Shown piece by piece: positions 1 through 64,000 of a stretch of 64,000 nucleotides of DNA. Each line of letters starts with the position of its first letter. Position 1 is the first letter of the stretch. The stretch comes from Prorocentrum cordatum. Lineage: Eukaryota; Sar; Dinophyceae; Prorocentrales; Prorocentraceae. The notes under the pieces were generated by a model. That model did no database searches, had not been told where the DNA came from, and saw nothing but the letters and a program-made list of their open reading frames with translations. Made by a program: the position numbers and the translations under genes. The stretch spans positions 1 to 64,000 of the forward strand of contig CAUYUJ010012069.1 in the NCBI GenBank assembly GCA_963575745.1, in the 5' to 3' direction.

Positions 1-120
1 AGGAGGAGGAAGAGGAGGAGGAGGAGGAGGAGGCTGAAAGGGAGGAGGAGGAGAAGGAGGATGGGGGAGGCACCAGGAGAAGGTTTTGCGAGGGCTTCGT
101 TCTGGGGAAGATGAAGAGGT
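1..120. repeat. Purine-rich AGG/GGA simple repeat
   Basis: Nearly pure A/G sequence dominated by AGG and GGA triplets. No gene is supported here. Confidence 0.9.
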
Positions 121-191
121 GGAAGGGGGAAGGACATAACTACGTTAACGCTACACTTAGATTTAAGACTACAGTTAACACTTGATGATGC

Positions 192-270
192 CCTGGTAAA
201 CCAGGACTACAGATCTGACGTCAGTCTGACGTCAGATCTGACGTCAGATGTTGCATCTGACGTCAGATGC
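192..270. repeat. Array of CTGACGTCAG palindromes
   Basis: Four perfect 10-bp palindromes CTGACGTCAG lie at 215-224, 226-235, 238-247 and 257-266. The last sits inside an 18-bp perfect palindrome at 253-270. A separate short inverted repeat, CCTGGT/ACCAGG with a 2-base centre, lies at 192-205. The core TGACGTCA equals the consensus bound by CREB/ATF bZIP factors in other eukaryotes. A regulatory role here is only a possibility, and the array may be a satellite fragment. Confidence 0.85.
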
Positions 271-302
271 TGCTGTTGGACAGACAGCACGCGCGACTCT
301 GA

Positions 303-455
303 AGGTCGTTACCGGTCGCTACCGGTAGCGACCGGTAACCGTTACCGATTTGGGTCGGTAGCGACCGGTAGCGACCGGTAACCGTTACCGATTTGGGTAC
401 CGAAATCGGGAACGACCGATACCGCTAAACGTTACCCAAATTTTTGGGTAACGCA
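303..455. repeat. Tandem and palindromic ACCGGT-rich repeat
   Basis: ACCGGT and GGTAACCGTTACC motifs alternate here. A unit running from GGTAGCGACCGG to the T-rich GATTTGGGT occurs twice in tandem (about 322-356 and 366-398). It is followed by a diverged part ending in an inverted repeat around the AAATTTTT at 437-444. No gene is seen. Confidence 0.75.
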
Positions 456-1011
456 TGATCTGGGGAACGCGGCCGCGCCATGTCGCATCGCGGGGCGCTT
501 CTCGGCTGGGGAGCGGCTGGGCTGCCGCTGCCGGCCGTGGCCGGGCGTGCGCGGCGGGGAGGTCGGCGGCGCGTGCCGCCGGGGGCCCCCAGCCGCATGC
601 TGCCCCGGGCCGCCGCGCTGCTGGCCGCGGCCGCGGGCTGGCCCACCCCGCAGGTTCTGGGGGGCCACTGCCCGTCTTAGTACGGTGACGAGGACCAGGA
701 CCTCCAGCTGCGGAAGGGGAACCGTGGGGGCCCAATGTTTGGAGGCCCCGAGGTCCCAGCGAGGTCAGGGCCAGGCGAGCGCGGTTTGCCGCCGGCGGGG
801 GTCATCCCGCCTGGCGCCCCCCCTGCGCCGCCAGCCACCCCGCCCAGGAAGGGCGCCACCCAGCCTCCCTCCCCCAGTGGCACTTCAGACACCTCCTGGA
901 TTGAGGGTTGGGGCCTAGGCTATCTCAGCTGGGAGAACCTGGGGAACCGCACCTGGTCTTGGAGGGCCGAAGGGATGGGGGGCTGGGCACACTCGTTTCT
1001 CGACCCAACAG
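456..1011. other. GC-rich stretch with no supported gene
   Basis: Overlapping open frames exist on both strands but are Ala/Pro/Arg/Gly-rich, as expected from GC-rich DNA without stops. The last bases (CCAACAG before 1012) look like a 3-prime splice acceptor for the coding segment that follows. Confidence 0.5.
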
Positions 1012-2270
1012 GATGCCGGCTGGCTCCGTTTCGACGGCGGCTGGGTCCTGTACCTGACCGACAGCTGTGGCGTGCGCTTGTTCGGCGCGGCCTGGCCCAT
1101 CGTCGGCTGGGCCCTCATCGCCCTGTGCTGCGCCGGCATGCTCGCCCTGGCGGCGCACAGCCTGCGGACCATCTTCGCGCCGTGCGCCTGGGTGTGCTGG
1201 GTGATCGGAGCAGCCGCCGGTTTATGCCGCGCGTGCTGCTGCTGTGGGCGGAAGCCGCCGGGCGAAGCAGAGGTGGGTCGCCTCCTGCCGCCGGCGCCGC
1301 CGCAGCCCTTCACAGTCGCTTGGGCGGGGCCCGCCGCGGGTCCGAACACGACGACCTCCTTCTACCAGAGGACCGTGCGGGCCCGCGGCGCCGGCAGGAA
1401 GCCAAACGACGTCCTCGTGAAGCTTGACGGGCACGTGGCACGGATCGGCCTCATCTTCGACGAGCCGGAGGCAAGCAAGGGCTCTGGGCCCAGCGCAACA
1501 AGATCAAGGGTGCGAGCAGCCGGGCCCTCAGGCAGAAGCTCGAGCAGGGGAAGTGGGTGCACTTGTGCCGCTGCGGGGACTGCCAGCCCCAGGGCGCGAA
1601 AGAGCTCCACTGCGTGGAGTACGCGGCCCTCGACTCGGCGGCCATGGTCGACATCGGAGCGCGCGCGCGCTTGACCCCATGCCTCTTCTGCGTCCTCACA
1701 GGGCGGACCCTCACCAGTGGAGTTCGCCTGTTCGTCACCTGCGTGATGTACCTCTTCTACTTAGCCTGCTGCTGCGGGCGATGCAGCCGCCGGCGACGCC
1801 GCCGCCGTGAATCGGCAGGCGCAGCGGAGCCAGGCGTAGCTGGGGGAGTGGCGGAGCTGCTGGATCAGGAATCCGAGTCCGAGGTCGAGACCGAAGAGCG
1901 CCCATGCGAGGCTGTCAAGGTGGGCGTCCTCATCGAGGGCGTGATGAGGCCCTTGGCGGGTGCCGCGACGCTGCCGACACGACTCCCATGACGTTTCTCT
2001 GGGGGGACGGCCACGCCTCGGACCTGCCCCCACCGGTCGACGGCAAGAACGCCACGGCCTGCCTCTGCGAGCACCACAAAGAGGTCTACAAGGCGACCCG
2101 GCTCGGTGACAAGTGCTCGATCGCCACCTGCTTCCACCAAGCGGTCGGCCCGTCGGCTGGAGTACCTCTCTGCCTCGTCCATCTTGGTGGAGAAGCCGGC
2201 CGTGCTGCCATCCGAGCCGCCGCAGCCGCCGCCCCCCCCGCGGGGGTGCTTGCCGGCATTCGACGGCGAG
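1012..2270 (+). pseudogene. N-terminal pieces of the decayed retroelement: membrane segments and Cys/His motif
   Basis: Three frames are used in turn. From 1012 (after a CAG acceptor-like site) to about 1475 there is an acidic-aromatic start, then two hydrophobic helices ending in a CRACCCCG cluster, a likely membrane anchor. From about 1476 to 1815 a second frame carries HLCRCGDC, another hydrophobic helix (LFVTCVMYLFYLACCCG) and an arginine run. From about 1960 to 2270 a third frame carries CLCEHHKEVY and later Cys and His residues, resembling a small zinc-binding module; a similar Cys...HK..YD motif is seen in the gene near 17.1 kb. No catalytic domain is visible. The shifts may be decay, or introns I cannot place. 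Confidence 0.4.
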
Positions 2271-2409
2271 TGACCCGGGGTGGACGGAGCCCGGGGGCCA
2301 GCGCCCTCGCTACCCAAGCGAACGGTGGGTACACTACACCCCCCAGGCGAGGCTCGCCTGCCCCGTCAGGGGGCGCCCAGACGGCGCGCTTCGAGTCGCC
2401 GACCGTACC

Positions 2410-3720
2410 CTTTCCAGCCCGAGTCCTGTGGAGATCGACCTGGACGAGTTGAACTCGGGAGACCTGAGGCATCTCCTCGCCAGAGCCCGCGTGAACTGGT
2501 CGAGCGGAGCGCAGTGGATCATCTTCCTCTGCCAGCGTCAGGAGGGCGACGGCAAGGAGGAGGAGTCTCATTGGACCGGCTCCGCCCACGGCCCCGAGGG
2601 GGCGAGTCTCGACTTCGCGCTGAAGTTGGACGAGGTGCAGGCCCACCCCACCCTCAGCCCAGCAGGCCGACTGCCGCAGGACTTTCTGGAGGAGCTGCTG
2701 TACCACCCACCAGCAGGCGCCCGCGAGATGGGGATCGCTGCGGTGGGCTCTTCGCTACCCAGGGTCGCGCGGGAAAAGCTGCAGCCCTGGCAGGGCAAAC
2801 CCATCGGTGGCAAACGCCGCTCGCTCAAGGCTTGGCAGTGGCAGCTCATCCGCACGAGGGGCAGTACTTTCATCAACTGGCACCCAGCGGGGTCGGCGTC
2901 AGCCACAGGAGATATGCCGAGTGGCGAGAAGAACGAGCTCGACGCCACGATGAAGGGCCTGAACGATCACTGGAAGCGGCTGGACCGCAGCGGGTCGCCG
3001 CGGGCCCCGTCCCGGGGGGGCCGGGGCAGCGGCAGTGGGAGGTCTCCATCCAGGACACCCCCGCGCTCAGACCGACGCCCGCCCCGCGATCGGGACGACG
3101 GGCTAGGCCCAGAGTCAGAGACAGATGACCAGGACCAGGGAGAAGCCATGCTCAGCGTCCACCTCGAGGCGCGGGGCAACGGATCTGACGAGGCCGACGC
3201 CCTGCAGTGCGTCGCCTCCGGCTTCGACGAGGAGGTCAACACCGTGGTTGAGCGGCTCGCTGACTACGCGGGGCACTTGGCCAACTGCGCGGAGGCCGAG
3301 GACGACAGGCATGTGCGCTCCATGCACGCAGATCGCTGGACGAGCCAGCTGGCCCAGCTGCGCAGCGCCGGGGCTAAGCCGGCACGGGCGACTCCTCCAC
3401 GGCCGGCAGCCGCAGGGCTACTGCAGCTCGGAGCGCATCCGCCCGCCACGAGGTCCATCGACTCGGCTGCTGCGGACCACGCCCCATCGGCGGAGGCAGC
3501 CCCCCCGAGTGCGCGGACAGCGCCAGCGGATCGTCCGCCTGGCTTGGTCCCGCCCACGGGCCTGCGCTTTGGGGTAACAAGCTCTATCCCGGGCGGACTC
3601 CCGGGCGTCGCGGCGTCGCTAGTCTATTCGTCAACCGTGGCAGCTACGCCGACACGGGCCCAGTCCAGGTCCCTGGGCAGCTCGACCGACAAGGAGCAGT
3701 GGGCGCCGCCGGCGCCGCCG
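2410..3720 (+). pseudogene. Gag-like / disordered segment of the decayed retroelement
   Basis: Open frame with residues typical of real coding sequence from about 2430 (EIDLDELNSGDLRHLL). It has a conserved-looking globular part containing WQWQLIRTRGSTF (about 2836-2875). An Arg/Ser/Pro-rich stretch follows (about 2990-3110), then an acidic helical part (DEEVNTVVERLADYAGHL, about 3225-3280). From about 3400 it becomes Ala/Pro-rich, and coding similarity passes to the next frame near 3700. I recognise no family. The position before the other domains suggests a structural (gag/ORF1-like) role, which is inference. Confidence 0.35.
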
Positions 3721-5467
3721 CCGCCGTACAGGCTTATGCCCAGGCGTTGCAGGCAAGCCAGGCGCAGCAACGCCAGGACCACAAGCAGCTCCTGCATGCG
3801 ATTCAGGAAGGGCTCATCCAGAGGGGCGGCGGGAAGGTCGCGCAGCTGGGCACCCTGGCGGCCATCAAGAAGGCCGAGGAGCTGGACGTGTCCCTGGCCC
3901 GGGGGTGCGACACCACGGAGGTCGAGGTCTGCCAGGGACTCCTGGGACGCGACCTCTTTCACGGCCTCCGCCGAGCGTGCGAGGGCAGCAAGCACCTGAT
4001 GTTGGCCGTGGGATGCCCGACGACGGTGACGAACAGGATTGCCTACGGCTTTGCCACCCTCTCCTGGGGCGGCAAGGATCACCTCGAACTCCCCAACTGG
4101 AGCTTGTCCGCGGCCGACTTCCCCGAATGCCGAGGCGAGGATTTCGACGACTACGCGATGCCACCCGAGGTCAAACTGGAGCCTCGGCCGAGGCACCCCG
4201 TCGTGTTCAGCCAGTGGCACCGACAGGCCCAGAACGCTATCAAGTTCTGGTACCTCATTTATCGGCGCCAGCACGGGCCGGAGAGGTACGCCGCCCTCGA
4301 GAGCATGAGGAAGTCGCACGAGCACGACAAAGACGAGTACCCTAAAATTCGAAGTACGTCTACGGGTTGTGGGAGGAGCTCAACGCGGCTTGGTGCGAGC
4401 AGTTGCGGGAGAAACGCCGAGCGATGTGTCTCTTGCTCGGCGCGCAGCATCCCAGGAAAGAGGACCTGAAGCTGTGCGCGTTGGCCCCCGCGGGCCCAGG
4501 CGGCCAAGCAGATCTCAAGTTCCCGAACGTCTTCGACCTCGACGATCCTGGCGGCTGCTACCAGGTCGTCTGCATCCCCCGGAACGAGCGGAAGTTGCGC
4601 AAGCTCTTCAACCGCAGCCTGCACGGGCTAGGGCCGAAGGGCCCGATTCGGGCTGGAGGAGCTGAGGGGGGCGACGGGCAGGAGCCCAAGCACGCCCAAG
4701 GTGCTCGCTTTCCCCCTATGGAGGCGGGCGAGAAGGCCGGCGCAGGGAAGCGGCCTAAGAGGCCTAAGGCATCGACGGGCGGGGCGCCTGCCAAGAAGCC
4801 CTACCCAGCAGGGAAGAGGCTCGCCGCGGGTGAGATCACGCAGTCGGTGCAGCACGCCCCCCGCAACCGGGCCGGCAAGATCCTGTGCTGCGACGCGTGC
4901 ACGTGGATGGGCTGCCCCAAGACCAGCCAGACGCGCGCGCACGCGCACGAGGCCATCAAGGGCATGGGGGGCCTGCATTGGACCGCGCAGGCCCAGCTGG
5001 TCAAGCGCGGCGGCCTGAAGTCGGGCACCCGCGTGGAGCCGAAGGACGTGGACGGGCGCGCGCAGCAGCTGCGCGCGCAGGCCAAGAGCGAGGACGAGTC
5101 CAAGCGGGCCGGGGCCGCCCAGGCGCAGGCAGGTGCCGCGCCGGCGCCCCCCAAGGGCGCTTCGGGAACCCCCTCGGGACGTGATTGCTGAGCAGGGCCG
5201 GAGATCGATTGGAGCGCCCCGGCGGCGTACGACGAGATCCAGTGCACCGCGATGGAGAACGACTTGAGGGAGGCGGCGCAGGGGCCGGACCACTCTCGGC
5301 TTCTGGACGCCCACGCAGACTCCCCGTGGGTGTACAGCACCAGCCAGTGTGACCATCCTGAAGCCCTCAAACGGCAGGCTCTGATCGACAAGGTGCAGGG
5401 CTCGAACGTCTCGACAAGCTCCAGGAGGCCAGCGACTACCTCACGTCGCATGTCCTGGCCCGGCTGA
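3699..5467 (+). pseudogene. Gag-like segment with coiled coil and Cys motif; in-frame TGA
   Basis: The first part (3699-4350) has a Gln-rich helical stretch (QALQASQAQQRQDHKQLLHA) and then a globular part. The frame changes near 4350 and continues (VYGLWEELNAAWCEQLREK) to a basic Lys/Pro-rich linker and a Cys cluster (CCDACTWMGCP, about 4886-4918) with a following HAHEAIKG, a possible zinc-binding element. TGA at 5189-5191 interrupts the frame, yet the same frame then reads AGPEIDWSAPAAYDEIQCTA and on to about 5400. There a shift moves coding sense into the next piece (LDKLQEASDYLTSHVL). The family is not identified. Confidence 0.4.
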
Positions 5468-7390
5468 CCCAAGCCAGGGCGGAAGGAGCCACGCTCGAAG
5501 TGGGGCAAGCGCTGCTGGAGGCTACCCGCGATGGAGGACCTACCCTCGCAGAGGAGGCGGGCGTCGCGTTGGACAAGGTAGGCGCAAAGGCGGGCAACTT
5601 GGGCGGGGAGCCGGACATGATGATCAGCCCCGCGGTCTGGGACGAAGCCAGCGAGACTGGCACGGGGACCGTGAAGTTACTCGGCCAGACGTGGCAGTTC
5701 TGGGACTACCGGGACAAGCTACCCCTTGAGCCGGAGCTCGCCGCGCGCTTGGGGCTCCCCGCCGATGCCCAGGAGGAGAGGCAGTGCCTGGTTCTGCACC
5801 TGGCGGGCGCCCTCCTGAGCGAGCACGGCCGCGCCCCGCCCATCACCGAGGTGCGCGAGCTGGCTTTGGTCCTTCGCCGGTCCCTGTGGGGCCAGGCGAC
5901 GACCGCAGCCGCGGCGTTGGGCGACCTACCGCCCATCGCTTCCCCCCGTGAAGCAGAGCTGAGGATGTGTTGCCATGACGACAAGGATTTTCGGTGCATC
6001 ACGCTGTTCCCATTGCCGGATCTTCGGGACGTGACGCTTCGGGTCTGGAGGGTGAACCATTGGAACCAGCTGGGCCTGGATACCCTCCCCCCCCAGAAGG
6101 TAGGACAGCGCGAGCTCCGCGTGATGATGCACAGAGGGCATATGCGCACTCTCCGACCACCATCTCGGGTTGACGGGCGACACGCCATCGGGGAGGTAAT
6201 CAGGACCTGGGCTCTGGCCGGGAAGGAGCTGCGGGAGCGGCTCGCGACGGTCTGGGAGATGTACCTGGAGACGGAGGGCGCGGCAGGCCCCGCCATCCCC
6301 AGTCGCCCCCCGCCCTGCGCGCGCTGCAGGCGCCAGCAGGCAGCCACCTGCGAGGTCAGGGAGAGCGCCGGCGGGGAGGGCCAGACGGAAGCTGAGGAGG
6401 AGGACATCGACTTCCAGCAGCTGGAGCCACTGCTGCGCAGGCCCGCTTTCGCCTGGGGTGTCAGGACGAAGGAGATCTTCGCCGGCGCCGGGCGCTGGTC
6501 TGCAGCCGTGGCCGACGCCGGCTTCCCCGCGTCGGAGTCGGTGGAGCGCTCTACGAGCAGCCGCTCTCCCAGACGGGCCCGCGCGAAGACCGCGTCGCGC
6601 TGCGGCCGGAGGTGCAGGGGCGCGCCCTGCTGGACGCAGGCGCAGCGCCAGGCCCTGAGGAAGCCAACATCGGGCAGCTCGGACCACCCTGTGTCACCCA
6701 CGCAGCATGGCGACTGACATACGGGGGCACCCGGACGTTCGAGAAGCCCGACGGGGACGGCACCGACCCCGAGGAAGTGGCCGCGAACATCTGCACCGAC
6801 TTCGCGGACGACATCGCAGAGCGCCTCAGCATGAACGACAGGGAGTGGCTCCTCGAGTTCAGCTGCCGCGACGGGCGGTGCCCGAAGATCTGGGGCCGCC
6901 GGCGGATCAAGCAGCTCGTGGAGCGGACTGGCGCGAAGGTCGTCGCGATCGCGATGTGCGAATGGGGTCTCGCGCCGCCGGATCAGCCGAGCAAGAGGTA
7001 CCGGAAGCTCACGATGTGGCTCGTGAGCAAGGGTTTGCACCCTTGGGCCCTCGCCCTGGCGAGGAGGTGTTCGGGTCACCACGAACACGTTCCCCTCGAA
7101 GGCCCCTTGCCTCACGACGTCTCCAACGAGCAGGCCGCCACCTTCAACGCCAGGAGCGAGACCCCCCTCTCCGAGGCGGAGCGCCGGAGGGCGCGGAGCA
7201 TCCTGAGCCGCATCGCGCTGACCGGGACCGAAGCACAGGGCCTCGGCGACGACAAGGAGTGGAGGCGGCCAACCCTCGGCGCGGAGCTCCTCAGGCCGCT
7301 GAACGACCTTGTCCTCGAGATGGCTCCGGACAACTTCCACTGGGCGCTCCTAGAGTTCAAGAGCACGGACCAGCGACTGCCCCCCTTCAG
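5400..7390 (+). pseudogene. C5-methyltransferase-like domain of the decayed retroelement
   Basis: The region leads through a conserved-looking part (GHMRTLRPP, about 6138-6165) to KEIFAGAGRWSAAVADAGF at about 6469-6525. This fits motif I (SAM binding, F-x-G-x-G) of C5-cytosine methyltransferases. The frame then shifts near 6530. In the new frame, GPPCVTHAAW at about 6684-6713 occupies the place of motif IV (PC with the catalytic cysteine). A later block (MCEWGL, about 6955-6972; RYRKLTMWL, about 6999-7025; SGHHEHVPLEG, about 7074-7104) fits the motif VI-VIII area of the methyltransferase-like domains found in some dinoflagellate retroelements. The cysteine is kept but the frame is broken, so the copy is unlikely to be active. 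The assignment rests on motifs read by eye. Confidence 0.5.
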
Positions 7391-7533
7391 AGCGGGGCCG
7401 CGACGAGCATTTCCGAGTCACCTTCGGCGTCCGGGCCTCGTGGCTTCACCACGGCGCGCGGGCCATCAGCGGTGCGCCCGCACCACTAAGCCAGCAGCGC
7501 CGAGGAGAGCTGGAGGCGCTCGGTTTCCGTGCT

Positions 7534-10500
7534 GTGCCACGTGGGATGCGGAGGACCCGCCACGCCGGGCAGTGCACGCCCAGGCTGCGCGCGGCGTGGG
7601 CCTGCGCCCTGACGGCAGCAGCCCACGGCTCCCCGCCCAGCATCCCCCAGAACAAGCTGGAGGCGCTCAGTAGGGAAGCGAATGCGGGGGCAGAGAAGGC
7701 GGCGAGAGCTGGCGAAAGCCTGGCGGAAGACGCCCCACAGCACGACGACGACTTCAGGCTGACCCCCCCCCTTTTCGACGACCACCTCCTGCGGCAGAGG
7801 CCGGGGCCCAGCTCAAAGGGCCGGGCGGACTCGCGCTCAAAGGGCGCGACCGAGGACACGGAGGCGAAGGAGGGCCCGGGAGACCCCCGCTCAAAGGGCG
7901 CGGGCGTGGAGGCGGAGGTGGACGCGCACGCGCAGACGGGGGGGGCCAGCGGCGAGAAGGAGGGCGCAGCCAAAGACGATGCCCCGGAGGGCAAGCGCGG
8001 CAAGAGGGGCCGCAAGAGAGGAGGATGGAAGCGCAACAAGGCCGCGAAGAGAGAGGCTGAAGGAGGCCAGGCGGGGCGCAGCAAGATCAAGCTCACCCCG
8101 GGCCCAGGAGGCCAACCAGACGTGGACGACAGCGGGGGCGAGGAGGACGATGACGAGGACGAGGAAGAAGAAGAGCCGAAACGTTCCAAGAAGTCCCGTG
8201 AGAAGGAGCAGGAGGGTAGCGCCTCGGCAGCAGCTCGCATCCTCCTCCAGCAGAGGGGCGACCGCTGGTTGGACAGATCGGCAGTGCCCACCACGGTGAT
8301 CGACATCAAGATGATGATGGTGACCTCGCGCCCGTTGAGAGACGACCTCATCCGCGACGTCAGGATGCACATCTTCTTCCACGCCGAGGATGAGGAGACA
8401 GCAGGCGGGCCGCCACTGGAGGACGAGACGAGAGCGATGGCCGGCGACACCCCCATCCTCTGGATCGGCGCGGAAGACCCCGAGAACTTCGCGAGTTGGG
8501 CCCCGCGCTGGACGCGCGACCAAGAGAACCCCCAGGCCCCCTGGTCGGTCGGAGGAGGCCGACCGTGGCACCCAACGGCGCGTCACGCTCAGGATAGCAG
8601 ACTGCGCAGCCTCACGCCAGATGAGCCGGAGCTTCCTGACCAAGCCCACGTTCAGCAGCGTCGCAGCCGCCGCCACAGCCTCAGCAGTAGCCGGCGAGAC
8701 CAACACCCAAGGCGCCGGATGGGCGTCCAGCTCAGGCGACAGCGCCAAGCTCCACCAGATCCGAGCTGAGCTGGAGGCGGCGCGTGCCCGGGACGAGGGC
8801 GACCTGGGGCGCGAGGCCAGGGACGTGCAGAGGCTGGAGATCATGCTCAACGAGATGCGAGCACGACGAGCCGCTCGGCTCCGCAGGGAGATCGAAGACC
8901 GACCAACACGAGGAGAGCGAAGCCAGCCAGGAGCGCGCTCCCTCGGAGGAGCCGCCGGCTGGGCAGGAGACGCGGCACCGCCGCGCGCGGGGCGCACTAC
9001 CAGCGCCGCTGCCACCCGGCTACCCAGTACGCCCGCTGGGGATGCCCCCCATGATGCCGCCTCCGGGGATGACCAACGCTGCATGGCACTCCGGAGGCTC
9101 GAGGAGGCCGCCGGCCCCTGCAGGGGCCAGGCGTGCCGCCTCGGCTGGATCGGCCCAACCATCGCCGGCTGGAGCAGCCGAGCGAGCGGCAGGGCGAGCC
9201 AATCCAGAGCTGACGCCCTCATGGGAGACGAGCAAACCGACGGCTTCGCTCATCCTGGAGGGCGAAGACGACTGCCACGGAGCGGAGACCATGCTGAACA
9301 ACTACGCGAGGGGCATCCTGGCCAGGCGCACGCCCCCCGCCGAGACGAGGACGTCAGCGCGCGAGCTGCTTGTGCTCGGGATCACGAAGATGGACGAGGG
9401 GCCCCCCCGAGGAGCCAGCTGGACCCGCAACGAGCAGGTGCGGATCCGCAACGAGTTCGCGACGATGCTGATGAAGCTCGAGGCGTCCCTGGGCATCCCA
9501 GAAGGCGACCGCCTGGCGCCCCCCTTCGAGAGGAGCCGCCGGCGCAGCCCAGCGCCTACGACGAGTCCTACGACGACGAGGAGCCCAGCGATTGCGAGAT
9601 GCTCGATCCGCCGCACACCGGCGGGGCCAGCACCGCAGCTCGACGGCTCGCCCCCCAGCCGAAGAAGCGAGGGCCCTCCCGCCATGCCCCAGGCCTCGCG
9701 CCCTGGCGCGACGTCGCCGCCACAGAAACCGCCACCGGCGCAGGAGGCGAGGCCCGCTGGCAGCCGGCAGGCCCCGCCGCCGCCAGACACAAACGGCCGC
9801 TGCGGGGGGCCACCGCTGGACGGGCCGCCGGCCGCCGCCCCGACGCGCGGCCAGGCGGAGGCGGCCCGGCACGTCGCCTGGCGCGCCGAGCACCGGCCCG
9901 AGCTCGCGAAGGAGGTCGTGGAGCGGGGTAACCGGCTGCTGCGCACGACGGGCTCTGTGGAGGAGGCCGCCAGGCTCCTAAAGGCAGCCCGTGAGAAGCT
10001 GCGCGGGAACCCCTTGGAGGGGGTCCTGAACGCCGACCTCCAGGCCGCGCTGAGCCCCGAACACGGGCGCTACCTGCGCGCCATGGCAGAGGGCGGCGTG
10101 CCCTCTCGGAGGGTTGCCCCGAGGGCGCGCGAGGTTCATAAGTCGCACTCCTCAACCGTGGATCACGCGGGGGAGATGTTTGAGAAGTGCTGGAAGGACT
10201 CTCGCATCGGCGTCGCGATCTGGGCCTCCGACGACGTCAGTGACATACTCGAGACGTCCGCCGCCATCAAGTCGCCCTCCGGACGCGCCCCCAAGCAGAA
10301 CCCTGACAGGGCGATCTCCTCGGAGGGCCGGCCGATCCACGACGTGAGGTGCGCCGCCGTGGACAGTCCTAAGGAGCAGCGCCCGCCGGCGAAGCAGCCG
10401 CTCTACCGCGGGCTCGCCAGGCTGTCGCTGCGGTGGGAGGCCCGCCATCCGGGAGTGCCGCAGCTGCGTGCGATGCGGGATGTCGCGCGTAGTAATTTTC

Positions 10501-10546
10501 ACCGAACGCCTCAGATAACCCCGCCAGGGCCCCGCGCCTCGGCGTG
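7534..10546 (+). pseudogene. Disordered linker plus start of a reverse transcriptase
   Basis: From 7534 to about 8250 the protein is a Lys/Glu/Gly-rich disordered linker. A more ordered part follows (TTVIDIKMMMV, about 8291-8324, then MHIFFHAEDEE). Frames change around 8500-8780, and a Pro/Arg-rich disordered stretch runs to about 9860. At about 10165-10520 the pattern EKCWKD, SPSGRAPKQNPD, SSEGRPIHDVR, ARHPGVPQL and MRDVARSNF matches reverse-transcriptase fingers (SP.G..PK, GR.IHD.R) running into motif A. The TGA at 10545-10547 ends it; motifs B, C (Y/F-x-D-D), thumb and any RNase H are absent. That this is RT is probable but was not checked by alignment. Confidence 0.5.
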
Positions 10547-11990
10547 ACCCGCGACCGCTTTGGATGCCCCAAGAAGACCTCCTCCTATTCCTCCTCATCC
10601 TCCTCCTCCTTCTCTCCCTTTTCCCCTGGCGCTCCTCCTTCATCCTCGTGCCCCCGCTCCTGCTGGTGATTCTCCTCCTGCCCCTCCTCGCGTTTCCAAG
10701 CGCTCAGGGCCCGTCAGCCGTCAGGGGCCCGCCCAGGACGCAGGGCCCACTGGGGGGAGGTGGATTCGATTCGATTCGCACGCCCATATTATTCGATTGT
10801 CCTGAGGGGGGGGGGGGGCGGAGGAGGAGGGGGGGGAGCAGCAGCAAGCGCAGGAGTAGAGGAGACCGACGAGGAAAAGCAGCAACATGAGGGATACGAC
10901 GGCGGCGGCGGCGGCGACATCGGCGACCTGACGACGATGATGCCGGCGCGGCGTCTCTGAGTTTCTGACTCAGCTTCTGCTCCCGTTTCCCCCGGGAGTC
11001 AGAGTACACTATCAATATATTCTGATGTGAGGTCCACAACTTCCACAATTGATGCACTGGCACTGGTCGGCCTGGGCGACGGCGACAGTGTGTCTGCAGC
11101 AGTCGCACGGCCACTAGACGCGGGCGAAGAAAAACAGGCTCGCTGACCACTCTGGATTCGCCAGCTTGAAGGCCTTTGAGCTTGCAGAGCCAGACGCCTG
11201 TAGGGTATTTGCGCCATGTGACACGCTGGCGCTTCACAGGAATGTCGGGCAAGAGGAGTAGATTCTCTTCGGACCACAAGCCGCCATGGGTCTCGTCACG
11301 GACTCGACGGTTGGACAGGTCAGCTGAGGGCGAATCCAGAATCCTGGAACGGGCCTTAGAAGTCATGTGGGTTCTCGGATGACGGACCTCACCTAAGCCA
11401 AAAAAGGGCTACGCAACCGAAAAAACAAGTGGTGGTGGTGGTGGTGGTGGTGGTGGTGGTTGGTAGTGGTCGTGGTAGTGGTAGTTACCGCAGTAGTAAT
11501 ATAATGGCAGTGGCGGTCTGGCAGTGCAATTTGCGGTGGTAGTGCGGTAGCGTTGGCAGTGGCAGTGGGAATATTAGTGGTGGAAGTAGATGCATTGGCA
11601 TAAGTCGGGTAGTGGAGGGTAGCATGATGAGATATGAGGACCCCCATTCCAAGAACACCTGGCGAACCTCCACATCATGCTCCTCCTTCCGGTCCTTCAT
11701 CCCCCACTTCCTCCGACTGTTCCCCTTCTACCTCCTCCAACTCCTCGTGCCATCTACGATCCTCGTCTTCCTCTTTGTCTGTATTTTCCCAGTCCTCCTC
11801 TCCCCGCGACTCTCACGGTTGGGTGCGCTCCCTTGCGGGGAAGATGGGAAGAAGGAGGAGCGCGAAGGAGGGGGGAGGAGAAGAACTTGGAGGAGGATGG
11901 GCGGGGTAGGTGGAGGAGGACGAGTCCGCGAGCAACTGGGGGAGGGGGAAGGCAAGAGGAGAATGAGCAGCATCTGCTTCGAGGTGACAT
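10547..11990. other. Non-coding: CTC-rich, GA-rich and GGT simple repeats
   Basis: The stretch begins with CTC/TCC-rich sequence (10576-10690), has a long G run and GGA-rich tract (10806-10850), a GGC cluster (10900-10922) and a (GGT)n tract at 11430-11461. Several degenerate GGT/AGT arrays follow to about 11600. From 11830 to 11960 it is GGA-rich. I see no supported gene. Confidence 0.6.
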
Positions 11991-12004
11991 CATCCCCGTC
12001 GGGA

Positions 12005-12617
12005 TCCCCGTGTCTGCGCAAATCACTGTGCAGCTCAGCTACCATCGAGACAAAATTCGAAACAAACTCACATGGACTCTCGCATTGACCTGACTCCTGA
12101 AGCAACGCACTGGGCTCAATCATGCCCTGCAACATCGACCAGAACTTCGACGCTGGATGTTCAACTCCACGCACGTTCTTGCAGCACTCGGCGTAGGACT
12201 TGAATGACTCTACGGGGGCCGTGGACGAATGCAGCGAGCCCGTGCGGAAGCTGATGACATTGGAATCGCCGAGCGTGCGCTCAACGATGATGCACCCCAT
12301 CGGCAAGAAGGAAGTGGATTCTGGGCCAGCGATGCCCTTGTGGATCTTCCCACCAGTCTCTTTGTACACGTCGAGGCTCTCCTTGGAGTTCAAAGAGTTG
12401 ACGATCCCCTGGGCGAACTCCTCGACGGTGCTGAAGTCCTTCATCTCCGTGCCCACTTTCGTGGCGTAGGCCAGCAGGTCCGTCCACGACAACACTGCAT
12501 ATTCGCGCTGGCCTGCGATCGTGCAACGCATAGTCGCATGGCCATGCTTCTCCAAGCCCGTATACGAAGCCCCCGACGAGCACGCGAACAAGCTGACCGA
12601 CTCGACTGCCTTCACGG
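12005..12617 (-). CDS. Exon of an unidentified gene, similar in layout to the C-terminus of the gene at 14.1 kb
   Basis: An exon-like open frame starts after an acceptor-like ATAG (GCC GTG AAG from 12617) and reads with balanced amino acid use to about 12005 (EFVSNFVSMVAELHSDL, then DGDDVTSKQM). Beyond that the frame becomes Leu/Pro/Ser low complexity, so the exon probably ends there. It carries KGIAGPESTSFLPMGCIIVE, which resembles the AGESIYAPPGWLVG block of the 14.1-kb protein, where a cupin or JmjC-like barrel is possible. It may be a paralogous fragment of that family. No start codon or full gene is visible, and the function is unknown. Confidence 0.45.
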
Positions 12618-12659
12618 CCTATCAAAGATCGGCTTTGCACTAGAACGGGGTGCTGAGAG

Positions 12660-13140
12660 CGGGGGGGGCCCTGCCAGCTCAGTTCCACCTCCTCCTCTCC
12701 TCGTCCCTCCTCCTCCTCCTCCTCCTCATCCGCCTCGTCGTCCTCCTCCGCCTTGTCATCGTCGTCCTCCTTCTCCTCCCTCCTCGTCCTCCTCCTCCCT
12801 CCTCGTCCTCCTCCCTCCTCGTCCTCCTCCTCCTCCTCGCCCTTTTCTCGTCGTCGCCCTCCTCTCCCTCGTCGCCCGCCGGCCAGCCCGCCAGCCCGCC
12901 CGCCGGCCCGCCCGCCGCCGGCCGGCCAGCGGGGTTTAGGAGGAAGCAGCTGGCAGAGGAGGAGGCGGGAGAGGAGGATCCAAGAGCTCCCGAATCCCAA
13001 AGGGAGAGAAGGCGGAGAGGGGGAGGAAAAAGGAAAGACAGAGAGGGAGAGGGGTCAAGGAAGGGAAGAGGAAGGGGAGGGGGAGGAGGGAGGAGGAGGA
13101 AGAGGAGGAGGGGCTGGAGGCTGGAGAGGGTCAGGAATGC
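12660..13140. repeat. CTC-rich then GGA-rich low-complexity tract
   Basis: CTC/CCT triplets dominate 12680-12870, then CCCGCCGG repeats (12878-12932), then GGA/GAGG purine-rich DNA (12950-13115). The C-rich and G-rich halves are roughly inverted. No gene. Confidence 0.8.
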
Positions 13141-13143
13141 TGT

Positions 13144-13877
13144 CCGCCACCGTGCCTGTCTAGCAGGGCTTCTGTAGTCTTCTAAGGGCCCCCCCCACGT
13201 GCCACGGAGTTCTGATTGCACCCCCACTATTCCCAGGGGGTCCCTGGGCGGCCATGGCGCCCTGGCGCCTCCCTAGGGCTCTCCAGGGCTGACATGGCGA
13301 TCCAAGAAGCCCACCCTGGCCGCCAGGAAGGCCCACGATGCCTCCAAGACGGCCCAAGATAGCCCCCATACGGCCCAAGAGGCCTCCATGCCAAGACGCC
13401 CCAAGAGGCCTGCAAGAGCCCTGCCAAGAGGTCCCCAAGAGGCAAAATTCTGTGAGTTTCCTTTGGTTTTTGACAGATGTTGGCATTCTCGCCTTTTCGG
13501 CTTCCCGACGCTCCAAGACCCTAGAGGCTCCCAGTAACGCCCCAAGACGGCCCAAGAGGACCCCAAGACGGCCCAGGAATGTCCCAAGACGGCCCAAGAG
13601 GCCTCCAAGACGGCCCAAGAGGCCCCCAAGACGGCTCCAAGATGGGGCCTAGGCGAGGAGCCCGAACGGACATCTCGAGCCTTCGGCCCCGAGAGGCCTC
13701 AAGGAAGCCCCAAGAAGCTCCCAAGAGGTTCGCAAGAGGCCCCCAGGCGGCCCCAAGAGGCCCCAAGAACCACCCAGGAGGCCCCCAGGAGGCTCTCGAG
13801 AGGCCTCAAAACGCCTCCGACGGCATCCGAACGAACAGCCAAGAGGCCTATAACCCACAACCCAGGCACGGTGGCGG
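13144..13877. mobile_element. Inverted-repeat element, copy 1 (about 735 bp)
   Basis: It is bounded by a perfect 15-bp inverted repeat, CCGCCACCGTGCCTG at 13144-13158 and its reverse complement at 13863-13877. The interior has no coding sense. It consists of a conserved leader (TTCTGTAGTCTTC to GGCGGCCATGGCGCC) and degenerate CCAAGACGG / CCCAAGAGGCC units of 10-12 bp. Copies lie at about 42040-42818 and 59585-60287. Similarity with the 42-kb copy continues for about 20 bp past the right repeat (GACTYGCCGTAGGCAGCT), so the true right end may lie near 13895. No clear target-site duplication was found. A MITE-like or introner-like non-autonomous element is the best reading. Confidence 0.6.
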
Positions 13878-14109
13878 GACTCGCCGTAGGCAGCTGGTAT
13901 GTGTTTCACATTGGCGCCCTGGCGCGCCCCACGCCAGCGTCGTTGCTTGTTCATTGGTTCGTTGCGTCCTGAAACGGCGGACGCGGCCGAGCAGCCACGA
14001 GCCATCTACCATCTGCCCACAGCGACGCCACCTGCCCACAGTGCACGTGCACTGACCTTTGACAGCTGGCAGCTCATCGCTCGACGTCGGACTTGGCAGC
14101 AGCTGCAAC

Positions 14110-17100
14110 TCAGGAGGACGGCCCAGGCGGTGCCTTCGCCGACACAGACAGCACGTCCAACAGCTTGCTCGCCTGAGACGCGATGCTTCTCTCGCCCTCC
14201 ATCGTCTTCAGATCTGCAAGCGTTGCTGGATCGACCTTCGGGAAGAAACACTTCCGGACGCCAGAGGCTGGCTGATTGTTGGCAGGGGTGATTCCCACCA
14301 ACCACCCTGGAGGCGCGTAAATGCTCTCGCCCGCAGTGATCGTGGCGCGGTAAAGGTTGCAGTGCACATCTTGATCAGGGCCAGCCAACTTCTTGGCGGT
14401 CTCGGCGTCCATATTCTGCATCAGCGCGGCGAAGGCGTGGAGGCTGCGAGCCTTCAAAGCCTTCAGGTCGACCTCCGTGGACTCGGGAACCGTGAAGTCG
14501 CCCATCGAAGCCCTGCCGAACAGCTTGAGCGGGTCGACGAGCAGCACGTGGATGCTGCCAGACACAATGTACCTGACAGAGCCGAACAAACTCGGCTCGA
14601 ACCAGTAGCGGACGTAGTTCGGGTAGTAACCGAAAAGGAAAGTCTTGCGGACCTCTGCGAGCGCATTGCCGTCCACTAAGTCCGCGAGGACCCACTCGGC
14701 GGGGGCCATCTTCTGGATCCAGTCCTGAATGTCGTTGGCGCCTTGCTTGGGCTGCAGAATGTGCTGGACGGCGTTCTCCGCGCACTTGGCAGACAAGAAA
14801 CCTGTCTCCTCGGAGTTCCACTTGGCCCAGAAGCCCTCGATGACGCCCCCCTGCTTGTCGGCGCAAGCTGTCCACGTATTGCTCTGCTTCAACTTGAAAG
14901 GCAAGTCGAACGGCGCGTGAGACTTCAAGTGCTCATTGTAGGCATCCTCGTCGACCAGATCTTGAACGGCCCTATGTCCCAAGGTAGTCCAGTCCAGCGC
15001 AAAGTTGGCCGTGTTCTTCGTGGACTGCAGCTTCGTCTTGGCATTCTCAACGTCTGCTTCAAGCTTTTCCTTTGCCTTCTCCTCGGCCTCTTTCCTCTCC
15101 TGATCCAGCTCCCTCTTCTGAGCAGTTGCCGCCCTGGTGGCACGCCGTCTCAATGCCTTGTGCGACTGGTCCAACGCGAACCTGAGCTGGCCGATCATTT
15201 CCTTCTGCTGGTCCACGGTCGTAGTCAGGCTGTCGAGCTCCACCTGGTTCTGCGCGGTCCCAATCGAGTTCATCAAGGCAGTCATCCAGCTCGAGCTTAG
15301 GAACTCAATAGCATTCTCGACGGGAAGCATAGCGATGCATTTGAAGCCAGCTTGCAGAATGGTGCAGTGCACGACGGCGGCCTGCTCCTCAGTCAGTGTG
15401 AACTCCGCCAACGGCTCGGACTTCTCATTATCAGCTTTCTTTTCCGCTTTCGCTCCATCGACCTCGCCCTTCTCCTCCTCGGTCTGAACCTCTGGCTTCT
15501 CAGACGCCTCATCTGTAGACTGCATCGTCACGTCTGGCTTCGTCGTCGTCTCCCCGAAGAGTTCCTTCGTCTTGCCCTTGAGCGCGTCGAACAGCTTCGC
15601 CCTGAAGTTCTCGGCGTTGCTGGCGCTGGCCGCGAGGTAGTCGAGGCGGAAGTTGGGTGAGTCAGAGAACGGCCCTTTCGAGATATCCACGTAGGTCTTC
15701 ACCACTTTCTTGGCGTCGTTCTGCTTCGGATCGAAGCGGCAGCGCAAGTATAAGCCAGACGCGACCAGGCGCTCCTCCAGGGTTTGACTCTCCTCAGGGC
15801 TGTCCTCCCACACCTCAGCCTGCGACTGGAGGGTGACCGCAGCGTCGGCCATACTGTTCTCCAACTTGGTCCACAGGAGTTGAATGCCTTGTTGCGCCGC
15901 CCTCTTGGCAGCCATCCGACTGACCTTCACGTCCGAGATGTCCGCTGTCGTCTTCTTAGTGCCCTTATCATCGATGCCGCTCTTGTTGTCCCTCTCCTTG
16001 GCCCGTTTGCCATCTGGCGTGGTGTTGGTGGCGGCGGCGGGCCTTGGCTGCAGTAAGCCCGCGCTCCCTGCCGTCGATCGCAACGCCTCCATGACGCCGA
16101 AACTGTCTTTCTGATCCGTCGCACTGGCAGGGATCGTCACGGCGTCGCTCGTCAGGGGCCGGTGAATTTCCCCGCTCAGCGAGGCGGTGGCGCTGAACGG
16201 GCGTTTGAAGCCCCTCGAAGCCTCGGCTCTCATCTGGTTAATCGTCTCCTGGTCGATCTTGCAGTTGCTCTTCGTGCTGTGGGTGAGCCCCTTGTCCTCG
16301 CACTTGCCCTGCCTGTCGTCCAAGGAGTCCTGGCCGAAAAGGTTCTTCGGCAACCGCAGGCGCTGCTTAGACCAAGACGGCCCATCTTCGTCGCGACCAA
16401 CGTCTGGGTCGGCCTTCTGCCCCCCCCAATGCGCTTTGGATTTCTCGGGCGCCCATTTACGGAGGTTCTCCATCATTGCCATGCAGATCTCCTCGTCCAC
16501 TTTCAACTTTCCCGTACTATTCCAAGACTCCTGACGGTGCCCCTCCGAGTGGACAAACTGGGAGAAGTTGACTCCGTTCTTCCTGACCGTGCGTTTGCCT
16601 CCGTTCATGGTCTCCTTGCTGGCAATTTCGCATAATAAGGCAATAGCTTGGTTAACCATCCTCCATGATCCATTCTTGCGCTCAGTCCTTGGTTCGCCAC
16701 GCCCCGTCCCGAGAGGTAACGAATCACGAAAGGCGACCAGTGATCAGCTAGATCGGATGGGCAACTGGCGATCTGATATTGGTCTGATGTTCGAAAGGCG
16801 ATCAGTATTCAGCCTGATCGGATGGGCGATCGGCGATCTGTTATTGGTCTGATGTTCGATCATTCGATCGGCGATCGATGTGATTTTCGCGCGATCGAAG
16901 ATCGAGGATCGATGCTGCAGGGAAGCCCCCCGAAGCCATGATGAAGTGATGAAGCTGCGCCAATCATCGACCAACTGCTGACTGAGCGCTGCACTCGTCA
17001 CCGAAGAGCTTTATGACAAGGTCGTAGTCTGAGCCCTCAATCACGCCATTCTCGTCCTCCTCGGCATCAGGGTTATCCTCGGGCGGCGCCTTGCCGGCAT

Positions 17101-17359
17101 CGGAGGTGGCCTTCTTGTAGGCGACGTCGTAGGCTTTCTTGTGCTTTGGGCAGAGGCGACCATTCTTGGGCGGATCCTTACAGCACGCGCACTCGAGAAG
17201 TTTCTTGGGGCCAGTCTTGCTGGCGCCGCTGCCTCGGCTCCTTGCAGTCTCACCGGAAGAAGTGGCATCTGGCTGGCATCGTTGAGCAAGCGCGAAAGTT
17301 ACCTCCGACGGAGCCTGGAAATCAAGGGCACACTTCGCCTCCGACTTCGACTCCGACAT
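14110..17359 (-). CDS. Two-exon unidentified protein: Cys/His motif, coiled coil, cupin-like C-terminus
   Basis: Exon 1 begins with ATG at 17357-17359 (MSESKSEAKC). It holds a small zinc-binding-like motif (CACCKDPPKNGRLCPKHKKAYD, given here as Cys-x2-CC, later Cys-x2-His) and ends near 16985. An intron of about 320 bp with GATCGG repeats follows. Exon 2 is open from about 16662 to the TGA at 14110-14112 and encodes about 850 residues. These are a Lys-rich N-terminal part, a charged coiled coil (about residues 476-550 from 16659), and a C-terminal part with YIVSGSIHVLLVDP and, near residue 780, AGESIYAPPGWLVG. The last resembles the G-D-x-x-x-x-P-x-G-W turn of cupin/JmjC barrels, but the metal-ligand set is not evident. 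The same Cys/His motif opens the broken gene at 48.7-51.3 kb. The function is unknown; this is probably a dinoflagellate multicopy family. Confidence 0.6.
16742..16915. repeat. GATCGG-rich tandem repeat inside the intron
   Basis: Two diverged copies of a roughly 70-bp unit (GATCGGATGGGCRAYYGGCG, then GTCTGATGTTCG; about 16750-16795 and 16818-16858) are followed by a run of CGATCGGCGATCGATG-type overlapping palindromes. It lies in the intron of the 14.1-17.4 kb gene. No function is evident. Confidence 0.6.
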
Positions 17360-17878
<519 letters not shown>

Positions 17879-18045
17879 GGACAAGTAGGCGGACCAGGGT
17901 CCGTCCGCGAGGCGCACTGCGGTGCGACAACTCGCCAAACACTATTTGCGGCGGTGCAGCCATGAGATACGAGGGCGGGCAACAAACCCCCTCCCCCGGC
18001 GCAATGCGACAGACGCTACAGACGGCGGACAGACGGTGAAGATCT

Positions 18046-18105
18046 CACGTGTCAGACCGCGTGACGAAGAAGGCCCCAACAAGAAAGGCGACGTGCTGAC
18101 ACGTG
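18046..18105 (-). other. 3-prime UTR hairpin of the LINE
   Basis: CACGTGTCAG at 18046-18055 and its exact reverse complement CTGACACGTG at 18096-18105 form a 10-bp stem with a 40-base loop. The stem starts 1-2 bases after the ORF2 stop codon (18107-18109). LINE reverse transcriptases often recognise a 3-prime UTR stem-loop to prime cDNA, so this is a candidate recognition element. That role is inference. Confidence 0.55.
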
Positions 18106-18106
18106 G

Positions 18107-21100
18107 CTAGGCGGCTTGGCAGACCGCCAGTTGGGCGCTTGGCCGCAACGCGGCGCGCAGGGACGGGGCACCCCCCGCCCCCACGCCCTGACACCGTGGA
18201 CGCGGGGCCACGCGTACACACGGGCAGGCAGAGAGGAGGAGATTAGCGCGGGGCACCAGGCGGAGCGCCGCGGAGCGATGACAGCATAGCTTGGAGGGCG
18301 AGTGGCGGCGCAGCACCATCGGGCGAGGGCGTAAGCAGCTCGGCGAAGGCACGCCCGGCGCGGTGGAGGCGCTGGAGCAGAGGGCCTTGACGGGCTTGAG
18401 CAGCGGCAAGGTCGGCGGCGAGAGCAGCGCACCTCTGCTGCAGAGCGGCCATAGACTGGGACAGCTCGGTTTCGCGGTCGGTGAGGGGCGGCTGCTCAGT
18501 GCCTGCGGCCGGGGGCCTCGTGGCAGGGACGAGGTCATCGGTGCGCCTGGCCAGCCCTTGAGAGGCGACTGGAGGGTAACACGCGGTCCCAGGGCTGGAG
18601 CCGCTAGGGCCACGCCCCGTGAGGACGGAAGAGCCGCGTCCTCGCACCCAGCAACAGTGAAAGCGTGGACGGGGTGCGACGGCCTGACTGGCTCGGTGCC
18701 CTGCGGGGGGGCTAGAGCCGCCCCCGCGGGCTGGCGCTGGTGGGGGGACGGGGTGGGTGGCACGGTGGGACCAATCATGATGCCGTGCGGGGGCTCGGAG
18801 GTCGGCCGCGTGGTCGGGTGGCGTCTCGATGGAGCGGCATCGTCGGCAGCGTGGGGTGTCGGCGGGGCGTCGTCTATGCTGCCACTCAATCCGAGGGGAT
18901 CATAAAGGTCCTCGTCGGCGTCTTGACGGTGAGCGACATCATCATGTGGGTGCGATGTCGCTCTCGGTGGCGGAGTCGCGGTGGGCGTCGAGAGGTTGCC
19001 CGACGGGGCAGGGTTGGCGCTGGCTGGGCCGTCGTCCAAGAAGTCCAATCCCCCGCCGAAGCCGAACGGGTCGTCCTCCTGTTCATCGAGCATCGCCCGT
19101 TGGGCCTCGGCCCAGAGCTCATCCGGGTCTTGCGGGATGAATGGTCCAGCCGCGGGTGGTGCCTGGTCCAACAGCAGGGGGTTCGGTTCCATTTTGCTGA
19201 GTTCCGCTGCTGTAAACCCAGCCCTGCGGTGTGGGAGCGGCAGAGTACGGTGTCTGGGCTCGTAGATAGCGACAGCAACCCCATGAAGCACGGTCGCTTG
19301 GCGATGTCGTGTTTTGGCAGCTTCAACAATGTCGTCAGGAAGGTTGTGCGTGCGTGCCGCCGCTGTGGCAAGGGCGTCGGCCTGACGGTTGAACTCCTCC
19401 GCGATGGGCCCGATGAGCCCAAGGTCGATGCCCAGGTCTCCCAGGTGGCTGGCGATTTTTTCGACGCGAAACATGTTGGGCTTGGCCATAAAACATCGGT
19501 GGATCTTTTCCCAGAGCTCCGCGTGCGTGCCCTGCGGCGCTGGATGTCCGTCGATGATGCTTTGGAACCCATCGACCACCGCCTGGTTGTCCACGAAAAC
19601 GTGCACGGGCCGTTCGGCACATGCCGTAAGGTGGACAATGGCGAGGGTCTCCGCAACCTGGGCGTTCTGCGTTAGGCCGTGAACGCGTGCACTGTAGTTC
19701 ATGCGGTGGTCGATGCCGTAGTAGACGCCGTAACCCGCTCGTGCTAGCAATGGGATGGCTTGGTTGGTGCACGCACCGTCCGTGGCAGCGTAGACCCATG
19801 TCCAACCAGTGTCGTAGTCAAGGTAGGTGGTGTAGGTGTCCTGGGCTGAAGCCGCAGGATCACCCTCAGGGGAGGGCCGCGGAATGGGCTGTGGCAGCGG
19901 GTCCCTCGCGAGGTCGGCCTGCAGGTCGAGGAGGGCTGGGTCTTCGTCGAAGAGCCCGCAGTGTCTTGTGTGCGGCGGAAGACGGGCCCACTGGTCGTCA
20001 CTGATGAGGGTGGTGAGAGGGAGTCTTTCTCGGGCCCAGCACTTGCAGTCGCGGACAGTGTGCTCCTGAGTTTCCTCTTCCTCGTCGCAGTAGCGGCACA
20101 TGGGGCTGGGGTCTGCCGACGTGTTTGATCGGGATCGTCGCTGTTGGGTGTGGTCCCCGCCCGACAGGTAGTTCAGGAGGAGCGCCAGCTGCCAGGCAGT
20201 GCATTTGGCTGCTCCTTTAGTTCGCGCGAGCCACGTGCTGGCGAAGAGGTCAAGGCCCTGTCTGACAGAGGCGAGGTAGCCAAGGTCGTGTCGCCGTGGC
20301 TTGATCCTCCGCAGAAATGCCCTGCGTTGTGAGGCCCGCAGCATGTGCAGGAAGGCGTTTTGGGGTAAATTCAGCCAGCTGATCTGGCAGCCCCAGTCGT
20401 CGTACATGATGCCAAATGTGGGCCAGGTCCATCGGAGCTGCTGGAGCGACTGGACGAGTCGTCCGACGGGTCCTCCACCAAACAGGGTCTGGACGTGGTG
20501 TTGGAGGTCTCTGGCGAGCCCGCAGAGTGTAACGTCGCGGTTAACCTGTCGCCGCAGGCACAGGAATGCTTCACGCTGCGTGATGGCGTCGATCTCAAGG
20601 GCGTGTCCCGGGACGCACACGGCCATGAGAGTCCAGAACTCGACCCACTTGTTCCCCTTGGGGCGGATAGCCGCCTTGAGGGCGTGGTTGTAGGCAGTCT
20701 TGGCTGGGCCTGATGGTGCTTGAATGTCGGTGCCCGTGGTGCAGACGCTGGCAGCCAGGGAACGGGCGTGCCGCGCCTTGATAAGCATCGGCGATGGGAG
20801 CTTGCCAATGCGCGGCAGGCGGATAGTCGCCCTCCGTACACGGGCGTCTGCGGTGGCCGTGAGGTTAAGCGCGGCTGGAGCCGGCGCTGCCTCTGCGTTG
20901 ATGTAACTCCCGACGAGCTTGAAGGAATCGACCACACGTAGGGGGCGATCCGCCAGTGTGAGCTGGGTAACGGCGGCGTGAAGCTCGTCGGTGAGCGCCC
21001 ACCCTGCCACTTTACCAGGGTGAATGCGTTGACCTGAGAATCGATCAAACTTGGCGGTTTCGTCGAGAGATTTCTGCAGCTCAGAAGCGGTGTGGGTAGT

Positions 21101-24100
21101 GGAGTTGCTGTCGTCAACGAAGGTAGTGCTGAGTGATCGAGGAACGTATCGGTGCTGCCTCTTGGTCCACACGCACATGAGCAGCTTGATGTCGTCCAGG
21201 GACCACGAGCTGCCCTGGAGGTGACCGTTAGTCCTGGCCAGGTCCTTAGAGTACGCTCCGTTCATGCGGATGTAGCGTTTGTGGTGTCTGTAGAAATTTC
21301 GGCGGACAGTAACGATGTCTTGAGGGCACCCCGCGTGCAGCGCAAGGTTAAGACAGATGTCCGTGATGAGGTAGTCGAAGCACTTCTGTCGGTCAAGGGC
21401 AGCTCCAGCTAAGGGGAGGAGTAAAGCCCTGGCGTGTTCGATGCGCAGGGCGAGAGAGGTGCTGACATCCCCAATGGTGGCTTTGGGAACAGCGCCGAAG
21501 CTCGTGGCATGGGTCCATCCTTGCCGCCAGGTCGTGAGGCTGCGGTAGGCTGGCGCTTCCCACGCGTACATCCATACGGAAAGAACCGAGAGAAGTCGTT
21601 GGTCCGTCGGGAGTTCCCCTCGGCCTTTTCGGAGGCACGGGTTTGGCACGTGCAGGAGGGGCTCGGGGATGGTGCCAGTGCGTTGCATAGCACGTAAGAC
21701 GCTGGCGAAGAGGCGAAGGATGTCGTCGGGTAACTCCTTAGCCTCCTTAGTTGTCCAGCCGTCGAGTCCCCCCGCGCGGCGCGGTGAACGGGTGCGAATG
21801 AAGTGGATGAGTTGGTCGTCGGTGAGGTGGAAAGGGGCTGCTGGTGATGGCGTAGGCAGCTCTTGTCGGTATTCGTCGTAGAAGTCCGCCCACGTCGGCA
21901 TAGCTTCGGCATCATGGCCCGCGCGAGCGCGGTACCTGCCCAAGATGGGCTCCCAGGTGTCGACCATGAGCTTAAGCATGTCTTTGGTGTTGGCAACAAT
22001 GGCGTTGGCGGGGAGGGCGTCGGGAACCTGGGCAGGTGGTGGGTCACGAGTGTGGCCTTCGTCGTTGTCCGTGTCGAGCGAACTACCGTCGCTGGGGCTG
22101 AAGCCGCCGGCGTCGGTGTCGGCATCACTATCGTCCGTGCAAGCTTGGTCAGGGTTGAAGGCGGTGGTGTCGCAGTGGAGCTGTGCATCGTCGGGAGTGG
22201 TAGGCGTGCGGAGATACGCCGTGGGCGAGCAGTCGGCAGCCCGTGCGTATATGGCCGCCTTTCGCCCGCTTGGCTCGCGGACACCCTCAGCCCAGATCTT
22301 GATGCGTTCAGCTTTGGCTCGGTTTGCACGTCGCGCCAGCTCTGAGTCTAGGTTTTGGATCAGACGGTCTAGGTGCTCTCCGCGTGGTGCTGGCACGTCG
22401 GGGGCCCAGGCATCGGGAAAGGCCAGGAGGGCCGTGGGGCGCAGCTTGTGGCAGAGAAGGCGGGCCGCGGTCCACGTGCAGTCGATGCGTTGCGCCAGGT
22501 ACGGCGGGATAGCACGGCAGTCGATATGATGGTGCTGTCCGATGAAGCGAAGCTCGCAAAGTTGCCGATGGAGCTTGCGAAGGCGGTTCATGTGAATCGT
22601 GGAAGCTCCGTAGGTGGGAAAGGCGCGGGGGACGGCGGGTCGCTCCTCGAACGTGGGTGTGAGCCCGTGCATGGTAGGGGCCTTCTTTTTTGGGTGGTCT
22701 GGCGGTGGGGGCGGCAGGTCCCGCAGCCGGGTAAGATGGTACTCATGGCTGGCCTCGTTTGCCAGGGCGAACATGCGTTCCACATCGTCGCGTGTGTCAG
22801 CCTGCTCCATGCGGTCATGGTATCGCCCTGCGATGAGGGTCCCTAATGCCTGAAGTTCGTGGTCCTCATGAGCTCCGTCGTTAGGAGGGTAGGGCGTGGG
22901 GGCCAGAAGGCGTGGGGCCGTATGGTCAAGGCGGCTAAGGTCGAGTGTGACCTGCAGGCCAACATGGGACTTCGCTGGCAAGTCACGCAGATAGCAGAAG
23001 TCGGTGACAAGGGATCGCGCAGCTTGGTTGGCGATGATATAATCGATGCGCGAAGTGCGGGGGCACTTGGTGACGCGGTCCCAGTCAGGGATATTGCCAT
23101 ATGTGTGCATGGTGTGGTCTGGTGTGCCTTCAGCGACGTTAAACCATCCGTGCTGCATCATGTGCAGCAGATGTGGATTGTCGTCGATGTTCGTGTTGGC
23201 GTCCATGCAAATGAAATACGGGGCTGAGCCGACCCTCGCGGCGGCGCAATCAGCAAGCCGAAACAAATCGGTGCTGTCCCCTCCAGCGACCCCGTAGAGG
23301 CTCGCAATGTAGATCCCAGCGGGACCGTGGTTGTTTCGTCGCCGCCTGCGGCGGTGCTGGGTGCAGAGCGGGAGGAAGGCCTCGTGCCATCGTTTCTTGG
23401 CCTTGAGGGTGGCGATACAGGTCGCAGTGTCGTCGACGGTGGAGTCGACGATGGCGTCCTTAGAGAGGATGGCGACCCCCCCCGAGGCGCCGGTGTTGCC
23501 CTCGACCGTGTGGTCCGTGCCACCGTGAGCAGCTTTGCGCTGGGCTCGCGCCAGATCCAGGTCAGGTCCCAGACTGGCCTGATATCCTCCGTGGTGTGGA
23601 TTGGCGGCGTTGGTAGCGATGGCTTGCCTGGTAGGCTTGGCATGTCGGGTCTCCTGCAGTGCTATGACTGCGGCGTTGTGGTCGACACCCAGAGCGGTGA
23701 TGGTTGGCCAGTTCGCTGGGAGACTCGTGATGTTGAGGCTGACGAGGTGGATGGAGCGACCTGGCCCGTCTCCGTCGGTGGAGCTGGGGTTAGCACGCCC
23801 CGCACGGTGGAGGGCAGCCTGGCCCTCACCCAGGTAGAAGGCTTGGCCACAGTAGGAGCTCATGGCGTCGCGGCAGATTGGCTTGGACGGGGCTGAAGCC
23901 GCCGTCGGGCCAGAAGTATAGGCAAGGCATGGTCGACGCTGCGCCGGGGGGGGTTCATAAACATCAGCAAAACTGCCTCGAAAAATCCTCCTCACTCCTG
24001 TACCGTGGGGGACGGGGGGAGGAGAGGTGAGACGGCAGCAGAGGGAGAGGGAGGCGACTCCTCGATCCGTCCTGCCGCGAACAAGAACAAAAGCAAACCA

Positions 24101-27100
24101 GCGGCGGCAGCTCGGCGCGGCAGCGGCGCAGCGCGCGCGCACATACTGCGCACGCGACACCGCTGGTCCGTCCTGCGGCGGCGCGCCCGCCCCGTCAGTA
24201 CCGTGATGAGCAGCATCAGCTGGAACAGCTTGTTCGTGTGCGCCCTCTGCGCTCGCCTCGGGCGGTGGGCCCTGTGGCTGCGGCGGAGGACGCTCTGCCA
24301 GCGCGTCAGCCACCAGCTGGGCGTGGCGAGCGGCGCGGTCGGTGGCCTGGCGCTGAGCCTCATCCATGCCCGCTGCCGCGAGGCACGCGTTGCGGACAGG
24401 GCTGACTCCACGCGGGGCCGCCGCTGCCGCGGCAGCGGCTGAGGTGGCGGGGCCGCCGCCGTGGCTCAGAGGGGGCAGCGGTGAGCCGCCGCCGAAACCC
24501 GCCGCGAGGCCCTTGACGGAGTACTTGTGCTTGAAGGGGTCGAAGGTCGGCGCCTCGTCGAAGGGGGCGACAACGCGGGTGGGCGGTGGCAGCTCCTGGT
24601 CCGTGGACGGCGTCGGCTCGAGGTCGACCTGGCCAGGTTCGATGGCGCTGGCACCGAAACGTGGCACCACCTCGGGGGCTTGGCCATCAGCCTGAGTCTC
24701 GCGGGGCGGCGAGCTCGTGGAGCTCCCAGGGGCCTTGCGCGAGCTGTGGCGGCTGCAGGACCGGCTGCGCGGGACGCGCCCGCCCGTGTGGCGGTCACGT
24801 GGCGAGGTCGCCTGGGCGTTAGCGCGCGCAGAGTCCGCCCTGCTCGGGGAGCGGATCGGCGCTGTGCAGGGTGTTGGGCTGGGCTGGCGGGAGCCGCCTG
24901 TGCCGCCCGCCACCGAGGCTGCAGCCTGGTCAGGGTCGACGGCGTCGGGCCGGGGGCTGACGTGGTGGGCACTACCCTCGCTGTGCCGCGGGGAGGCGTT
25001 GTGGTGCGCCTGGGTGTGCGTGAGGACGAGCGGGACGAGCGGCTGCCGCTCGCGCTCAGGGGGGGCAGGTTTTGCCTGGGCAGGGCGCAGCGCTGCGGCC
25101 ACGTTTGGCGGGGGCGTGTGTTGGCGCGGTTGCCAGGCACGCACGTTCGCCTCGCGCCATCCTTCAGGGCGCCCTGTCCTGCCACGGCTTGGTGCAGCCC
25201 CCTGGGCTGAAGCCGCAGGGGTTACCACTGCGGGCTGGTTGCTGGCGGTGCTGTCGTGGCGGCCTGGGTAATGGCCCCAGGCACGCGTGGACCCTGGCAC
25301 GGGCGAGGTGGCCCGTGGGGGAGCCTGCGCGAGTGCACGCGGGTAGCCGATGACCGCTGGGTGCACCCTGGCGTGGGGGGCGTGGCCATAGCTGGAGGCG
25401 GCTGCTCCTGCCGCCGCGGGCCTGGCGCCAATGGGGCCACGGTGATAGGCGGCGCCCCCGCCGTACACCGCGCTGTCGCCTGTCGGGACGCGCGCGGGAG
25501 AGCGGTTGCGTGGCGTGCTCGGCTGACCTGCGTCGCGTTGGTCGCGCTGCTGGGTGCGCTGCTGGTGCTGTTGGTAGCGCTGCTGGTCGGCTCTCGAGAG
25601 CGGGCGGGTGTCGGGGAGGATGGGGGGCACGTCGGGCCGCCGCCAGCCCTGATAGACGTGCTCGAAGGCATGGTCTGGGTAGGTCTCCCCGACGGGTGAG
25701 TAGCGCCGCACATGCTCCACGTAGTCAATGTTCTGCGGCTCGGGGAGCACCGTGATGTTCACAGCTCGCTGGTGCGCTGGTCCATAGAGACAGAAGCTAC
25801 CACGGTTGCTGCGGTCGTGGTTCAGCTCGGCTTCGGTCGTGGCACGGCTCACCATGGCGTCGCAGAGGCGCATGTCGTAGTCGAGAGCTTGAGGCCCAGG
25901 GCCGCCCTCGGCATCCCAGTACAGTACCACATCTCGCCAGCGGGTGCGGGTAGTGTGGATGCGCTCGGCGATAGACTCGCAGACGGTCCTGACTGTGACA
26001 CGATCCCTATGCATGTTGGTGATGGCTAGGGAGTAAGGTCGGCGGACCGTTTTGTTGAAGATGAAGTCCTCCTTGAGGGCCTGGTGAGGGCCGAAGAGCA
26101 CGCAGCCTTCCCTCCACAGCGGTTGGTCGGGAGACGGGTCTTCAGGCATCCCCGTTCCTGTGAACCCTGGTGGCCGCCTCGTGCCGTCGGGCAATCCCTG
26201 CTTGAGGACGCGACGCGGCCTCGGTGGTAGATACCATTGACCCTGGTAACCTGCTTGGCCTGGTTGTGGAGGCTCCCCCCCGGGGCCTGAAGGCGCTCGG
26301 GGGGGTTCCTTGAGGTCGTGCTGGGCTGGCGCGTTGCCGTATTGGCGGGCGAGGATGTGCGGAGGCATCCCTGTGGCACGGACGTCGAACAGGCTGTGCG
26401 GACGAGGCGGATGAGGGCATCTGCTGGAGAGGCAGCATGTGTCGGAGTCCCTGTTGTCGGTGCTGTACGCACACGTCCAGCTGTTGCATGAGTAGTCCGT
26501 GGACCAGTCCATAAGTGCACGTAGTCCGCTGAGGGAGCAGTCTGGGCACGTTGGTTGGCCTGAGGTGCCGAGCTGCGCGTTGCGGCGGGCAGCACAATAC
26601 TGACAGCATTGGAATCGGCACTGTAGGCAAGTCCAGCGTCCTGGTAGGGGCGGGAGCGCTTGCTCGTCGGTGACTGCGTCGTCTGGGTGGGGTCGGGGTC
26701 GATCCCACAAGGGCCAGACGTCGGCGAACCAGGACTGGCCTGTAGTGCGGACCACCTCCGCGGGGAGGCGAGCGTCGTCAGCATGGCGCTCGATCCACTG
26801 GGGCCCCAGGTCCGCTGGGATCATGACCGTGCGCCAAGTGTCGTCCGCCTTGACGTGGACTTGGGTCGGTGCCCAGAGCCTGGTAGTGGTATCGCCATGG
26901 TCGTGGTGAAGGATGACCCAGCCGTCGCGACCCGCAACCGCAGGGTCGATAACGCGGTGGCCCACGACGGTCGCCCCCCACGGTAAGTAGGCGCCGTCGT
27001 GGTGCTCGCCCGGGTCAAGCCAGACCTCGATGCCAGGGGCGTTGACACGGGCCCGCACATCGCGGACGTGGAAGGCGAGGACGTGGTAGGCGGTCGGCTC

Positions 27101-30100
27101 CTCTTCCGTCTCGATGTGCTCCCACGTCTCGATGTCGCTGTTGTCCGAGGTGGAGTTTCCGCCGCTCTGCCGTGACGAACGCGAGGCGGATCGCCGTGGG
27201 CGGGCATGTCCTCGGGCGAGGGCGGCGGCCGCGCTGATGAGGGACGGCGTACGACGGTCGTCGGCTCCCGATGTCGTCGATGAGCGGTCTGGACTGTGTC
27301 CCAGGGCGGCACCTGCCTGATAGGTGTGCGATGGGCCAGACGCGGCCCCAGGGCTGGAGCCGCTGGGGCGCGGCGCACGTGCGTCGGACTGCCCCCGCAC
27401 GGGGACGGCCTGCAAGCCAGTGTACACCAGGTCGATCAGTGGCTGCGGGTCCAGCTGGAGCTTGCGAAGCGAGGCGCGCGGACGGGGCTGGTTGGGGTCG
27501 GCCCTGGTGGCTGCTTCGGTGTCGTAGTGCTGTGTAGCCCATGCTCGCGCTGCCTCTGGCGAGTATAGTGCCTGCGGCGGTGGCCACGCTGCCGCGATGT
27601 CCAGCCGGCGCCAGGTGTTAGCTTCCTGGTCGCGGGCTTCAGCCGCCTCGCGGAGGTCTGGGTGATCGTAGCCGGCAATGTGGAGGGCGTGCGCACAGTC
27701 GCCCATGCCATAGGCTTGTGGTAGGGCACGGCACCTGGAGGCAGCTTCAGTGGGGGCACACCAGTCCATGCGGATGAGGAGGCCCAGGACCCGCGGGTAG
27801 ATGAGGCGCGCTCCGTGAGCCTCCCCTTTCACGAAGTTGTGCCAGTTCTCACCGCGCGGCGGTTTGGTAGCCTCGCACATCCAGAGCGCGATGGGTCCCC
27901 ACGCGAGGGTGTCGTCTTCGAGGCTGCAGGGCGGGTGAGGCGGCACTGCGTACCACGCGGCCAGCGACGGGTGCACACTCACGTACGTGCGGCCAACATT
28001 TGTGGCGGTTCGACCCTTCGCTTCACGGCGGGGGCCCGGCAGGAGGTGACCTCCGTTGAAAGCGAGACGAGCCGCAAGGTCACCGCGGGTCCCGTGCCAG
28101 AAGACCGTGGGCGTGTCAGTGGTGGGTTGACGGAGGTCCCACGTGAGGTAGGGGAAGATCGTCTCGCCTGAGTTCCCGCCCGAGTCTTCCAGCACCCAAG
28201 TGAGTCGGTTCGGGGGCCTCTGCATGATGTCAGTCCACGGCGCCAACGCTTGGAGCGTTGGATCATGGGTGAATCGAGGATGGTCGTGGAGTCGCAGGGC
28301 GTCTTTGATGTCCTCTGTAGTCACGCCACTGTTACCAAGCGCAAAGCCGTTCTGGTACAGGGAGGTGAGGATGCTCGTCGGCGGCACGGGGACCGCTGGG
28401 TCGCGCTGGATGGTGTTGCGTAAGTTGCGCGTCGGTGGCCTGAGGGCTGGGTGGGGCGTACCAGGGCCTGGAGGCGCCTGGGGCCTGGCGGGTGATGCGT
28501 AGCGTGCTCGCCGTCGTGGTGGTTGGGTGTCCATGTCGGAAGAGGAACCACGAGCATCTGCATGTCGGAAGATGGACCACGGGCTGTCGAGGGTGCGCTC
28601 ACGTGTTTCCCTTGCCTCGGCGTCGCTGGCCTGAGCTGTGGCGTCTTCGTGAGTCGGCGGGTTACCATAAGCCGCGCCGCTTATGGGGCCGTCTCGCGGG
28701 GACGGGCTGGTCGACCGTGGTGTGACAGACGAGGCTCGCGATACCGCGGCAGTGACTTCGACAATGGCGGCGGTGGTGGCGGTGGTGACATCGGCGACTG
28801 CGGCGGCAACTGCAGCAGCATAGTGTTCCTGTAGCAGCGGGTGTCGAAGAGAGTGCACGTGCTGGCTCTCGGGTTCGTCGGGATGCGTGCGCGGCATTGT
28901 GTGTGTGGCTTCATCGCGCGGCCTCCTGCTCGGTTGGCAACAGCGGAGGCACCACTGGGCCGCGGGTGAGTCCAGGGCGCGCGCACAGATGCGGGCTCCT
29001 ACGTGTCCGACGGCTCCTTGAGCGAGAAGTTTGGCGCCGACCAGGAGAAGGCCGCAAACCACTCCGCCTGTGGCAATAGCTCCGAGTTTGCCGCTGGCCC
29101 ATTTCAGGGCACCCCCGAGGCCAGACCCGACTGCGCTGGCTCTGCCCGAGACGATGTCTCTGAGTTTGGCACTGGTCCACTTGAGAATACCCCACAAGGC
29201 GGGCGTGGCGTTGTATGCCGTTGTGCGTCGGGGCGTAGTGGACACGGATGGGCCTGGTGCCGCAGCTTCACGTCGTCGTCGCTGCCGGTAGCTGGGGTCT
29301 CGGCTCGGTGTCGGCAGGTACCCGTCGATCTGGTCCTTGTACGGCATGGCTACCACGATGGCATACGTGGCCACGAAGAGGCAGATGAGACAGCCGCAGC
29401 GTCGGGAGGCCGCTGCGCTGTGCGGGGCCTCGTAGGAGCCGCTGGCGTCAGGGCTCGCGTCCTCGATGGGGTCGTTGTCGATGCCAGCCTGCCAGTGGTC
29501 GACGGCGCTGGAGTTGGAGTCAGTCGCGTTAGCACGGCAGACAAGGGTGCGGGGCGGGGTCCTGCCACCTGAGGTCTGAAGACGCCCAGATCCAGCCAAT
29601 GCTGCAGCGGGGCTGAAGCCGCCACTGCGCGGGCTGGTGAGAGCTGGCGGTGCAGTGGAATGGCTTGTCTCGTCGGCGGCAGTGACGCCTTCGGCGTCGC
29701 TGAGCTGTGCGCTGGGGTCGGCCTGGGCCGAGTTGTTGGGCGGACTGCTGTGCGACAGGGGGCGCCCTGTGTAGGGTTCGCTGTCACGGTCGCGCTGGGC
29801 CGTGTCTCCTGGCGGTGTCGTGCCGTCGCGATCCTGGGTTTCCATGTCGTGGATGGAGTCGTTCTGGCTATCGTCCGACACGTGGAACGAGTCCAGGGAT
29901 ATGTTGCTGATATCGCTGGCCGCGATGTGCTGGAGCAGAAGCGGTTCGGCGTCGGCCGCGGGCTGGTCACACGTGGCGTGCTGGGCGAGGGGGCCAGCTG
30001 GCGGTGGTAGGTTTAGCGGTTCCATCGGTGCCGCGGCGAGCTCCGCCTCGACAAGCGGCTGCATGTCTGGCGGGTGGTGCAGGATCGCATCCGCGAGATA

Positions 30101-31201
30101 CGCCAGGGCGTCTTGGTCGGGTGGAGGGAGGCCTCTTGGCAGCAAGGCGTGGGCCCGTGAGAGGTATGGCGGCAGTGGTGCCGCGAAAGCCTCAGGGCCG
30201 ACGAGCTGGGCACGAGCGCCCTGGTATTCCAGAAGGAGGCCAAAGTAGCGGGTGGGGTACTCGTGGCTGCCCTGGATACGAGTGAGGTTGCGGTTGGTGC
30301 GCTGTCTGTCGGGGCCCGCTCTGTGCCAGATATCCTCGCACATGTCGAACGCGGTGCGCTGGCGCAGGGCGTCGTTTTTCTCCTCGGAATCCTCCTGGAA
30401 AAAGTGGTCGTACTGTGGCAGATGGAGCGTCGCCAGGATGTGCGGGACGCAGTCCTCGAGCCATGCCCAGAACACGTCCTGATGGTCCTCACCTGGTGCC
30501 CACGCCGCGGCGCACGGTATGAGCCGTGCTCGGATCATCATCAGGTGCCAGAAAGCGGGGTCCTCCTCGGGTTCGCCCCTGGCGCACAGAGGGGTAGTGG
30601 GACCCGTGGGGCTAAAGCGGGGCACGACAGCGGGGCTGAAGCCGCCACTGCGTGCCTGGGCCTTGCCAGCGGCCCCGTCGAGGATGTGCTGCACGACGGT
30701 CGAGGACAAGCTGAGGGCAGACTGCGATGCATGTGTCGTAGTTGACGAGGGCGTGCTCGTAGGAGACATGCTGGTACTCGCCGTAGCCGTCGTAGTAGCC
30801 GTCGGAGTCCCAGGGGGGCAGCGCGTGGGGCGGGGCCCCTGGTGCTGCTCAAGCCAGGCGCTCGCGATGGCGCCCAGCGGCCCGGTGCCGCACGGACCCG
30901 CGGCGGCGGTGCTGTTCACGATCGGGTCCAAAATGGCGCAGTGATCGTATTTGTAGATGCTGTCATCGTAAAGGTAGAAGAGCGTCCCACGTTCAGCGTG
31001 TCGCAGGAAAACCTCTCCTCCGTGCTGAGGCGCACCGCCTGAAGACGGGTGTGCTCCAGCTAGCGAGGGGAGGGCCAGGCTGCAGGCAAGGCGCCACATG
31101 ATGGCGAGGCCTGGCGGGCGGCGCGAGCGATGAGCCGAAAGCTGCATGTCAGCACACGTCCTCAAATACCCCTGAATGCTCATGTACATTGCTACAATCA
31201 C
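18107..31201 (-). CDS. LINE ORF2 polyprotein: AP-endonuclease, reverse transcriptase, zinc knuckle, RNase H, with a very long N-terminal extension
   Basis: About 4,360 residues, numbered from the GTG at 31201; the first ATG is at 31189, and an ATG at 31099 opens a signal-peptide-like start (MWRLACSLALPSLAGA). The frame is open up to the TGA at 31361-31363. Landmarks: hydrophobic helix near 600-620 (CLICLFVATYAIVVAMP); possible ADP-ribosyltransferase-like patch near 1030-1130 (FWHGTRGD, His 1036; RTYVS, Tyr 1073); cysteine-rich CxxC region 1520-1600; disordered Pro/Ser/Ala-rich linkers; AP-endonuclease 2484-2760 (LQETR, MDANTN, SRIDYII, SHVG); reverse transcriptase about 3135-3420 with motif A DRQKCFDYL and motif C FVDDSN; CCHC knuckle near 3697 (CRYC...H....C); RNase H 3797-3945 (TDGAC, AETLA, VDNQAV, RQADALA). 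A Pro-rich tail ends at a TAG. All LINE catalytic signatures appear present. Translation may need TGA readthrough or reinitiation. Confidence 0.85.
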   Translation of the reverse strand: MIVAMYMSIQGYLRTCADMQLSAHRSRRPPGLAIMWRLACSLALPSLAGAHPSSGGAPQHGGEVFLRHAERGTLFYLYDDSIYKYDHCAILDPIVNSTAAAGPCGTGPLGAIASAWLEQHQGPRPTRCPPGTPTATTTATASTSMSPTSTPSSTTTHASQSALSLSSTVVQHILDGAAGKAQARSGGFSPAVVPRFSPTGPTTPLCARGEPEEDPAFWHLMMIRARLIPCAAAWAPGEDHQDVFWAWLEDCVPHILATLHLPQYDHFFQEDSEEKNDALRQRTAFDMCEDIWHRAGPDRQRTNRNLTRIQGSHEYPTRYFGLLLEYQGARAQLVGPEAFAAPLPPYLSRAHALLPRGLPPPDQDALAYLADAILHHPPDMQPLVEAELAAAPMEPLNLPPPAGPLAQHATCDQPAADAEPLLLQHIAASDISNISLDSFHVSDDSQNDSIHDMETQDRDGTTPPGDTAQRDRDSEPYTGRPLSHSSPPNNSAQADPSAQLSDAEGVTAADETSHSTAPPALTSPRSGGFSPAAALAGSGRLQTSGGRTPPRTLVCRANATDSNSSAVDHWQAGIDNDPIEDASPDASGSYEAPHSAAASRRCGCLICLFVATYAIVVAMPYKDQIDGYLPTPSRDPSYRQRRRREAAAPGPSVSTTPRRTTAYNATPALWGILKWTSAKLRDIVSGRASAVGSGLGGALKWASGKLGAIATGGVVCGLLLVGAKLLAQGAVGHVGARICARALDSPAAQWCLRCCQPSRRPRDEATHTMPRTHPDEPESQHVHSLRHPLLQEHYAAAVAAAVADVTTATTAAIVEVTAAVSRASSVTPRSTSPSPRDGPISGAAYGNPPTHEDATAQASDAEARETRERTLDSPWSIFRHADARGSSSDMDTQPPRRRARYASPARPQAPPGPGTPHPALRPPTRNLRNTIQRDPAVPVPPTSILTSLYQNGFALGNSGVTTEDIKDALRLHDHPRFTHDPTLQALAPWTDIMQRPPNRLTWVLEDSGGNSGETIFPYLTWDLRQPTTDTPTVFWHGTRGDLAARLAFNGGHLLPGPRREAKGRTATNVGRTYVSVHPSLAAWYAVPPHPPCSLEDDTLAWGPIALWMCEATKPPRGENWHNFVKGEAHGARLIYPRVLGLLIRMDWCAPTEAASRCRALPQAYGMGDCAHALHIAGYDHPDLREAAEARDQEANTWRRLDIAAAWPPPQALYSPEAARAWATQHYDTEAATRADPNQPRPRASLRKLQLDPQPLIDLVYTGLQAVPVRGQSDARAPRPSGSSPGAASGPSHTYQAGAALGHSPDRSSTTSGADDRRTPSLISAAAALARGHARPRRSASRSSRQSGGNSTSDNSDIETWEHIETEEEPTAYHVLAFHVRDVRARVNAPGIEVWLDPGEHHDGAYLPWGATVVGHRVIDPAVAGRDGWVILHHDHGDTTTRLWAPTQVHVKADDTWRTVMIPADLGPQWIERHADDARLPAEVVRTTGQSWFADVWPLWDRPRPHPDDAVTDEQALPPLPGRWTCLQCRFQCCQYCAARRNAQLGTSGQPTCPDCSLSGLRALMDWSTDYSCNSWTCAYSTDNRDSDTCCLSSRCPHPPRPHSLFDVRATGMPPHILARQYGNAPAQHDLKEPPRAPSGPGGEPPQPGQAGYQGQWYLPPRPRRVLKQGLPDGTRRPPGFTGTGMPEDPSPDQPLWREGCVLFGPHQALKEDFIFNKTVRRPYSLAITNMHRDRVTVRTVCESIAERIHTTRTRWRDVVLYWDAEGGPGPQALDYDMRLCDAMVSRATTEAELNHDRSNRGSFCLYGPAHQRAVNITVLPEPQNIDYVEHVRRYSPVGETYPDHAFEHVYQGWRRPDVPPILPDTRPLSRADQQRYQQHQQRTQQRDQRDAGQPSTPRNRSPARVPTGDSAVYGGGAAYHRGPIGARPAAAGAAASSYGHAPHARVHPAVIGYPRALAQAPPRATSPVPGSTRAWGHYPGRHDSTASNQPAVVTPAASAQGAAPSRGRTGRPEGWREANVRAWQPRQHTPPPNVAAALRPAQAKPAPPERERQPLVPLVLTHTQAHHNASPRHSEGSAHHVSPRPDAVDPDQAAASVAGGTGGSRQPSPTPCTAPIRSPSRADSARANAQATSPRDRHTGGRVPRSRSCSRHSSRKAPGSSTSSPPRETQADGQAPEVVPRFGASAIEPGQVDLEPTPSTDQELPPPTRVVAPFDEAPTFDPFKHKYSVKGLAAGFGGGSPLPPLSHGGGPATSAAAAAAAAPRGVSPVRNACLAAAGMDEAQRQATDRAARHAQLVADALAERPPPQPQGPPPEASAEGAHEQAVPADAAHHGTDGAGAPPQDGPAVSRAQYVRARCAAAAPSCRRWFAFVLVRGRTDRGVASLSLCCRLTSPPPVPHGTGVRRIFRGSFADVYEPPPAQRRPCLAYTSGPTAASAPSKPICRDAMSSYCGQAFYLGEGQAALHRAGRANPSSTDGDGPGRSIHLVSLNITSLPANWPTITALGVDHNAAVIALQETRHAKPTRQAIATNAANPHHGGYQASLGPDLDLARAQRKAAHGGTDHTVEGNTGASGGVAILSKDAIVDSTVDDTATCIATLKAKKRWHEAFLPLCTQHRRRRRRNNHGPAGIYIASLYGVAGGDSTDLFRLADCAAARVGSAPYFICMDANTNIDDNPHLLHMMQHGWFNVAEGTPDHTMHTYGNIPDWDRVTKCPRTSRIDYIIANQAARSLVTDFCYLRDLPAKSHVGLQVTLDLSRLDHTAPRLLAPTPYPPNDGAHEDHELQALGTLIAGRYHDRMEQADTRDDVERMFALANEASHEYHLTRLRDLPPPPPDHPKKKAPTMHGLTPTFEERPAVPRAFPTYGASTIHMNRLRKLHRQLCELRFIGQHHHIDCRAIPPYLAQRIDCTWTAARLLCHKLRPTALLAFPDAWAPDVPAPRGEHLDRLIQNLDSELARRANRAKAERIKIWAEGVREPSGRKAAIYARAADCSPTAYLRTPTTPDDAQLHCDTTAFNPDQACTDDSDADTDAGGFSPSDGSSLDTDNDEGHTRDPPPAQVPDALPANAIVANTKDMLKLMVDTWEPILGRYRARAGHDAEAMPTWADFYDEYRQELPTPSPAAPFHLTDDQLIHFIRTRSPRRAGGLDGWTTKEAKELPDDILRLFASVLRAMQRTGTIPEPLLHVPNPCLRKGRGELPTDQRLLSVLSVWMYAWEAPAYRSLTTWRQGWTHATSFGAVPKATIGDVSTSLALRIEHARALLLPLAGAALDRQKCFDYLITDICLNLALHAGCPQDIVTVRRNFYRHHKRYIRMNGAYSKDLARTNGHLQGSSWSLDDIKLLMCVWTKRQHRYVPRSLSTTFVDDSNSTTHTASELQKSLDETAKFDRFSGQRIHPGKVAGWALTDELHAAVTQLTLADRPLRVVDSFKLVGSYINAEAAPAPAALNLTATADARVRRATIRLPRIGKLPSPMLIKARHARSLAASVCTTGTDIQAPSGPAKTAYNHALKAAIRPKGNKWVEFWTLMAVCVPGHALEIDAITQREAFLCLRRQVNRDVTLCGLARDLQHHVQTLFGGGPVGRLVQSLQQLRWTWPTFGIMYDDWGCQISWLNLPQNAFLHMLRASQRRAFLRRIKPRRHDLGYLASVRQGLDLFASTWLARTKGAAKCTAWQLALLLNYLSGGDHTQQRRSRSNTSADPSPMCRYCDEEEETQEHTVRDCKCWARERLPLTTLISDDQWARLPPHTRHCGLFDEDPALLDLQADLARDPLPQPIPRPSPEGDPAASAQDTYTTYLDYDTGWTWVYAATDGACTNQAIPLLARAGYGVYYGIDHRMNYSARVHGLTQNAQVAETLAIVHLTACAERPVHVFVDNQAVVDGFQSIIDGHPAPQGTHAELWEKIHRCFMAKPNMFRVEKIASHLGDLGIDLGLIGPIAEEFNRQADALATAAARTHNLPDDIVEAAKTRHRQATVLHGVAVAIYEPRHRTLPLPHRRAGFTAAELSKMEPNPLLLDQAPPAAGPFIPQDPDELWAEAQRAMLDEQEDDPFGFGGGLDFLDDGPASANPAPSGNLSTPTATPPPRATSHPHDDVAHRQDADEDLYDPLGLSGSIDDAPPTPHAADDAAPSRRHPTTRPTSEPPHGIMIGPTVPPTPSPHQRQPAGAALAPPQGTEPVRPSHPVHAFTVAGCEDAALPSSRGVALAAPALGPRVTLQSPLKGWPGAPMTSSLPRGPRPQALSSRPSPTAKPSCPSLWPLCSRGALLSPPTLPLLKPVKALCSSASTAPGVPSPSCLRPRPMVLRRHSPSKLCCHRSAALRLVPRANLLLSACPCVRVAPRPRCQGVGAGGAPSLRAALRPSAQLAVCQAA
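18585..18611 (-). repeat. LINE hairpin H1 (core GGCTGGAGCC)
   Basis: Core at 18593-18602, unpaired G at 18603. Arms 18585-18592 and 18604-18611 pair over 8 positions with one T-G wobble and one C-A opposition (a G-U pair in the element-sense RNA). In ORF2 it encodes an LAAPAL-type stretch. Confidence 0.7.
18698..18731 (-). repeat. LINE hairpin H2 (core GGCTAGAGCC)
   Basis: Core at 18710-18719, unpaired G at 18720. Eleven perfect pairs join 18698-18709 to 18721-18731 with one bulged T at 18702. Confidence 0.8.
19835..19864 (-). repeat. LINE hairpin H3 (core GGCTGAAGCC)
   Basis: Core at 19844-19853, unpaired G at 19854. Arms TCCTG/CAGGA pair perfectly and GGTG/CACC extends the stem past a single bulged T at 19860: nine pairs. 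It encodes AASAQ. Confidence 0.75.
20868..20888 (-). repeat. LINE hairpin H4 (core GGCTGGAGCC)
   Basis: Core at 20873-20882, unpaired G at 20883, perfect 5-bp arm AGCGC/GCGCT. It encodes APAPAA. Confidence 0.65.
22085..22117 (-). repeat. LINE hairpin H5 (core GGCTGAAGCC)
   Basis: Core at 22096-22105, unpaired G at 22106. Arms 22085-22095 and 22107-22117 pair at 10 of 11 positions (one T-G wobble, one T-T mismatch). It encodes GGFSP. Confidence 0.8.
23886..23906 (-). repeat. LINE hairpin H6 (core GGCTGAAGCC)
   Basis: Core at 23891-23900, unpaired G at 23901, perfect 5-bp arm GACGG/CCGTC. It encodes AASAP. Confidence 0.65.
25199..25221 (-). repeat. LINE hairpin H7 (core GGCTGAAGCC)
   Basis: Core at 25205-25214, unpaired G at 25215, perfect 6-bp arm CCCCTG/CAGGGG. 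It encodes AASAQ. Confidence 0.75.
27345..27369 (-). repeat. LINE hairpin H8 (core GGCTGGAGCC)
   Basis: Core at 27352-27361, unpaired G at 27362, perfect 7-bp arm GCCCCAG/CTGGGGC. It encodes GSSP. Confidence 0.8.
29604..29628 (-). repeat. LINE hairpin H9 (core GGCTGAAGCC)
   Basis: Core at 29611-29620, unpaired G at 29621. Arm GCAGCGG/CCACTGC pairs at 6 of 7 positions; the C-A opposition becomes G-U in element-sense RNA. It encodes GGFSP. Confidence 0.75.
30621..30656 (-). repeat. LINE hairpin H10 (core GGCTGAAGCC)
   Basis: Core at 30634-30643, unpaired G at 30644. Arms 30621-30633 and 30645-30656 pair at 11 of 12 positions with one bulged A at 30627 and one C-A opposition. It encodes GGFSP. 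Confidence 0.8.
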
Positions 31202-31360
31202 GCCCCCTGCAAGACTACGGGTGTCCCTACACCAGATAGCTTGCGCGTGCTGCTGCCAAAACAGACATGAGGTGACAAGAAAGAGATACGACGCGAAGAG
31301 GGGAGAGATGCCTCTGAAGGCGCTTCCTCGGAGGGCTGAGGCGGGCTCTCTGAGGCACCT

Positions 31361-31363
31361 TCA
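31361..31363 (-). promoter_or_regulatory. Single in-frame TGA between ORF1 and ORF2
   Basis: ORF1 ends CCC TAT TGA. The same frame then continues AGG TGC CTC with no other stop for 53 codons to the GTG at 31201 and on through ORF2. The spacer therefore reads open from ORF1 into ORF2, which suggests programmed readthrough or reinitiation. Confidence 0.7.
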
Positions 31364-33940
31364 ATAGGGTTCCTGGGTGGCCCGACCCTTGTCCTTGCCT
31401 TTGTCGGCCCCTGGGGGCCCCGTCCCTGGGGTGACCTGGCCTGGCTGGTCGATCCAACTGCAGGCAGCCACGGGTTCGGCGGCCGCTGCAGCTTCCTCCT
31501 TCTTAGTTTCCAGAGTGGCCACTTGTGGCAGGTGGATGGTGCCTCCCGTGAGGTGCCCGAGGAGGGTCTGGATGTCGCCGCGCAGTGCAGCGGCGTCGGC
31601 GGTTGCCGTCTGTTGCTGGGTGACGACGGTGGCAAGCCCCCGTTCCAGCCCTGAAACGTGCTCCGTGAGTGTGGCCTGGGAGGAGAGAACGCCCGCAAGC
31701 TGCACCTGCATGTTATCCACCGTGTTGGCTAGCAGCTCGTGCTGCTGTTCCATGTGCTGGATGCGGGTCGTGGCAGCATCGGGCGGTTTAGAGGCCGATG
31801 CGAAGCGCTCGCCGAAGGTGTTGAGTTCGTGGGAGGCCACGCTGTATTCATCACCTGATGAAAGGATCTCGACGTCGACGACGTCGCCTGGTACTTCGGC
31901 GGCTGTGGCAGCGTCGCCTTCGGTGTGGCCCCCACCTTCTGCCGCCGCCGTGCCAAGCCAGGAGTCATGGCCACCTGATCCTGGGGCGGCCATCGGTTCA
32001 GCGGCTCCGTCCGTGCCGTGCGGGGGTGCAGAGGAGCTGCGGCCTGGGGCGCAGGGTGACCTTGCGTGCGGCGTGGCGTCGCGTTTCCCGCTGGAGGAGC
32101 GGTGGCGCTTGGATGAAGGCTCCTCCTTGGGGGTCAGGAGCGGTGCGACGCCCTTGCCTTTGGGCGTGGCAGTCATGAGGTCGCGGAGGTAGGGGCTCTG
32201 GGCCGCTTTGGTGAGGAGTGTGCCGGTGGCGGGGCTAAAGCCGCCACCACCGGCTGGCGGCGTCACAGGCTCTGTGATGGTGGTAGGCGTGACGATGGTA
32301 ACGTTGTCCCGCTTCGGCACCACCTCAGCCAGCGGGGCCTCGGTGATGCTCCACGGGATGGGGCACCCCGCGACCTGCACCGTATAGGTGAGTGGGGGCC
32401 GATGAGCGCGCACTAAGGCAAACTGGGCCGCAGTGGCTGGGTCCCAGGCGGTGTGGTAGACCTCACAGTCCCATTTAACGGACGGGCCCGTGAGAGTCTT
32501 GGCGAGCTGGGTCAGCGTGGCGTGGCGTGCCGCAATGCCAGTGATGCGGTAGCGCGTCTTGGCGAGGGTAGCCTCGCAGCCGCGGATGCTGACAGCAGCG
32601 GCCTTGGCGACGTCGGACCCCCGTGGAACACGGATCCCCAGTAGGCCTGACTTGCCGTGCCTGACGACTCCCAGGGCCTTGAACTCCACCGACTTCTGGA
32701 ACGCGTCTGCCATCGTGATGGGCTGGTCCTCAGGGAACCAAACGGTCTGATACTTGTCGGCGGTGGGCTCGTCTGCACCTACGTTGCTGAGGTCGTAGGT
32801 GGCACCGAGTTGCCCTGATCCCGCCAGGACCTTGTCGACCGCTTGGAGACTGACGCCGAAGGTGGCAGCCAGGGACCTCTTTCCGACGCCCGATCCAAAC
32901 CTGCCTAGGCTTTTGCAGGGTTCGAGGATGGTGACGGCTTTAAAGTTGCCGTGGAAGAGGGCCTTGAAGGTGTCCTGAAGCTGACTATCGAGCTCCTGGC
33001 GGCGAGCGTCTTTCTTGGACTCCCTGTGCTTTTGGTTTTGGCGCGCCTTGTCCTGTGGAGCGGAGTCCCCTCGAAAAGGGCCCTTGGCGCGTGGACCACC
33101 GTTCACGGGGGCACCTCCCGAGAACTGGTCCTCGAAGGCCTGGTGCATGGAGGGGACTGCGGCAATGGCCTCGGTCTCGTGTATGGTCGCCCGAATCCAG
33201 CAGACGTGGTCGGCAGGGTCGATGGTGGCGACGGCTACCTTTTCCGTGCAGGCGACCTCCTTGGTGCCCAGCTGGTACACGGTCACGGGGACGTGCGTGT
33301 GGACCACTTTGGGCGCCTTGGGGTGACGCTTCAGGACGGGGACGGCGAGCTCGGTACCGACGTAGTTGTCGTTTTTCGGGCCCATGACAGCAATCGCGAG
33401 CTGACCCGTGGCTCGCTTGCCCTGCTCGAGGTGGTGTTGCAGCAGCCGTTCACCACTCTCGTAATCGTGGAGGCTGATGCTGGGCTTGTATGTCTTGCCG
33501 TCGTCAGGTGAGGCGGGTTCGGCAAGGACAGGGACCTTCCAAAAGGCAGGGTCCAAGGTGATGAATTGGGTGTCCGCAGCCTGAAGACGTGCGGAACCCG
33601 CTGGTGGGTGTGATGTGTCACCGCCAGTGCGCTTAGGCTTGCTGCGCTGGTGATGATCGAGCGTGTAGCTAATCTGGTTGGCGGCGCACATGCGGATCAG
33701 GGCGCTGCCAAGCTTCTTCGTGTTGGACTTGTGCATGTCGTACGTTTCCTGGAGCTCGTCCGCGTTCAGTTCGGCGAGCCCGTTGTAGGCGGCCGTGGGG
33801 CGGTCAGACCCCGCTTGCTTGAACGCTGCGATGCAGTCCTGCTTGCGTTGAAGGAGAGAACCTTCAGCAGCAGGGCGCGTGGGGCGGGAGCTCGGAGGCT
33901 GCTTAGAAGAGCGACGGCGCTCCGGCTTCTTGGGGGCCAT
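31361..33940 (-). CDS. LINE ORF1 protein with C-terminal coiled coil
   Basis: 859 residues from ATG at 33938-33940 (MAPKKPERRR); a GTG lies four codons upstream. The N-terminus is strongly basic (RRRSSKQ...RPTRP), as expected for nucleic-acid binding. The middle is globular, with repeated aromatic-hydrophobic blocks and two similar segments around 33500 and 32450, each containing a WIR/WD-type patch. A Pro/Gly linker carrying GGFSP (hairpin H11) precedes an acidic, Ser-rich stretch. Residues about 729-805 (MEQQHELLANTVDNMQVQL onward) form a coiled coil, typical of LINE ORF1 oligomerisation. No RRM, CCHC or esterase domain is obvious. It likely binds element RNA; this is inferred from position and composition. 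It lies in the same frame as ORF2, separated by one TGA. Confidence 0.75.
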   Translation of the reverse strand: MAPKKPERRRSSKQPPSSRPTRPAAEGSLLQRKQDCIAAFKQAGSDRPTAAYNGLAELNADELQETYDMHKSNTKKLGSALIRMCAANQISYTLDHHQRSKPKRTGGDTSHPPAGSARLQAADTQFITLDPAFWKVPVLAEPASPDDGKTYKPSISLHDYESGERLLQHHLEQGKRATGQLAIAVMGPKNDNYVGTELAVPVLKRHPKAPKVVHTHVPVTVYQLGTKEVACTEKVAVATIDPADHVCWIRATIHETEAIAAVPSMHQAFEDQFSGGAPVNGGPRAKGPFRGDSAPQDKARQNQKHRESKKDARRQELDSQLQDTFKALFHGNFKAVTILEPCKSLGRFGSGVGKRSLAATFGVSLQAVDKVLAGSGQLGATYDLSNVGADEPTADKYQTVWFPEDQPITMADAFQKSVEFKALGVVRHGKSGLLGIRVPRGSDVAKAAAVSIRGCEATLAKTRYRITGIAARHATLTQLAKTLTGPSVKWDCEVYHTAWDPATAAQFALVRAHRPPLTYTVQVAGCPIPWSITEAPLAEVVPKRDNVTIVTPTTITEPVTPPAGGGGFSPATGTLLTKAAQSPYLRDLMTATPKGKGVAPLLTPKEEPSSKRHRSSSGKRDATPHARSPCAPGRSSSAPPHGTDGAAEPMAAPGSGGHDSWLGTAAAEGGGHTEGDAATAAEVPGDVVDVEILSSGDEYSVASHELNTFGERFASASKPPDAATTRIQHMEQQHELLANTVDNMQVQLAGVLSSQATLTEHVSGLERGLATVVTQQQTATADAAALRGDIQTLLGHLTGGTIHLPQVATLETKKEEAAAAAEPVAACSWIDQPGQVTPGTGPPGADKGKDKGRATQEPY
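32222..32254 (-). repeat. LINE hairpin H11 (core GGCTAAAGCC), in ORF1
   Basis: Core at 32233-32242, unpaired G at 32243. Arms 32222-32232 and 32244-32254 pair at 10 of 11 positions with one C-A opposition. It encodes GGFSP, but in ORF1 instead of ORF2. Confidence 0.8.
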
Positions 33941-34954
<1,014 letters not shown>

Positions 34955-37830
34955 TCAAGATTCTCCACTGCGCTCTGGGGATGGCCTCATCAAAAGAGTC
35001 GTCGCCTCCTCGGCGTCGTCGCACTCGTCCTCGTCGGACTCCTTGATGGGCAAAGTGACAGGCGAACGCATCACTGGAATCATCTCAAGCGCGTCGGTCT
35101 TCCGCAACACGTGCGAAATGATGTAGACGAGCGTGGCTCCGACGTGCGCCAGGTGCACGCCGTTCCCCATCAGCTTTCTCTCCTTTGGAAGAGACAACGC
35201 GGCGCGACTGAAGGGAATCACGTCCACATACTCGCCTCCGCTCACAGGCCAACCTTGAGAGAACAGGATGTCCTTCGGGGCGAAGAAACGCTTTGAGGAA
35301 AACGAGTAAAACATCGATGAACGCAATACTGTTGGCAATGCGCTGCCTGAGCGGCCGCGCTTCGTAGATTGACTGTAGTCGGCCACGAAGCACGCCTCCT
35401 TGTCACCATGATTGTACTGCGCCAAGAGGTCCTGAAAGATCCGCTGCTGCCAATGCAGCAACAAGTACGTGCACATCTGTACTTGTTTATATCTATCTGC
35501 AGCGAAACTGGCGACTTGGAAGCAAGAGCCTAACAACCCGCCCATTTCAACCCTCGACCGTAGAGGCCCTGTGCATCCGAAAGTTCATCGCTTAGGACTT
35601 AGGACGGCAAGGGCTTGGCGGACATCTCGGAGACAACGAATAGTATGGTAGCAGTGTGGCATGAGACTCTTCGGTGAAATAGTATCCATCTCACCGTCGC
35701 GGTAGTAGTTGCCCTGGGCCTTACCAACGATCTAATCCATTCGTAGTGCTCGCCATCGCTAGATACTATCAGGCCGTCCGCGGCCATCTCCTTGCTGACT
35801 CTAAAGAGAGTGTCGAAATTCTTCTGTATATCTGCGGGGCTGCGAGGGCCAAGCCATATCATCGTATCTTGATTCACTAGTGTGCGCCACGTTCTCTTGC
35901 GACGCGCTGGCCATCCAAGAACCTGGGAGTCGGTATTTTGTCATGCAGCTCTAAGCCCCCTCACCCTCCTCCCTCGCTGCTCCTCTTCCTCCTCCTCCTC
36001 CTCATGGCCATTTTCCTCCTCTCTCCCCGGACCTCCTTCAAATTTCAAACCCGAAAGAAAACTCGCAAGGACTGAAGCCCTCGACTAGATAATCTAGAAC
36101 CTGGGAGCTCGACCCCGCCCTCAGAAAGTCAGAAAGTGAGGACGGGTTTGAGCGCAAAAAAAACCCACCGTGGTATCCAGGATGAGAGGGACGACGAAGA
36201 AGTCGTTGCTCTTCTTGGCCTCGTAGATCTCGTCGGTCAGGACATTGATGGGCATGCGGTCGGGGTTCTCGATTGTGGCCCGGTCAGGCTTGTCCTCCAG
36301 CAAAGCGTCAATGAACGCGTTCCAGGACTCGGTCGACTCGTGTGCCAAGCCTTTGCTGTCACCGTGCGCGGTCCAAGGCAAGCATACTGGCCCACTCATG
36401 TTCCACGCGAGCGGCTGGGCACGATCTGACAAAGCCCCTATCCTCTGCCACTTTCGCGGGCACATCTTATCGTGGATCAAGCAGCTGGCAAGCCTGCCCG
36501 GCCTGGATATCTTCGCGCGGTTCTGTCTCAAGTAGTTGGCCTGATCTTGATGCGCATCACGGGATTCGTCAAGTCGCCGCTTTCTTTCCTCTGCACTGAC
36601 ACTGCTACGCTTCTCATCTCGATAGGTAGGAGGCCGTCGTCGTTGAAGTTCATCTTCAGCGTGTGCTGGCAGGTGGTCGTTTATCTGGCCAAAAAGGTGT
36701 CATGGGCCGTTGTGCGCAAGGAAGCTCATCCCAATGACCTTCTGGCACACCTGGCCGCTGTCGCACGTGGACCATGATTTGAACATATCCTCGGAAACCT
36801 TGGCGCCAACAATCTTCATTCCGCGAATCTGCATGCGGATGCCTGTCTCGGCGCGCATCTGGCCTGTGAAGTCCGACTCCAAGATCAAGCCTCCCTTCAA
36901 GTTCACCTCGGCGCGCTCCTTGGCGGACTCCCCGATGTTGCCGCGACCGGGGGACGTCATGCTGGCAAGCATCACCGGCCACCGGCTCAGCTCATCCTGC
37001 GAGGTCGGTCCTTTGCGTCCTCGGCTCCGCCGTATCACATCGTCAAGCTCCAGCGCGATCCTCTTCTTCTCCTCCACGAAACGCGCCGCCTGCGGCGGCG
37101 GGAAGAGAGGGGGCAGGGGAGTTGGAGGAGGGGGGAGGGAAGGGATGAGGAGTGAGGAATAAAACTATCGGGCGAGGAAGATCCTAGCCCCCTCCCCCAG
37201 TTTAATTGGGGAATGGCAACTCCCTGTTCGCCCTTCATCTGATCATATCATGTCTCACGAGTCACGAGTCTCACGCCTCACGCTGGCACGCTCGCCCCTC
37301 GCCAGAGTCAGAGCACCAGGTGCGCCAGAGCTTTCGTCCTCATCATCGTGATTCATGATCCTCCTTCCTCCTCCTTCCGATTCTCCCCTCTGCCCCCTTC
37401 CTCCTTCCTCATCCTTCTCTTCCCTGTTCTCATCATTCATCATCTTCCTACGTGGAGCCGCACAGGGGCGCATGACCACATGACACAAGGACGTGGGAAG
37501 GTGGGAAGTGGGAATTCCAAGGTGCTTCATACGCGCCCTGATGGTCTGGTCAGTTGAAAGCAAAGTCATCATCGTCTGGGGAGTTTGGGAGCTCTGGGCA
37601 GGTGTCCTGGAGCCCTGGATGCCGTCGACAATGTGGCGCGATGTCCTGTCAACAACTTCCGACTGCCATGGGATTCCTACAGAGTGGCCCCCCACCGCGG
37701 TCTTCCAATTAATGATGCCCTGCGAGGAAGGCGAGAGGCAGCTCCTCAAGATAACCTCAGGGCCCCCAGAGAAGCTGGAGCAAAACCATAAAGAGCACAG
37801 CCCCCGAATATTACGAAGGCTAACCCACAT
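34955..37830 (-). CDS. Multi-exon C5-cytosine methyltransferase-like gene with one in-frame TGA
   Basis: Minus strand. A possible first exon lies at about 37830-37449 (weak). The next exon starts after a pyrimidine tract and GCAG (37093) and runs to 36169. It carries ILESDFTGQMRAETGIRM (motif I area), SWSTCDSGQVCQ, the methyltransferase PC block as NMSGPVCLPWTAHG (motif IV, catalytic Cys kept), and TIENPDRMP (motif VI, EN). A GT-AG intron 36168-35923 is in phase. The next exon, VLGWPARRKRTW (motif VIII), runs to 35725, before GTAAGG. The last exon (about 35569-34955) has FSQGWP and LMGNGVHLAHV, fitting motifs IX-X. TGA at 36700-36702 interrupts the second exon, with the frame open on both sides. 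It probably methylates, or descends from an enzyme that methylated, cytosine in DNA. The exact family (DNMT5/6-like or element-borne) is undecided. Confidence 0.55.
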
Positions 37831-38340
37831 GAGGCCAAAGTGCTAAGCGTTCTCATGATCTCGAGCAGTCAACAGTCAACACCCCACAGTTGACCCCAGC
37901 CTACATGTTGGGAGTCTTGAGCCCCAAACTCGCTGATGCACTGAGCCCTGGGCCTCTGGGCTCTGGGCTCTGGGGACTGGGGAGCGTTAATGGCCCCACC
38001 CCCCAGGGCCAGGTGCGAGGTGCGAGGTGTGAGGTGTGAGGCGCGAGGGGCGAGGGGTGAGGGGTGGGTGAGGAGGCCGAACGACACCCCAAGACCTTGG
38101 GGCCCCAAGACCCAAGCCCCAGGCCCCCCAGAGGGTGAGGGGACCGACCGACACCCCTGCACCCCAGGGTGACAGGGTGAGTGGTGTGGTGAGTGAGTCT
38201 CGACCTGGGGCCCCAGGGCCCTGGGGTGACTCGTTCAGTGCTCAGCCCTCCCCAACTTACACCCCTGGGCCCCTGGGGCTCTGGGGCCCAGGGGTGACTC
38301 TGGCCCGAGGGACACGCGCACGCGGATGAGCCCAGGACCA
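37831..38340. other. Non-coding GC-rich stretch with GGCCCC repeats
   Basis: Short imperfect repeats (GGGGCCCCAGG, GGTGCGAGGTGTGAGG at 38012-38060). No gene is supported. Confidence 0.5.
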
Positions 38341-38379
38341 CCCTGAGGCCTCATGAGGACTGTCGTGGCTTAGTCTGGC

Positions 38380-39420
38380 CTTATACAACATGCTACTTGA
38401 TCCTTAGCGTTGTTACAATAACCATATGGAATATATTACATTCCTTCGAAATCGAATGGCAGCATCATGCAATCAATACTTATGTTGGAAAGCTGTCGAA
38501 ACAAAGCAAAACAAACAAAACTCACGAAAACATCAAATAATTAAACGATTTCGTCATTTTTCGTAACGAGCGCTCCCAAACCAGTTAAACCGACCCGATC
38601 TGGTGATTTTCATACCGAATTGCTCCCTCGCGACTCAAACAGATAAGAAATCATGTTTTTCATGTCAAAACGTTGAACACGATCATTTTCATTGCAAAAA
38701 TGAAGCAACACATTGTTTTCGATGCGTTTTGCACCAAAACTAGTCAAAATGATCAAAAATGACCCAAACTGACCAAAACTGATCCAAACTAACCAAAACT
38801 GACCAAAACTGACCAAAACTGACCAAAACTGACAAAACTGGGCTTGCAGAGGGCAGGAAGCAGGGGCACCGCCCTGGGAAGCGGGAAGTTAGCCCTGGGA
38901 AGCGGGAAGTTACCCTGGGAAGCGGGAAGTTAGCCCTGGGAAGCGGGAAGTTAGCCCTGGGAAGCGGGAAGTTAGCCCTGGGAAGCGGGAAGTTACCCTG
39001 GGAAGCGGGAAGTTAGCCCTGGGAAGCGGGAAGTTCGTTTTGGAGACTTTGGGGTTGGTTTTGGGGCCTGAAACGCAAAAAAAAACAAGCAACCTGAACA
39101 TTTTTCGACCACTTTGTAAGGATTTGGTCGATTTTTGACCAAACCCTTGCATTTAGAGCTCATTTTGAGTGTTTGAAGGTTTTTCTGTGGATTCAGTCCA
39201 AAAAACATCAAGAATTGTGAAAATCGCGCGTGCCGAAGTGAAAACATATGGAATGTTATGAAAATCAGCGAAACAATACAAATAGAAGCTGAAACCATTG
39301 AAACATAACAAAAACCTCCGAAAACTTTCGAATCCCACCAAAAACTGCTAAATCATTGAAAAACTTAAGAAATAATCCGAATCACACCAAATTGCACCAA
39401 ACCACATCGAAAACAGAGCG
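38380..39420. repeat. Lower-GC island with two tandem repeat arrays
   Basis: Base composition falls sharply against the surroundings (many AAAA/TTTT runs). Positions 38741-38838 hold about nine copies of an 11-bp unit, near ACCAAAACTG. Positions 38871-39033 hold eight copies of a 20-21-bp unit CCCTGGGAAGCGGGAAGTTA(G). No coding sense. The composition suggests an independent repeat family or a different origin. Confidence 0.75.
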
Positions 39421-40707
39421 AAAAACTCACTTGGTGCGAGCGAGGGCACATGCGAAGCCATTCTAGTGACATGTGGTCTGATCGTGCATTCTCGACATCC
39501 GTGTACCCCCCCCCCCCCCTGCGAGCCACTAAGTCCCCTGCGCAGGATCGCGCCCTAGGCCCTAGGAGGCTAGGAGGAGGGAGGAGGAGAGGAGGGGAGG
39601 AGGAGGAGGAGGACGAATCAGGAATCAGGAAGCAAAGAAGGAGGGAGGGAGGGGAGGAGAGAGGAGTGAGAAATAGGAGGGAGAGTGAGCTCAGGGAGAA
39701 GGATGCCTGAGGAGTAATGGGACTCATGGGTATGAGATATGGGATATGAGAGTAAAGAACGCAGAGGTCGAGGAGGGGGGCGCTGGAGCGCTGGAGCGAT
39801 TGACCAATTGGCTGGGCGGCCAGGCAGCCAAAGGGGAGTGGATATGGATGAGGGTATGAGGGGAGAGGCGATGAGGGAAGAGGGCAAGGAACCCTGCACC
39901 CTCGGAGACCCCCAAACAGGCAACGAGACAGGAGCGGGCAGGGCCTCAGACGCGGACAGGAAAGACCTTACAGACGCGCTGTTCGGAGGTCGGCGGCGCT
40001 GTACGCGGGAGGCGGCAGCTGCCCGTGCTCGTCACGGGCGGGTTGCTGCCTCTGAGAGCCATCCCCCACCTCCTCCTCCCCCCCCAGGGCTCCAAGTGGG
40101 CTCCACAGAGGCGCGTGATGCTGCGCCCGCCCTATGCCGACAAAATCGGCTTGGCCCACAAGGGCCGCCGCCGTCAGGGGTTGGGCCGTCCTTCACGAGA
40201 GCCTTGCAGGGGCTGCCGACCAAGGACCAGGGACCAGGGAAGCTCAAGAGCCGCACCAGTGTTTTAAGGTGTAGGATGTCCCGCCAACGTGATGGCGATG
40301 GTACTGATGATGATGACACCGGGTGTACGTTACGATACGTATGGCGATGTTGAGATGGCGATGGCTACTAACATAATTGATATAAAGATGAGGATGGCGA
40401 TGGTGACGATGATGTTGGTACTGATGATATGAGGATGACGTGTTTTGTTCTTTTGTTCATTTACGATGCTTCCTGCGCACCTCGCGCAGCACAGGTAATG
40501 GCGCCGTTTCACACTGCTCGGCGCTCAACTCATCAATGTCCGGTGCCCACTGTGTGTGCGACATTGCGTCCGCGTATCTCTCTGCGCGGAGGCACCAATT
40601 CTTCAACATCAACATCACTCTGTCAGGCCCGCCATGTGCAGCATAATTACGCCTTCGGCAACATGTCTTGTCAACGTGTGCATAAGCGTAGCAAGTTGCC
40701 TCCATCC
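39421..40707. other. Non-coding: purine-rich tract, GAT microsatellite, no gene
   Basis: A C run (39509-39520), GGA-rich DNA (39570-39670) and a GATGAT/GATGGCGAT array (40290-40440) are present. Open frames on both strands lack protein-like composition. Confidence 0.5.
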
Positions 40708-41969
40708 CTATAGGTTGACCATCTTTCCAAAGCAAGGCGTGAACTTGAACCCACGCCAGATAATGGTAGTATCAAGTATCGCACCGCCGCCTCCATGACC
40801 GCCGCCTCCACCGCCTTTTGGATCAACTGGATGGGGATGGGGCGGAGGTGGTAGCGGATCTGGCGGCGGCTCCAACTCATCATCATCCCGGTTCGGAGAG
40901 CTAGAACTCTTCTTACATGAGCTGGAAGACGAACTCGTATTCGATGAGCTAGAAGAGGAACTCCGTTTGTTACTTGACTTCTCACTCTTGGACTTCGGCT
41001 CAGACTTCTCAGACTGAACATCTGGCTCCCCCTCTTCCTCCTCTTTCTCTTCCTCGGACTCCTCGCCTTCTCCCGCCACTGAGAACTCCAAATGCACTGA
41101 GTCGTGGTGCTCGCTCGAAGAACCTGATGCGCCTACCTCGTAGAACTGCTTCGCAAGCTTTGGAGCTTTCTTAGCTGCAGCCGCCCGCCGGACCTTTTTT
41201 TCGGGGAGGCTCTGTAGCGCCCTCGCCTTCAGCACTGAATTTAAAAGTACAACTGCGTTTCTGCTCGTGCCACTCCTTTCCCTCCAGGACCCAGGTATAA
41301 TATTTTGGCGGTGCGAAAAGGTTGCACAGGCTGCCCATGATCTTTCGCTCGAAGTAAAGCAATGAGATACAACCTTGATGTATCTTCTCCCTTTACATAT
41401 ATGATCTTGTCTCTACCAGGTTTATATGCGATGTCAGCACGCTTCTGACGCTGCATCGGAATGGCGGCTGACCACCCACTGCCCATCAACAACAACAACA
41501 ATTCAAACATCGCGAGTCCCTCCAGTGGCGTGCCCTTTCGGGCACGTAGACCAACATCGCCGCCGGTCAGGAAGGAGCTAATGGTCAAGGCCATCTCGCC
41601 CGTCCGTGTCATCTTCCATGCGTTGCCTGATCGTTGCAAGTGCCCCTTTGATTCGAAGAACCCTGCTGCGTCTGACAGTGCATGCTGACTAGGACCAGAG
41701 GGCGTGAACACACCACTTGGTGAAGCGCGCGCACCAAGAACACCCTGCAAGAGGCTTTGAGACTGCTCTGCCAGTTTGTGTGGAACCTCATAACCAAAGC
41801 TATAATGAGATGCGCCCAGCTTCCAAGTCCTCAAACTCTGCATGTCTGGAAAGCTCACGCATGACGGAATGAAGACGTGACTCGTTGCAAGGGCGCGCCC
41901 ATCCAGGCTTTCCAAAGCAATGCGAGCTACGCCCGCACCATGATCATCATCAAACCTGGGGGGCTGCAT
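40708..41969 (-). pseudogene. C-terminal part of the transposase-like gene (helical domain plus Ser/Lys-rich tail)
   Basis: From 41969 the frame encodes a helical domain: HALSDAAGFFESKGHLQRSG, AWKMTRTGEMAL, LEGLAMFELLLLLMGSGW, LYLIALLRAKD. It matches the order and spacing of the domain at 62.9-61.7 kb (SSWKLTAEAESL, TQLELLLHLERHGW, QYLLALARLAD). Near 41330 coding sense moves to a second frame (PPKYYTWVLEGKEWHEQK, 41310-41250), then near 41235 to a third. The third encodes KKAPKLAKQFYEVG, acidic runs and a Ser-rich tail. At least two frame changes show decay or unplaced introns. The domain family is not known to me. Confidence 0.45.
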
Positions 41970-42039
41970 ACTTCATGGCTTATCTACCCAACGAAGGTAC
42001 TTTAATCCACCACCGCGCCTGCGCGTTGAGGCGTGGAAG

Positions 42040-42818
42040 AATACCAAGTGCTGCCTGGCAGGGTTTCTGTAGTCTTCCAAGAGACCCCCCACCCTCCGTG
42101 CCGCGGAGTTCTGACTGCACCCCCCTATTTCCGGGGGTCCCTGAGCGGCCATGGCGCCTCCCTGGGGCTCTCCGAGACCTCCGCGACGGCCCGGGAAGCA
42201 TGCCCAGGCCGCCCAAGAGGCTTCGAAGACAGCCCAAGAGCGCTCCAATACGCCCACTATGGCCTCAAGACGGCCCAAGAGGCCCCCAAGAAGCCTCATG
42301 GGCGCTCTAGGAGGACCCCCAAGAGGGCCTGAAGACGCAACAATCATTGATCTCCATTGTGCTTGTTCATTGTTTTTCACGTTATCGCTTTTTCGAGCTT
42401 CCGTCGCTCTAAGACGGCCCCAGGGGCCCCCAAGACCGCCCCAAGGCGGCCCAAGAGGCCCCCAAGAGGGCCCCAAAACGGCCCAAGAGGGGCCCAAGAC
42501 AGCCCAAGAGGCGTCCAAGAAAGCCCAAGAGAGCCCCGAGGCGGCCCCAAACGGGGCCCAAGAGGGGCAACACGAACCGACAATTCGAGCTTTCCGCCCG
42601 AATAAGGCCCCAGGAGGCCCCAAGAGGCCTCCAAGAGGCCCCACAAGGCTCGATGCCCCTACGAGGCACCCAAGTACCCCAAAAGAGGCCCCAAAGAGGC
42701 CCCCAGATGGCCCCCAAGAGGCTTCAAACTTGCCTCCAAGAGGCCCTCGAGAGGCTTCCCACGACATCCCAACGAACATCCAAGAGGACTATAACCCACG
42801 ACCCAGGTGGGGTGGCGG
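42040..42818. mobile_element. Inverted-repeat element, copy 2
   Basis: It has the same leader (TTCTGTAGTCTTCC to GAGCGGCCATGGCGCC), the same CCCAAGAGG/CCAAGACGG interior and the same right end (CAGGTGGGGTGGCGG at 42804-42818, then GACTTGCCGTAGGCAGCT) as copy 1. The left inverted repeat is degraded. It lies between two pieces of the transposase-like gene, either in an intron or as an insertion. Confidence 0.6.
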
Positions 42819-43049
42819 GACTTGCCGTAGGCAGCTTGATATTTACCTACACGGTTAAGTCATACCAGCTACTTGTTAGGGATAGGCAGTACATGAGTAT
42901 AGTCAGAGTGGGGGGGGCCGAGCTGTCTTATAATGTCTCTGGGTGCGTGGCTGAAGTGGGGATCCGCAGTGAGGATTCTGCTGGGGCCCTCTTGGCGCTC
43001 CCTGGGCTTTCCTGGGACCCTCTCGGGCCCCCCAGGGCTCTCGGGCCCG

Positions 43050-43187
43050 ATCCAAGACGAGTGGGTGGCGGGGCCGATGGGTCGCGGGCGGGTCTCGAGA
43101 CGGGTTGGTCGCGGGTGCGTCGCCAGCGCCGCGCCCGCCCGCCCGCCCCCTTCACTCTTATCAGCAATCCTGGGGGGCTACGTATCT
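43050..43187. repeat. Second copy of the dispersed GC-rich repeat
   Basis: It matches 34440-34595, sharing GGTGGCGGGGCCGATGGGTC, the GCGGGCGGGT block, CACTCTTATC and GCTACGTAT in order. It lies 230 bp downstream of the inverted-repeat element copy 2. Confidence 0.6.
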
Positions 43188-43189
43188 GG

Positions 43190-44263
43190 CTCTAGCGATA
43201 GGCATGGTGGTGCTCAGGTTTCGTGAGCGTTCGGACACAAACAGACCTTCGGAGCTCCAGGATTGGATGAACGCTGATGCTGAATGCCTCAGACTGCGTG
43301 ACCTTAGGAGCCATTTTCGGTACAACCATTCTTTCAATACCTGATCTGTTGATGCTGAAGAACGTGACTCCGCACTGCTCGACGGGCGGTTCGGGCTCAT
43401 CTTCCTCATCCTCGCACTGCTGCCCGTCCTCCCGTTCAAAAGCGGAATCAAGATCTGGCTTTGACTCGCAATCATCTGGGTGAACTTCTGGGTCTGGGTC
43501 AACGAACTCCCCGAGCTGCCTGAAGATCGCATCACTCGGAGCTGCCAAACGAGGCCCCAAAGACAACACATCACTTGACGAGGCGCACGTCTCTTTCAGG
43601 AAAGTGGCAACATGCTTCACACATAAACTCTCCAAGACGCTCCCAGACGACAGGGGCCCTTCGCCGTCAGCTCCATCGATGTCAGCGCCAGGGCATGGAC
43701 CTCCGCCGCCTCCAGAGCCCACATCTCCCCCAGGATGCCCCCCTCCAGCATGAGGGAGAGAGCCACTGCCGGGCACGTCCGATCCACCGCCGTGCCCAGC
43801 ACCACCTCCACCCCCTCCAGGACTCCCTCCAAGGCCACCGCAAAAGCCACTGCTACTGCCAGGGCCGCCTCCGCCTCCGCTAGGCCCTCCCCCACCGCCG
43901 CCGCCCCCAGGGTCATCGCCGAACAGATCATGGGGTAGTCGCCTCATCAGACTGGGGCCGTCAACATAAAATATTATCTCTACCGCTGTGTCTCGGTACT
44001 TCTTGCCGAGAAGGCGTTCGCTAGTTGTCGGGGTGTTGATCCGGACTGGATGATGCCACATACCTAAAGCTTTCAATGCATTCCCTTCTTGCCGCATAGC
44101 TTGGCATCGAGGCCCCACGGAATCCAAAAAAGCTGCGCCCTCAGTTTCCAGAGCCTCGGTTATCTCAGGAACCACTTGCGCGAAAGCCAGGTGCAACGAG
44201 CTCGCCGACGGTGCCAACTTGAAGGCCCTGCTGGCGAGAGAGTGGCGACTCTCGATCAACCTG
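43190..44263 (-). pseudogene. Middle exon of the transposase-like gene, with Gly-rich spacer
   Basis: It starts after a TTCCCAG acceptor-like site (44264) and reads LIESRHSLASRAFKL. A globular part follows (VEIIFYVDGPSLMRRLPHDL), then a roughly 80-residue Gly/Pro spacer (43920-43660), then a helical part (LCVKHVATFLKETC) and an acidic region ending HPILELRR. It lies between the 45.4-47.7 kb ORF and the 41.2-42.0 kb piece on the same strand. No catalytic motif is recognised. Joining it to its neighbours is inference from strand and order. Confidence 0.4.
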
Positions 44264-45399
44264 GGAACTGGCGGAGGAGGAGTGGGGATGGCGAAGCAGA
44301 GGGGCAGCGAGCAGCAGGGGGAACAGCAGCAGGGGCATCAGGCATAAGGAGCAAGAGGCGGAGCAGGAGTGGGGAGGAGAAGGGAGGAAGGAGGCGGGCG
44401 CGCCCTGGAAGCTGGAAGGATTCAGATCGCTTCTGCCACCCATTCCCCCCCGATTCCCCAGGCAATCCTGAAGCCCGACAGCCCTGAATCCTTGAATCCT
44501 GGATCTGATTGGGGGATGGGGAGTCCCCGCGGATGAGACCTGGATCCTGGATCCTGGACTTTCGGTGACCTCGGGACCTCGGGTATACATGCTGCTTTTT
44601 TGGGCCCCCCACTTTTCGCAAATAGTTGCGAACTTCATCTGCGCTGCAAATCTCTCCAAGGCTGGCAGCTCGCCCAGGGGGCTTCCGGATGCAAACATCA
44701 CGCACTGCGCGTGGCCGACACACCCAGGAGAAAGCATAGCCGACACAAGATGGTGCCTTCGCACGTCGTCTGAGCAAGTCGGGTATAAAGCGATGCCACG
44801 TTGAATACAGCGACGAGCCACTTGGACATCATGGTGGGCTACCCCGAACAACACCCATGGCAATTGTCTCCAGAACGACAGCTTGACCTGCAAAGTGAGC
44901 TGACAGCGCCTCCGTGCTCTACCAAACTCTGCCACAATAGATGCCTTATCCTCGAGGGGGTGATGAGCAGGAGACAGGAGACTACTGACTCTGGAGGGGG
45001 GGAGGGGGATCGCACAATAATGAGAAGAGGGATGAGGACGAAGAGGGAGAGAGAGAGAGGAGGGAAGCGGAGGAGCGAAGGGGAATAACGAGACGGGCAG
45101 GGAGGAATAAGGCATCTCCTGAGCAGAGAGGTCGATCAAGCACGGGTGCAGGCACAGCTCGTTTTGCGTTCTGTGCCACAAAGCTCGGAGCACAGTGTTC
45201 AAACCTCCAGCGGCCATCTCCGGTGCCCGCGACGTCTGAAGTGGACAAGGGCATTTTCTAGCCAACCTTCGTCGGCGAACTACGTCTGCAGCATGTCTCT
45301 GGGGGCCTTGCAACGCTCTCGATTTCCAATGGCATGGGCAGACTCCGCCCATTGCATGGCCATGTCCATTGTCTCGCCCACCGCGTCGATCATGTAAGC
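44264..45399. other. Probable intron/decayed exon between transposase-like pieces
   Basis: Minus-strand frame 45396-45290 reads MIDAVGETMDMAMQWAESAH and then meets a stop at 45288; the same frame resumes FADEGWLENALVHF. This may be a small broken exon. The rest includes TGGATCCTGGATCC repeats (44548-44565) and GGA-rich low complexity (44990-45090). Confidence 0.35.
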
Positions 45400-47652
45400 C
45401 TATGCCCAGAAAACCTTCGAGTTGATGGCTCTATCAGCTATCTCTAAGTTGATGTTGTGCTCTGGATTGTCATCTTGATCTCGTCGAGCATTGCGGCTAC
45501 GTCCAAGGGTGTACTTCTGCTTACTCAACGCAGCCCTCAACGAGGTTCCCAACAAAAGCAACTGACCGACAGCATGCGATACCGATGTCCATCGTCCCTC
45601 GTAGACCCCAGAACTGAAGCTTGCGTAGTCGTTGCGATAGTGGCTGAAAGGGAGCTCGTTGAAACATGTCTCAAGCAAACGTTGTCTGGACCATTTTCGA
45701 GCGAGTAGTCGGCACACGTGGCGTAGCTCCTCTATGAAATCGCCCCACTTCTCCAACACTAGATTCAAATCCTTAATACAGTTCGCGACGATGTGCAGCA
45801 CGCTTGATATGTAAATCCCACGTGTCAGCTCAATACCTAGGCTGCTCCAGTCGATGTCTCCATCGCAGCGTGGCTCGTGCGGGTCTTGCTCCTGATGCGG
45901 TTGCTCTGGTTCAATTTCAAACTCGCTCACATTGGCCTCAGCAGCTGCAGCGGGGGCAGGGGCACCCGGTTGAAAATCGAACGGCGCAAGCGGCGCAGGA
46001 GCGCCCCCGCCGCGATCGGCATTTTGATTCGTAATCCAAGGTCCGTATAAATCAACAAACTTACACTTATAACCAAAGAGCCTGGACTCAGCGCCCATAT
46101 CACCCGTGCATGTGAAGGCGGCGTTGACAAGCTGCGCTGCGGATTCCCAAGATGAAGACACTAGGCGTTGAGCGTGGACGTGCGCGTGCAATTTGTAACG
46201 CATGTCCGCCCTGCCACTGCCCACGGCCACGGGCGTGCCCTGCTTGAGTGCGAGGATTGCTTTCAGGTCGTTGCGAAGCTCCAATATGCGATGTTCCATC
46301 TCGTCGCCGATCTCATCAGGGTCCTGGTCAAGGCAACCACGACATGCAAGGATGTATTCGTTCGCCTTCGTAAACGATGGCAGTGCCTTGGCCATTGTAG
46401 TCGTAATGTGGCCGTAAAGAAGCCAATCCCAGCCTGCTTGTGGGGAGGCATCCATGGTCATCCAGCGCATCGCCTCTCCGGGCCCGTCTCCGAGTAATAT
46501 ATCGTTCAAGTAGCCCTGGTAATTGCACCACCCGAACACCAACATGAACCGATGGTGGTGCAATCTTGACGGCGACGGCGGCTTGAAAGGGCCCTTCAGC
46601 AAGCCAAGGAGGTAACCCCGTTGATCTTCATGTGGTACACCTGCGTCAATGGCACGCTCTAATGCTCTCTGATAATTATTTGTGGACTTCAGGGTGCCGC
46701 TGAATAAAAGACACTTCACAATGACTTCAGCTGCATAGAAGCTTTTGGATAATGCTGCGCAGTCCAAAACCATACCGTTGTACACTCTATCCAACACAGG
46801 AATCAGACGCTGAGCATCTTCGGCTGCTTTCTGTCGCTGCTCAGCGTTGTCGCCCATGCTTTGGCAGCGCTGGCGTAAAGAGTCTGCTATCTGAAGCACC
46901 CCTCCAGGTGATGATACAGAGAAACCTTCAGCGCCAACGTTCTCTGGAGCAGGAGGACGTTCAACATGTAGGATGGCTCGGAGGTGCCATAGTCCTAGTG
47001 ATCGCTGTAGTCGCCTGCTTGCTGGGAAGGGAATCAAGCAATTTGCCCAGGCACCGTGTCTCAGCAGCATTGCGTGGGGCAGAGGTACATCAAACACAAT
47101 CCTACCATCCAGGTCCTCGCATCCAGTCTCTTCGCCCCACGATTGCAACATGTCTTTCACGTGCGCCCCTGCAGTGGGCGCGCCCGATTGGCAATTCCCC
47201 AAAAGGTCTGCGCTGGCACGAGTCATTCTCCAGAACATTCCAGTCTGTATCTATGCGAGCGAAGACGGCTGAGCGATTTGTTTGTCTATGAGTTCGTTTC
47301 GCAGCACTTCAAAGATAAGCATATCGTGGCCACCCCGCGCTGAGCAGTCCCAGAAACTCTTCGCAGCTCTCTGCTGCTGCGTGAGGACACTGAGAGGCGC
47401 AGCACACGCGACAGGCCGCAACAAGAGAGCACCGACGACATGATTTGCGAAGCCCTCGCATGCATGAGACCACTCCTTGCCAGATGCATCGCGGCCGTCC
47501 TGATAAATATTGCTCAAATCGCGTTTGACCAACGGCTGGTAAAGACTAGACGGGGAATCTTTGTTGATATTGGTCTTGCACGGGCGCGCTCTGTCAGGGC
47601 GGGCCCTCAGCCACGCGCGCGCAGGTTGCGTCGAATTGAGCCCAAACGGCAA
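45400..47652 (-). pseudogene. Transposase-like protein (possible RNase-H-fold) with one in-frame TAG
   Basis: The frame is open from above 47652 to 45400 except for a TAG at 47251-47253. The first ATG after it (47238) begins MFWRMTRASADLLGNC. Notable blocks are HHHRFMLVFGWCNYQGYLND, MTMDASPQAGWDWLLYGHI (an Asp followed by aromatic residues, as at the first catalytic Asp of many transposases), ITRGIYISSVLHIVANCIKDL (a His...Asn motif often seen near the second acidic position) and GRWTSVSHAVGQLLLL. The length (about 610 aa after the TAG) and multicopy context fit a DNA-transposon-derived gene. I cannot name the superfamily, and catalytic residues are not proven. The C-terminal pieces lie at 43.2-44.3 and 40.7-42.0 kb. 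Confidence 0.4.
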
Positions 47653-48676
47653 CTGAATGCGGCGTGGGACCCGCAGCGAAAACTGATGAGGAGGGGACTT
47701 CGGCTGGGAGGGTGTATTGCAGCATTATTGGCGCATCATGGGTTTGTTTTATGGTACTTTATCCCCTTAGTGTTTCCTCTTCTCTTTGTTTATCATCTTT
47801 TTTTCTCCTCTCTCTTCTCTCCTCTACCTTACTCTTGTTCTCCCCCTCGTTTCTAGGATTTCAGGGGCCAGGGGTATTTAGGGGGAGGGGGGATGGGATA
47901 TTGGACTGGAGGATGCATTGCAGCATCGCTGATGCATGCTAGGTTCCCTCTGGTATTTATCCTCCTCCCCCTCCTCCTCCTCCTCCGACTCCTACTCCTC
48001 CTCCTCCTCCCCCGCGCGCCTCGTGCCTCCGGAACTTGGAGAGCACCATCGGGCCCCGACGGGCCAGAGGGGGCTGGCGGCCGGGCCGCCCCCCTGAGAA
48101 AGGCCAGCGGCGAGCGAGGGCGAGGGCGAGGGCGACCCGACGACGACGGCGACGACGACGGCGACGGCGGCGACAGCGACGGCGACGACGAGGACGACGG
48201 CGACGAGGACGACGGCGACAACGACGGCGGCGACGGCGGCGACGAACGGGGCGACGAACGCGACTACGTCCGACGCTGGTACGACGACGATGGCGACGGG
48301 CGGCGAAGACGACATTATTCCTCCTCCTCCTCCTCCCCCTCCTCCTCATCCTACTACAACCTCCGATCTCCTCGGCCTCCTCCCTCTCATCCTCATCCGT
48401 CCTCGTCCCTCCCTCGTTCGTCGGAGCTTCCGAAGCCTCCCCCTCCTCTCCCTTCGCCTCCCTCCTCCCTCCCAGCTCCCAGGAAAGAGGGGGGCGACGA
48501 CGACGAGGAGCGAGGGGAACGAAGGCGGAAGGATGCCGAGAGGAGGAAGACGAGAACGAAGGGGTGAGACATCGCCGAAGGATAGAGGGAGGGGCAGAGG
48601 CGAAGGACAAAGGAAGGGGGAGAGGCAAAGGGGAGAGTTGGAGGTGGATGTGACACGGACCGTGTCCAAGAGGGCA
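47653..48676. other. Low-complexity region with GAC/CGACGG array
   Basis: CTCC-rich tracts (47960-48010, 48318-48350) flank a (GAC/GGC)n array at about 48120-48275; GAGG-rich DNA fills 48480-48650. Two AGGGTGTATTGCAGCATTATTG-like blocks (47708-47730 and 47909-47930) are a short direct repeat. No supported gene. Confidence 0.6.
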
Positions 48677-51261
48677 TTAGGTCTCAGGGCCGATTCTTGA
48701 TATCACGGCCAGCGCGTTCGGGTCGTTCGCTCCAGTGGACTTGCACTCGATCGTCCTCCCTGGTCCGGACTCGAGCATGGCTTTGCGGATGTGGTCCTTC
48801 TGCTCGTTGGCGAGCGGGGTCTGCCCGCGGCCATCTTTACTGGCTTGCACTGAGCTGGGGCATTGGATCTTGAAGACTCCCACTGCCGCTTTGACCGAGC
48901 GTTCTTGCACGATCGTGGACATGCAGTTGCGCTCCATTACGATGCGCGGGATGCCCACATTGGCATCGAGGCTCTTCGTGGCAAGCGCATCCTTCACATC
49001 TGCCTCGGTGTCGTACTTACGGATGTCCTCAATCACTTCATGCACTTGGCTTGGCAGCGCCACCTCGGCTTGCTCGATGTTCTGGCGCTCCTGAGCGTTC
49101 TTCTTGGCCGCGGCACTTGCTCTATTTTCCTCCTCCTTCGGTTTCTTCAGTGCCTCGGCGCCCGCCTGCTTTCTCGAAGCCTCCCGCTCTCTTCTGCTTT
49201 TTGTCAAACCCTGAGACGTTGTTCAGGCACTCTGAGATGCCAGCGCAGCAGACCTTGGTAAGCTTAGCAATCAAGGCGGTGGCATCGGTCACTGCTTTCT
49301 TCACGGCGTGGCCCTGGTCCTCCGTTGTGGCGTACTTGGCCATCATGTCGAACTCGTTAAACCGAAAGAACACGGGCAAGTCCTCGGGGTTGGTGATCGG
49401 CATCGCCGCGCCCAGGTCTTTCTTCGCGGCGATGAGAGAGAGCAAGCGGAATTTGCTGAGGCGCGAGCAGAACGAGAGCTTGAGCAACTCCTTAAATTGC
49501 ACTATGCCGCTCTCGAAGAGGGGGGAAGTCGGGCCACCGAGCTTGACGGCGCCATCATCTGCATCGGCCGCGGTCCACTCCATGGACTTGAGCGCGAACT
49601 GGACGAAAGACTGCTTCACGATCTCCTGCATCCCGTCGCTGTTCATGATGGCTGTAATATTTTCAATCTTGGCCCCTGTGTAGGTCTTAGTCTTCATGAC
49701 CTCGTCCACTGCGTCGATGGCCTCACCCAGCCTTCCCACTCCCGGATCGTCGCGGGCCTTCAGCGTAGTCTCGAGTTGGTACCGCACCTCGCGGACGCTT
49801 CGTGCAAACCGATGGAACTCCATCTGAGTGAAGCCGTTGCCATCTCCGAACTTCGCGTTGGTGTTGTCCCACCCGGCTTTCGTGAAGAGCGACTGGCGCT
49901 GTCCTGTCGTTGATGTGCTTGCCAAGGCCTGCTGCGCCAACTTGATCTTATTCCGCACGTCCGCCGCTGGAACGATCTTCAACGCGTTTGGGTCTGGGCC
50001 AGGCGTCGCCTCCAGCGCCGCATCCACCACGGCCAGCGCCTTTACCGCAGCCTGGAGTGAGGTCTTACCTGCCCCGTCGAGGACCACCAGCCCGAAGCTC
50101 TCCTCGTTCCCCGGGTGGACAAATATGAAGCGCAAGAAGTCCATGCGATTCAACGTCGCGTCCACGTACCTGAGCTGATTCTCGACGGCGCCATCACCGA
50201 AGATGCGCGGCGCTGTATCATTGCAAGCCTTCTCCGAGGATAAGAAGACCTGCGTGATGTTGGCAACGCCTTCCTTGGACTTCTCCTTGATGAAATCTTG
50301 CAGCTTAAAGCGATTGATTTCGCCCCGCGCATTCTCTTGCATCGGCGTCGGCTTTTTGTCGGCACTGGCGTTGATCACGACCATTCCTGCGGGTGACGTG
50401 CTCGTGCCGTCGGAGAAGCCGCTGAAAGAACCACAGCCAGATCCCGAAATAAAGCCGCCACCGTGTGCGAACGCACCGCCTCCCACGTTGTCGAACATCG
50501 AATCGTTGAAGCTCGCGTGGCCCTCGACCAAGCTGGATCGCCCCTCCTCCACCTGCTGCTCGCCTGTGACCCTCCTCTTCTTCGACTCCAACACCGTGGA
50601 CCTCTCGTGCTCTGAGGTGTTCGCTGCGACGATTGCCTCCTCGACGGGCATCGGCGAGCGCAACTCGCCCTCAGGGCCCTGGTTATCTTGCAGCTTGAGC
50701 GGCGTCTCGTTCTTTGCCTTGGTCCATTCCGCCTCGGCAATGTGAGCAGGGGGCATGAACTGCTCGGTCGCCAACTTCATCCATCGGGCCTTGTGCATCT
50801 TGACCTTCTTGGCCTCTTGGCGCAGCTGCGCACTTGGAGGAGCATTTGCTCAACAACTGCATCATGTCAACCGCGGAGCGCTTAACGCCTCTCCCCGTCG
50901 CTGGGCTCTGAGTGGCGAAGTCGACGACTGCGTTGCTGAAATCGCTGGGGGGATCGCCAGCCTCGCCCTTCATCTTGTTGAGCCTGTCCTGGCCCTCGGT
51001 GTTGCCGTTCTTCTTGTTCTGGCCCTTGGTTTGCTTCATCATCGTGTCGAACGTCCTCTTGCCATCCCAGCAGAACTTGCTGTTCGAGGGCATGTCGGGT
51101 TTCAGCAACCCGCAGACCATGCGCGGCCCGTGCTGCTTCCCCTTGCGCGGCGTTGCACTGAGACCACTGCCACCTTCTGACGGGGTCAGGGGCCCAAGCG
51201 CTTCGAGGTCCATCAGATCGGCCTTCACCTGGGTCTGCCCACGGTCACCTCGAGACAACAT
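48677..51261 (-). pseudogene. Broken relative of the 14-17 kb gene (Cys motif, long helical protein)
   Basis: ATG at 51259-51261 (MLSRGDRGQTQVKADL). The N-terminal piece to about 50830 includes CGLLKPDMPSNSKFC and then WDGKRTFD, parallel to the Cys...C..HK..YD motif of the 17.1-kb exon but with the zinc-like residues partly lost. Coding sense then changes frame near 50830. It continues (APPSAQLRQEAKKVKMHKARWM) to about 49190 with a long, well-ordered protein including RFIFVHPGNEESFGLVVLDGAGKTS-type text. It changes frame again near 49190 and ends in a charged helix (KQAGAEALKKPKEEE) and ALAVISRIGPET. The two frame changes may be indels or small introns. The family is unrecognised. Confidence 0.5.
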
Positions 51262-52046
51262 CGCGAGGCGGAGGAGTGCGGGACTCGGAGTGCGTGATCC
51301 GAACAAGTCAACTCAATGCGTCGGGCAACCGGGAGTCGCCCGCGTGGTGGGCCCGACGTAGCGAGCCTGCAAGCGAGCAAAAATGACAGCGGATAGCGAC
51401 GGGTGAGACACTGGTAGCAAAAGACCTTTGGGATTCCGACCTTTCCAATTAGACGCAATGTGGATTCAAGCCCGAAGATAGTTCCATAAGCTCTGGCCTG
51501 ACATCTAAATTGGAGCCAAGGGATGCACGCTAATATTGGGAACGAGGAATAGCACGCTGGCTGGCCTCACGAGGCGTATGAAAAGTCAACATGCGTAAGA
51601 CATACGATGTGCACTCGACCAAATTGTAAGTTTCAATATCTGTCCTACAACGCTGTGTGCCACCCAGGACATAGGTCAGCGACGGTCAATGGGTAACCTG
51701 ACATTCACACTCGAGTTCCACGCCGAAAGGAGGAGCAGGAGGCACATGAGGAGAAGAAGGACGAGTCAGAGAGAGTTGGGGGAGGAGGATGGAACGGGAG
51801 GAGGACGTGGAGGAGGAGGTGTCTTGGCAGCGAGCGGCGAGAGAGCGGAACCAGCCATCATCAGTGACATCAGCCGAGCATGACTGCACAACGCGGCCAG
51901 TGGCCGCAGCACTCAAACCTCTTCTGTAGAGATCGGATCGACTGGCACCCCATGATAAAAAATACAGCGAAATAACGACCCCCCCCCTGCTCCTTCCCTT
52001 CTCCCCCCCGCCCTCCCTTGCGGCAAGACGCGACAGCCGAATGCTG
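51262..52046. other. No supported gene
   Basis: Mixed composition; a GGAG-rich patch (51725-51830) and a C run (51980-51990) are the only features. It may include the promoter of the minus-strand gene that starts at 51261. Confidence 0.4.
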
Positions 52047-53405
52047 TCAGACGCGCTCGCACCCATGAAGGTTGTGCCCCTTTCCCGCGAAGGCCAGGCT
52101 CGGGCCGCTCAGGCAGTGCAGGACGAACGCAGCCATGTTCACGATGTGGAAGGCATTGCCTGCAGCTTTCGAAATCCCGTGGTCTGTGATCCACTCGCGC
52201 GCTGCCTCCCACATGAAGCAAGGGCAGTCGTTGCTCTCGAGCTCGGGGAAGCAAGCCTCGCCCAGCACGCTCAGCTTCTCGCGAGGGAACATGGGCCCAT
52301 TCGTGGCCACGTTCACGATCTGAGCACTCCTGAGAAGCGTCGGAACATATGGGCCCAACATGCTCCTCTTAGGAACCCTCTCGAGATCAGCGAGGTAGGC
52401 ACCGCTGATGGCCTTCTTCTCGGGAGCTAGCGCGCGGATGCCAAGCGCAGGGCCTCCTTGGCCGTCAACGCATTCTCCAAAGGGATATCTGCATGATCTT
52501 CAAAATGATTGCCTCGTAAGATGGCCTTCGCCTTGGTGTAGGTCTCGCGGTCATTGGCCGACGCCGCGAACATCGAGTCACCGTCCAAGACGGGGCAAGT
52601 GAAGAACACCTCCTGGAACTCTTGCCAAGACCCTGAGAAGTCAACGCGGATGGGTTTCCAAGCGAACGTGAAGCGCCGCGGCCTTCTACATGGCCAGCCC
52701 ATCTGGAATGGAGACATTATGCCGCTCATGATCTTAAAACCCTTCGGGCTCCAACGCGTCGCGGTAGAAGGACTCTGGGGCATTGTCCGAGATCTCAAAG
52801 AAGCAGGCGCCCACGTTCAGTTCCAAGAGGATCTGCAATAATACCTCCCACGCGAGCACCTTGAAGCCGCGGGCGCCGTCGCGGTTCCCTGGCCGGGCGA
52901 AATCTTCGCGACGCGACCCAGCAAACATGATTTTCATTCGTTGGCCCCTTGACGTGTCATCTGTCGTCCAGCTCCATGGGCAGGCTGCCCCATGTCGATG
53001 GCAGACGCAGGTCGGCACCCCCTGCTGGTCCCTGTTGAACATGGCCTTGTCGATCCGAGACTGCTTTAAGTAGTCCTTCATCTCGCGGTAGGCCATCTCC
53101 TTCACGTCGTTGTCAGCGCATGCATGAGGAGTCATGCGATGTATGATGTCCCTGTGCTCTGGCTCGATGAACGTCATGATGTCGCCGAAGACGTGCTCGT
53201 AGATCGGTCGTCCTGGCTGCCCCTGGCTCTGCCGTCCGCCCGTCCGCATGCCGAGAAAGATGTTCTGGCAAATGGGGCCCGCATCGGTCGCAGCCAATGA
53301 TCTACGCGAATCACTCGTTTCGTCCATGCTGGACTTCTTCTTGAAGAGCGTGTTGAGATGAGTCATGATGGTGTAGTCAGTGCCTTTCCCGGAGTAAAAC
53401 GGCAC
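52047..53405 (-). pseudogene. C5-methyltransferase-like fossil lacking the catalytic cysteine
   Basis: Minus strand from 53405. FYSGKGTDYTIMTHLNTLF lies in the motif I area, and HVFGDIMTF follows. CVCHRHGAACPW comes before the expected motif IV position, KIMFAGSRREDFARPGNRDG, where related proteins have a Cys before Asp-Phe/Trp-Ser and here Arg-Arg-Glu-Asp stands. AWEVLLQILLELNVGACFFE fits motif VI with ENV degraded. The frame breaks at about 52735 (one extra T in a T run). It continues in a second frame with QMGWPCRRPRRFTFAWKP (motif VIII, Arg-x-Arg), and near 52440 moves to a third with KAAGNAFHIVNMAAF (motif X). Motif order and spacing support the family. The lost Cys and frame breaks argue against activity. 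Confidence 0.5.
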
Positions 53406-54207
53406 GGCGTCGAAACCCAGCTTTGCGCTGCGTTGAAGTTGAAGTAATCGAACTGGGCCAGTCTCTGAACATTCCAGACGAGAGTATGCCCAATCTTTTC
53501 ACTGGAAAAGCTCCTTCACCGTGCTGGGCCCGTCCGCGTACATCTGCAAAGCCTCCCTGTGGTCCAGGCCACCAACGCGGCACCGTTTCATCGGCGGCTG
53601 CTCCGCGGATAACGCCCTTGCGGCCACCCACCCCCCCAATGGCCTTAGGCAGCGGAGCACGGCGCAGCAATCCGCTGGAACCGAGAATGATGACGGGCAC
53701 GAGGAGAGGGACGCTGAGAACGACGAGGTGCCAGCCTTGACTCAAGACCACCATATTGGCGTTCGACTCTTTCATTGTTTGATTATGATGGGCTCGTGGA
53801 TTCCTACTGGGCCCCTTTGGACACCTACGGCTCCCTGGGAGCGCATGGACCTCTAAAGGCCCCCAGTGATCCGATGGGTTCATGCGGCCCCTATGGCTGG
53901 ACCAGCCTGCAGCGAAGAACTGGGCCCCAGTTCTTCGAGCTGCGTCCAGCGGGGCCAGCCGCGGCCACAAGGGAGGAAGGAAGGCCCAGGGGCCCAGTCC
54001 CCAGTCCTTCGAGTTGCGCCCCAGCCGGGCCAGCTGCAGCGACGAGAGAGAGAGGAGGAGGAGTCGGAAAAGTCCTGCGGCCTGCGGCGCACTGCGGGCC
54101 GCCATCCGCTGGCCCGGCGCGCGGGCCGCGTGGGCCGTGGGCCGATTCTATTGCGCGGCTGTGCGATGGCAAATTCGGCTAATGAAAATAATAACGGCAT
54201 CAGACGA
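53406..54207. other. Non-coding, with a two-copy tandem repeat
   Basis: Positions about 53912-53985 and 53986-54055 are diverged tandem copies: CCCAGTTCTTCGAGCTGCG then GGGGCCAGCCGCGGC, against CCCAGTCCTTCGAGTTGCG then CGGGCCAGCTGCAGC. The first copy begins with a near-palindrome, GAACTGGGCCCCAGTTC (53926-53942). No gene is supported. Confidence 0.55.
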
Positions 54208-55005
54208 TCAGTACATTGGGCACTGGGCCTTGTCATCCGCGTCGCTCTGAACCATTCCGCTGCAAAGAACCGCGCACTTGAAAGGCAACCAATGCGGACA
54301 ACTCGCGACGAAGCCATACCGCGAACGATAGGCCCACATGTCGTACAACAGCCACCTGTCCAGCTGCTGGCTCCTCTGATTGCGCGATGGGACGTCCAGT
54401 CCCCATAGGCAGAGCTCCTCGACAGTGCGGTATACCAATAGCGCCGCAGGCTCGATCCGCGAGAGGATCACTTCACCGTTGCTTGTGGCCAATCGCCATA
54501 CACGTGCGTCAGTGTAGCACCTTCCGCCAGCCTCCATCGCCACTATCTCCGTGTTCAGGTTGTGAATGCAACGCTGGTAGGAGTTGCTGACTTCATACTG
54601 CACTGCGACGCGCGCGCGATCCAGCAGGGCAATGCCACCCTGATCCCTTTTGTGACCACGGGATCGAACTGTGCGGCCGTTCTGGACGATGCAAGTGGTC
54701 CAGAAGACGGCTGGGCCCAGCTCGACGGACGCACTGAAGCACCGTGAGCGCACTCGCGCGTTGCCGAAACTCACATGCTCGAAGGCTGTCAGATCGTGGG
54801 CCTGGTCGTCCTGCAGCCTGTGGTAGGCGTTGCCACGTTGGAGCTGGTCGGCCCGCGCCCTCGGCATAGCTCGATAGAGTAGGCGTTGCCCAAAGAGATG
54901 CGGGCAGCCCCTCAACGACGCGGCGTGGCCAGCAGCGCCACAATAGAAACAATAACATAAGCCCTGCTGCAGATGCATGGCGGTGGCCTGGTCCAGCTGC
55001 TGCAT
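54208..55005 (-). CDS. Unidentified protein with N-terminal zinc-knuckle-like motif
   Basis: ATG at 55003-55005 (MQQLDQATAMHLQQGLC). The frame is open further upstream too, so this may be an internal exon. CYCFYCGAAGHAASLRGCP near the start has Cys-x2-Cys-x4-His, close to a CCHC knuckle. The remainder is globular with many Arg and Cys (VEELCLWGLDVPS, LLYDMWAYRSRYGF) and ends KAQCPMY. About 265 residues, intact. No family is recognised. A gag-like or element-derived origin is possible because of the knuckle. Confidence 0.45.
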   Translation of the reverse strand: MQQLDQATAMHLQQGLCYCFYCGAAGHAASLRGCPHLFGQRLLYRAMPRARADQLQRGNAYHRLQDDQAHDLTAFEHVSFGNARVRSRCFSASVELGPAVFWTTCIVQNGRTVRSRGHKRDQGGIALLDRARVAVQYEVSNSYQRCIHNLNTEIVAMEAGGRCYTDARVWRLATSNGEVILSRIEPAALLVYRTVEELCLWGLDVPSRNQRSQQLDRWLLYDMWAYRSRYGFVASCPHWLPFKCAVLCSGMVQSDADDKAQCPMY

Positions 55006-55050
55006 TGGCTGCAACTTGGGCCACGCAACGTGGCGCGCGGGCTCCCCCGT

Positions 55051-55716
55051 AGGCTGGGGGCCCCCTGAAGGTTTGCAGCAAGGCGCTGAGTCAAACGCCC
55101 ACGGGGGCGGAGGAGGATGAGGAGGAAAAGGAGGGGGAGCAGGAGAGGAGGAGGGATGCCATCCTGTGGCGTTGGGTCCTCGTTTTGAAGAGACAGCGCC
55201 CCGCGTTGCCTTCTCCTCCCGCTGCCCTCCCCCCGCCCCTCATCAGGGAGGGCTGAGAGAGGCCGGAGGTGTGTGTGCGTGTGTGTGCGTGTGTGTGTGT
55301 GCATGTGTGTGGGATCGCATGCGAACTTTGCCACTGGGGCCTTCGCTGGAGTTCCCTATGGGGCCGCGAACCGTGTCAGGGGTTCGCCGGCATTGGGGTG
55401 GAACCGCGTGCGAACTTTGCCGCTGGGGCCTTCGGTGGGAGGCCCGCGATGATGACGACGGCGATGATGATGACGATACTGATTTTGATGATTATGATTT
55501 CGATGATGATATGGGAGGAGGCTCGCGTTCCTCTAAACACCCTTCGCACCGATTGTCTAGCAAAGCCTTCGCACCGAGGGCTGTTTTCCTCTACGCAGCC
55601 TTCGCGCCGATTGTTTAGCCTCTACACAGCCCTCGCACCGATTCCTCTACGCAGCCTCCGCGCCAGATCGGATCGGCTACAGAGCAAAGCGGAGCAGAAC
55701 AGAGCAACGAGAAGCT
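55051..55716. repeat. GT and GAT simple repeats, no gene
   Basis: (GT)n-rich tract at 55268-55312, a GATGACGATGAT array at 55448-55512, and short CCTTCGCACCGATTG-type repeats at 55542-55645. No supported gene. Confidence 0.6.
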
Positions 55717-55917
55717 TCAATCCGACTGTGAGTCGTCAGTCTTCATATTATCCTCCATATCCTTGATGTAACCCTCGTCCCACTCACGGTTCAACTTGAC
55801 GGAATCAAGGGCGGCGTCCACGGCTGTCTTGATCGTCGTCGCGCGGCTCTTGCACGCGCGAAGTCTCGCAGCTTGCCGCCAGCATTTCGTCTTCAGCACG
55901 TCGATCGTCTTCATCAA
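55717..55917 (-). CDS. Small exon-like ORF
   Basis: A 66-codon frame (KTIDVLKTKCWRQAARLRAC, then LDSVKLNREWDEGYIKDMED) with natural-looking composition and an acidic end. The upstream part probably lies in another exon. It cannot be identified. Confidence 0.3.
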   Translation of the reverse strand: MMKTIDVLKTKCWRQAARLRACKSRATTIKTAVDAALDSVKLNREWDEGYIKDMEDNMKTDDSQSD

Positions 55918-56504
55918 TTTGAGGAATCGCTATCGCATGACGGGGCTGCACTTCATGATGAAAGCTGGCTTCACCCTTTTCTTAAAGGGCATTGCACCGC
56001 TGCGCCGCGGCCACGGCGCGGTAGGCTGGATGTCTCTTCGTTTCTGGCGGAATGTTGCTTGAGCGCAGATCGTGGCAACGGACCGAGGGAATAGAGGGGG
56101 CAGGAAGGGCCAGGGGGGGCTCCCCATGGGCCCACGAACCGCAGGGTGCGCCGGAATATGGAGGGGAGGGGCCTTCGGCGGAGCGGAGCTCTATATGGGG
56201 CCAGGCCCCCAATGGTTTAACGGGTCACTGCTGTTTAAGTGTAACATCATTGTACCGCGTCAATGTGTTAATTGATTTCGCGGGTTAATGGGCGGGGTTA
56301 GCGGGTTTCAGGGGGCCCCCGCAGGCAGGTCCCCGCGGACGCCCCGCGGAGGCCCGACAAATGCCCAGAACGGTCAGGGGGGGGTCCCCCAGCCTCGATT
56401 CTCCTCGTCTGGGGAGGGTGGGTCTCCGAAGCCTACGCGGAGGCCCCACGGGGGCCGCAAACGGCATGGAAGCCTCCGCAGGCCCAGCAATGCCCAGAAT
56501 GGTC
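55918..56504. other. No supported gene
   Basis: Intermediate composition to 56290, then GC-rich with short GGCCCC repeats. A GCGGAGGC-rich patch lies at 56340-56480. Confidence 0.35.
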
Positions 56505-56517
56505 ACACACACACACA

Positions 56518-56577
<60 letters not shown>

Positions 56578-56578
56578 C
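56505..56578. repeat. (AC)n/(ACGC)n microsatellite bordering an assembly gap
   Basis: CACACACAC followed by about 15 copies of CACG run straight into the N tract. The microsatellite probably caused the break in the assembly. Confidence 0.95.
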
Positions 56579-56678
56579 NNNNNNNNNNNNNNNNNNNNNN
56601 NNNNNNNNNNNNNNNNNNNNNNNNNNNNNNNNNNNNNNNNNNNNNNNNNNNNNNNNNNNNNNNNNNNNNNNNNNNNNN
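56579..56678. other. Assembly gap (100 N)
   Basis: Exactly 100 undetermined bases, so the true distance is unknown. Confidence 0.99.
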
Positions 56679-57484
56679 CACATTACAAAACAGACAAACT
56701 TATGAAGCCAAGCCGATTAGAGCGCAATGCCTGCCACGAACCACAGAATCACACTTTGCCCTCATGTTCTCCCCCCCCCAAAAAAAAGCTGGCAAACAGA
56801 TATGCGGAAAAAGCTTCATTTTCAGACAAAAACATCCAAAACAACAACGCGAACATCCAAAAAAACACTAAAACAACAAAAAAACACAAAAACACACAGG
56901 TGGCCACAGATTACGCCCATCGGGCTTTGGGGCGCCAAAACGCACCGCGGAACCTGCGGGGAGAACCGGGGGGAACCGGGGAGAACCGGGGGGGCGCCGG
57001 GGAGGTGCCGGGGAGAACCGGGGAGAACCGCGGAGGGCCCCAAAGTGGTCCAAGTGGCCCCAGACGCGAATCTGTGGACACCTGTGGTTTTCTGCTGCTT
57101 TTTGTTAGTTTTGGTGTATTTTTTGAACTTTTTTTGTATTTGTCATGCTTTTCCGTGGTTTTTTGTTTTTTTCATGGATTTCATGTTATGACTGTTTTTT
57201 TGTGTATGTTCACTGTTTTCTCTTTGGTTTCGCATTGAAAATGTATTTGTTCGTTTTTGGTTGATAATCGCATGTCGCGCTGGTGTTTCGAGCCTTCCTG
57301 ATTTCTGTTGTGCGCATATGTGTATTATGCTCGTCTTGCCGTTCCCCCCCCCCGCGCGGCGCTTCTCCACCCCCATTCGCGCGTCTTTTGTGATCGCGAG
57401 ACCGATGATAGCCGAGCGCGTGGCCAATTTGGACAGAGAGCTGGGTGGTGTATTTGGCAGACCGAGAGAGAACTGATCACTTCT
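56679..57484. other. A- and T-rich non-coding block with GGGGAGAACC repeats
   Basis: A-rich on the + strand to about 56900, then GGGGAGAACC-like units (56956-57030), then T-rich (57090-57260). The A-rich and T-rich halves are roughly inverted around the GC-rich centre. No gene. Confidence 0.5.
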
Positions 57485-57623
57485 AAGTCCTTGGGTGGCT
57501 CCTCCTTGGGCCGTTGAAACCAGCGCCTCGCTCGACGCATCATCGCGATCTGCGAGTCTGCGTGGAACTGAGCGTGAGTGGATCTGAACGGCAGTTAGTC
57601 TGAGCGTGAGCGTATACGAGTGT

Positions 57624-57664
<41 letters not shown>

Positions 57665-57737
57665 CACGTCTGAGCGTGAGTGAGCCTGGGCACGATGCGT
57701 TCGTCTGAGTATGAGCGTATCTCCAGTGTGTCCAAGC
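57485..57737. repeat. Direct repeat, left copy, containing (TA)n
   Basis: Shares CCAGCGCCTCGCTCGACGCA, GAGTGGATCTGAACGGCAGT, TAGTCTGAGCGTGAG and GTGAGTGAGCCTGGGCACGA in order with 58843-59145. A (TA)n tract (57627-57662) sits between the two conserved halves. Confidence 0.8.
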
Positions 57738-57865
57738 AGCGCGAGGCATTCTTTTCTGCGGTGTTTCCACCAAACACCTCCCATTCGCTTATCTGTCGTT
57801 TCGCGGCCAAACAGGCCGAAGAGCAAACCAGAGCACGCATGGCCACCCCTCGTGGCGGCTAGCGG

Positions 57866-58603
57866 CTAGCGGGACTCGAGGGAACTGCCCGCCTTGGCCC
57901 AAGACGATTCGGTGGCGTCGCCCGGACTCGACTCTGAGACCGCTGCAGCTACGGCCTCGGCGAGGGCCTCGGCGCGCGCAGCCTCGCGGCCGTCAATGAA
58001 CCCTGCCTTGTACCCCTTGCCGTGCGCGTCCTGGAAGTCCTCCTGGGACAGGGACTGGGGCTGCATCTTGTCCTTCGAGGCCGGTATATTGTCCTTATTG
58101 TCCTTCTTGTCGCCCATGCTGCCGCGTGGGCCGCGGCCGCTCGAGATGTTCTGCTTCGAGTTGCTGCCGACGTTGCGGCCGTCCACGTTCGGGTCGTTGA
58201 TCTTGAAGTTGCAGGCTTTCATAGCGCATTCCCATTCGACGGCAACGATCAGGGCGGTCTTCTCGTTGACAAACCACTCGTCTGGGAGCTCCCGATGAGG
58301 CGTCGGGCCCTCGTTGGGCGCCACCGAATCCTCCGTCCTGTAGGTGCTGAACACCTTGATCGCGGCACTGTCCGAGTCCTTGAACGCGACGCCGAGGTAG
58401 CTCCATGACTTGAGGAGCTCCTGCTTGACCTGAGACACCTGCGGGAACATCGGCCACTCGTCCTGCATGGCAACAGGGAAGAATATTGGCGCCCGCGTGC
58501 GCCACCCGTCGAACCATGCCCACCGCCTTGTGTGCACCGACGACTCGACGATGGCCAACTGTTGGGTGACCAACTGCTCCTGCCAAGTAAAGGTCTGGGC
58601 CAT
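57866..58603 (-). CDS. Intact unidentified 245-residue ORF between direct repeats
   Basis: ATG at 58601-58603 (MAQTFTWQEQLVTQQ) to TAG at 57866-57868, with no break. The N-terminal half is globular and aromatic (RWAWFDGWRTRAPIFFPVAM, LLKSWSYLGVAFKDSD, LPDEWFVNEKTALIVAVEW). The middle is Asn/Gly/Lys-rich, and the C-terminal half is a charged/alanine helix (DFQDAHGKGYKAGFIDGREA, EALAEAVAAAVSES). No signal peptide, membrane helix or known catalytic motif is seen. It lies between two roughly 250-300-bp direct repeats. It could be a single-exon cellular gene or the cargo of a mobile unit. Confidence 0.55.
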   Translation of the reverse strand: MAQTFTWQEQLVTQQLAIVESSVHTRRWAWFDGWRTRAPIFFPVAMQDEWPMFPQVSQVKQELLKSWSYLGVAFKDSDSAAIKVFSTYRTEDSVAPNEGPTPHRELPDEWFVNEKTALIVAVEWECAMKACNFKINDPNVDGRNVGSNSKQNISSGRGPRGSMGDKKDNKDNIPASKDKMQPQSLSQEDFQDAHGKGYKAGFIDGREAARAEALAEAVAAAVSESSPGDATESSWAKAGSSLESR

Positions 58604-58842
58604 GAGGGGCGTGAATCAGAACGTGCTTGCCGTCGCGCAGTCGGCGCCTGGAATCGGATCACTCGAGCCAGCACTACGCGCAGAGGAATTTGACCCCGAC
58701 CTGACCTGGGTGACCCGAGATGACTCCACGACTGGCGCCCGGCGCCTCAGATGATGATGGCGATAATGACGATTGGAGCAGGGGGGGGGGGGGGCGGGAG
58801 GAGAGGGAGACGCGGCGCTGAGAAAGAACGGACAACTGCTGT
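58604..58842. other. Upstream region of the 245-residue ORF
   Basis: It includes a G run (58780-58793) and GGAGAGGGAGACG. No motif is recognised. Confidence 0.3.
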
Positions 58843-59145
58843 AACCTTGGTTGGCTCTTCCTTTGGCCGTTGAACCAGCGCCTCGCTCGACGCATCATCG
58901 CGATCTGCTAGTCCTCGCGCAACTGAGCGTGAGTGGATCTGAACGGCAGTTAGTCTGAGCGTGAGTGTATATGAGTGAGAGCAGACATATACACATATAT
59001 ACATATATGGGTGTGAATGTGTTTGAGTGCAAGAGGTATGTGGCTGAGTGGGTCTGTGTGTGATTGAGTATGACTGTAAGCGCGCCGGAGTGTGAGTGAG
59101 CCTGGGCACGATAAGTCCGTCTGAGTACGAACGTATCTGAATATG
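58843..59145. repeat. Direct repeat, right copy
   Basis: Second copy of 57485-57737 in the same orientation. The TA-like centre is longer and degenerate (ACATATATACATATATG). Both copies are rich in GAGTGTGAGTG/GAGCGTGAGTG periodic units. Confidence 0.8.
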
Positions 59146-59584
59146 AGTGGGTCGGCGCTGTGTGAGTCTGAGTGTGAGTGATTCTGGAGATGACAGTCTA
59201 CGTCGGGCGCGGGCGAGTCTGAGCACGAAGGCGCCTGCGTCTGAGCGCGGGGTTGAGGACAACAGCGCCCCAGCGCGGGGGTCGAGGAGGAGGAGGATGA
59301 GCGGTCGCCTGTCTCGCCCACCCCTCCCACCGCAAACGGCGCGCTTGGCGCAGCCAGCCCCTCCTCCCTCCCTCCTCCCTTGGGCCGCTAGGGCGCCCCC
59401 AATGACACGGCCAGCCCCCCCCCCCCCCCTCCCCCCTCCCTTGGGCGAGTCGGATTGAGGAGGGCGAGCGGCGAATGGGCCGCTTTTCTCGCTCACCCCC
59501 TCCGCCTGGCGCGGCAAGCTTCGCAGGGGCAACCCTTGCGACAAACCCGAGGCCGTGGCGCCTGCGACCCCTGAAAACGAAAAT
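59146..59584. other. Low-complexity GC-rich DNA
   Basis: Continued GAGTGTGAGT units to 59190, then CCCTCC/GAGGAGG-rich sequence and a C run (59418-59430). No gene. Confidence 0.45.
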
Positions 59585-60287
59585 CCGCCACCGTGCCTGC
59601 CTTCAGCACGTGCCAGGGTGACCCGCGCCTCGTGGAGGCAGTTTTGAAGCCTTTCGGGGCGGCTCGAAAACTCAATTCGACCTCTTGGGCCCCTCTTGAA
59701 GCCTTGTTGGGCAGTCTTGGGCGCCTCTTGGGCCATTTGGGGGCCTTCGTGGGCCATCCTGGGGCTCTCTGAGCGATCTTGGGGGCTTCTTGGGTCTTTT
59801 TGTGCGCTATGAAGGCCGCCTGTGTCCGCTTGCCTATAGGATTGGGGCGGTGTCTGCACCTCGGGGCCCTCTGCGGGGTGCCCTTGTGGCTCTTTCGGGG
59901 CGTCTTGGGGAGGAGGGCCTCTTGGGGGCCTCTTGGGGCGTCTGGAGGACATCGTAGCCGGTCTTGGGGCCTATTGGGGCTGTCTCAGGCGCTCTTGCAC
60001 TCTCTTGGGCGCTCTGACGACATCTTGTTGTTTCTTTTTTTCAAGTCGTTTTGGGCGGGGGCACCGTCCCAGAGGCCCACTCGGGACACCCTGGGCGCCC
60101 ATTAGCGCCCGAGAGCGCTTGGAAAACTGGGGGCTGAGGCCATGAATAAGAACTTCACAGCCTAGCCCCCGTGCACGGCGCCTCTCGGGGCTGCGTGAGC
60201 CGCCCCCCAAAGCTTCCCAGGAGACCCCGAACAAGTACCCATGAGGCCTGTGACCCACAAGGGCCCACAAGCCAGGCAGAGCGGCGG
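59585..60287. mobile_element. Inverted-repeat element, copy 3
   Basis: It begins with the same perfect 15-mer CCGCCACCGTGCCTG (59585-59599) as copy 1 and ends in CAGGCAGAGCGGCGG (60273-60287), 12 of 15 matching its complement. The interior repeats are CTTGGGG/CCTCTTGGG units, that is, the opposite strand of the CCCAAGAGG units in copies 1 and 2. The body is therefore inverted or independently expanded between conserved ends. Confidence 0.6.
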
Positions 60288-61483
60288 GATTGGCCGAATG
60301 CCAGTAGATAGCGCCGGATGGTGCACGCCTAACACCGCTAGTGCTTAGCCTACCAGTGCTCCCCTTAGGTCTCTCATTCAGAACAATGCGGTCTTCGCTT
60401 GCAGCACGCCGCTCGATGTTCTGCCCCCGTCGAAGTCGCCGTCGTCGAGCCAAGGGCGGAGACCTGGAGTTGTTGTTAAAACGTGGACCCGGACCTTTTT
60501 GTTTAGAAGGAAAACACAAAACATAAGAAACACATGAGACCTGAAATCGCCGACGCCGACGCCCGGGTCGACCGGCGACTCTGCTCTGTCGAGTTCGATA
60601 TCCGTGTTCGGGTTGGCGTCGTCGTCGAGCCGTCGTCGCTTGTGCTGGTAGCTGTCGTCGTCGCCCAGGTCGTCGGGGCGGTCGTCGCTCGCGATGGCCA
60701 CAGTGGTGCTGCTGCAGCCGCCGTCGCCGCCGACAGGGGCCGCGGCGGAGCTGAGGGCGAAAGGGCGCCCTGCCTTGCCCCTGCGGAGCGCCTCGAACGT
60801 GCTGGGCCACCGCCGGCCTCGTTTCATCTCGGGCCAGCGGCGGGCGCCGTCCGGTGATGATGATACTGGTGATGGTAATGGTGATAATGATAAAGGTGAT
60901 GATGGTGATGCTGATGGCGGTGGTGATGATGATGTTGACGACAACCAGCATCATCATCATCATCATCATCATCATGATCATTATGATCATGATGCTGGTG
61001 ACTGTGATCATCATGATAATGATGATGCTAATGCTGTTGATAATGATGATCCCCTCTCCGTTCAACGGACGGCGAGCGTCGCTCCACCGCCGCCGCTTGC
61101 AAGGAGGCACCCCACCCCACGATGCAACCAGGGCCCGCGCGGCTCCAGGGCAGGGGCAGCCCTCGGAACCGGACGGGGGCAGCGGCTTCGCCGCTGCCCG
61201 TCCTGGATGCACCGTAGGGTTAGGGCCTCCGCGCCGTCGAGTCGCCCGTGGCCCGTCGCCTGGCCCGCCCCGCGGCTGCCCGTCGGGCCCAGGGTGCTAA
61301 GGAGGAGGAGGAGGGAGGGGGGAGGAGGAGTTGAGGAGGGAAGCAGGAGGAGAAGGAGGAGGAGGAACAATATTGTTGCTGCGGCCAGTGCTGCTATAGT
61401 AGCTCAGCCAGCTCGAACTATGCTCAGCCTCAGTCTGAGCTCGAGCTCGAGCCCGATTTCGAGGTCGAGGGCCTCGTCGAGGA
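60288..61483. other. Non-coding with GTCGTC and GATGAT arrays
   Basis: GTCGTCG-rich patches (60620-60700), a degenerate GATGAT/TGATGG array with CAT runs (60853-61050) and GGAGGA-rich sequence (61300-61365). Open frames are translations of these repeats. Confidence 0.55.
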
Positions 61484-63502
61484 TCACTCGTCCTTCTCAT
61501 CAGGGTCAGAGGAGGACGACGAAGAAGAAGATCCAGGCGAGCGCGAGCTCGAGCTGATCGTGCCCTTCGCCGCCTTAGCCTTAGCCTTAGCTTTGGCTTT
61601 TGCAATTTTCGAGGTCGGTGGTGCAGCAGCGGCGGGCTTACGTTTCAGCTTCTTGGCGCCCTTTGGCTCTGGCGCCCCATCGGCGTGCACTGGAGGCTCC
61701 ACGTCCGTCTCGTAGTCAGAATCGATTTTGTTTTCTTTCAACTGGGAACGCGATGGCACATCCGTCCACGGTGCCGGGTGCTGCATGTGTTTTTCCGGGT
61801 CTTGAACTTGAAGCGCGAGTTCAACCAATGTTGCAAGCGCATTTGGACCTGGTTGTCCGAGACCTCATCATTGAACTTCAATGTCTTAGTGCACCTCGTG
61901 CCTGGATTCCTGGCAGCGCGGGGGCCACGCCGAGGACAAGTCGCCTGCCATGAGCTGACCTTGGGCTTGAAGGTGAGATATCCACAACCCCAACGGTAGC
62001 TACGTGCATGCCCCTTCCTGCCTTTGCGCTTGCCGGCCGAAACGGGGAGGGCGACTTCGCCAGGCCCATGTGCTTCATCGTGTTTGACTCCCTTGCCGCC
62101 GCTGCCGCGGCCACCGCCGCGCCCTGTGCGAGCGTTCCTCTTTGTCGGCTTGGAGCGGGGGTCGCTGGCGTTCACGCCGGCGACGCCGACGTCGCCCTCC
62201 ATGACCAAGGCCTTGGGCGGTTTGAACAAACGCTTGTAATAAGACTCTGGCTTGAGGTGCTCCACTGTGGTGAACCCTGGCCGCGCGTCTGCTAGACGAG
62301 CCAACGCCAGCAAGTACTGCCGCCCCACAGTAATTGCGCTTGGTTTGACCCGCCATTTCTTCGGAGAGCCCGTCAACACATCGACTGCAGCAGGTGGGCC
62401 AGCGTCAAGCCGCGCTCCGCGAGCCCACCCATGGCGCTCCAAATGCAAGAGAAGTTCCAACTGCGTCATGTCTGTGACGGGGATGTCCGGGCGTGGCTCC
62501 GCAACGCTCTGATGCGGAGTAAGGTGGAAGCACGGTCTCACCAATGACTCTGCTTCCGCCGTCAGTTTCCAACTCGACGCCGTTGAAGTTGTCGAGGTGA
62601 ATTGGGCCACGCTCTTTCTCTCCAGAGCTGCGAGCACACGCGAGCGAACAAGGCCAGCATCATGACTCAATGTAAAGGATGGCCCGCCAATGTCGGACTC
62701 AAGAGCGCCAACCGAATACAGGGCTTGAAGCGTGCGTGATAATTCCAAAGGGTCCAGCTCTGGAAGTTCTAAGCATGGCAATGCAAAATGAGGCTGGGGC
62801 CCCACCACCCAACGACGCACTGTTTCGACACACTCGAGCAACAAGTCTCGGGCAGCGACGTGCCCCGAGAATGTTTTATCATTTCTCTCTTTGTCATCCT
62901 CGCAGACAAGTACGGTCTTCGCAGGCTTGATCGTGTGGCTCACCTGCATGACATCGATGGAGATATCTGTTGGCTTTAACGTTGTTTACCATCAATATAA
63001 GCACGGCTGGGCTTGCCAAGGGACTCACTGACGATCCAGAAGAATGTAAATTGCCTGAAGGGTTCAGGTCAATGCGAGGCGAGGACTCGCATTGGTCCAA
63101 CAGCCTAGGGTGAGAAAGCCACGAGAGACTTTCATTACACACAATGTGGAATGAGGAGTGCAAGGAGGGCAACTCGTAGCAAACCAACCCAAGGCTGAGG
63201 GCCAACTCTGGAGCTTCGCTTCTAGGAAGATAGTTCCTGGGTGGAGCTGGATTGATCTTGCTGTTTGCCTTGCCCTTAGCAGGCGCCGCATCCGCCGTCG
63301 AAGAATTCACGTCGGGCTCGAAGGTCACAGAAGGCAAAATCTCATGGCGACCCATTACGTTCCAATCTAAGTCGCATCTCGCCAGCTCTTGGGACAAGTC
63401 TACAGAGCAGGGCAGTAATGGTCTTAGAGTCTCTTCAAGTGTCGGAAGAGGACATTTCAATTTCATAGAGTAGATAGCATATGTTTCCCACGTTTGCAAC
63501 AA
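61484..63502 (-). pseudogene. Second copy of the transposase-associated C-terminal family
   Basis: An upstream piece (63502 to about 63160, WETYAIYSMKLKCPLPTLEE onward) leads to a piece from about 62990 (KPTDISIDVMQVSHTIKPAK) that is open to about 61800. It carries the same block order as the 41.2-42.0 kb piece: TSTASSWKLTAEAESL, MTQLELLLHLERHGW, SAITVGRQYLLALARLAD, then a basic linker. Near 61800 coding sense shifts frame (LALQVQDPEKHMQH) and runs to a Lys/Ala tail and a Ser-rich acidic end at the TGA 61484-61486, again paralleling the other copy. The gap at 63.16-62.99 kb is probably an intron. The 5-prime part lies near or beyond the window edge. Function unknown. Confidence 0.45.
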
Positions 63503-64000
63503 AAAAAGCTTAAGTTTGAATCCACGTATGATCGTCGCAAATATGTCCGGCTCACCATTGACCTCCTTGCTCAGATTTAGGTGCGGGGGCCCTGGGGGCC
63601 CAGGCCCGCCGCCGCCAGCGCCGATGCCGCTGCTGGCCCCCGAGCTGGCAGCAGCGCCACTAGGTGCGCAATGCGGCAGCCCCGAAGCGCCAGCCGCCGA
63701 ACCTGCAAGTTCGCTGAAAACTGCTCGCTCGTGTGAGCACTAGCTACTCCCCCCTGGCGTAGCGTTTTGGATGCGTCTGCCAGCGTCGACTCCGAACCAG
63801 ACGTATAATAAACACTCGTTAAAAGTCAAGCGATGCGGTGCGGCTAATCAAGGTAGCCCACCCTGGAGGAACGATAAGTAGGATAACAGTGGGTATAGAT
63901 GTCCAGATCGTCAACAAGTCAGGAGTAGAGTACAAGTAGAAGAGGATGGGGGAAGGAGGAGGAATGGAGAATGGAGGAGGAGGTAGGACGGAGTGAGGAG
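63503..64000. other. Upstream or intronic sequence of the gene at 61.5-63.5 kb
   Basis: GCC-rich patch (63600-63650), otherwise mixed; ends in GGAGGA-rich DNA (63940-64000). No separate gene is supported. Confidence 0.35.

Follow-up and report, generated by a model that had tools for sequence, protein, structure and literature searches.

Introduction

Current understanding of how LINE proteins select their own RNA and build a ribonucleoprotein (RNP) rests mainly on cis preference and 3' tails. Non-autonomous partners commonly share the 3' tails of a LINE, and SINE/LINE pairs and HAL1 or HeT-A-like cases are such partners. In the MS2 operator, two base pairs lie between the bulge and the loop. 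The MS2 genome carries many dispersed stem-loops with a common apical motif (PMC6281560; PMC4751978), and the motif of these packaging signals was published as an (x)xYA loop with an A in the 5' bulge (PMC6281560). PMC4176376 describes selectivity of LINE proteins through 3' tails and reports that, in the stringent-type LINEs ZfL2-1 and ZfL2-2, the LINE protein recognises its own RNA via a stem-loop with a specific loop.

Here we analysed a giant LINE of Prorocentrum cordatum in a 64-kb window, the whole stretch of DNA under study. Like the MS2 packaging signals, 16 stem-loops are dispersed along one RNA and have one common motif. Unlike those signals, they bulge a C where MS2 bulges an A, are carried by a LINE without a known coat protein and occur at about one site per 1.2 kb; three pairs lie between bulge and loop, which also separates them from the MS2 operator. 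The loop UYYA nevertheless fits the (x)xYA motif of PMC6281560 in 16/16, with a single bulged base on the 5' side. For ZfL2-1 and ZfL2-2, PMC4176376 places the stem-loop in the 3' tail, bound by ORF2, whereas the 16 hairpins found here run through both ORFs.

Structure of the giant LINE

The LINE is about 16 kb long, and its family is multicopy and dispersed in the P. cordatum genome, where a search for its reverse transcriptase (RT) gave 9547 candidates, with 103 places scored. The main features, by position in the window, are as follows.

34094..34271, strand not given: (AG)n microsatellite, 5' side of the element
31361..33952, minus: ORF1, 863 aa, dN/dS about 0.12 among copies; candidate hairpin binder
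18107..31201, minus: ORF2, 4364 aa
from about 23752, minus: ORF2 endonuclease motifs, read by eye in the translation
about 21604-20999, minus: ORF2 RT, motifs by eye; RVT_1 E 0.23, below cut-off
20152-20039, minus: ORF2 zf-RVT-like segment; zf-RVT E 0.17, below cut-off
19879-19646, minus: ORF2 RNase H-like segment, weak match; RNase H1 E 0.13
17647..17876, strand not given: (AG)n microsatellite, 3' side of the element

Read by eye, ORF2 has the endonuclease upstream, then RT, with RNase H downstream, and its profile and sequence matches are weak. The dN/dS of ORF2 was about 0.06 in the RT part and 0.30-0.35 over codons 1-900. No Pfam family matched ORF1 at E<=0.001, the PDB gave nothing convincing, and neither ORF1 nor its homologues showed a known RNA-binding domain. 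A single-sequence structure model of ORF1 residues 300-600 was too poor to use (mean pLDDT 40.6). Ten window ORFs outside the LINE were also without a Pfam match at E<=0.001.

Hairpin design and pairing

In element sense, each hairpin runs from a lower stem to a 5' unpaired C, then G-N-C, a loop U-Y-Y-A and G-N'-C, where N and N' covary. An earlier note on this DNA had listed 11 copies; all 11 cores lie where it placed them and read GGCTRRAGCCG on the plus strand with complementary arms, but the count is 16, the additional hairpins having their unpaired C at 33589, 31047, 29584, 28476 and 26295 on the minus strand. The GGC core, taken there to be fixed, varies at its middle pair, which is G-C in 11 hairpins, C-G in two, U-G in two and U-A in one, while the bulge is C and the loop UYYA in all 16. 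The hairpins, named by the minus-strand position of the unpaired C, are listed below.

h33589, 33571..33597, minus: core CGTCTTCAGGC, middle pair U-G; ORF1, phase 0; kept in 4/4 aligned copies
h32243, 32225..32251, minus: core CGGCTTTAGCC; ORF1, phase 2; present also in copy L076
h31047, 31029..31055, minus: core CGTCTTCAGGC, middle pair U-G; start of ORF2, phase 1
h30644, 30626..30652, minus: core CGGCTTCAGCC; phase 2
h29621, 29603..29629, minus: core CGGCTTCAGCC; phase 2; in 3/4 aligned copies, the fourth with one loop change
h29584, 29566..29592, minus: core CGTCTTCAGAC, middle pair U-A; phase 0; missing from 4 other aligned copies
h28476, 28458..28484, minus: core CGCCTCCAGGC, middle pair C-G; phase 1
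h27362, 27344..27370, minus: core CGGCTCCAGCC; phase 2
h26295, 26277..26303, minus: core CGCCTTCAGGC, middle pair C-G; phase 1; lower stem with a single A-C mismatch; loop change in 1/4 aligned copies
h25215, 25197..25223, minus: core CGGCTTCAGCC; phase 1; low pairing probability (161-nt context)
h23901, 23883..23909, minus: core CGGCTTCAGCC; phase 1; lower stem weaker in 4 other aligned copies
h22106, 22088..22114, minus: core CGGCTTCAGCC; phase 2; one C-A mismatch, where 5 other copy rows have U-A
h20883, 20865..20891, minus: core CGGCTCCAGCC; phase 1; its exact 34-mer occurs 1220 times in the genome
h19854, 19836..19862, minus: core CGGCTTCAGCC; phase 1
h18720, 18702..18728, minus: core CGGCTCTAGCC; phase 1
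h18603, 18585..18611, minus: core CGGCTCCAGCC; phase 1; low pairing probability (161-nt context)

All 16 cores on the LINE sense strand have paired arms, and the antisense strand of the LINE holds no core. The rest of the 64-kb window contains three cores, all with unpaired arms, in line with the earlier statement that no paired core lies outside the LINE. Across the core and the inner five arm pairs, we counted 118 Watson-Crick pairs, seven G-U, three A-C and no other mismatch. Over six arm pairs, 88 of 96 were standard, against a mean of 50.5 and a maximum of 63 in 5000 shuffles; complementarity of the arms, as first proposed, thus held overall but is imperfect in some copies, given the three A-C oppositions. 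The excess of G-U over A-C (7 to 3) favours the sense RNA as the selected strand, on numbers too few to decide. Arm sequences vary among the hairpins, and a given pair may be CG in one hairpin and GC in another.

Since UYYAG includes the YAG of a splice acceptor, and dinoflagellates use spliced-leader trans-splicing, we considered whether the motif serves or hides acceptors for cis or trans-splicing. However, a G follows the AG in only 4 of 16 hairpins, and the 12 bases upstream are a paired arm with no regular pyrimidine tract. Splicing within the ORFs would also disrupt reading frames on which purifying selection acts. A role in RNA processing is therefore very improbable.

Covariation and codon constraint

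Paired cores were far in excess of chance, with 16 observed against a mean of 0.015 in 200 dinucleotide shuffles. A covariance model, the check that the earlier note had suggested, gave 16 matches at 27.8-37.0 bits over both strands of the 64 kb and nothing else above 14.3 bits; the model was trained on 20 rows that included these 16 hairpins. For the 20 rows, the covariation score was 0.645, compared with 0.148 after shuffling, and none of 500 shuffles reached it; slid registers scored 0.100-0.191. Pairs changed on both sides numbered 9 against 7.1, a count that 29 of 500 shuffles reached. In alignment A1, a tandem duplicate supplies two of the four partner rows, and in A2, one hairpin is represented by two versions among the five rows.

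Each of the 16 hairpins falls within ORF1 or ORF2, and even the 3'-most is upstream of the ORF2 stop. They use all three codon phases (two, nine and five in phases 0, 1 and 2) rather than the two described before. Third codon positions changed at 11 of 451 sites (2.4%) in 15 hairpins and at 1342 of 8077 (16.6%) in the flanks, h29584 being omitted from this count because other copies lack it. Considering that every phase is used and third positions are strongly constrained, the earlier note was right that the peptide is not the conserved unit. The hairpins are a selected RNA fold, a conclusion that is well supported. Moreover, the loop and bulge letters are conserved and the stems are free, which is the pattern expected of a hairpin read by a protein.

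Spacing and local folding

The spacing is quasi-regular at about 1.2 kb, or about 400 codons. Its coefficient of variation was 0.17 (P about 2e-4) after merging, with a merging threshold picked post hoc on data already seen; without merging, the largest gap gave P 0.003. An extra hairpin sought in this gap (22106-23901) yielded weak, unrelated candidates only. Predicted hairpin energies were -10.4 to -22.1 kcal/mol. When folded in 161-nt context, two of 16 (h25215 and h18603) had low pairing probability, and the arm probabilities of h33589 and h31047 in local context were 0.45 and 0.60.

The spacing of about 400 codons and these energies would suit translation control, in which the hairpins pause ribosomes at interdomain linkers of the 4364-aa protein. 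Furthermore, h22106 is the sole hairpin between the first endonuclease and RT motifs, and this linker is missing from an ORF2 homologue, P0010. Pausing, however, needs stability and not an invariant bulge and loop, and the partner element described below keeps its hairpins despite a weakly constrained ORF segment (dN/dS up to 1.1). Based on this, we consider ribosome pausing improbable, at roughly a one-in-ten level of belief.

A partner element with hairpins of the same design

The claim that the hairpins are confined to the LINE held within the window, but the genome also has hairpins of the same design in a second, abundant element that has in common mainly the ends of the LINE. The two share about 350 bp of the 3' end with the adjoining microsatellite, at 86-91% identity, and about 40 nt of the 5' end. 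Elsewhere, similarity is limited to two segments of about 40 bp, both at one hairpin, so that the four to five partner hairpins of LINE design stand on a mostly unrelated interior. The partner has an ORF of 986 codons, with dN/dS of 0.23-1.1 over the last 443 codons; two copies of the partner showed long open frames, but these were mostly an artefact of N runs.

A covariance model built from five partner rows alone returned LINE hairpins at all of its best eight places, seven of them below E 0.05. At E<=10, all 16 LINE hairpins were among its 46 matches, three of the 16 being partial. Substitutions in the partner numbered 21 of 777 in hairpins and 336 of 9634 in flanks, rows below 88% identity being excluded, which is not clearly slower in these young copies. 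Pair covariation, restriction to the sense strand, third-position constraint, the use of every codon phase and recurrence in the partner, all obtained by computation, bear out the earlier idea of a selected RNA fold with the look of protein recognition.

The partner is probably non-autonomous and moved by the LINE. As a shorter element with the ends of an autonomous LINE, it resembles the SINE/LINE, HAL1 and HeT-A-like pairs, but unlike in those pairs it also bears internal hairpins of LINE design on mostly unrelated sequence.

One duplicated partner hairpin resembles h18720 over about 40 bp, and as such is not fully independent of the LINE. This resemblance would fit a DNA-level or mutational origin, by functionless spreading palindromic inserts or template-switch footprints. 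So would the three comparable places in P0010, which show a gap at h22106 and dissimilar residues beside a gap at h20883 and h19854. On the other hand, the arms are mostly unrelated yet paired, with no common arm sequence, substitution at third codon positions is suppressed and all hairpins have a single orientation. Most arms are unlikely to have spread by copying of sequence, and a mutational origin of the hairpins is hardly credible; the earlier note, too, had thought a spreading palindrome less likely, from the unrelated arms.

Occurrence of the core in the genome

The core alone occurred 27,525 times across the genome, compared with 30,131 for a reversed control pattern, and was thus not enriched. 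Among the first 100 genome places, the isolated ones formed 52 rows, or 50 distinct places (L021 and L028 duplicate L007 and L003, and neither is paired). The earlier note had named cores with random arms at similar density as evidence against a fold specific to the LINE; in this sample, the arms were unpaired in 48 of the 50 and paired in two, close to a hand-estimated rate of about 5% for five of six pairs at this base composition. One paired place, L023, was rejected as a related element: it has RT-like ORFs by eye and matches neither element. An Rfam search of window positions 17500-34300 gave four matches at E<=1, none of them anywhere near the gathering score.

Conservation of the unpaired letters points to a reader with sequence specificity, whether of the element or of the host, and ORF1 is without a recognised RNA-binding domain. 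A host RNA-binding protein acting in export, stability, translation or silencing could then be the binder, the element having multiplied a host recognition site. Yet with paired arms in two of 50 isolated places, no class of host transcript was seen in that sample, and no Rfam family was matched in the LINE. We therefore regard a host binder as unlikely, though worth keeping in mind.

Proposed role in RNP assembly

We favour, with somewhat more belief than doubt, that the hairpins act in cis as recognition sites scattered along the RNA, read by a protein of the element for RNP assembly or packaging and exploited by the partner. That a protein binds, which protein this is and that it serves to assemble the RNP or to choose cargo we infer. 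In this proposal, bulge and loop would be read at each site by a single RNA-binding protein that the element encodes, ORF1p being the likeliest. At about one site per 1.2 kb, several protein molecules could cover the 16-kb RNA and condense it, and the bound protein may mark it as the LINE's own cargo for reverse transcription. The non-autonomous partner, with common ends and four to five sites, would ride the same machinery. More tentatively, and with rather less confidence than doubt, LINE and satellite may use a quasi-periodic code of operator-like hairpins, read by the element protein, to form a structured and perhaps particle-like RNP; such assembly through packaging signals would have arisen in a cellular retrotransposon independently of RNA viruses, convergent with them on an xxYA loop and 5' bulge.

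A LINE RNA with an explicit, repeated and covarying recognition code makes selectivity, stoichiometry and trans-mobilisation testable at individual sites. Should the code indeed be read by a LINE protein, packaging-signal logic would extend from RNA viruses to cellular retrotransposons, and one way would be at hand to compact and copy a 16-kb RNA in a dinoflagellate genome rich in such elements.

Related elements

To place the hairpin set, we compared homologues of both ORFs. With whole ORF2 as length reference, a search for EN-RT-RNH homologues found none at E<=0.001 among 1475 scored candidates, while a shorter query recovered one, the ORF2 homologue P0010. In viral and bacterial or archaeal contigs, no locus related to RT or ORF1 was confirmed. 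The ORF1 homologues P0003, P0004 and P0006 have peptides, SARLQ[A/T/P] and GGG[F/S]SP, that the core could encode. The peptides of the more distant ORF1 homologues P0007-P0009 and of P0010 misfit the core by eye, with two and three positions compared, respectively, which suggests that the hairpin set is lineage-limited. A search for divergent LINEs with P0009 had 164,679 candidates, of which 50 ORF1 places were listed; the two of these that were read, as candidates for a divergent family in the same genome, both proved to be the window's own family. Other RT families are plentiful in the genome, with 25,237 first-look candidates, 150 of them scored.

Hairpins in the giant LINE

The genome searched comprises 4.13 Gb in 21,875 contigs, with the window in contig C12069. 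The hairpins, named hNNNNN by the window coordinate of their unpaired C, lie within the two open reading frames of the giant LINE:

Between (AG)n microsatellites 34094-34271 and 17647-17876, - strand: LINE
31361-33952, - strand: ORF1 of LINE
18107-31201, - strand: ORF2 of LINE, 4364 codons

All eleven cores described in the earlier note were found, each with paired arms, but a relaxed scan added five hairpins and raised the count in the LINE to 16. Nor is the core fixed, as had been claimed: it is C-GNC-UYYA-GN'C in element sense, where the middle pair is G-C in 11 hairpins, C-G in two, U-G in two and U-A in one. The unpaired bulge base was C in 16/16 LINE hairpins, and the loops were UUCA (10), UCCA (4), UUUA (1) and UCUA (1). 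At least five of six arm pairs (G-U counted) were formed at every one of the 16 sense-strand core occurrences in the LINE, while the core was absent from the LINE antisense strand and the arms at the remaining three core occurrences in the window were unpaired. Dinucleotide shuffles of the LINE (n=200) gave a mean of 0.67 cores (maximum 4) and of 0.015 paired cores (maximum 1). A wobble-strand test (7 G-U vs 3 A-C) weakly favoured the sense RNA, and two LINE hairpins folded poorly in local context.

The gaps between hairpins were, in order, 1346, 1196, 403, 1023, 37, 1108, 1114, 1067, 1080, 1314, 1795, 1223, 1029, 1134 and 117 nt, and the endonuclease motifs of ORF2 fall within the largest. 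So small a largest gap had P 0.003 for unmerged sites; when sites closer than 450 nt were merged, a threshold chosen after looking at the data, 13 clusters were spaced 1244 +/- 209 nt apart (CV 0.17, P about 2e-4).

Endonuclease, RT and RNase H motifs were read by eye in LINE order in the ORF2 translation, and the profile matches all fell below the cut-off (RVT_1, E 0.23; zf-RVT, E 0.17; RNase H1, E 0.13). LINE copies were under purifying selection, with dN/dS of about 0.12 in ORF1 and about 0.06 in the RT part, and were less constrained in ORF2 codons 1-900 (0.30-0.35). The N-terminal portion of ORF2 is very long (residues about 1-2400, window about 24000-31201) and had no Pfam match; by eye it contains a Cys-rich stretch and an ADP-ribosyltransferase-like one. 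Consecutive LINE copies in C21:5001-45000 stand head to tail about 16.25 kb apart, which, together with the (AG)n borders, suggests insertion of the LINE into its own target repeat.

Covariation and selection on the RNA fold

We built an ungapped alignment, A1, of the 16 LINE hairpins and four hairpins of a second, non-autonomous element, denoted the partner. Of its cells, 86.4% paired, compared with 59.5% after shuffling. The covariation score was 0.645 vs 0.148 shuffled (reached in 0/500 shuffles) and fell to 0.100-0.191 when the register was slid. Changes on both sides occurred in 9/11 pairs, the other two being invariant, and this number alone (9 vs 7.1 shuffled) was matched in 29/500 shuffles. 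The outermost of the eight arm pairs formed in only 5/20 rows, so the lower stem is about 5-7 pairs long. When only the 16 LINE hairpins were counted, standard pairs filled 88/96 cells across the inner six arm pairs vs 50.5 shuffled (0/5000 as high). A covariance model scored the 16 LINE hairpins, all among its training rows, at 27.8-37.0 bits and all else in the 64 kb at 14.3 bits or less. As a more independent test, a model was built from A2, five partner rows without LINE rows, its independence being limited by one partner hairpin similar in sequence to LINE h18720. Its eight best matches in the window were sense-strand LINE hairpins, seven of them below E 0.05; at E<=10 it gave 46 matches including all 16 LINE hairpins, three partial, with other places mixed in below rank 8.

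Among LINE copies with 72-96% identity to the window over the surrounding 500 nt, third codon positions of 15 hairpins had changed in 11/451 cases (2.4%) vs 1342/8077 (16.6%) in 200-nt flanks, and all codon positions in 33/1354 vs 2484/24225. The hairpins use all three codon phases (2, 9 and 5) rather than the two previously noted. With third-position change suppressed and three phases in use, the proposal that the RNA fold rather than the peptide is selected holds. We excluded h29584 (window 29566-29592) from this count because it is missing from other copies. The four aligned copies without it differ at several of its positions simultaneously, and the site may have newly arisen or been lost.

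Core occurrences outside the elements

The pattern GGCTRRAGCCG had 27,525 exact matches in the genome vs 30,131 for a reversed control; therefore, the core by itself shows no genome-wide enrichment. The first 100 core places listed comprised 50 in element-bearing stretches of contigs C2, C21 and C37 and 50 isolated ones (52 rows, two places fetched twice). All 50 isolated places were read, and at least five of six arm pairs formed in 2/50, vs 11/11 hairpins with a GGC core in the window's LINE and 98/101 rows from element loci, which overlap in part and represent 33 distinct sequences. A 34-mer containing h20883 had 1220 exact genomic copies, and its control 0. The flank of one isolated place, C1:1868939 (loci L003 = L028), resembles a dinoflagellate spliced-leader relic.

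The partner element and proposed recognition of the hairpins

One copy of the partner was read as follows:

About C2:406541-413620 (L010:8035-10000 and L011:1-5100): partner copy, about 7 kb, between two LINE copies
C2:407708, 409352, 409466, 411544: partner hairpins

At the 3' end the two elements share about 350 bp together with the neighbouring microsatellite, at 86-91% identity among the copies seen; at the 5' end they share about 40 nt. Beyond these ends, the only BLAST matches were a pair of stretches, each about 40 bp long, at the partner's duplicated hairpin, which resembles LINE h18720, and no protein similarity between partner and LINE was found. The family is large (at least 116 matches; 95 of 47,180 candidates scored), the copies read adjoin LINE copies and (CT)n tracts, and the interior abounds in short tandem repeats and in Ala/Ser/Pro/Thr frames. 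Partner hairpins lie about 1.2-2.1 kb apart except for the 114-bp duplicate. When a longer region was read in three more copies, L040 and L042 had a fifth kind of hairpin and L041 did not. The last 443 codons of the 986-codon partner ORF had dN/dS of 0.23-1.1. Partner hairpins, damaged in some copies, did not change clearly more slowly than their flanks (21/777 vs 336/9634); because the copies are young, these rates neither support nor refute selection.

Unpaired letters that never vary, on stems that vary freely, would be the signature of a hairpin read by a protein. Because hairpins of this design stand in mostly unrelated sequence in the partner, recognition by the LINE's machinery is the likeliest need shared by the two elements. 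In MS2 packaging signals the recognition motif, as printed, combines a 5' bulge with a loop of the form (x)xYA (PMC6281560), and the LINE hairpins match this arrangement. However, the MS2 bulge base differs from their C, and no coat protein is known for the LINE, so we propose only that the hairpins may work like a packaging signal. Among the titles and abstract openings listed, no description of such a hairpin system was found.

Homologues of the LINE proteins

Of 8000 candidates scored in public data, seven proteins matched ORF1 at E<=0.001. By eye, the peptides of P0003, P0004 and P0006 (89, 73 and 59% identical) are core-compatible at both ORF1 hairpins: the first encodes SARLQ plus A, T or P, for which a change of the free base N' suffices, and the second GGG[F/S]SP, obtainable by changing a free loop base. 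The peptides of P0007-P0009 (40-46%) fit the core at neither. In the ORF2 homologue P0010 (44-46%), h22106 falls in an alignment gap, and at both h20883 and h19854 the residues are dissimilar and border a gap. From this misfit of distant homologues, the hairpin system looks lineage-limited, an indirect judgement from peptides read by eye. The partial P0005 (97% identical) fits at the first ORF1 hairpin. This protein is labelled as from a Myxococcales MAG and is 96-97% identical to the LINE ORF1 over the covered part; its most likely origin is contamination of that MAG by dinoflagellate sequence.
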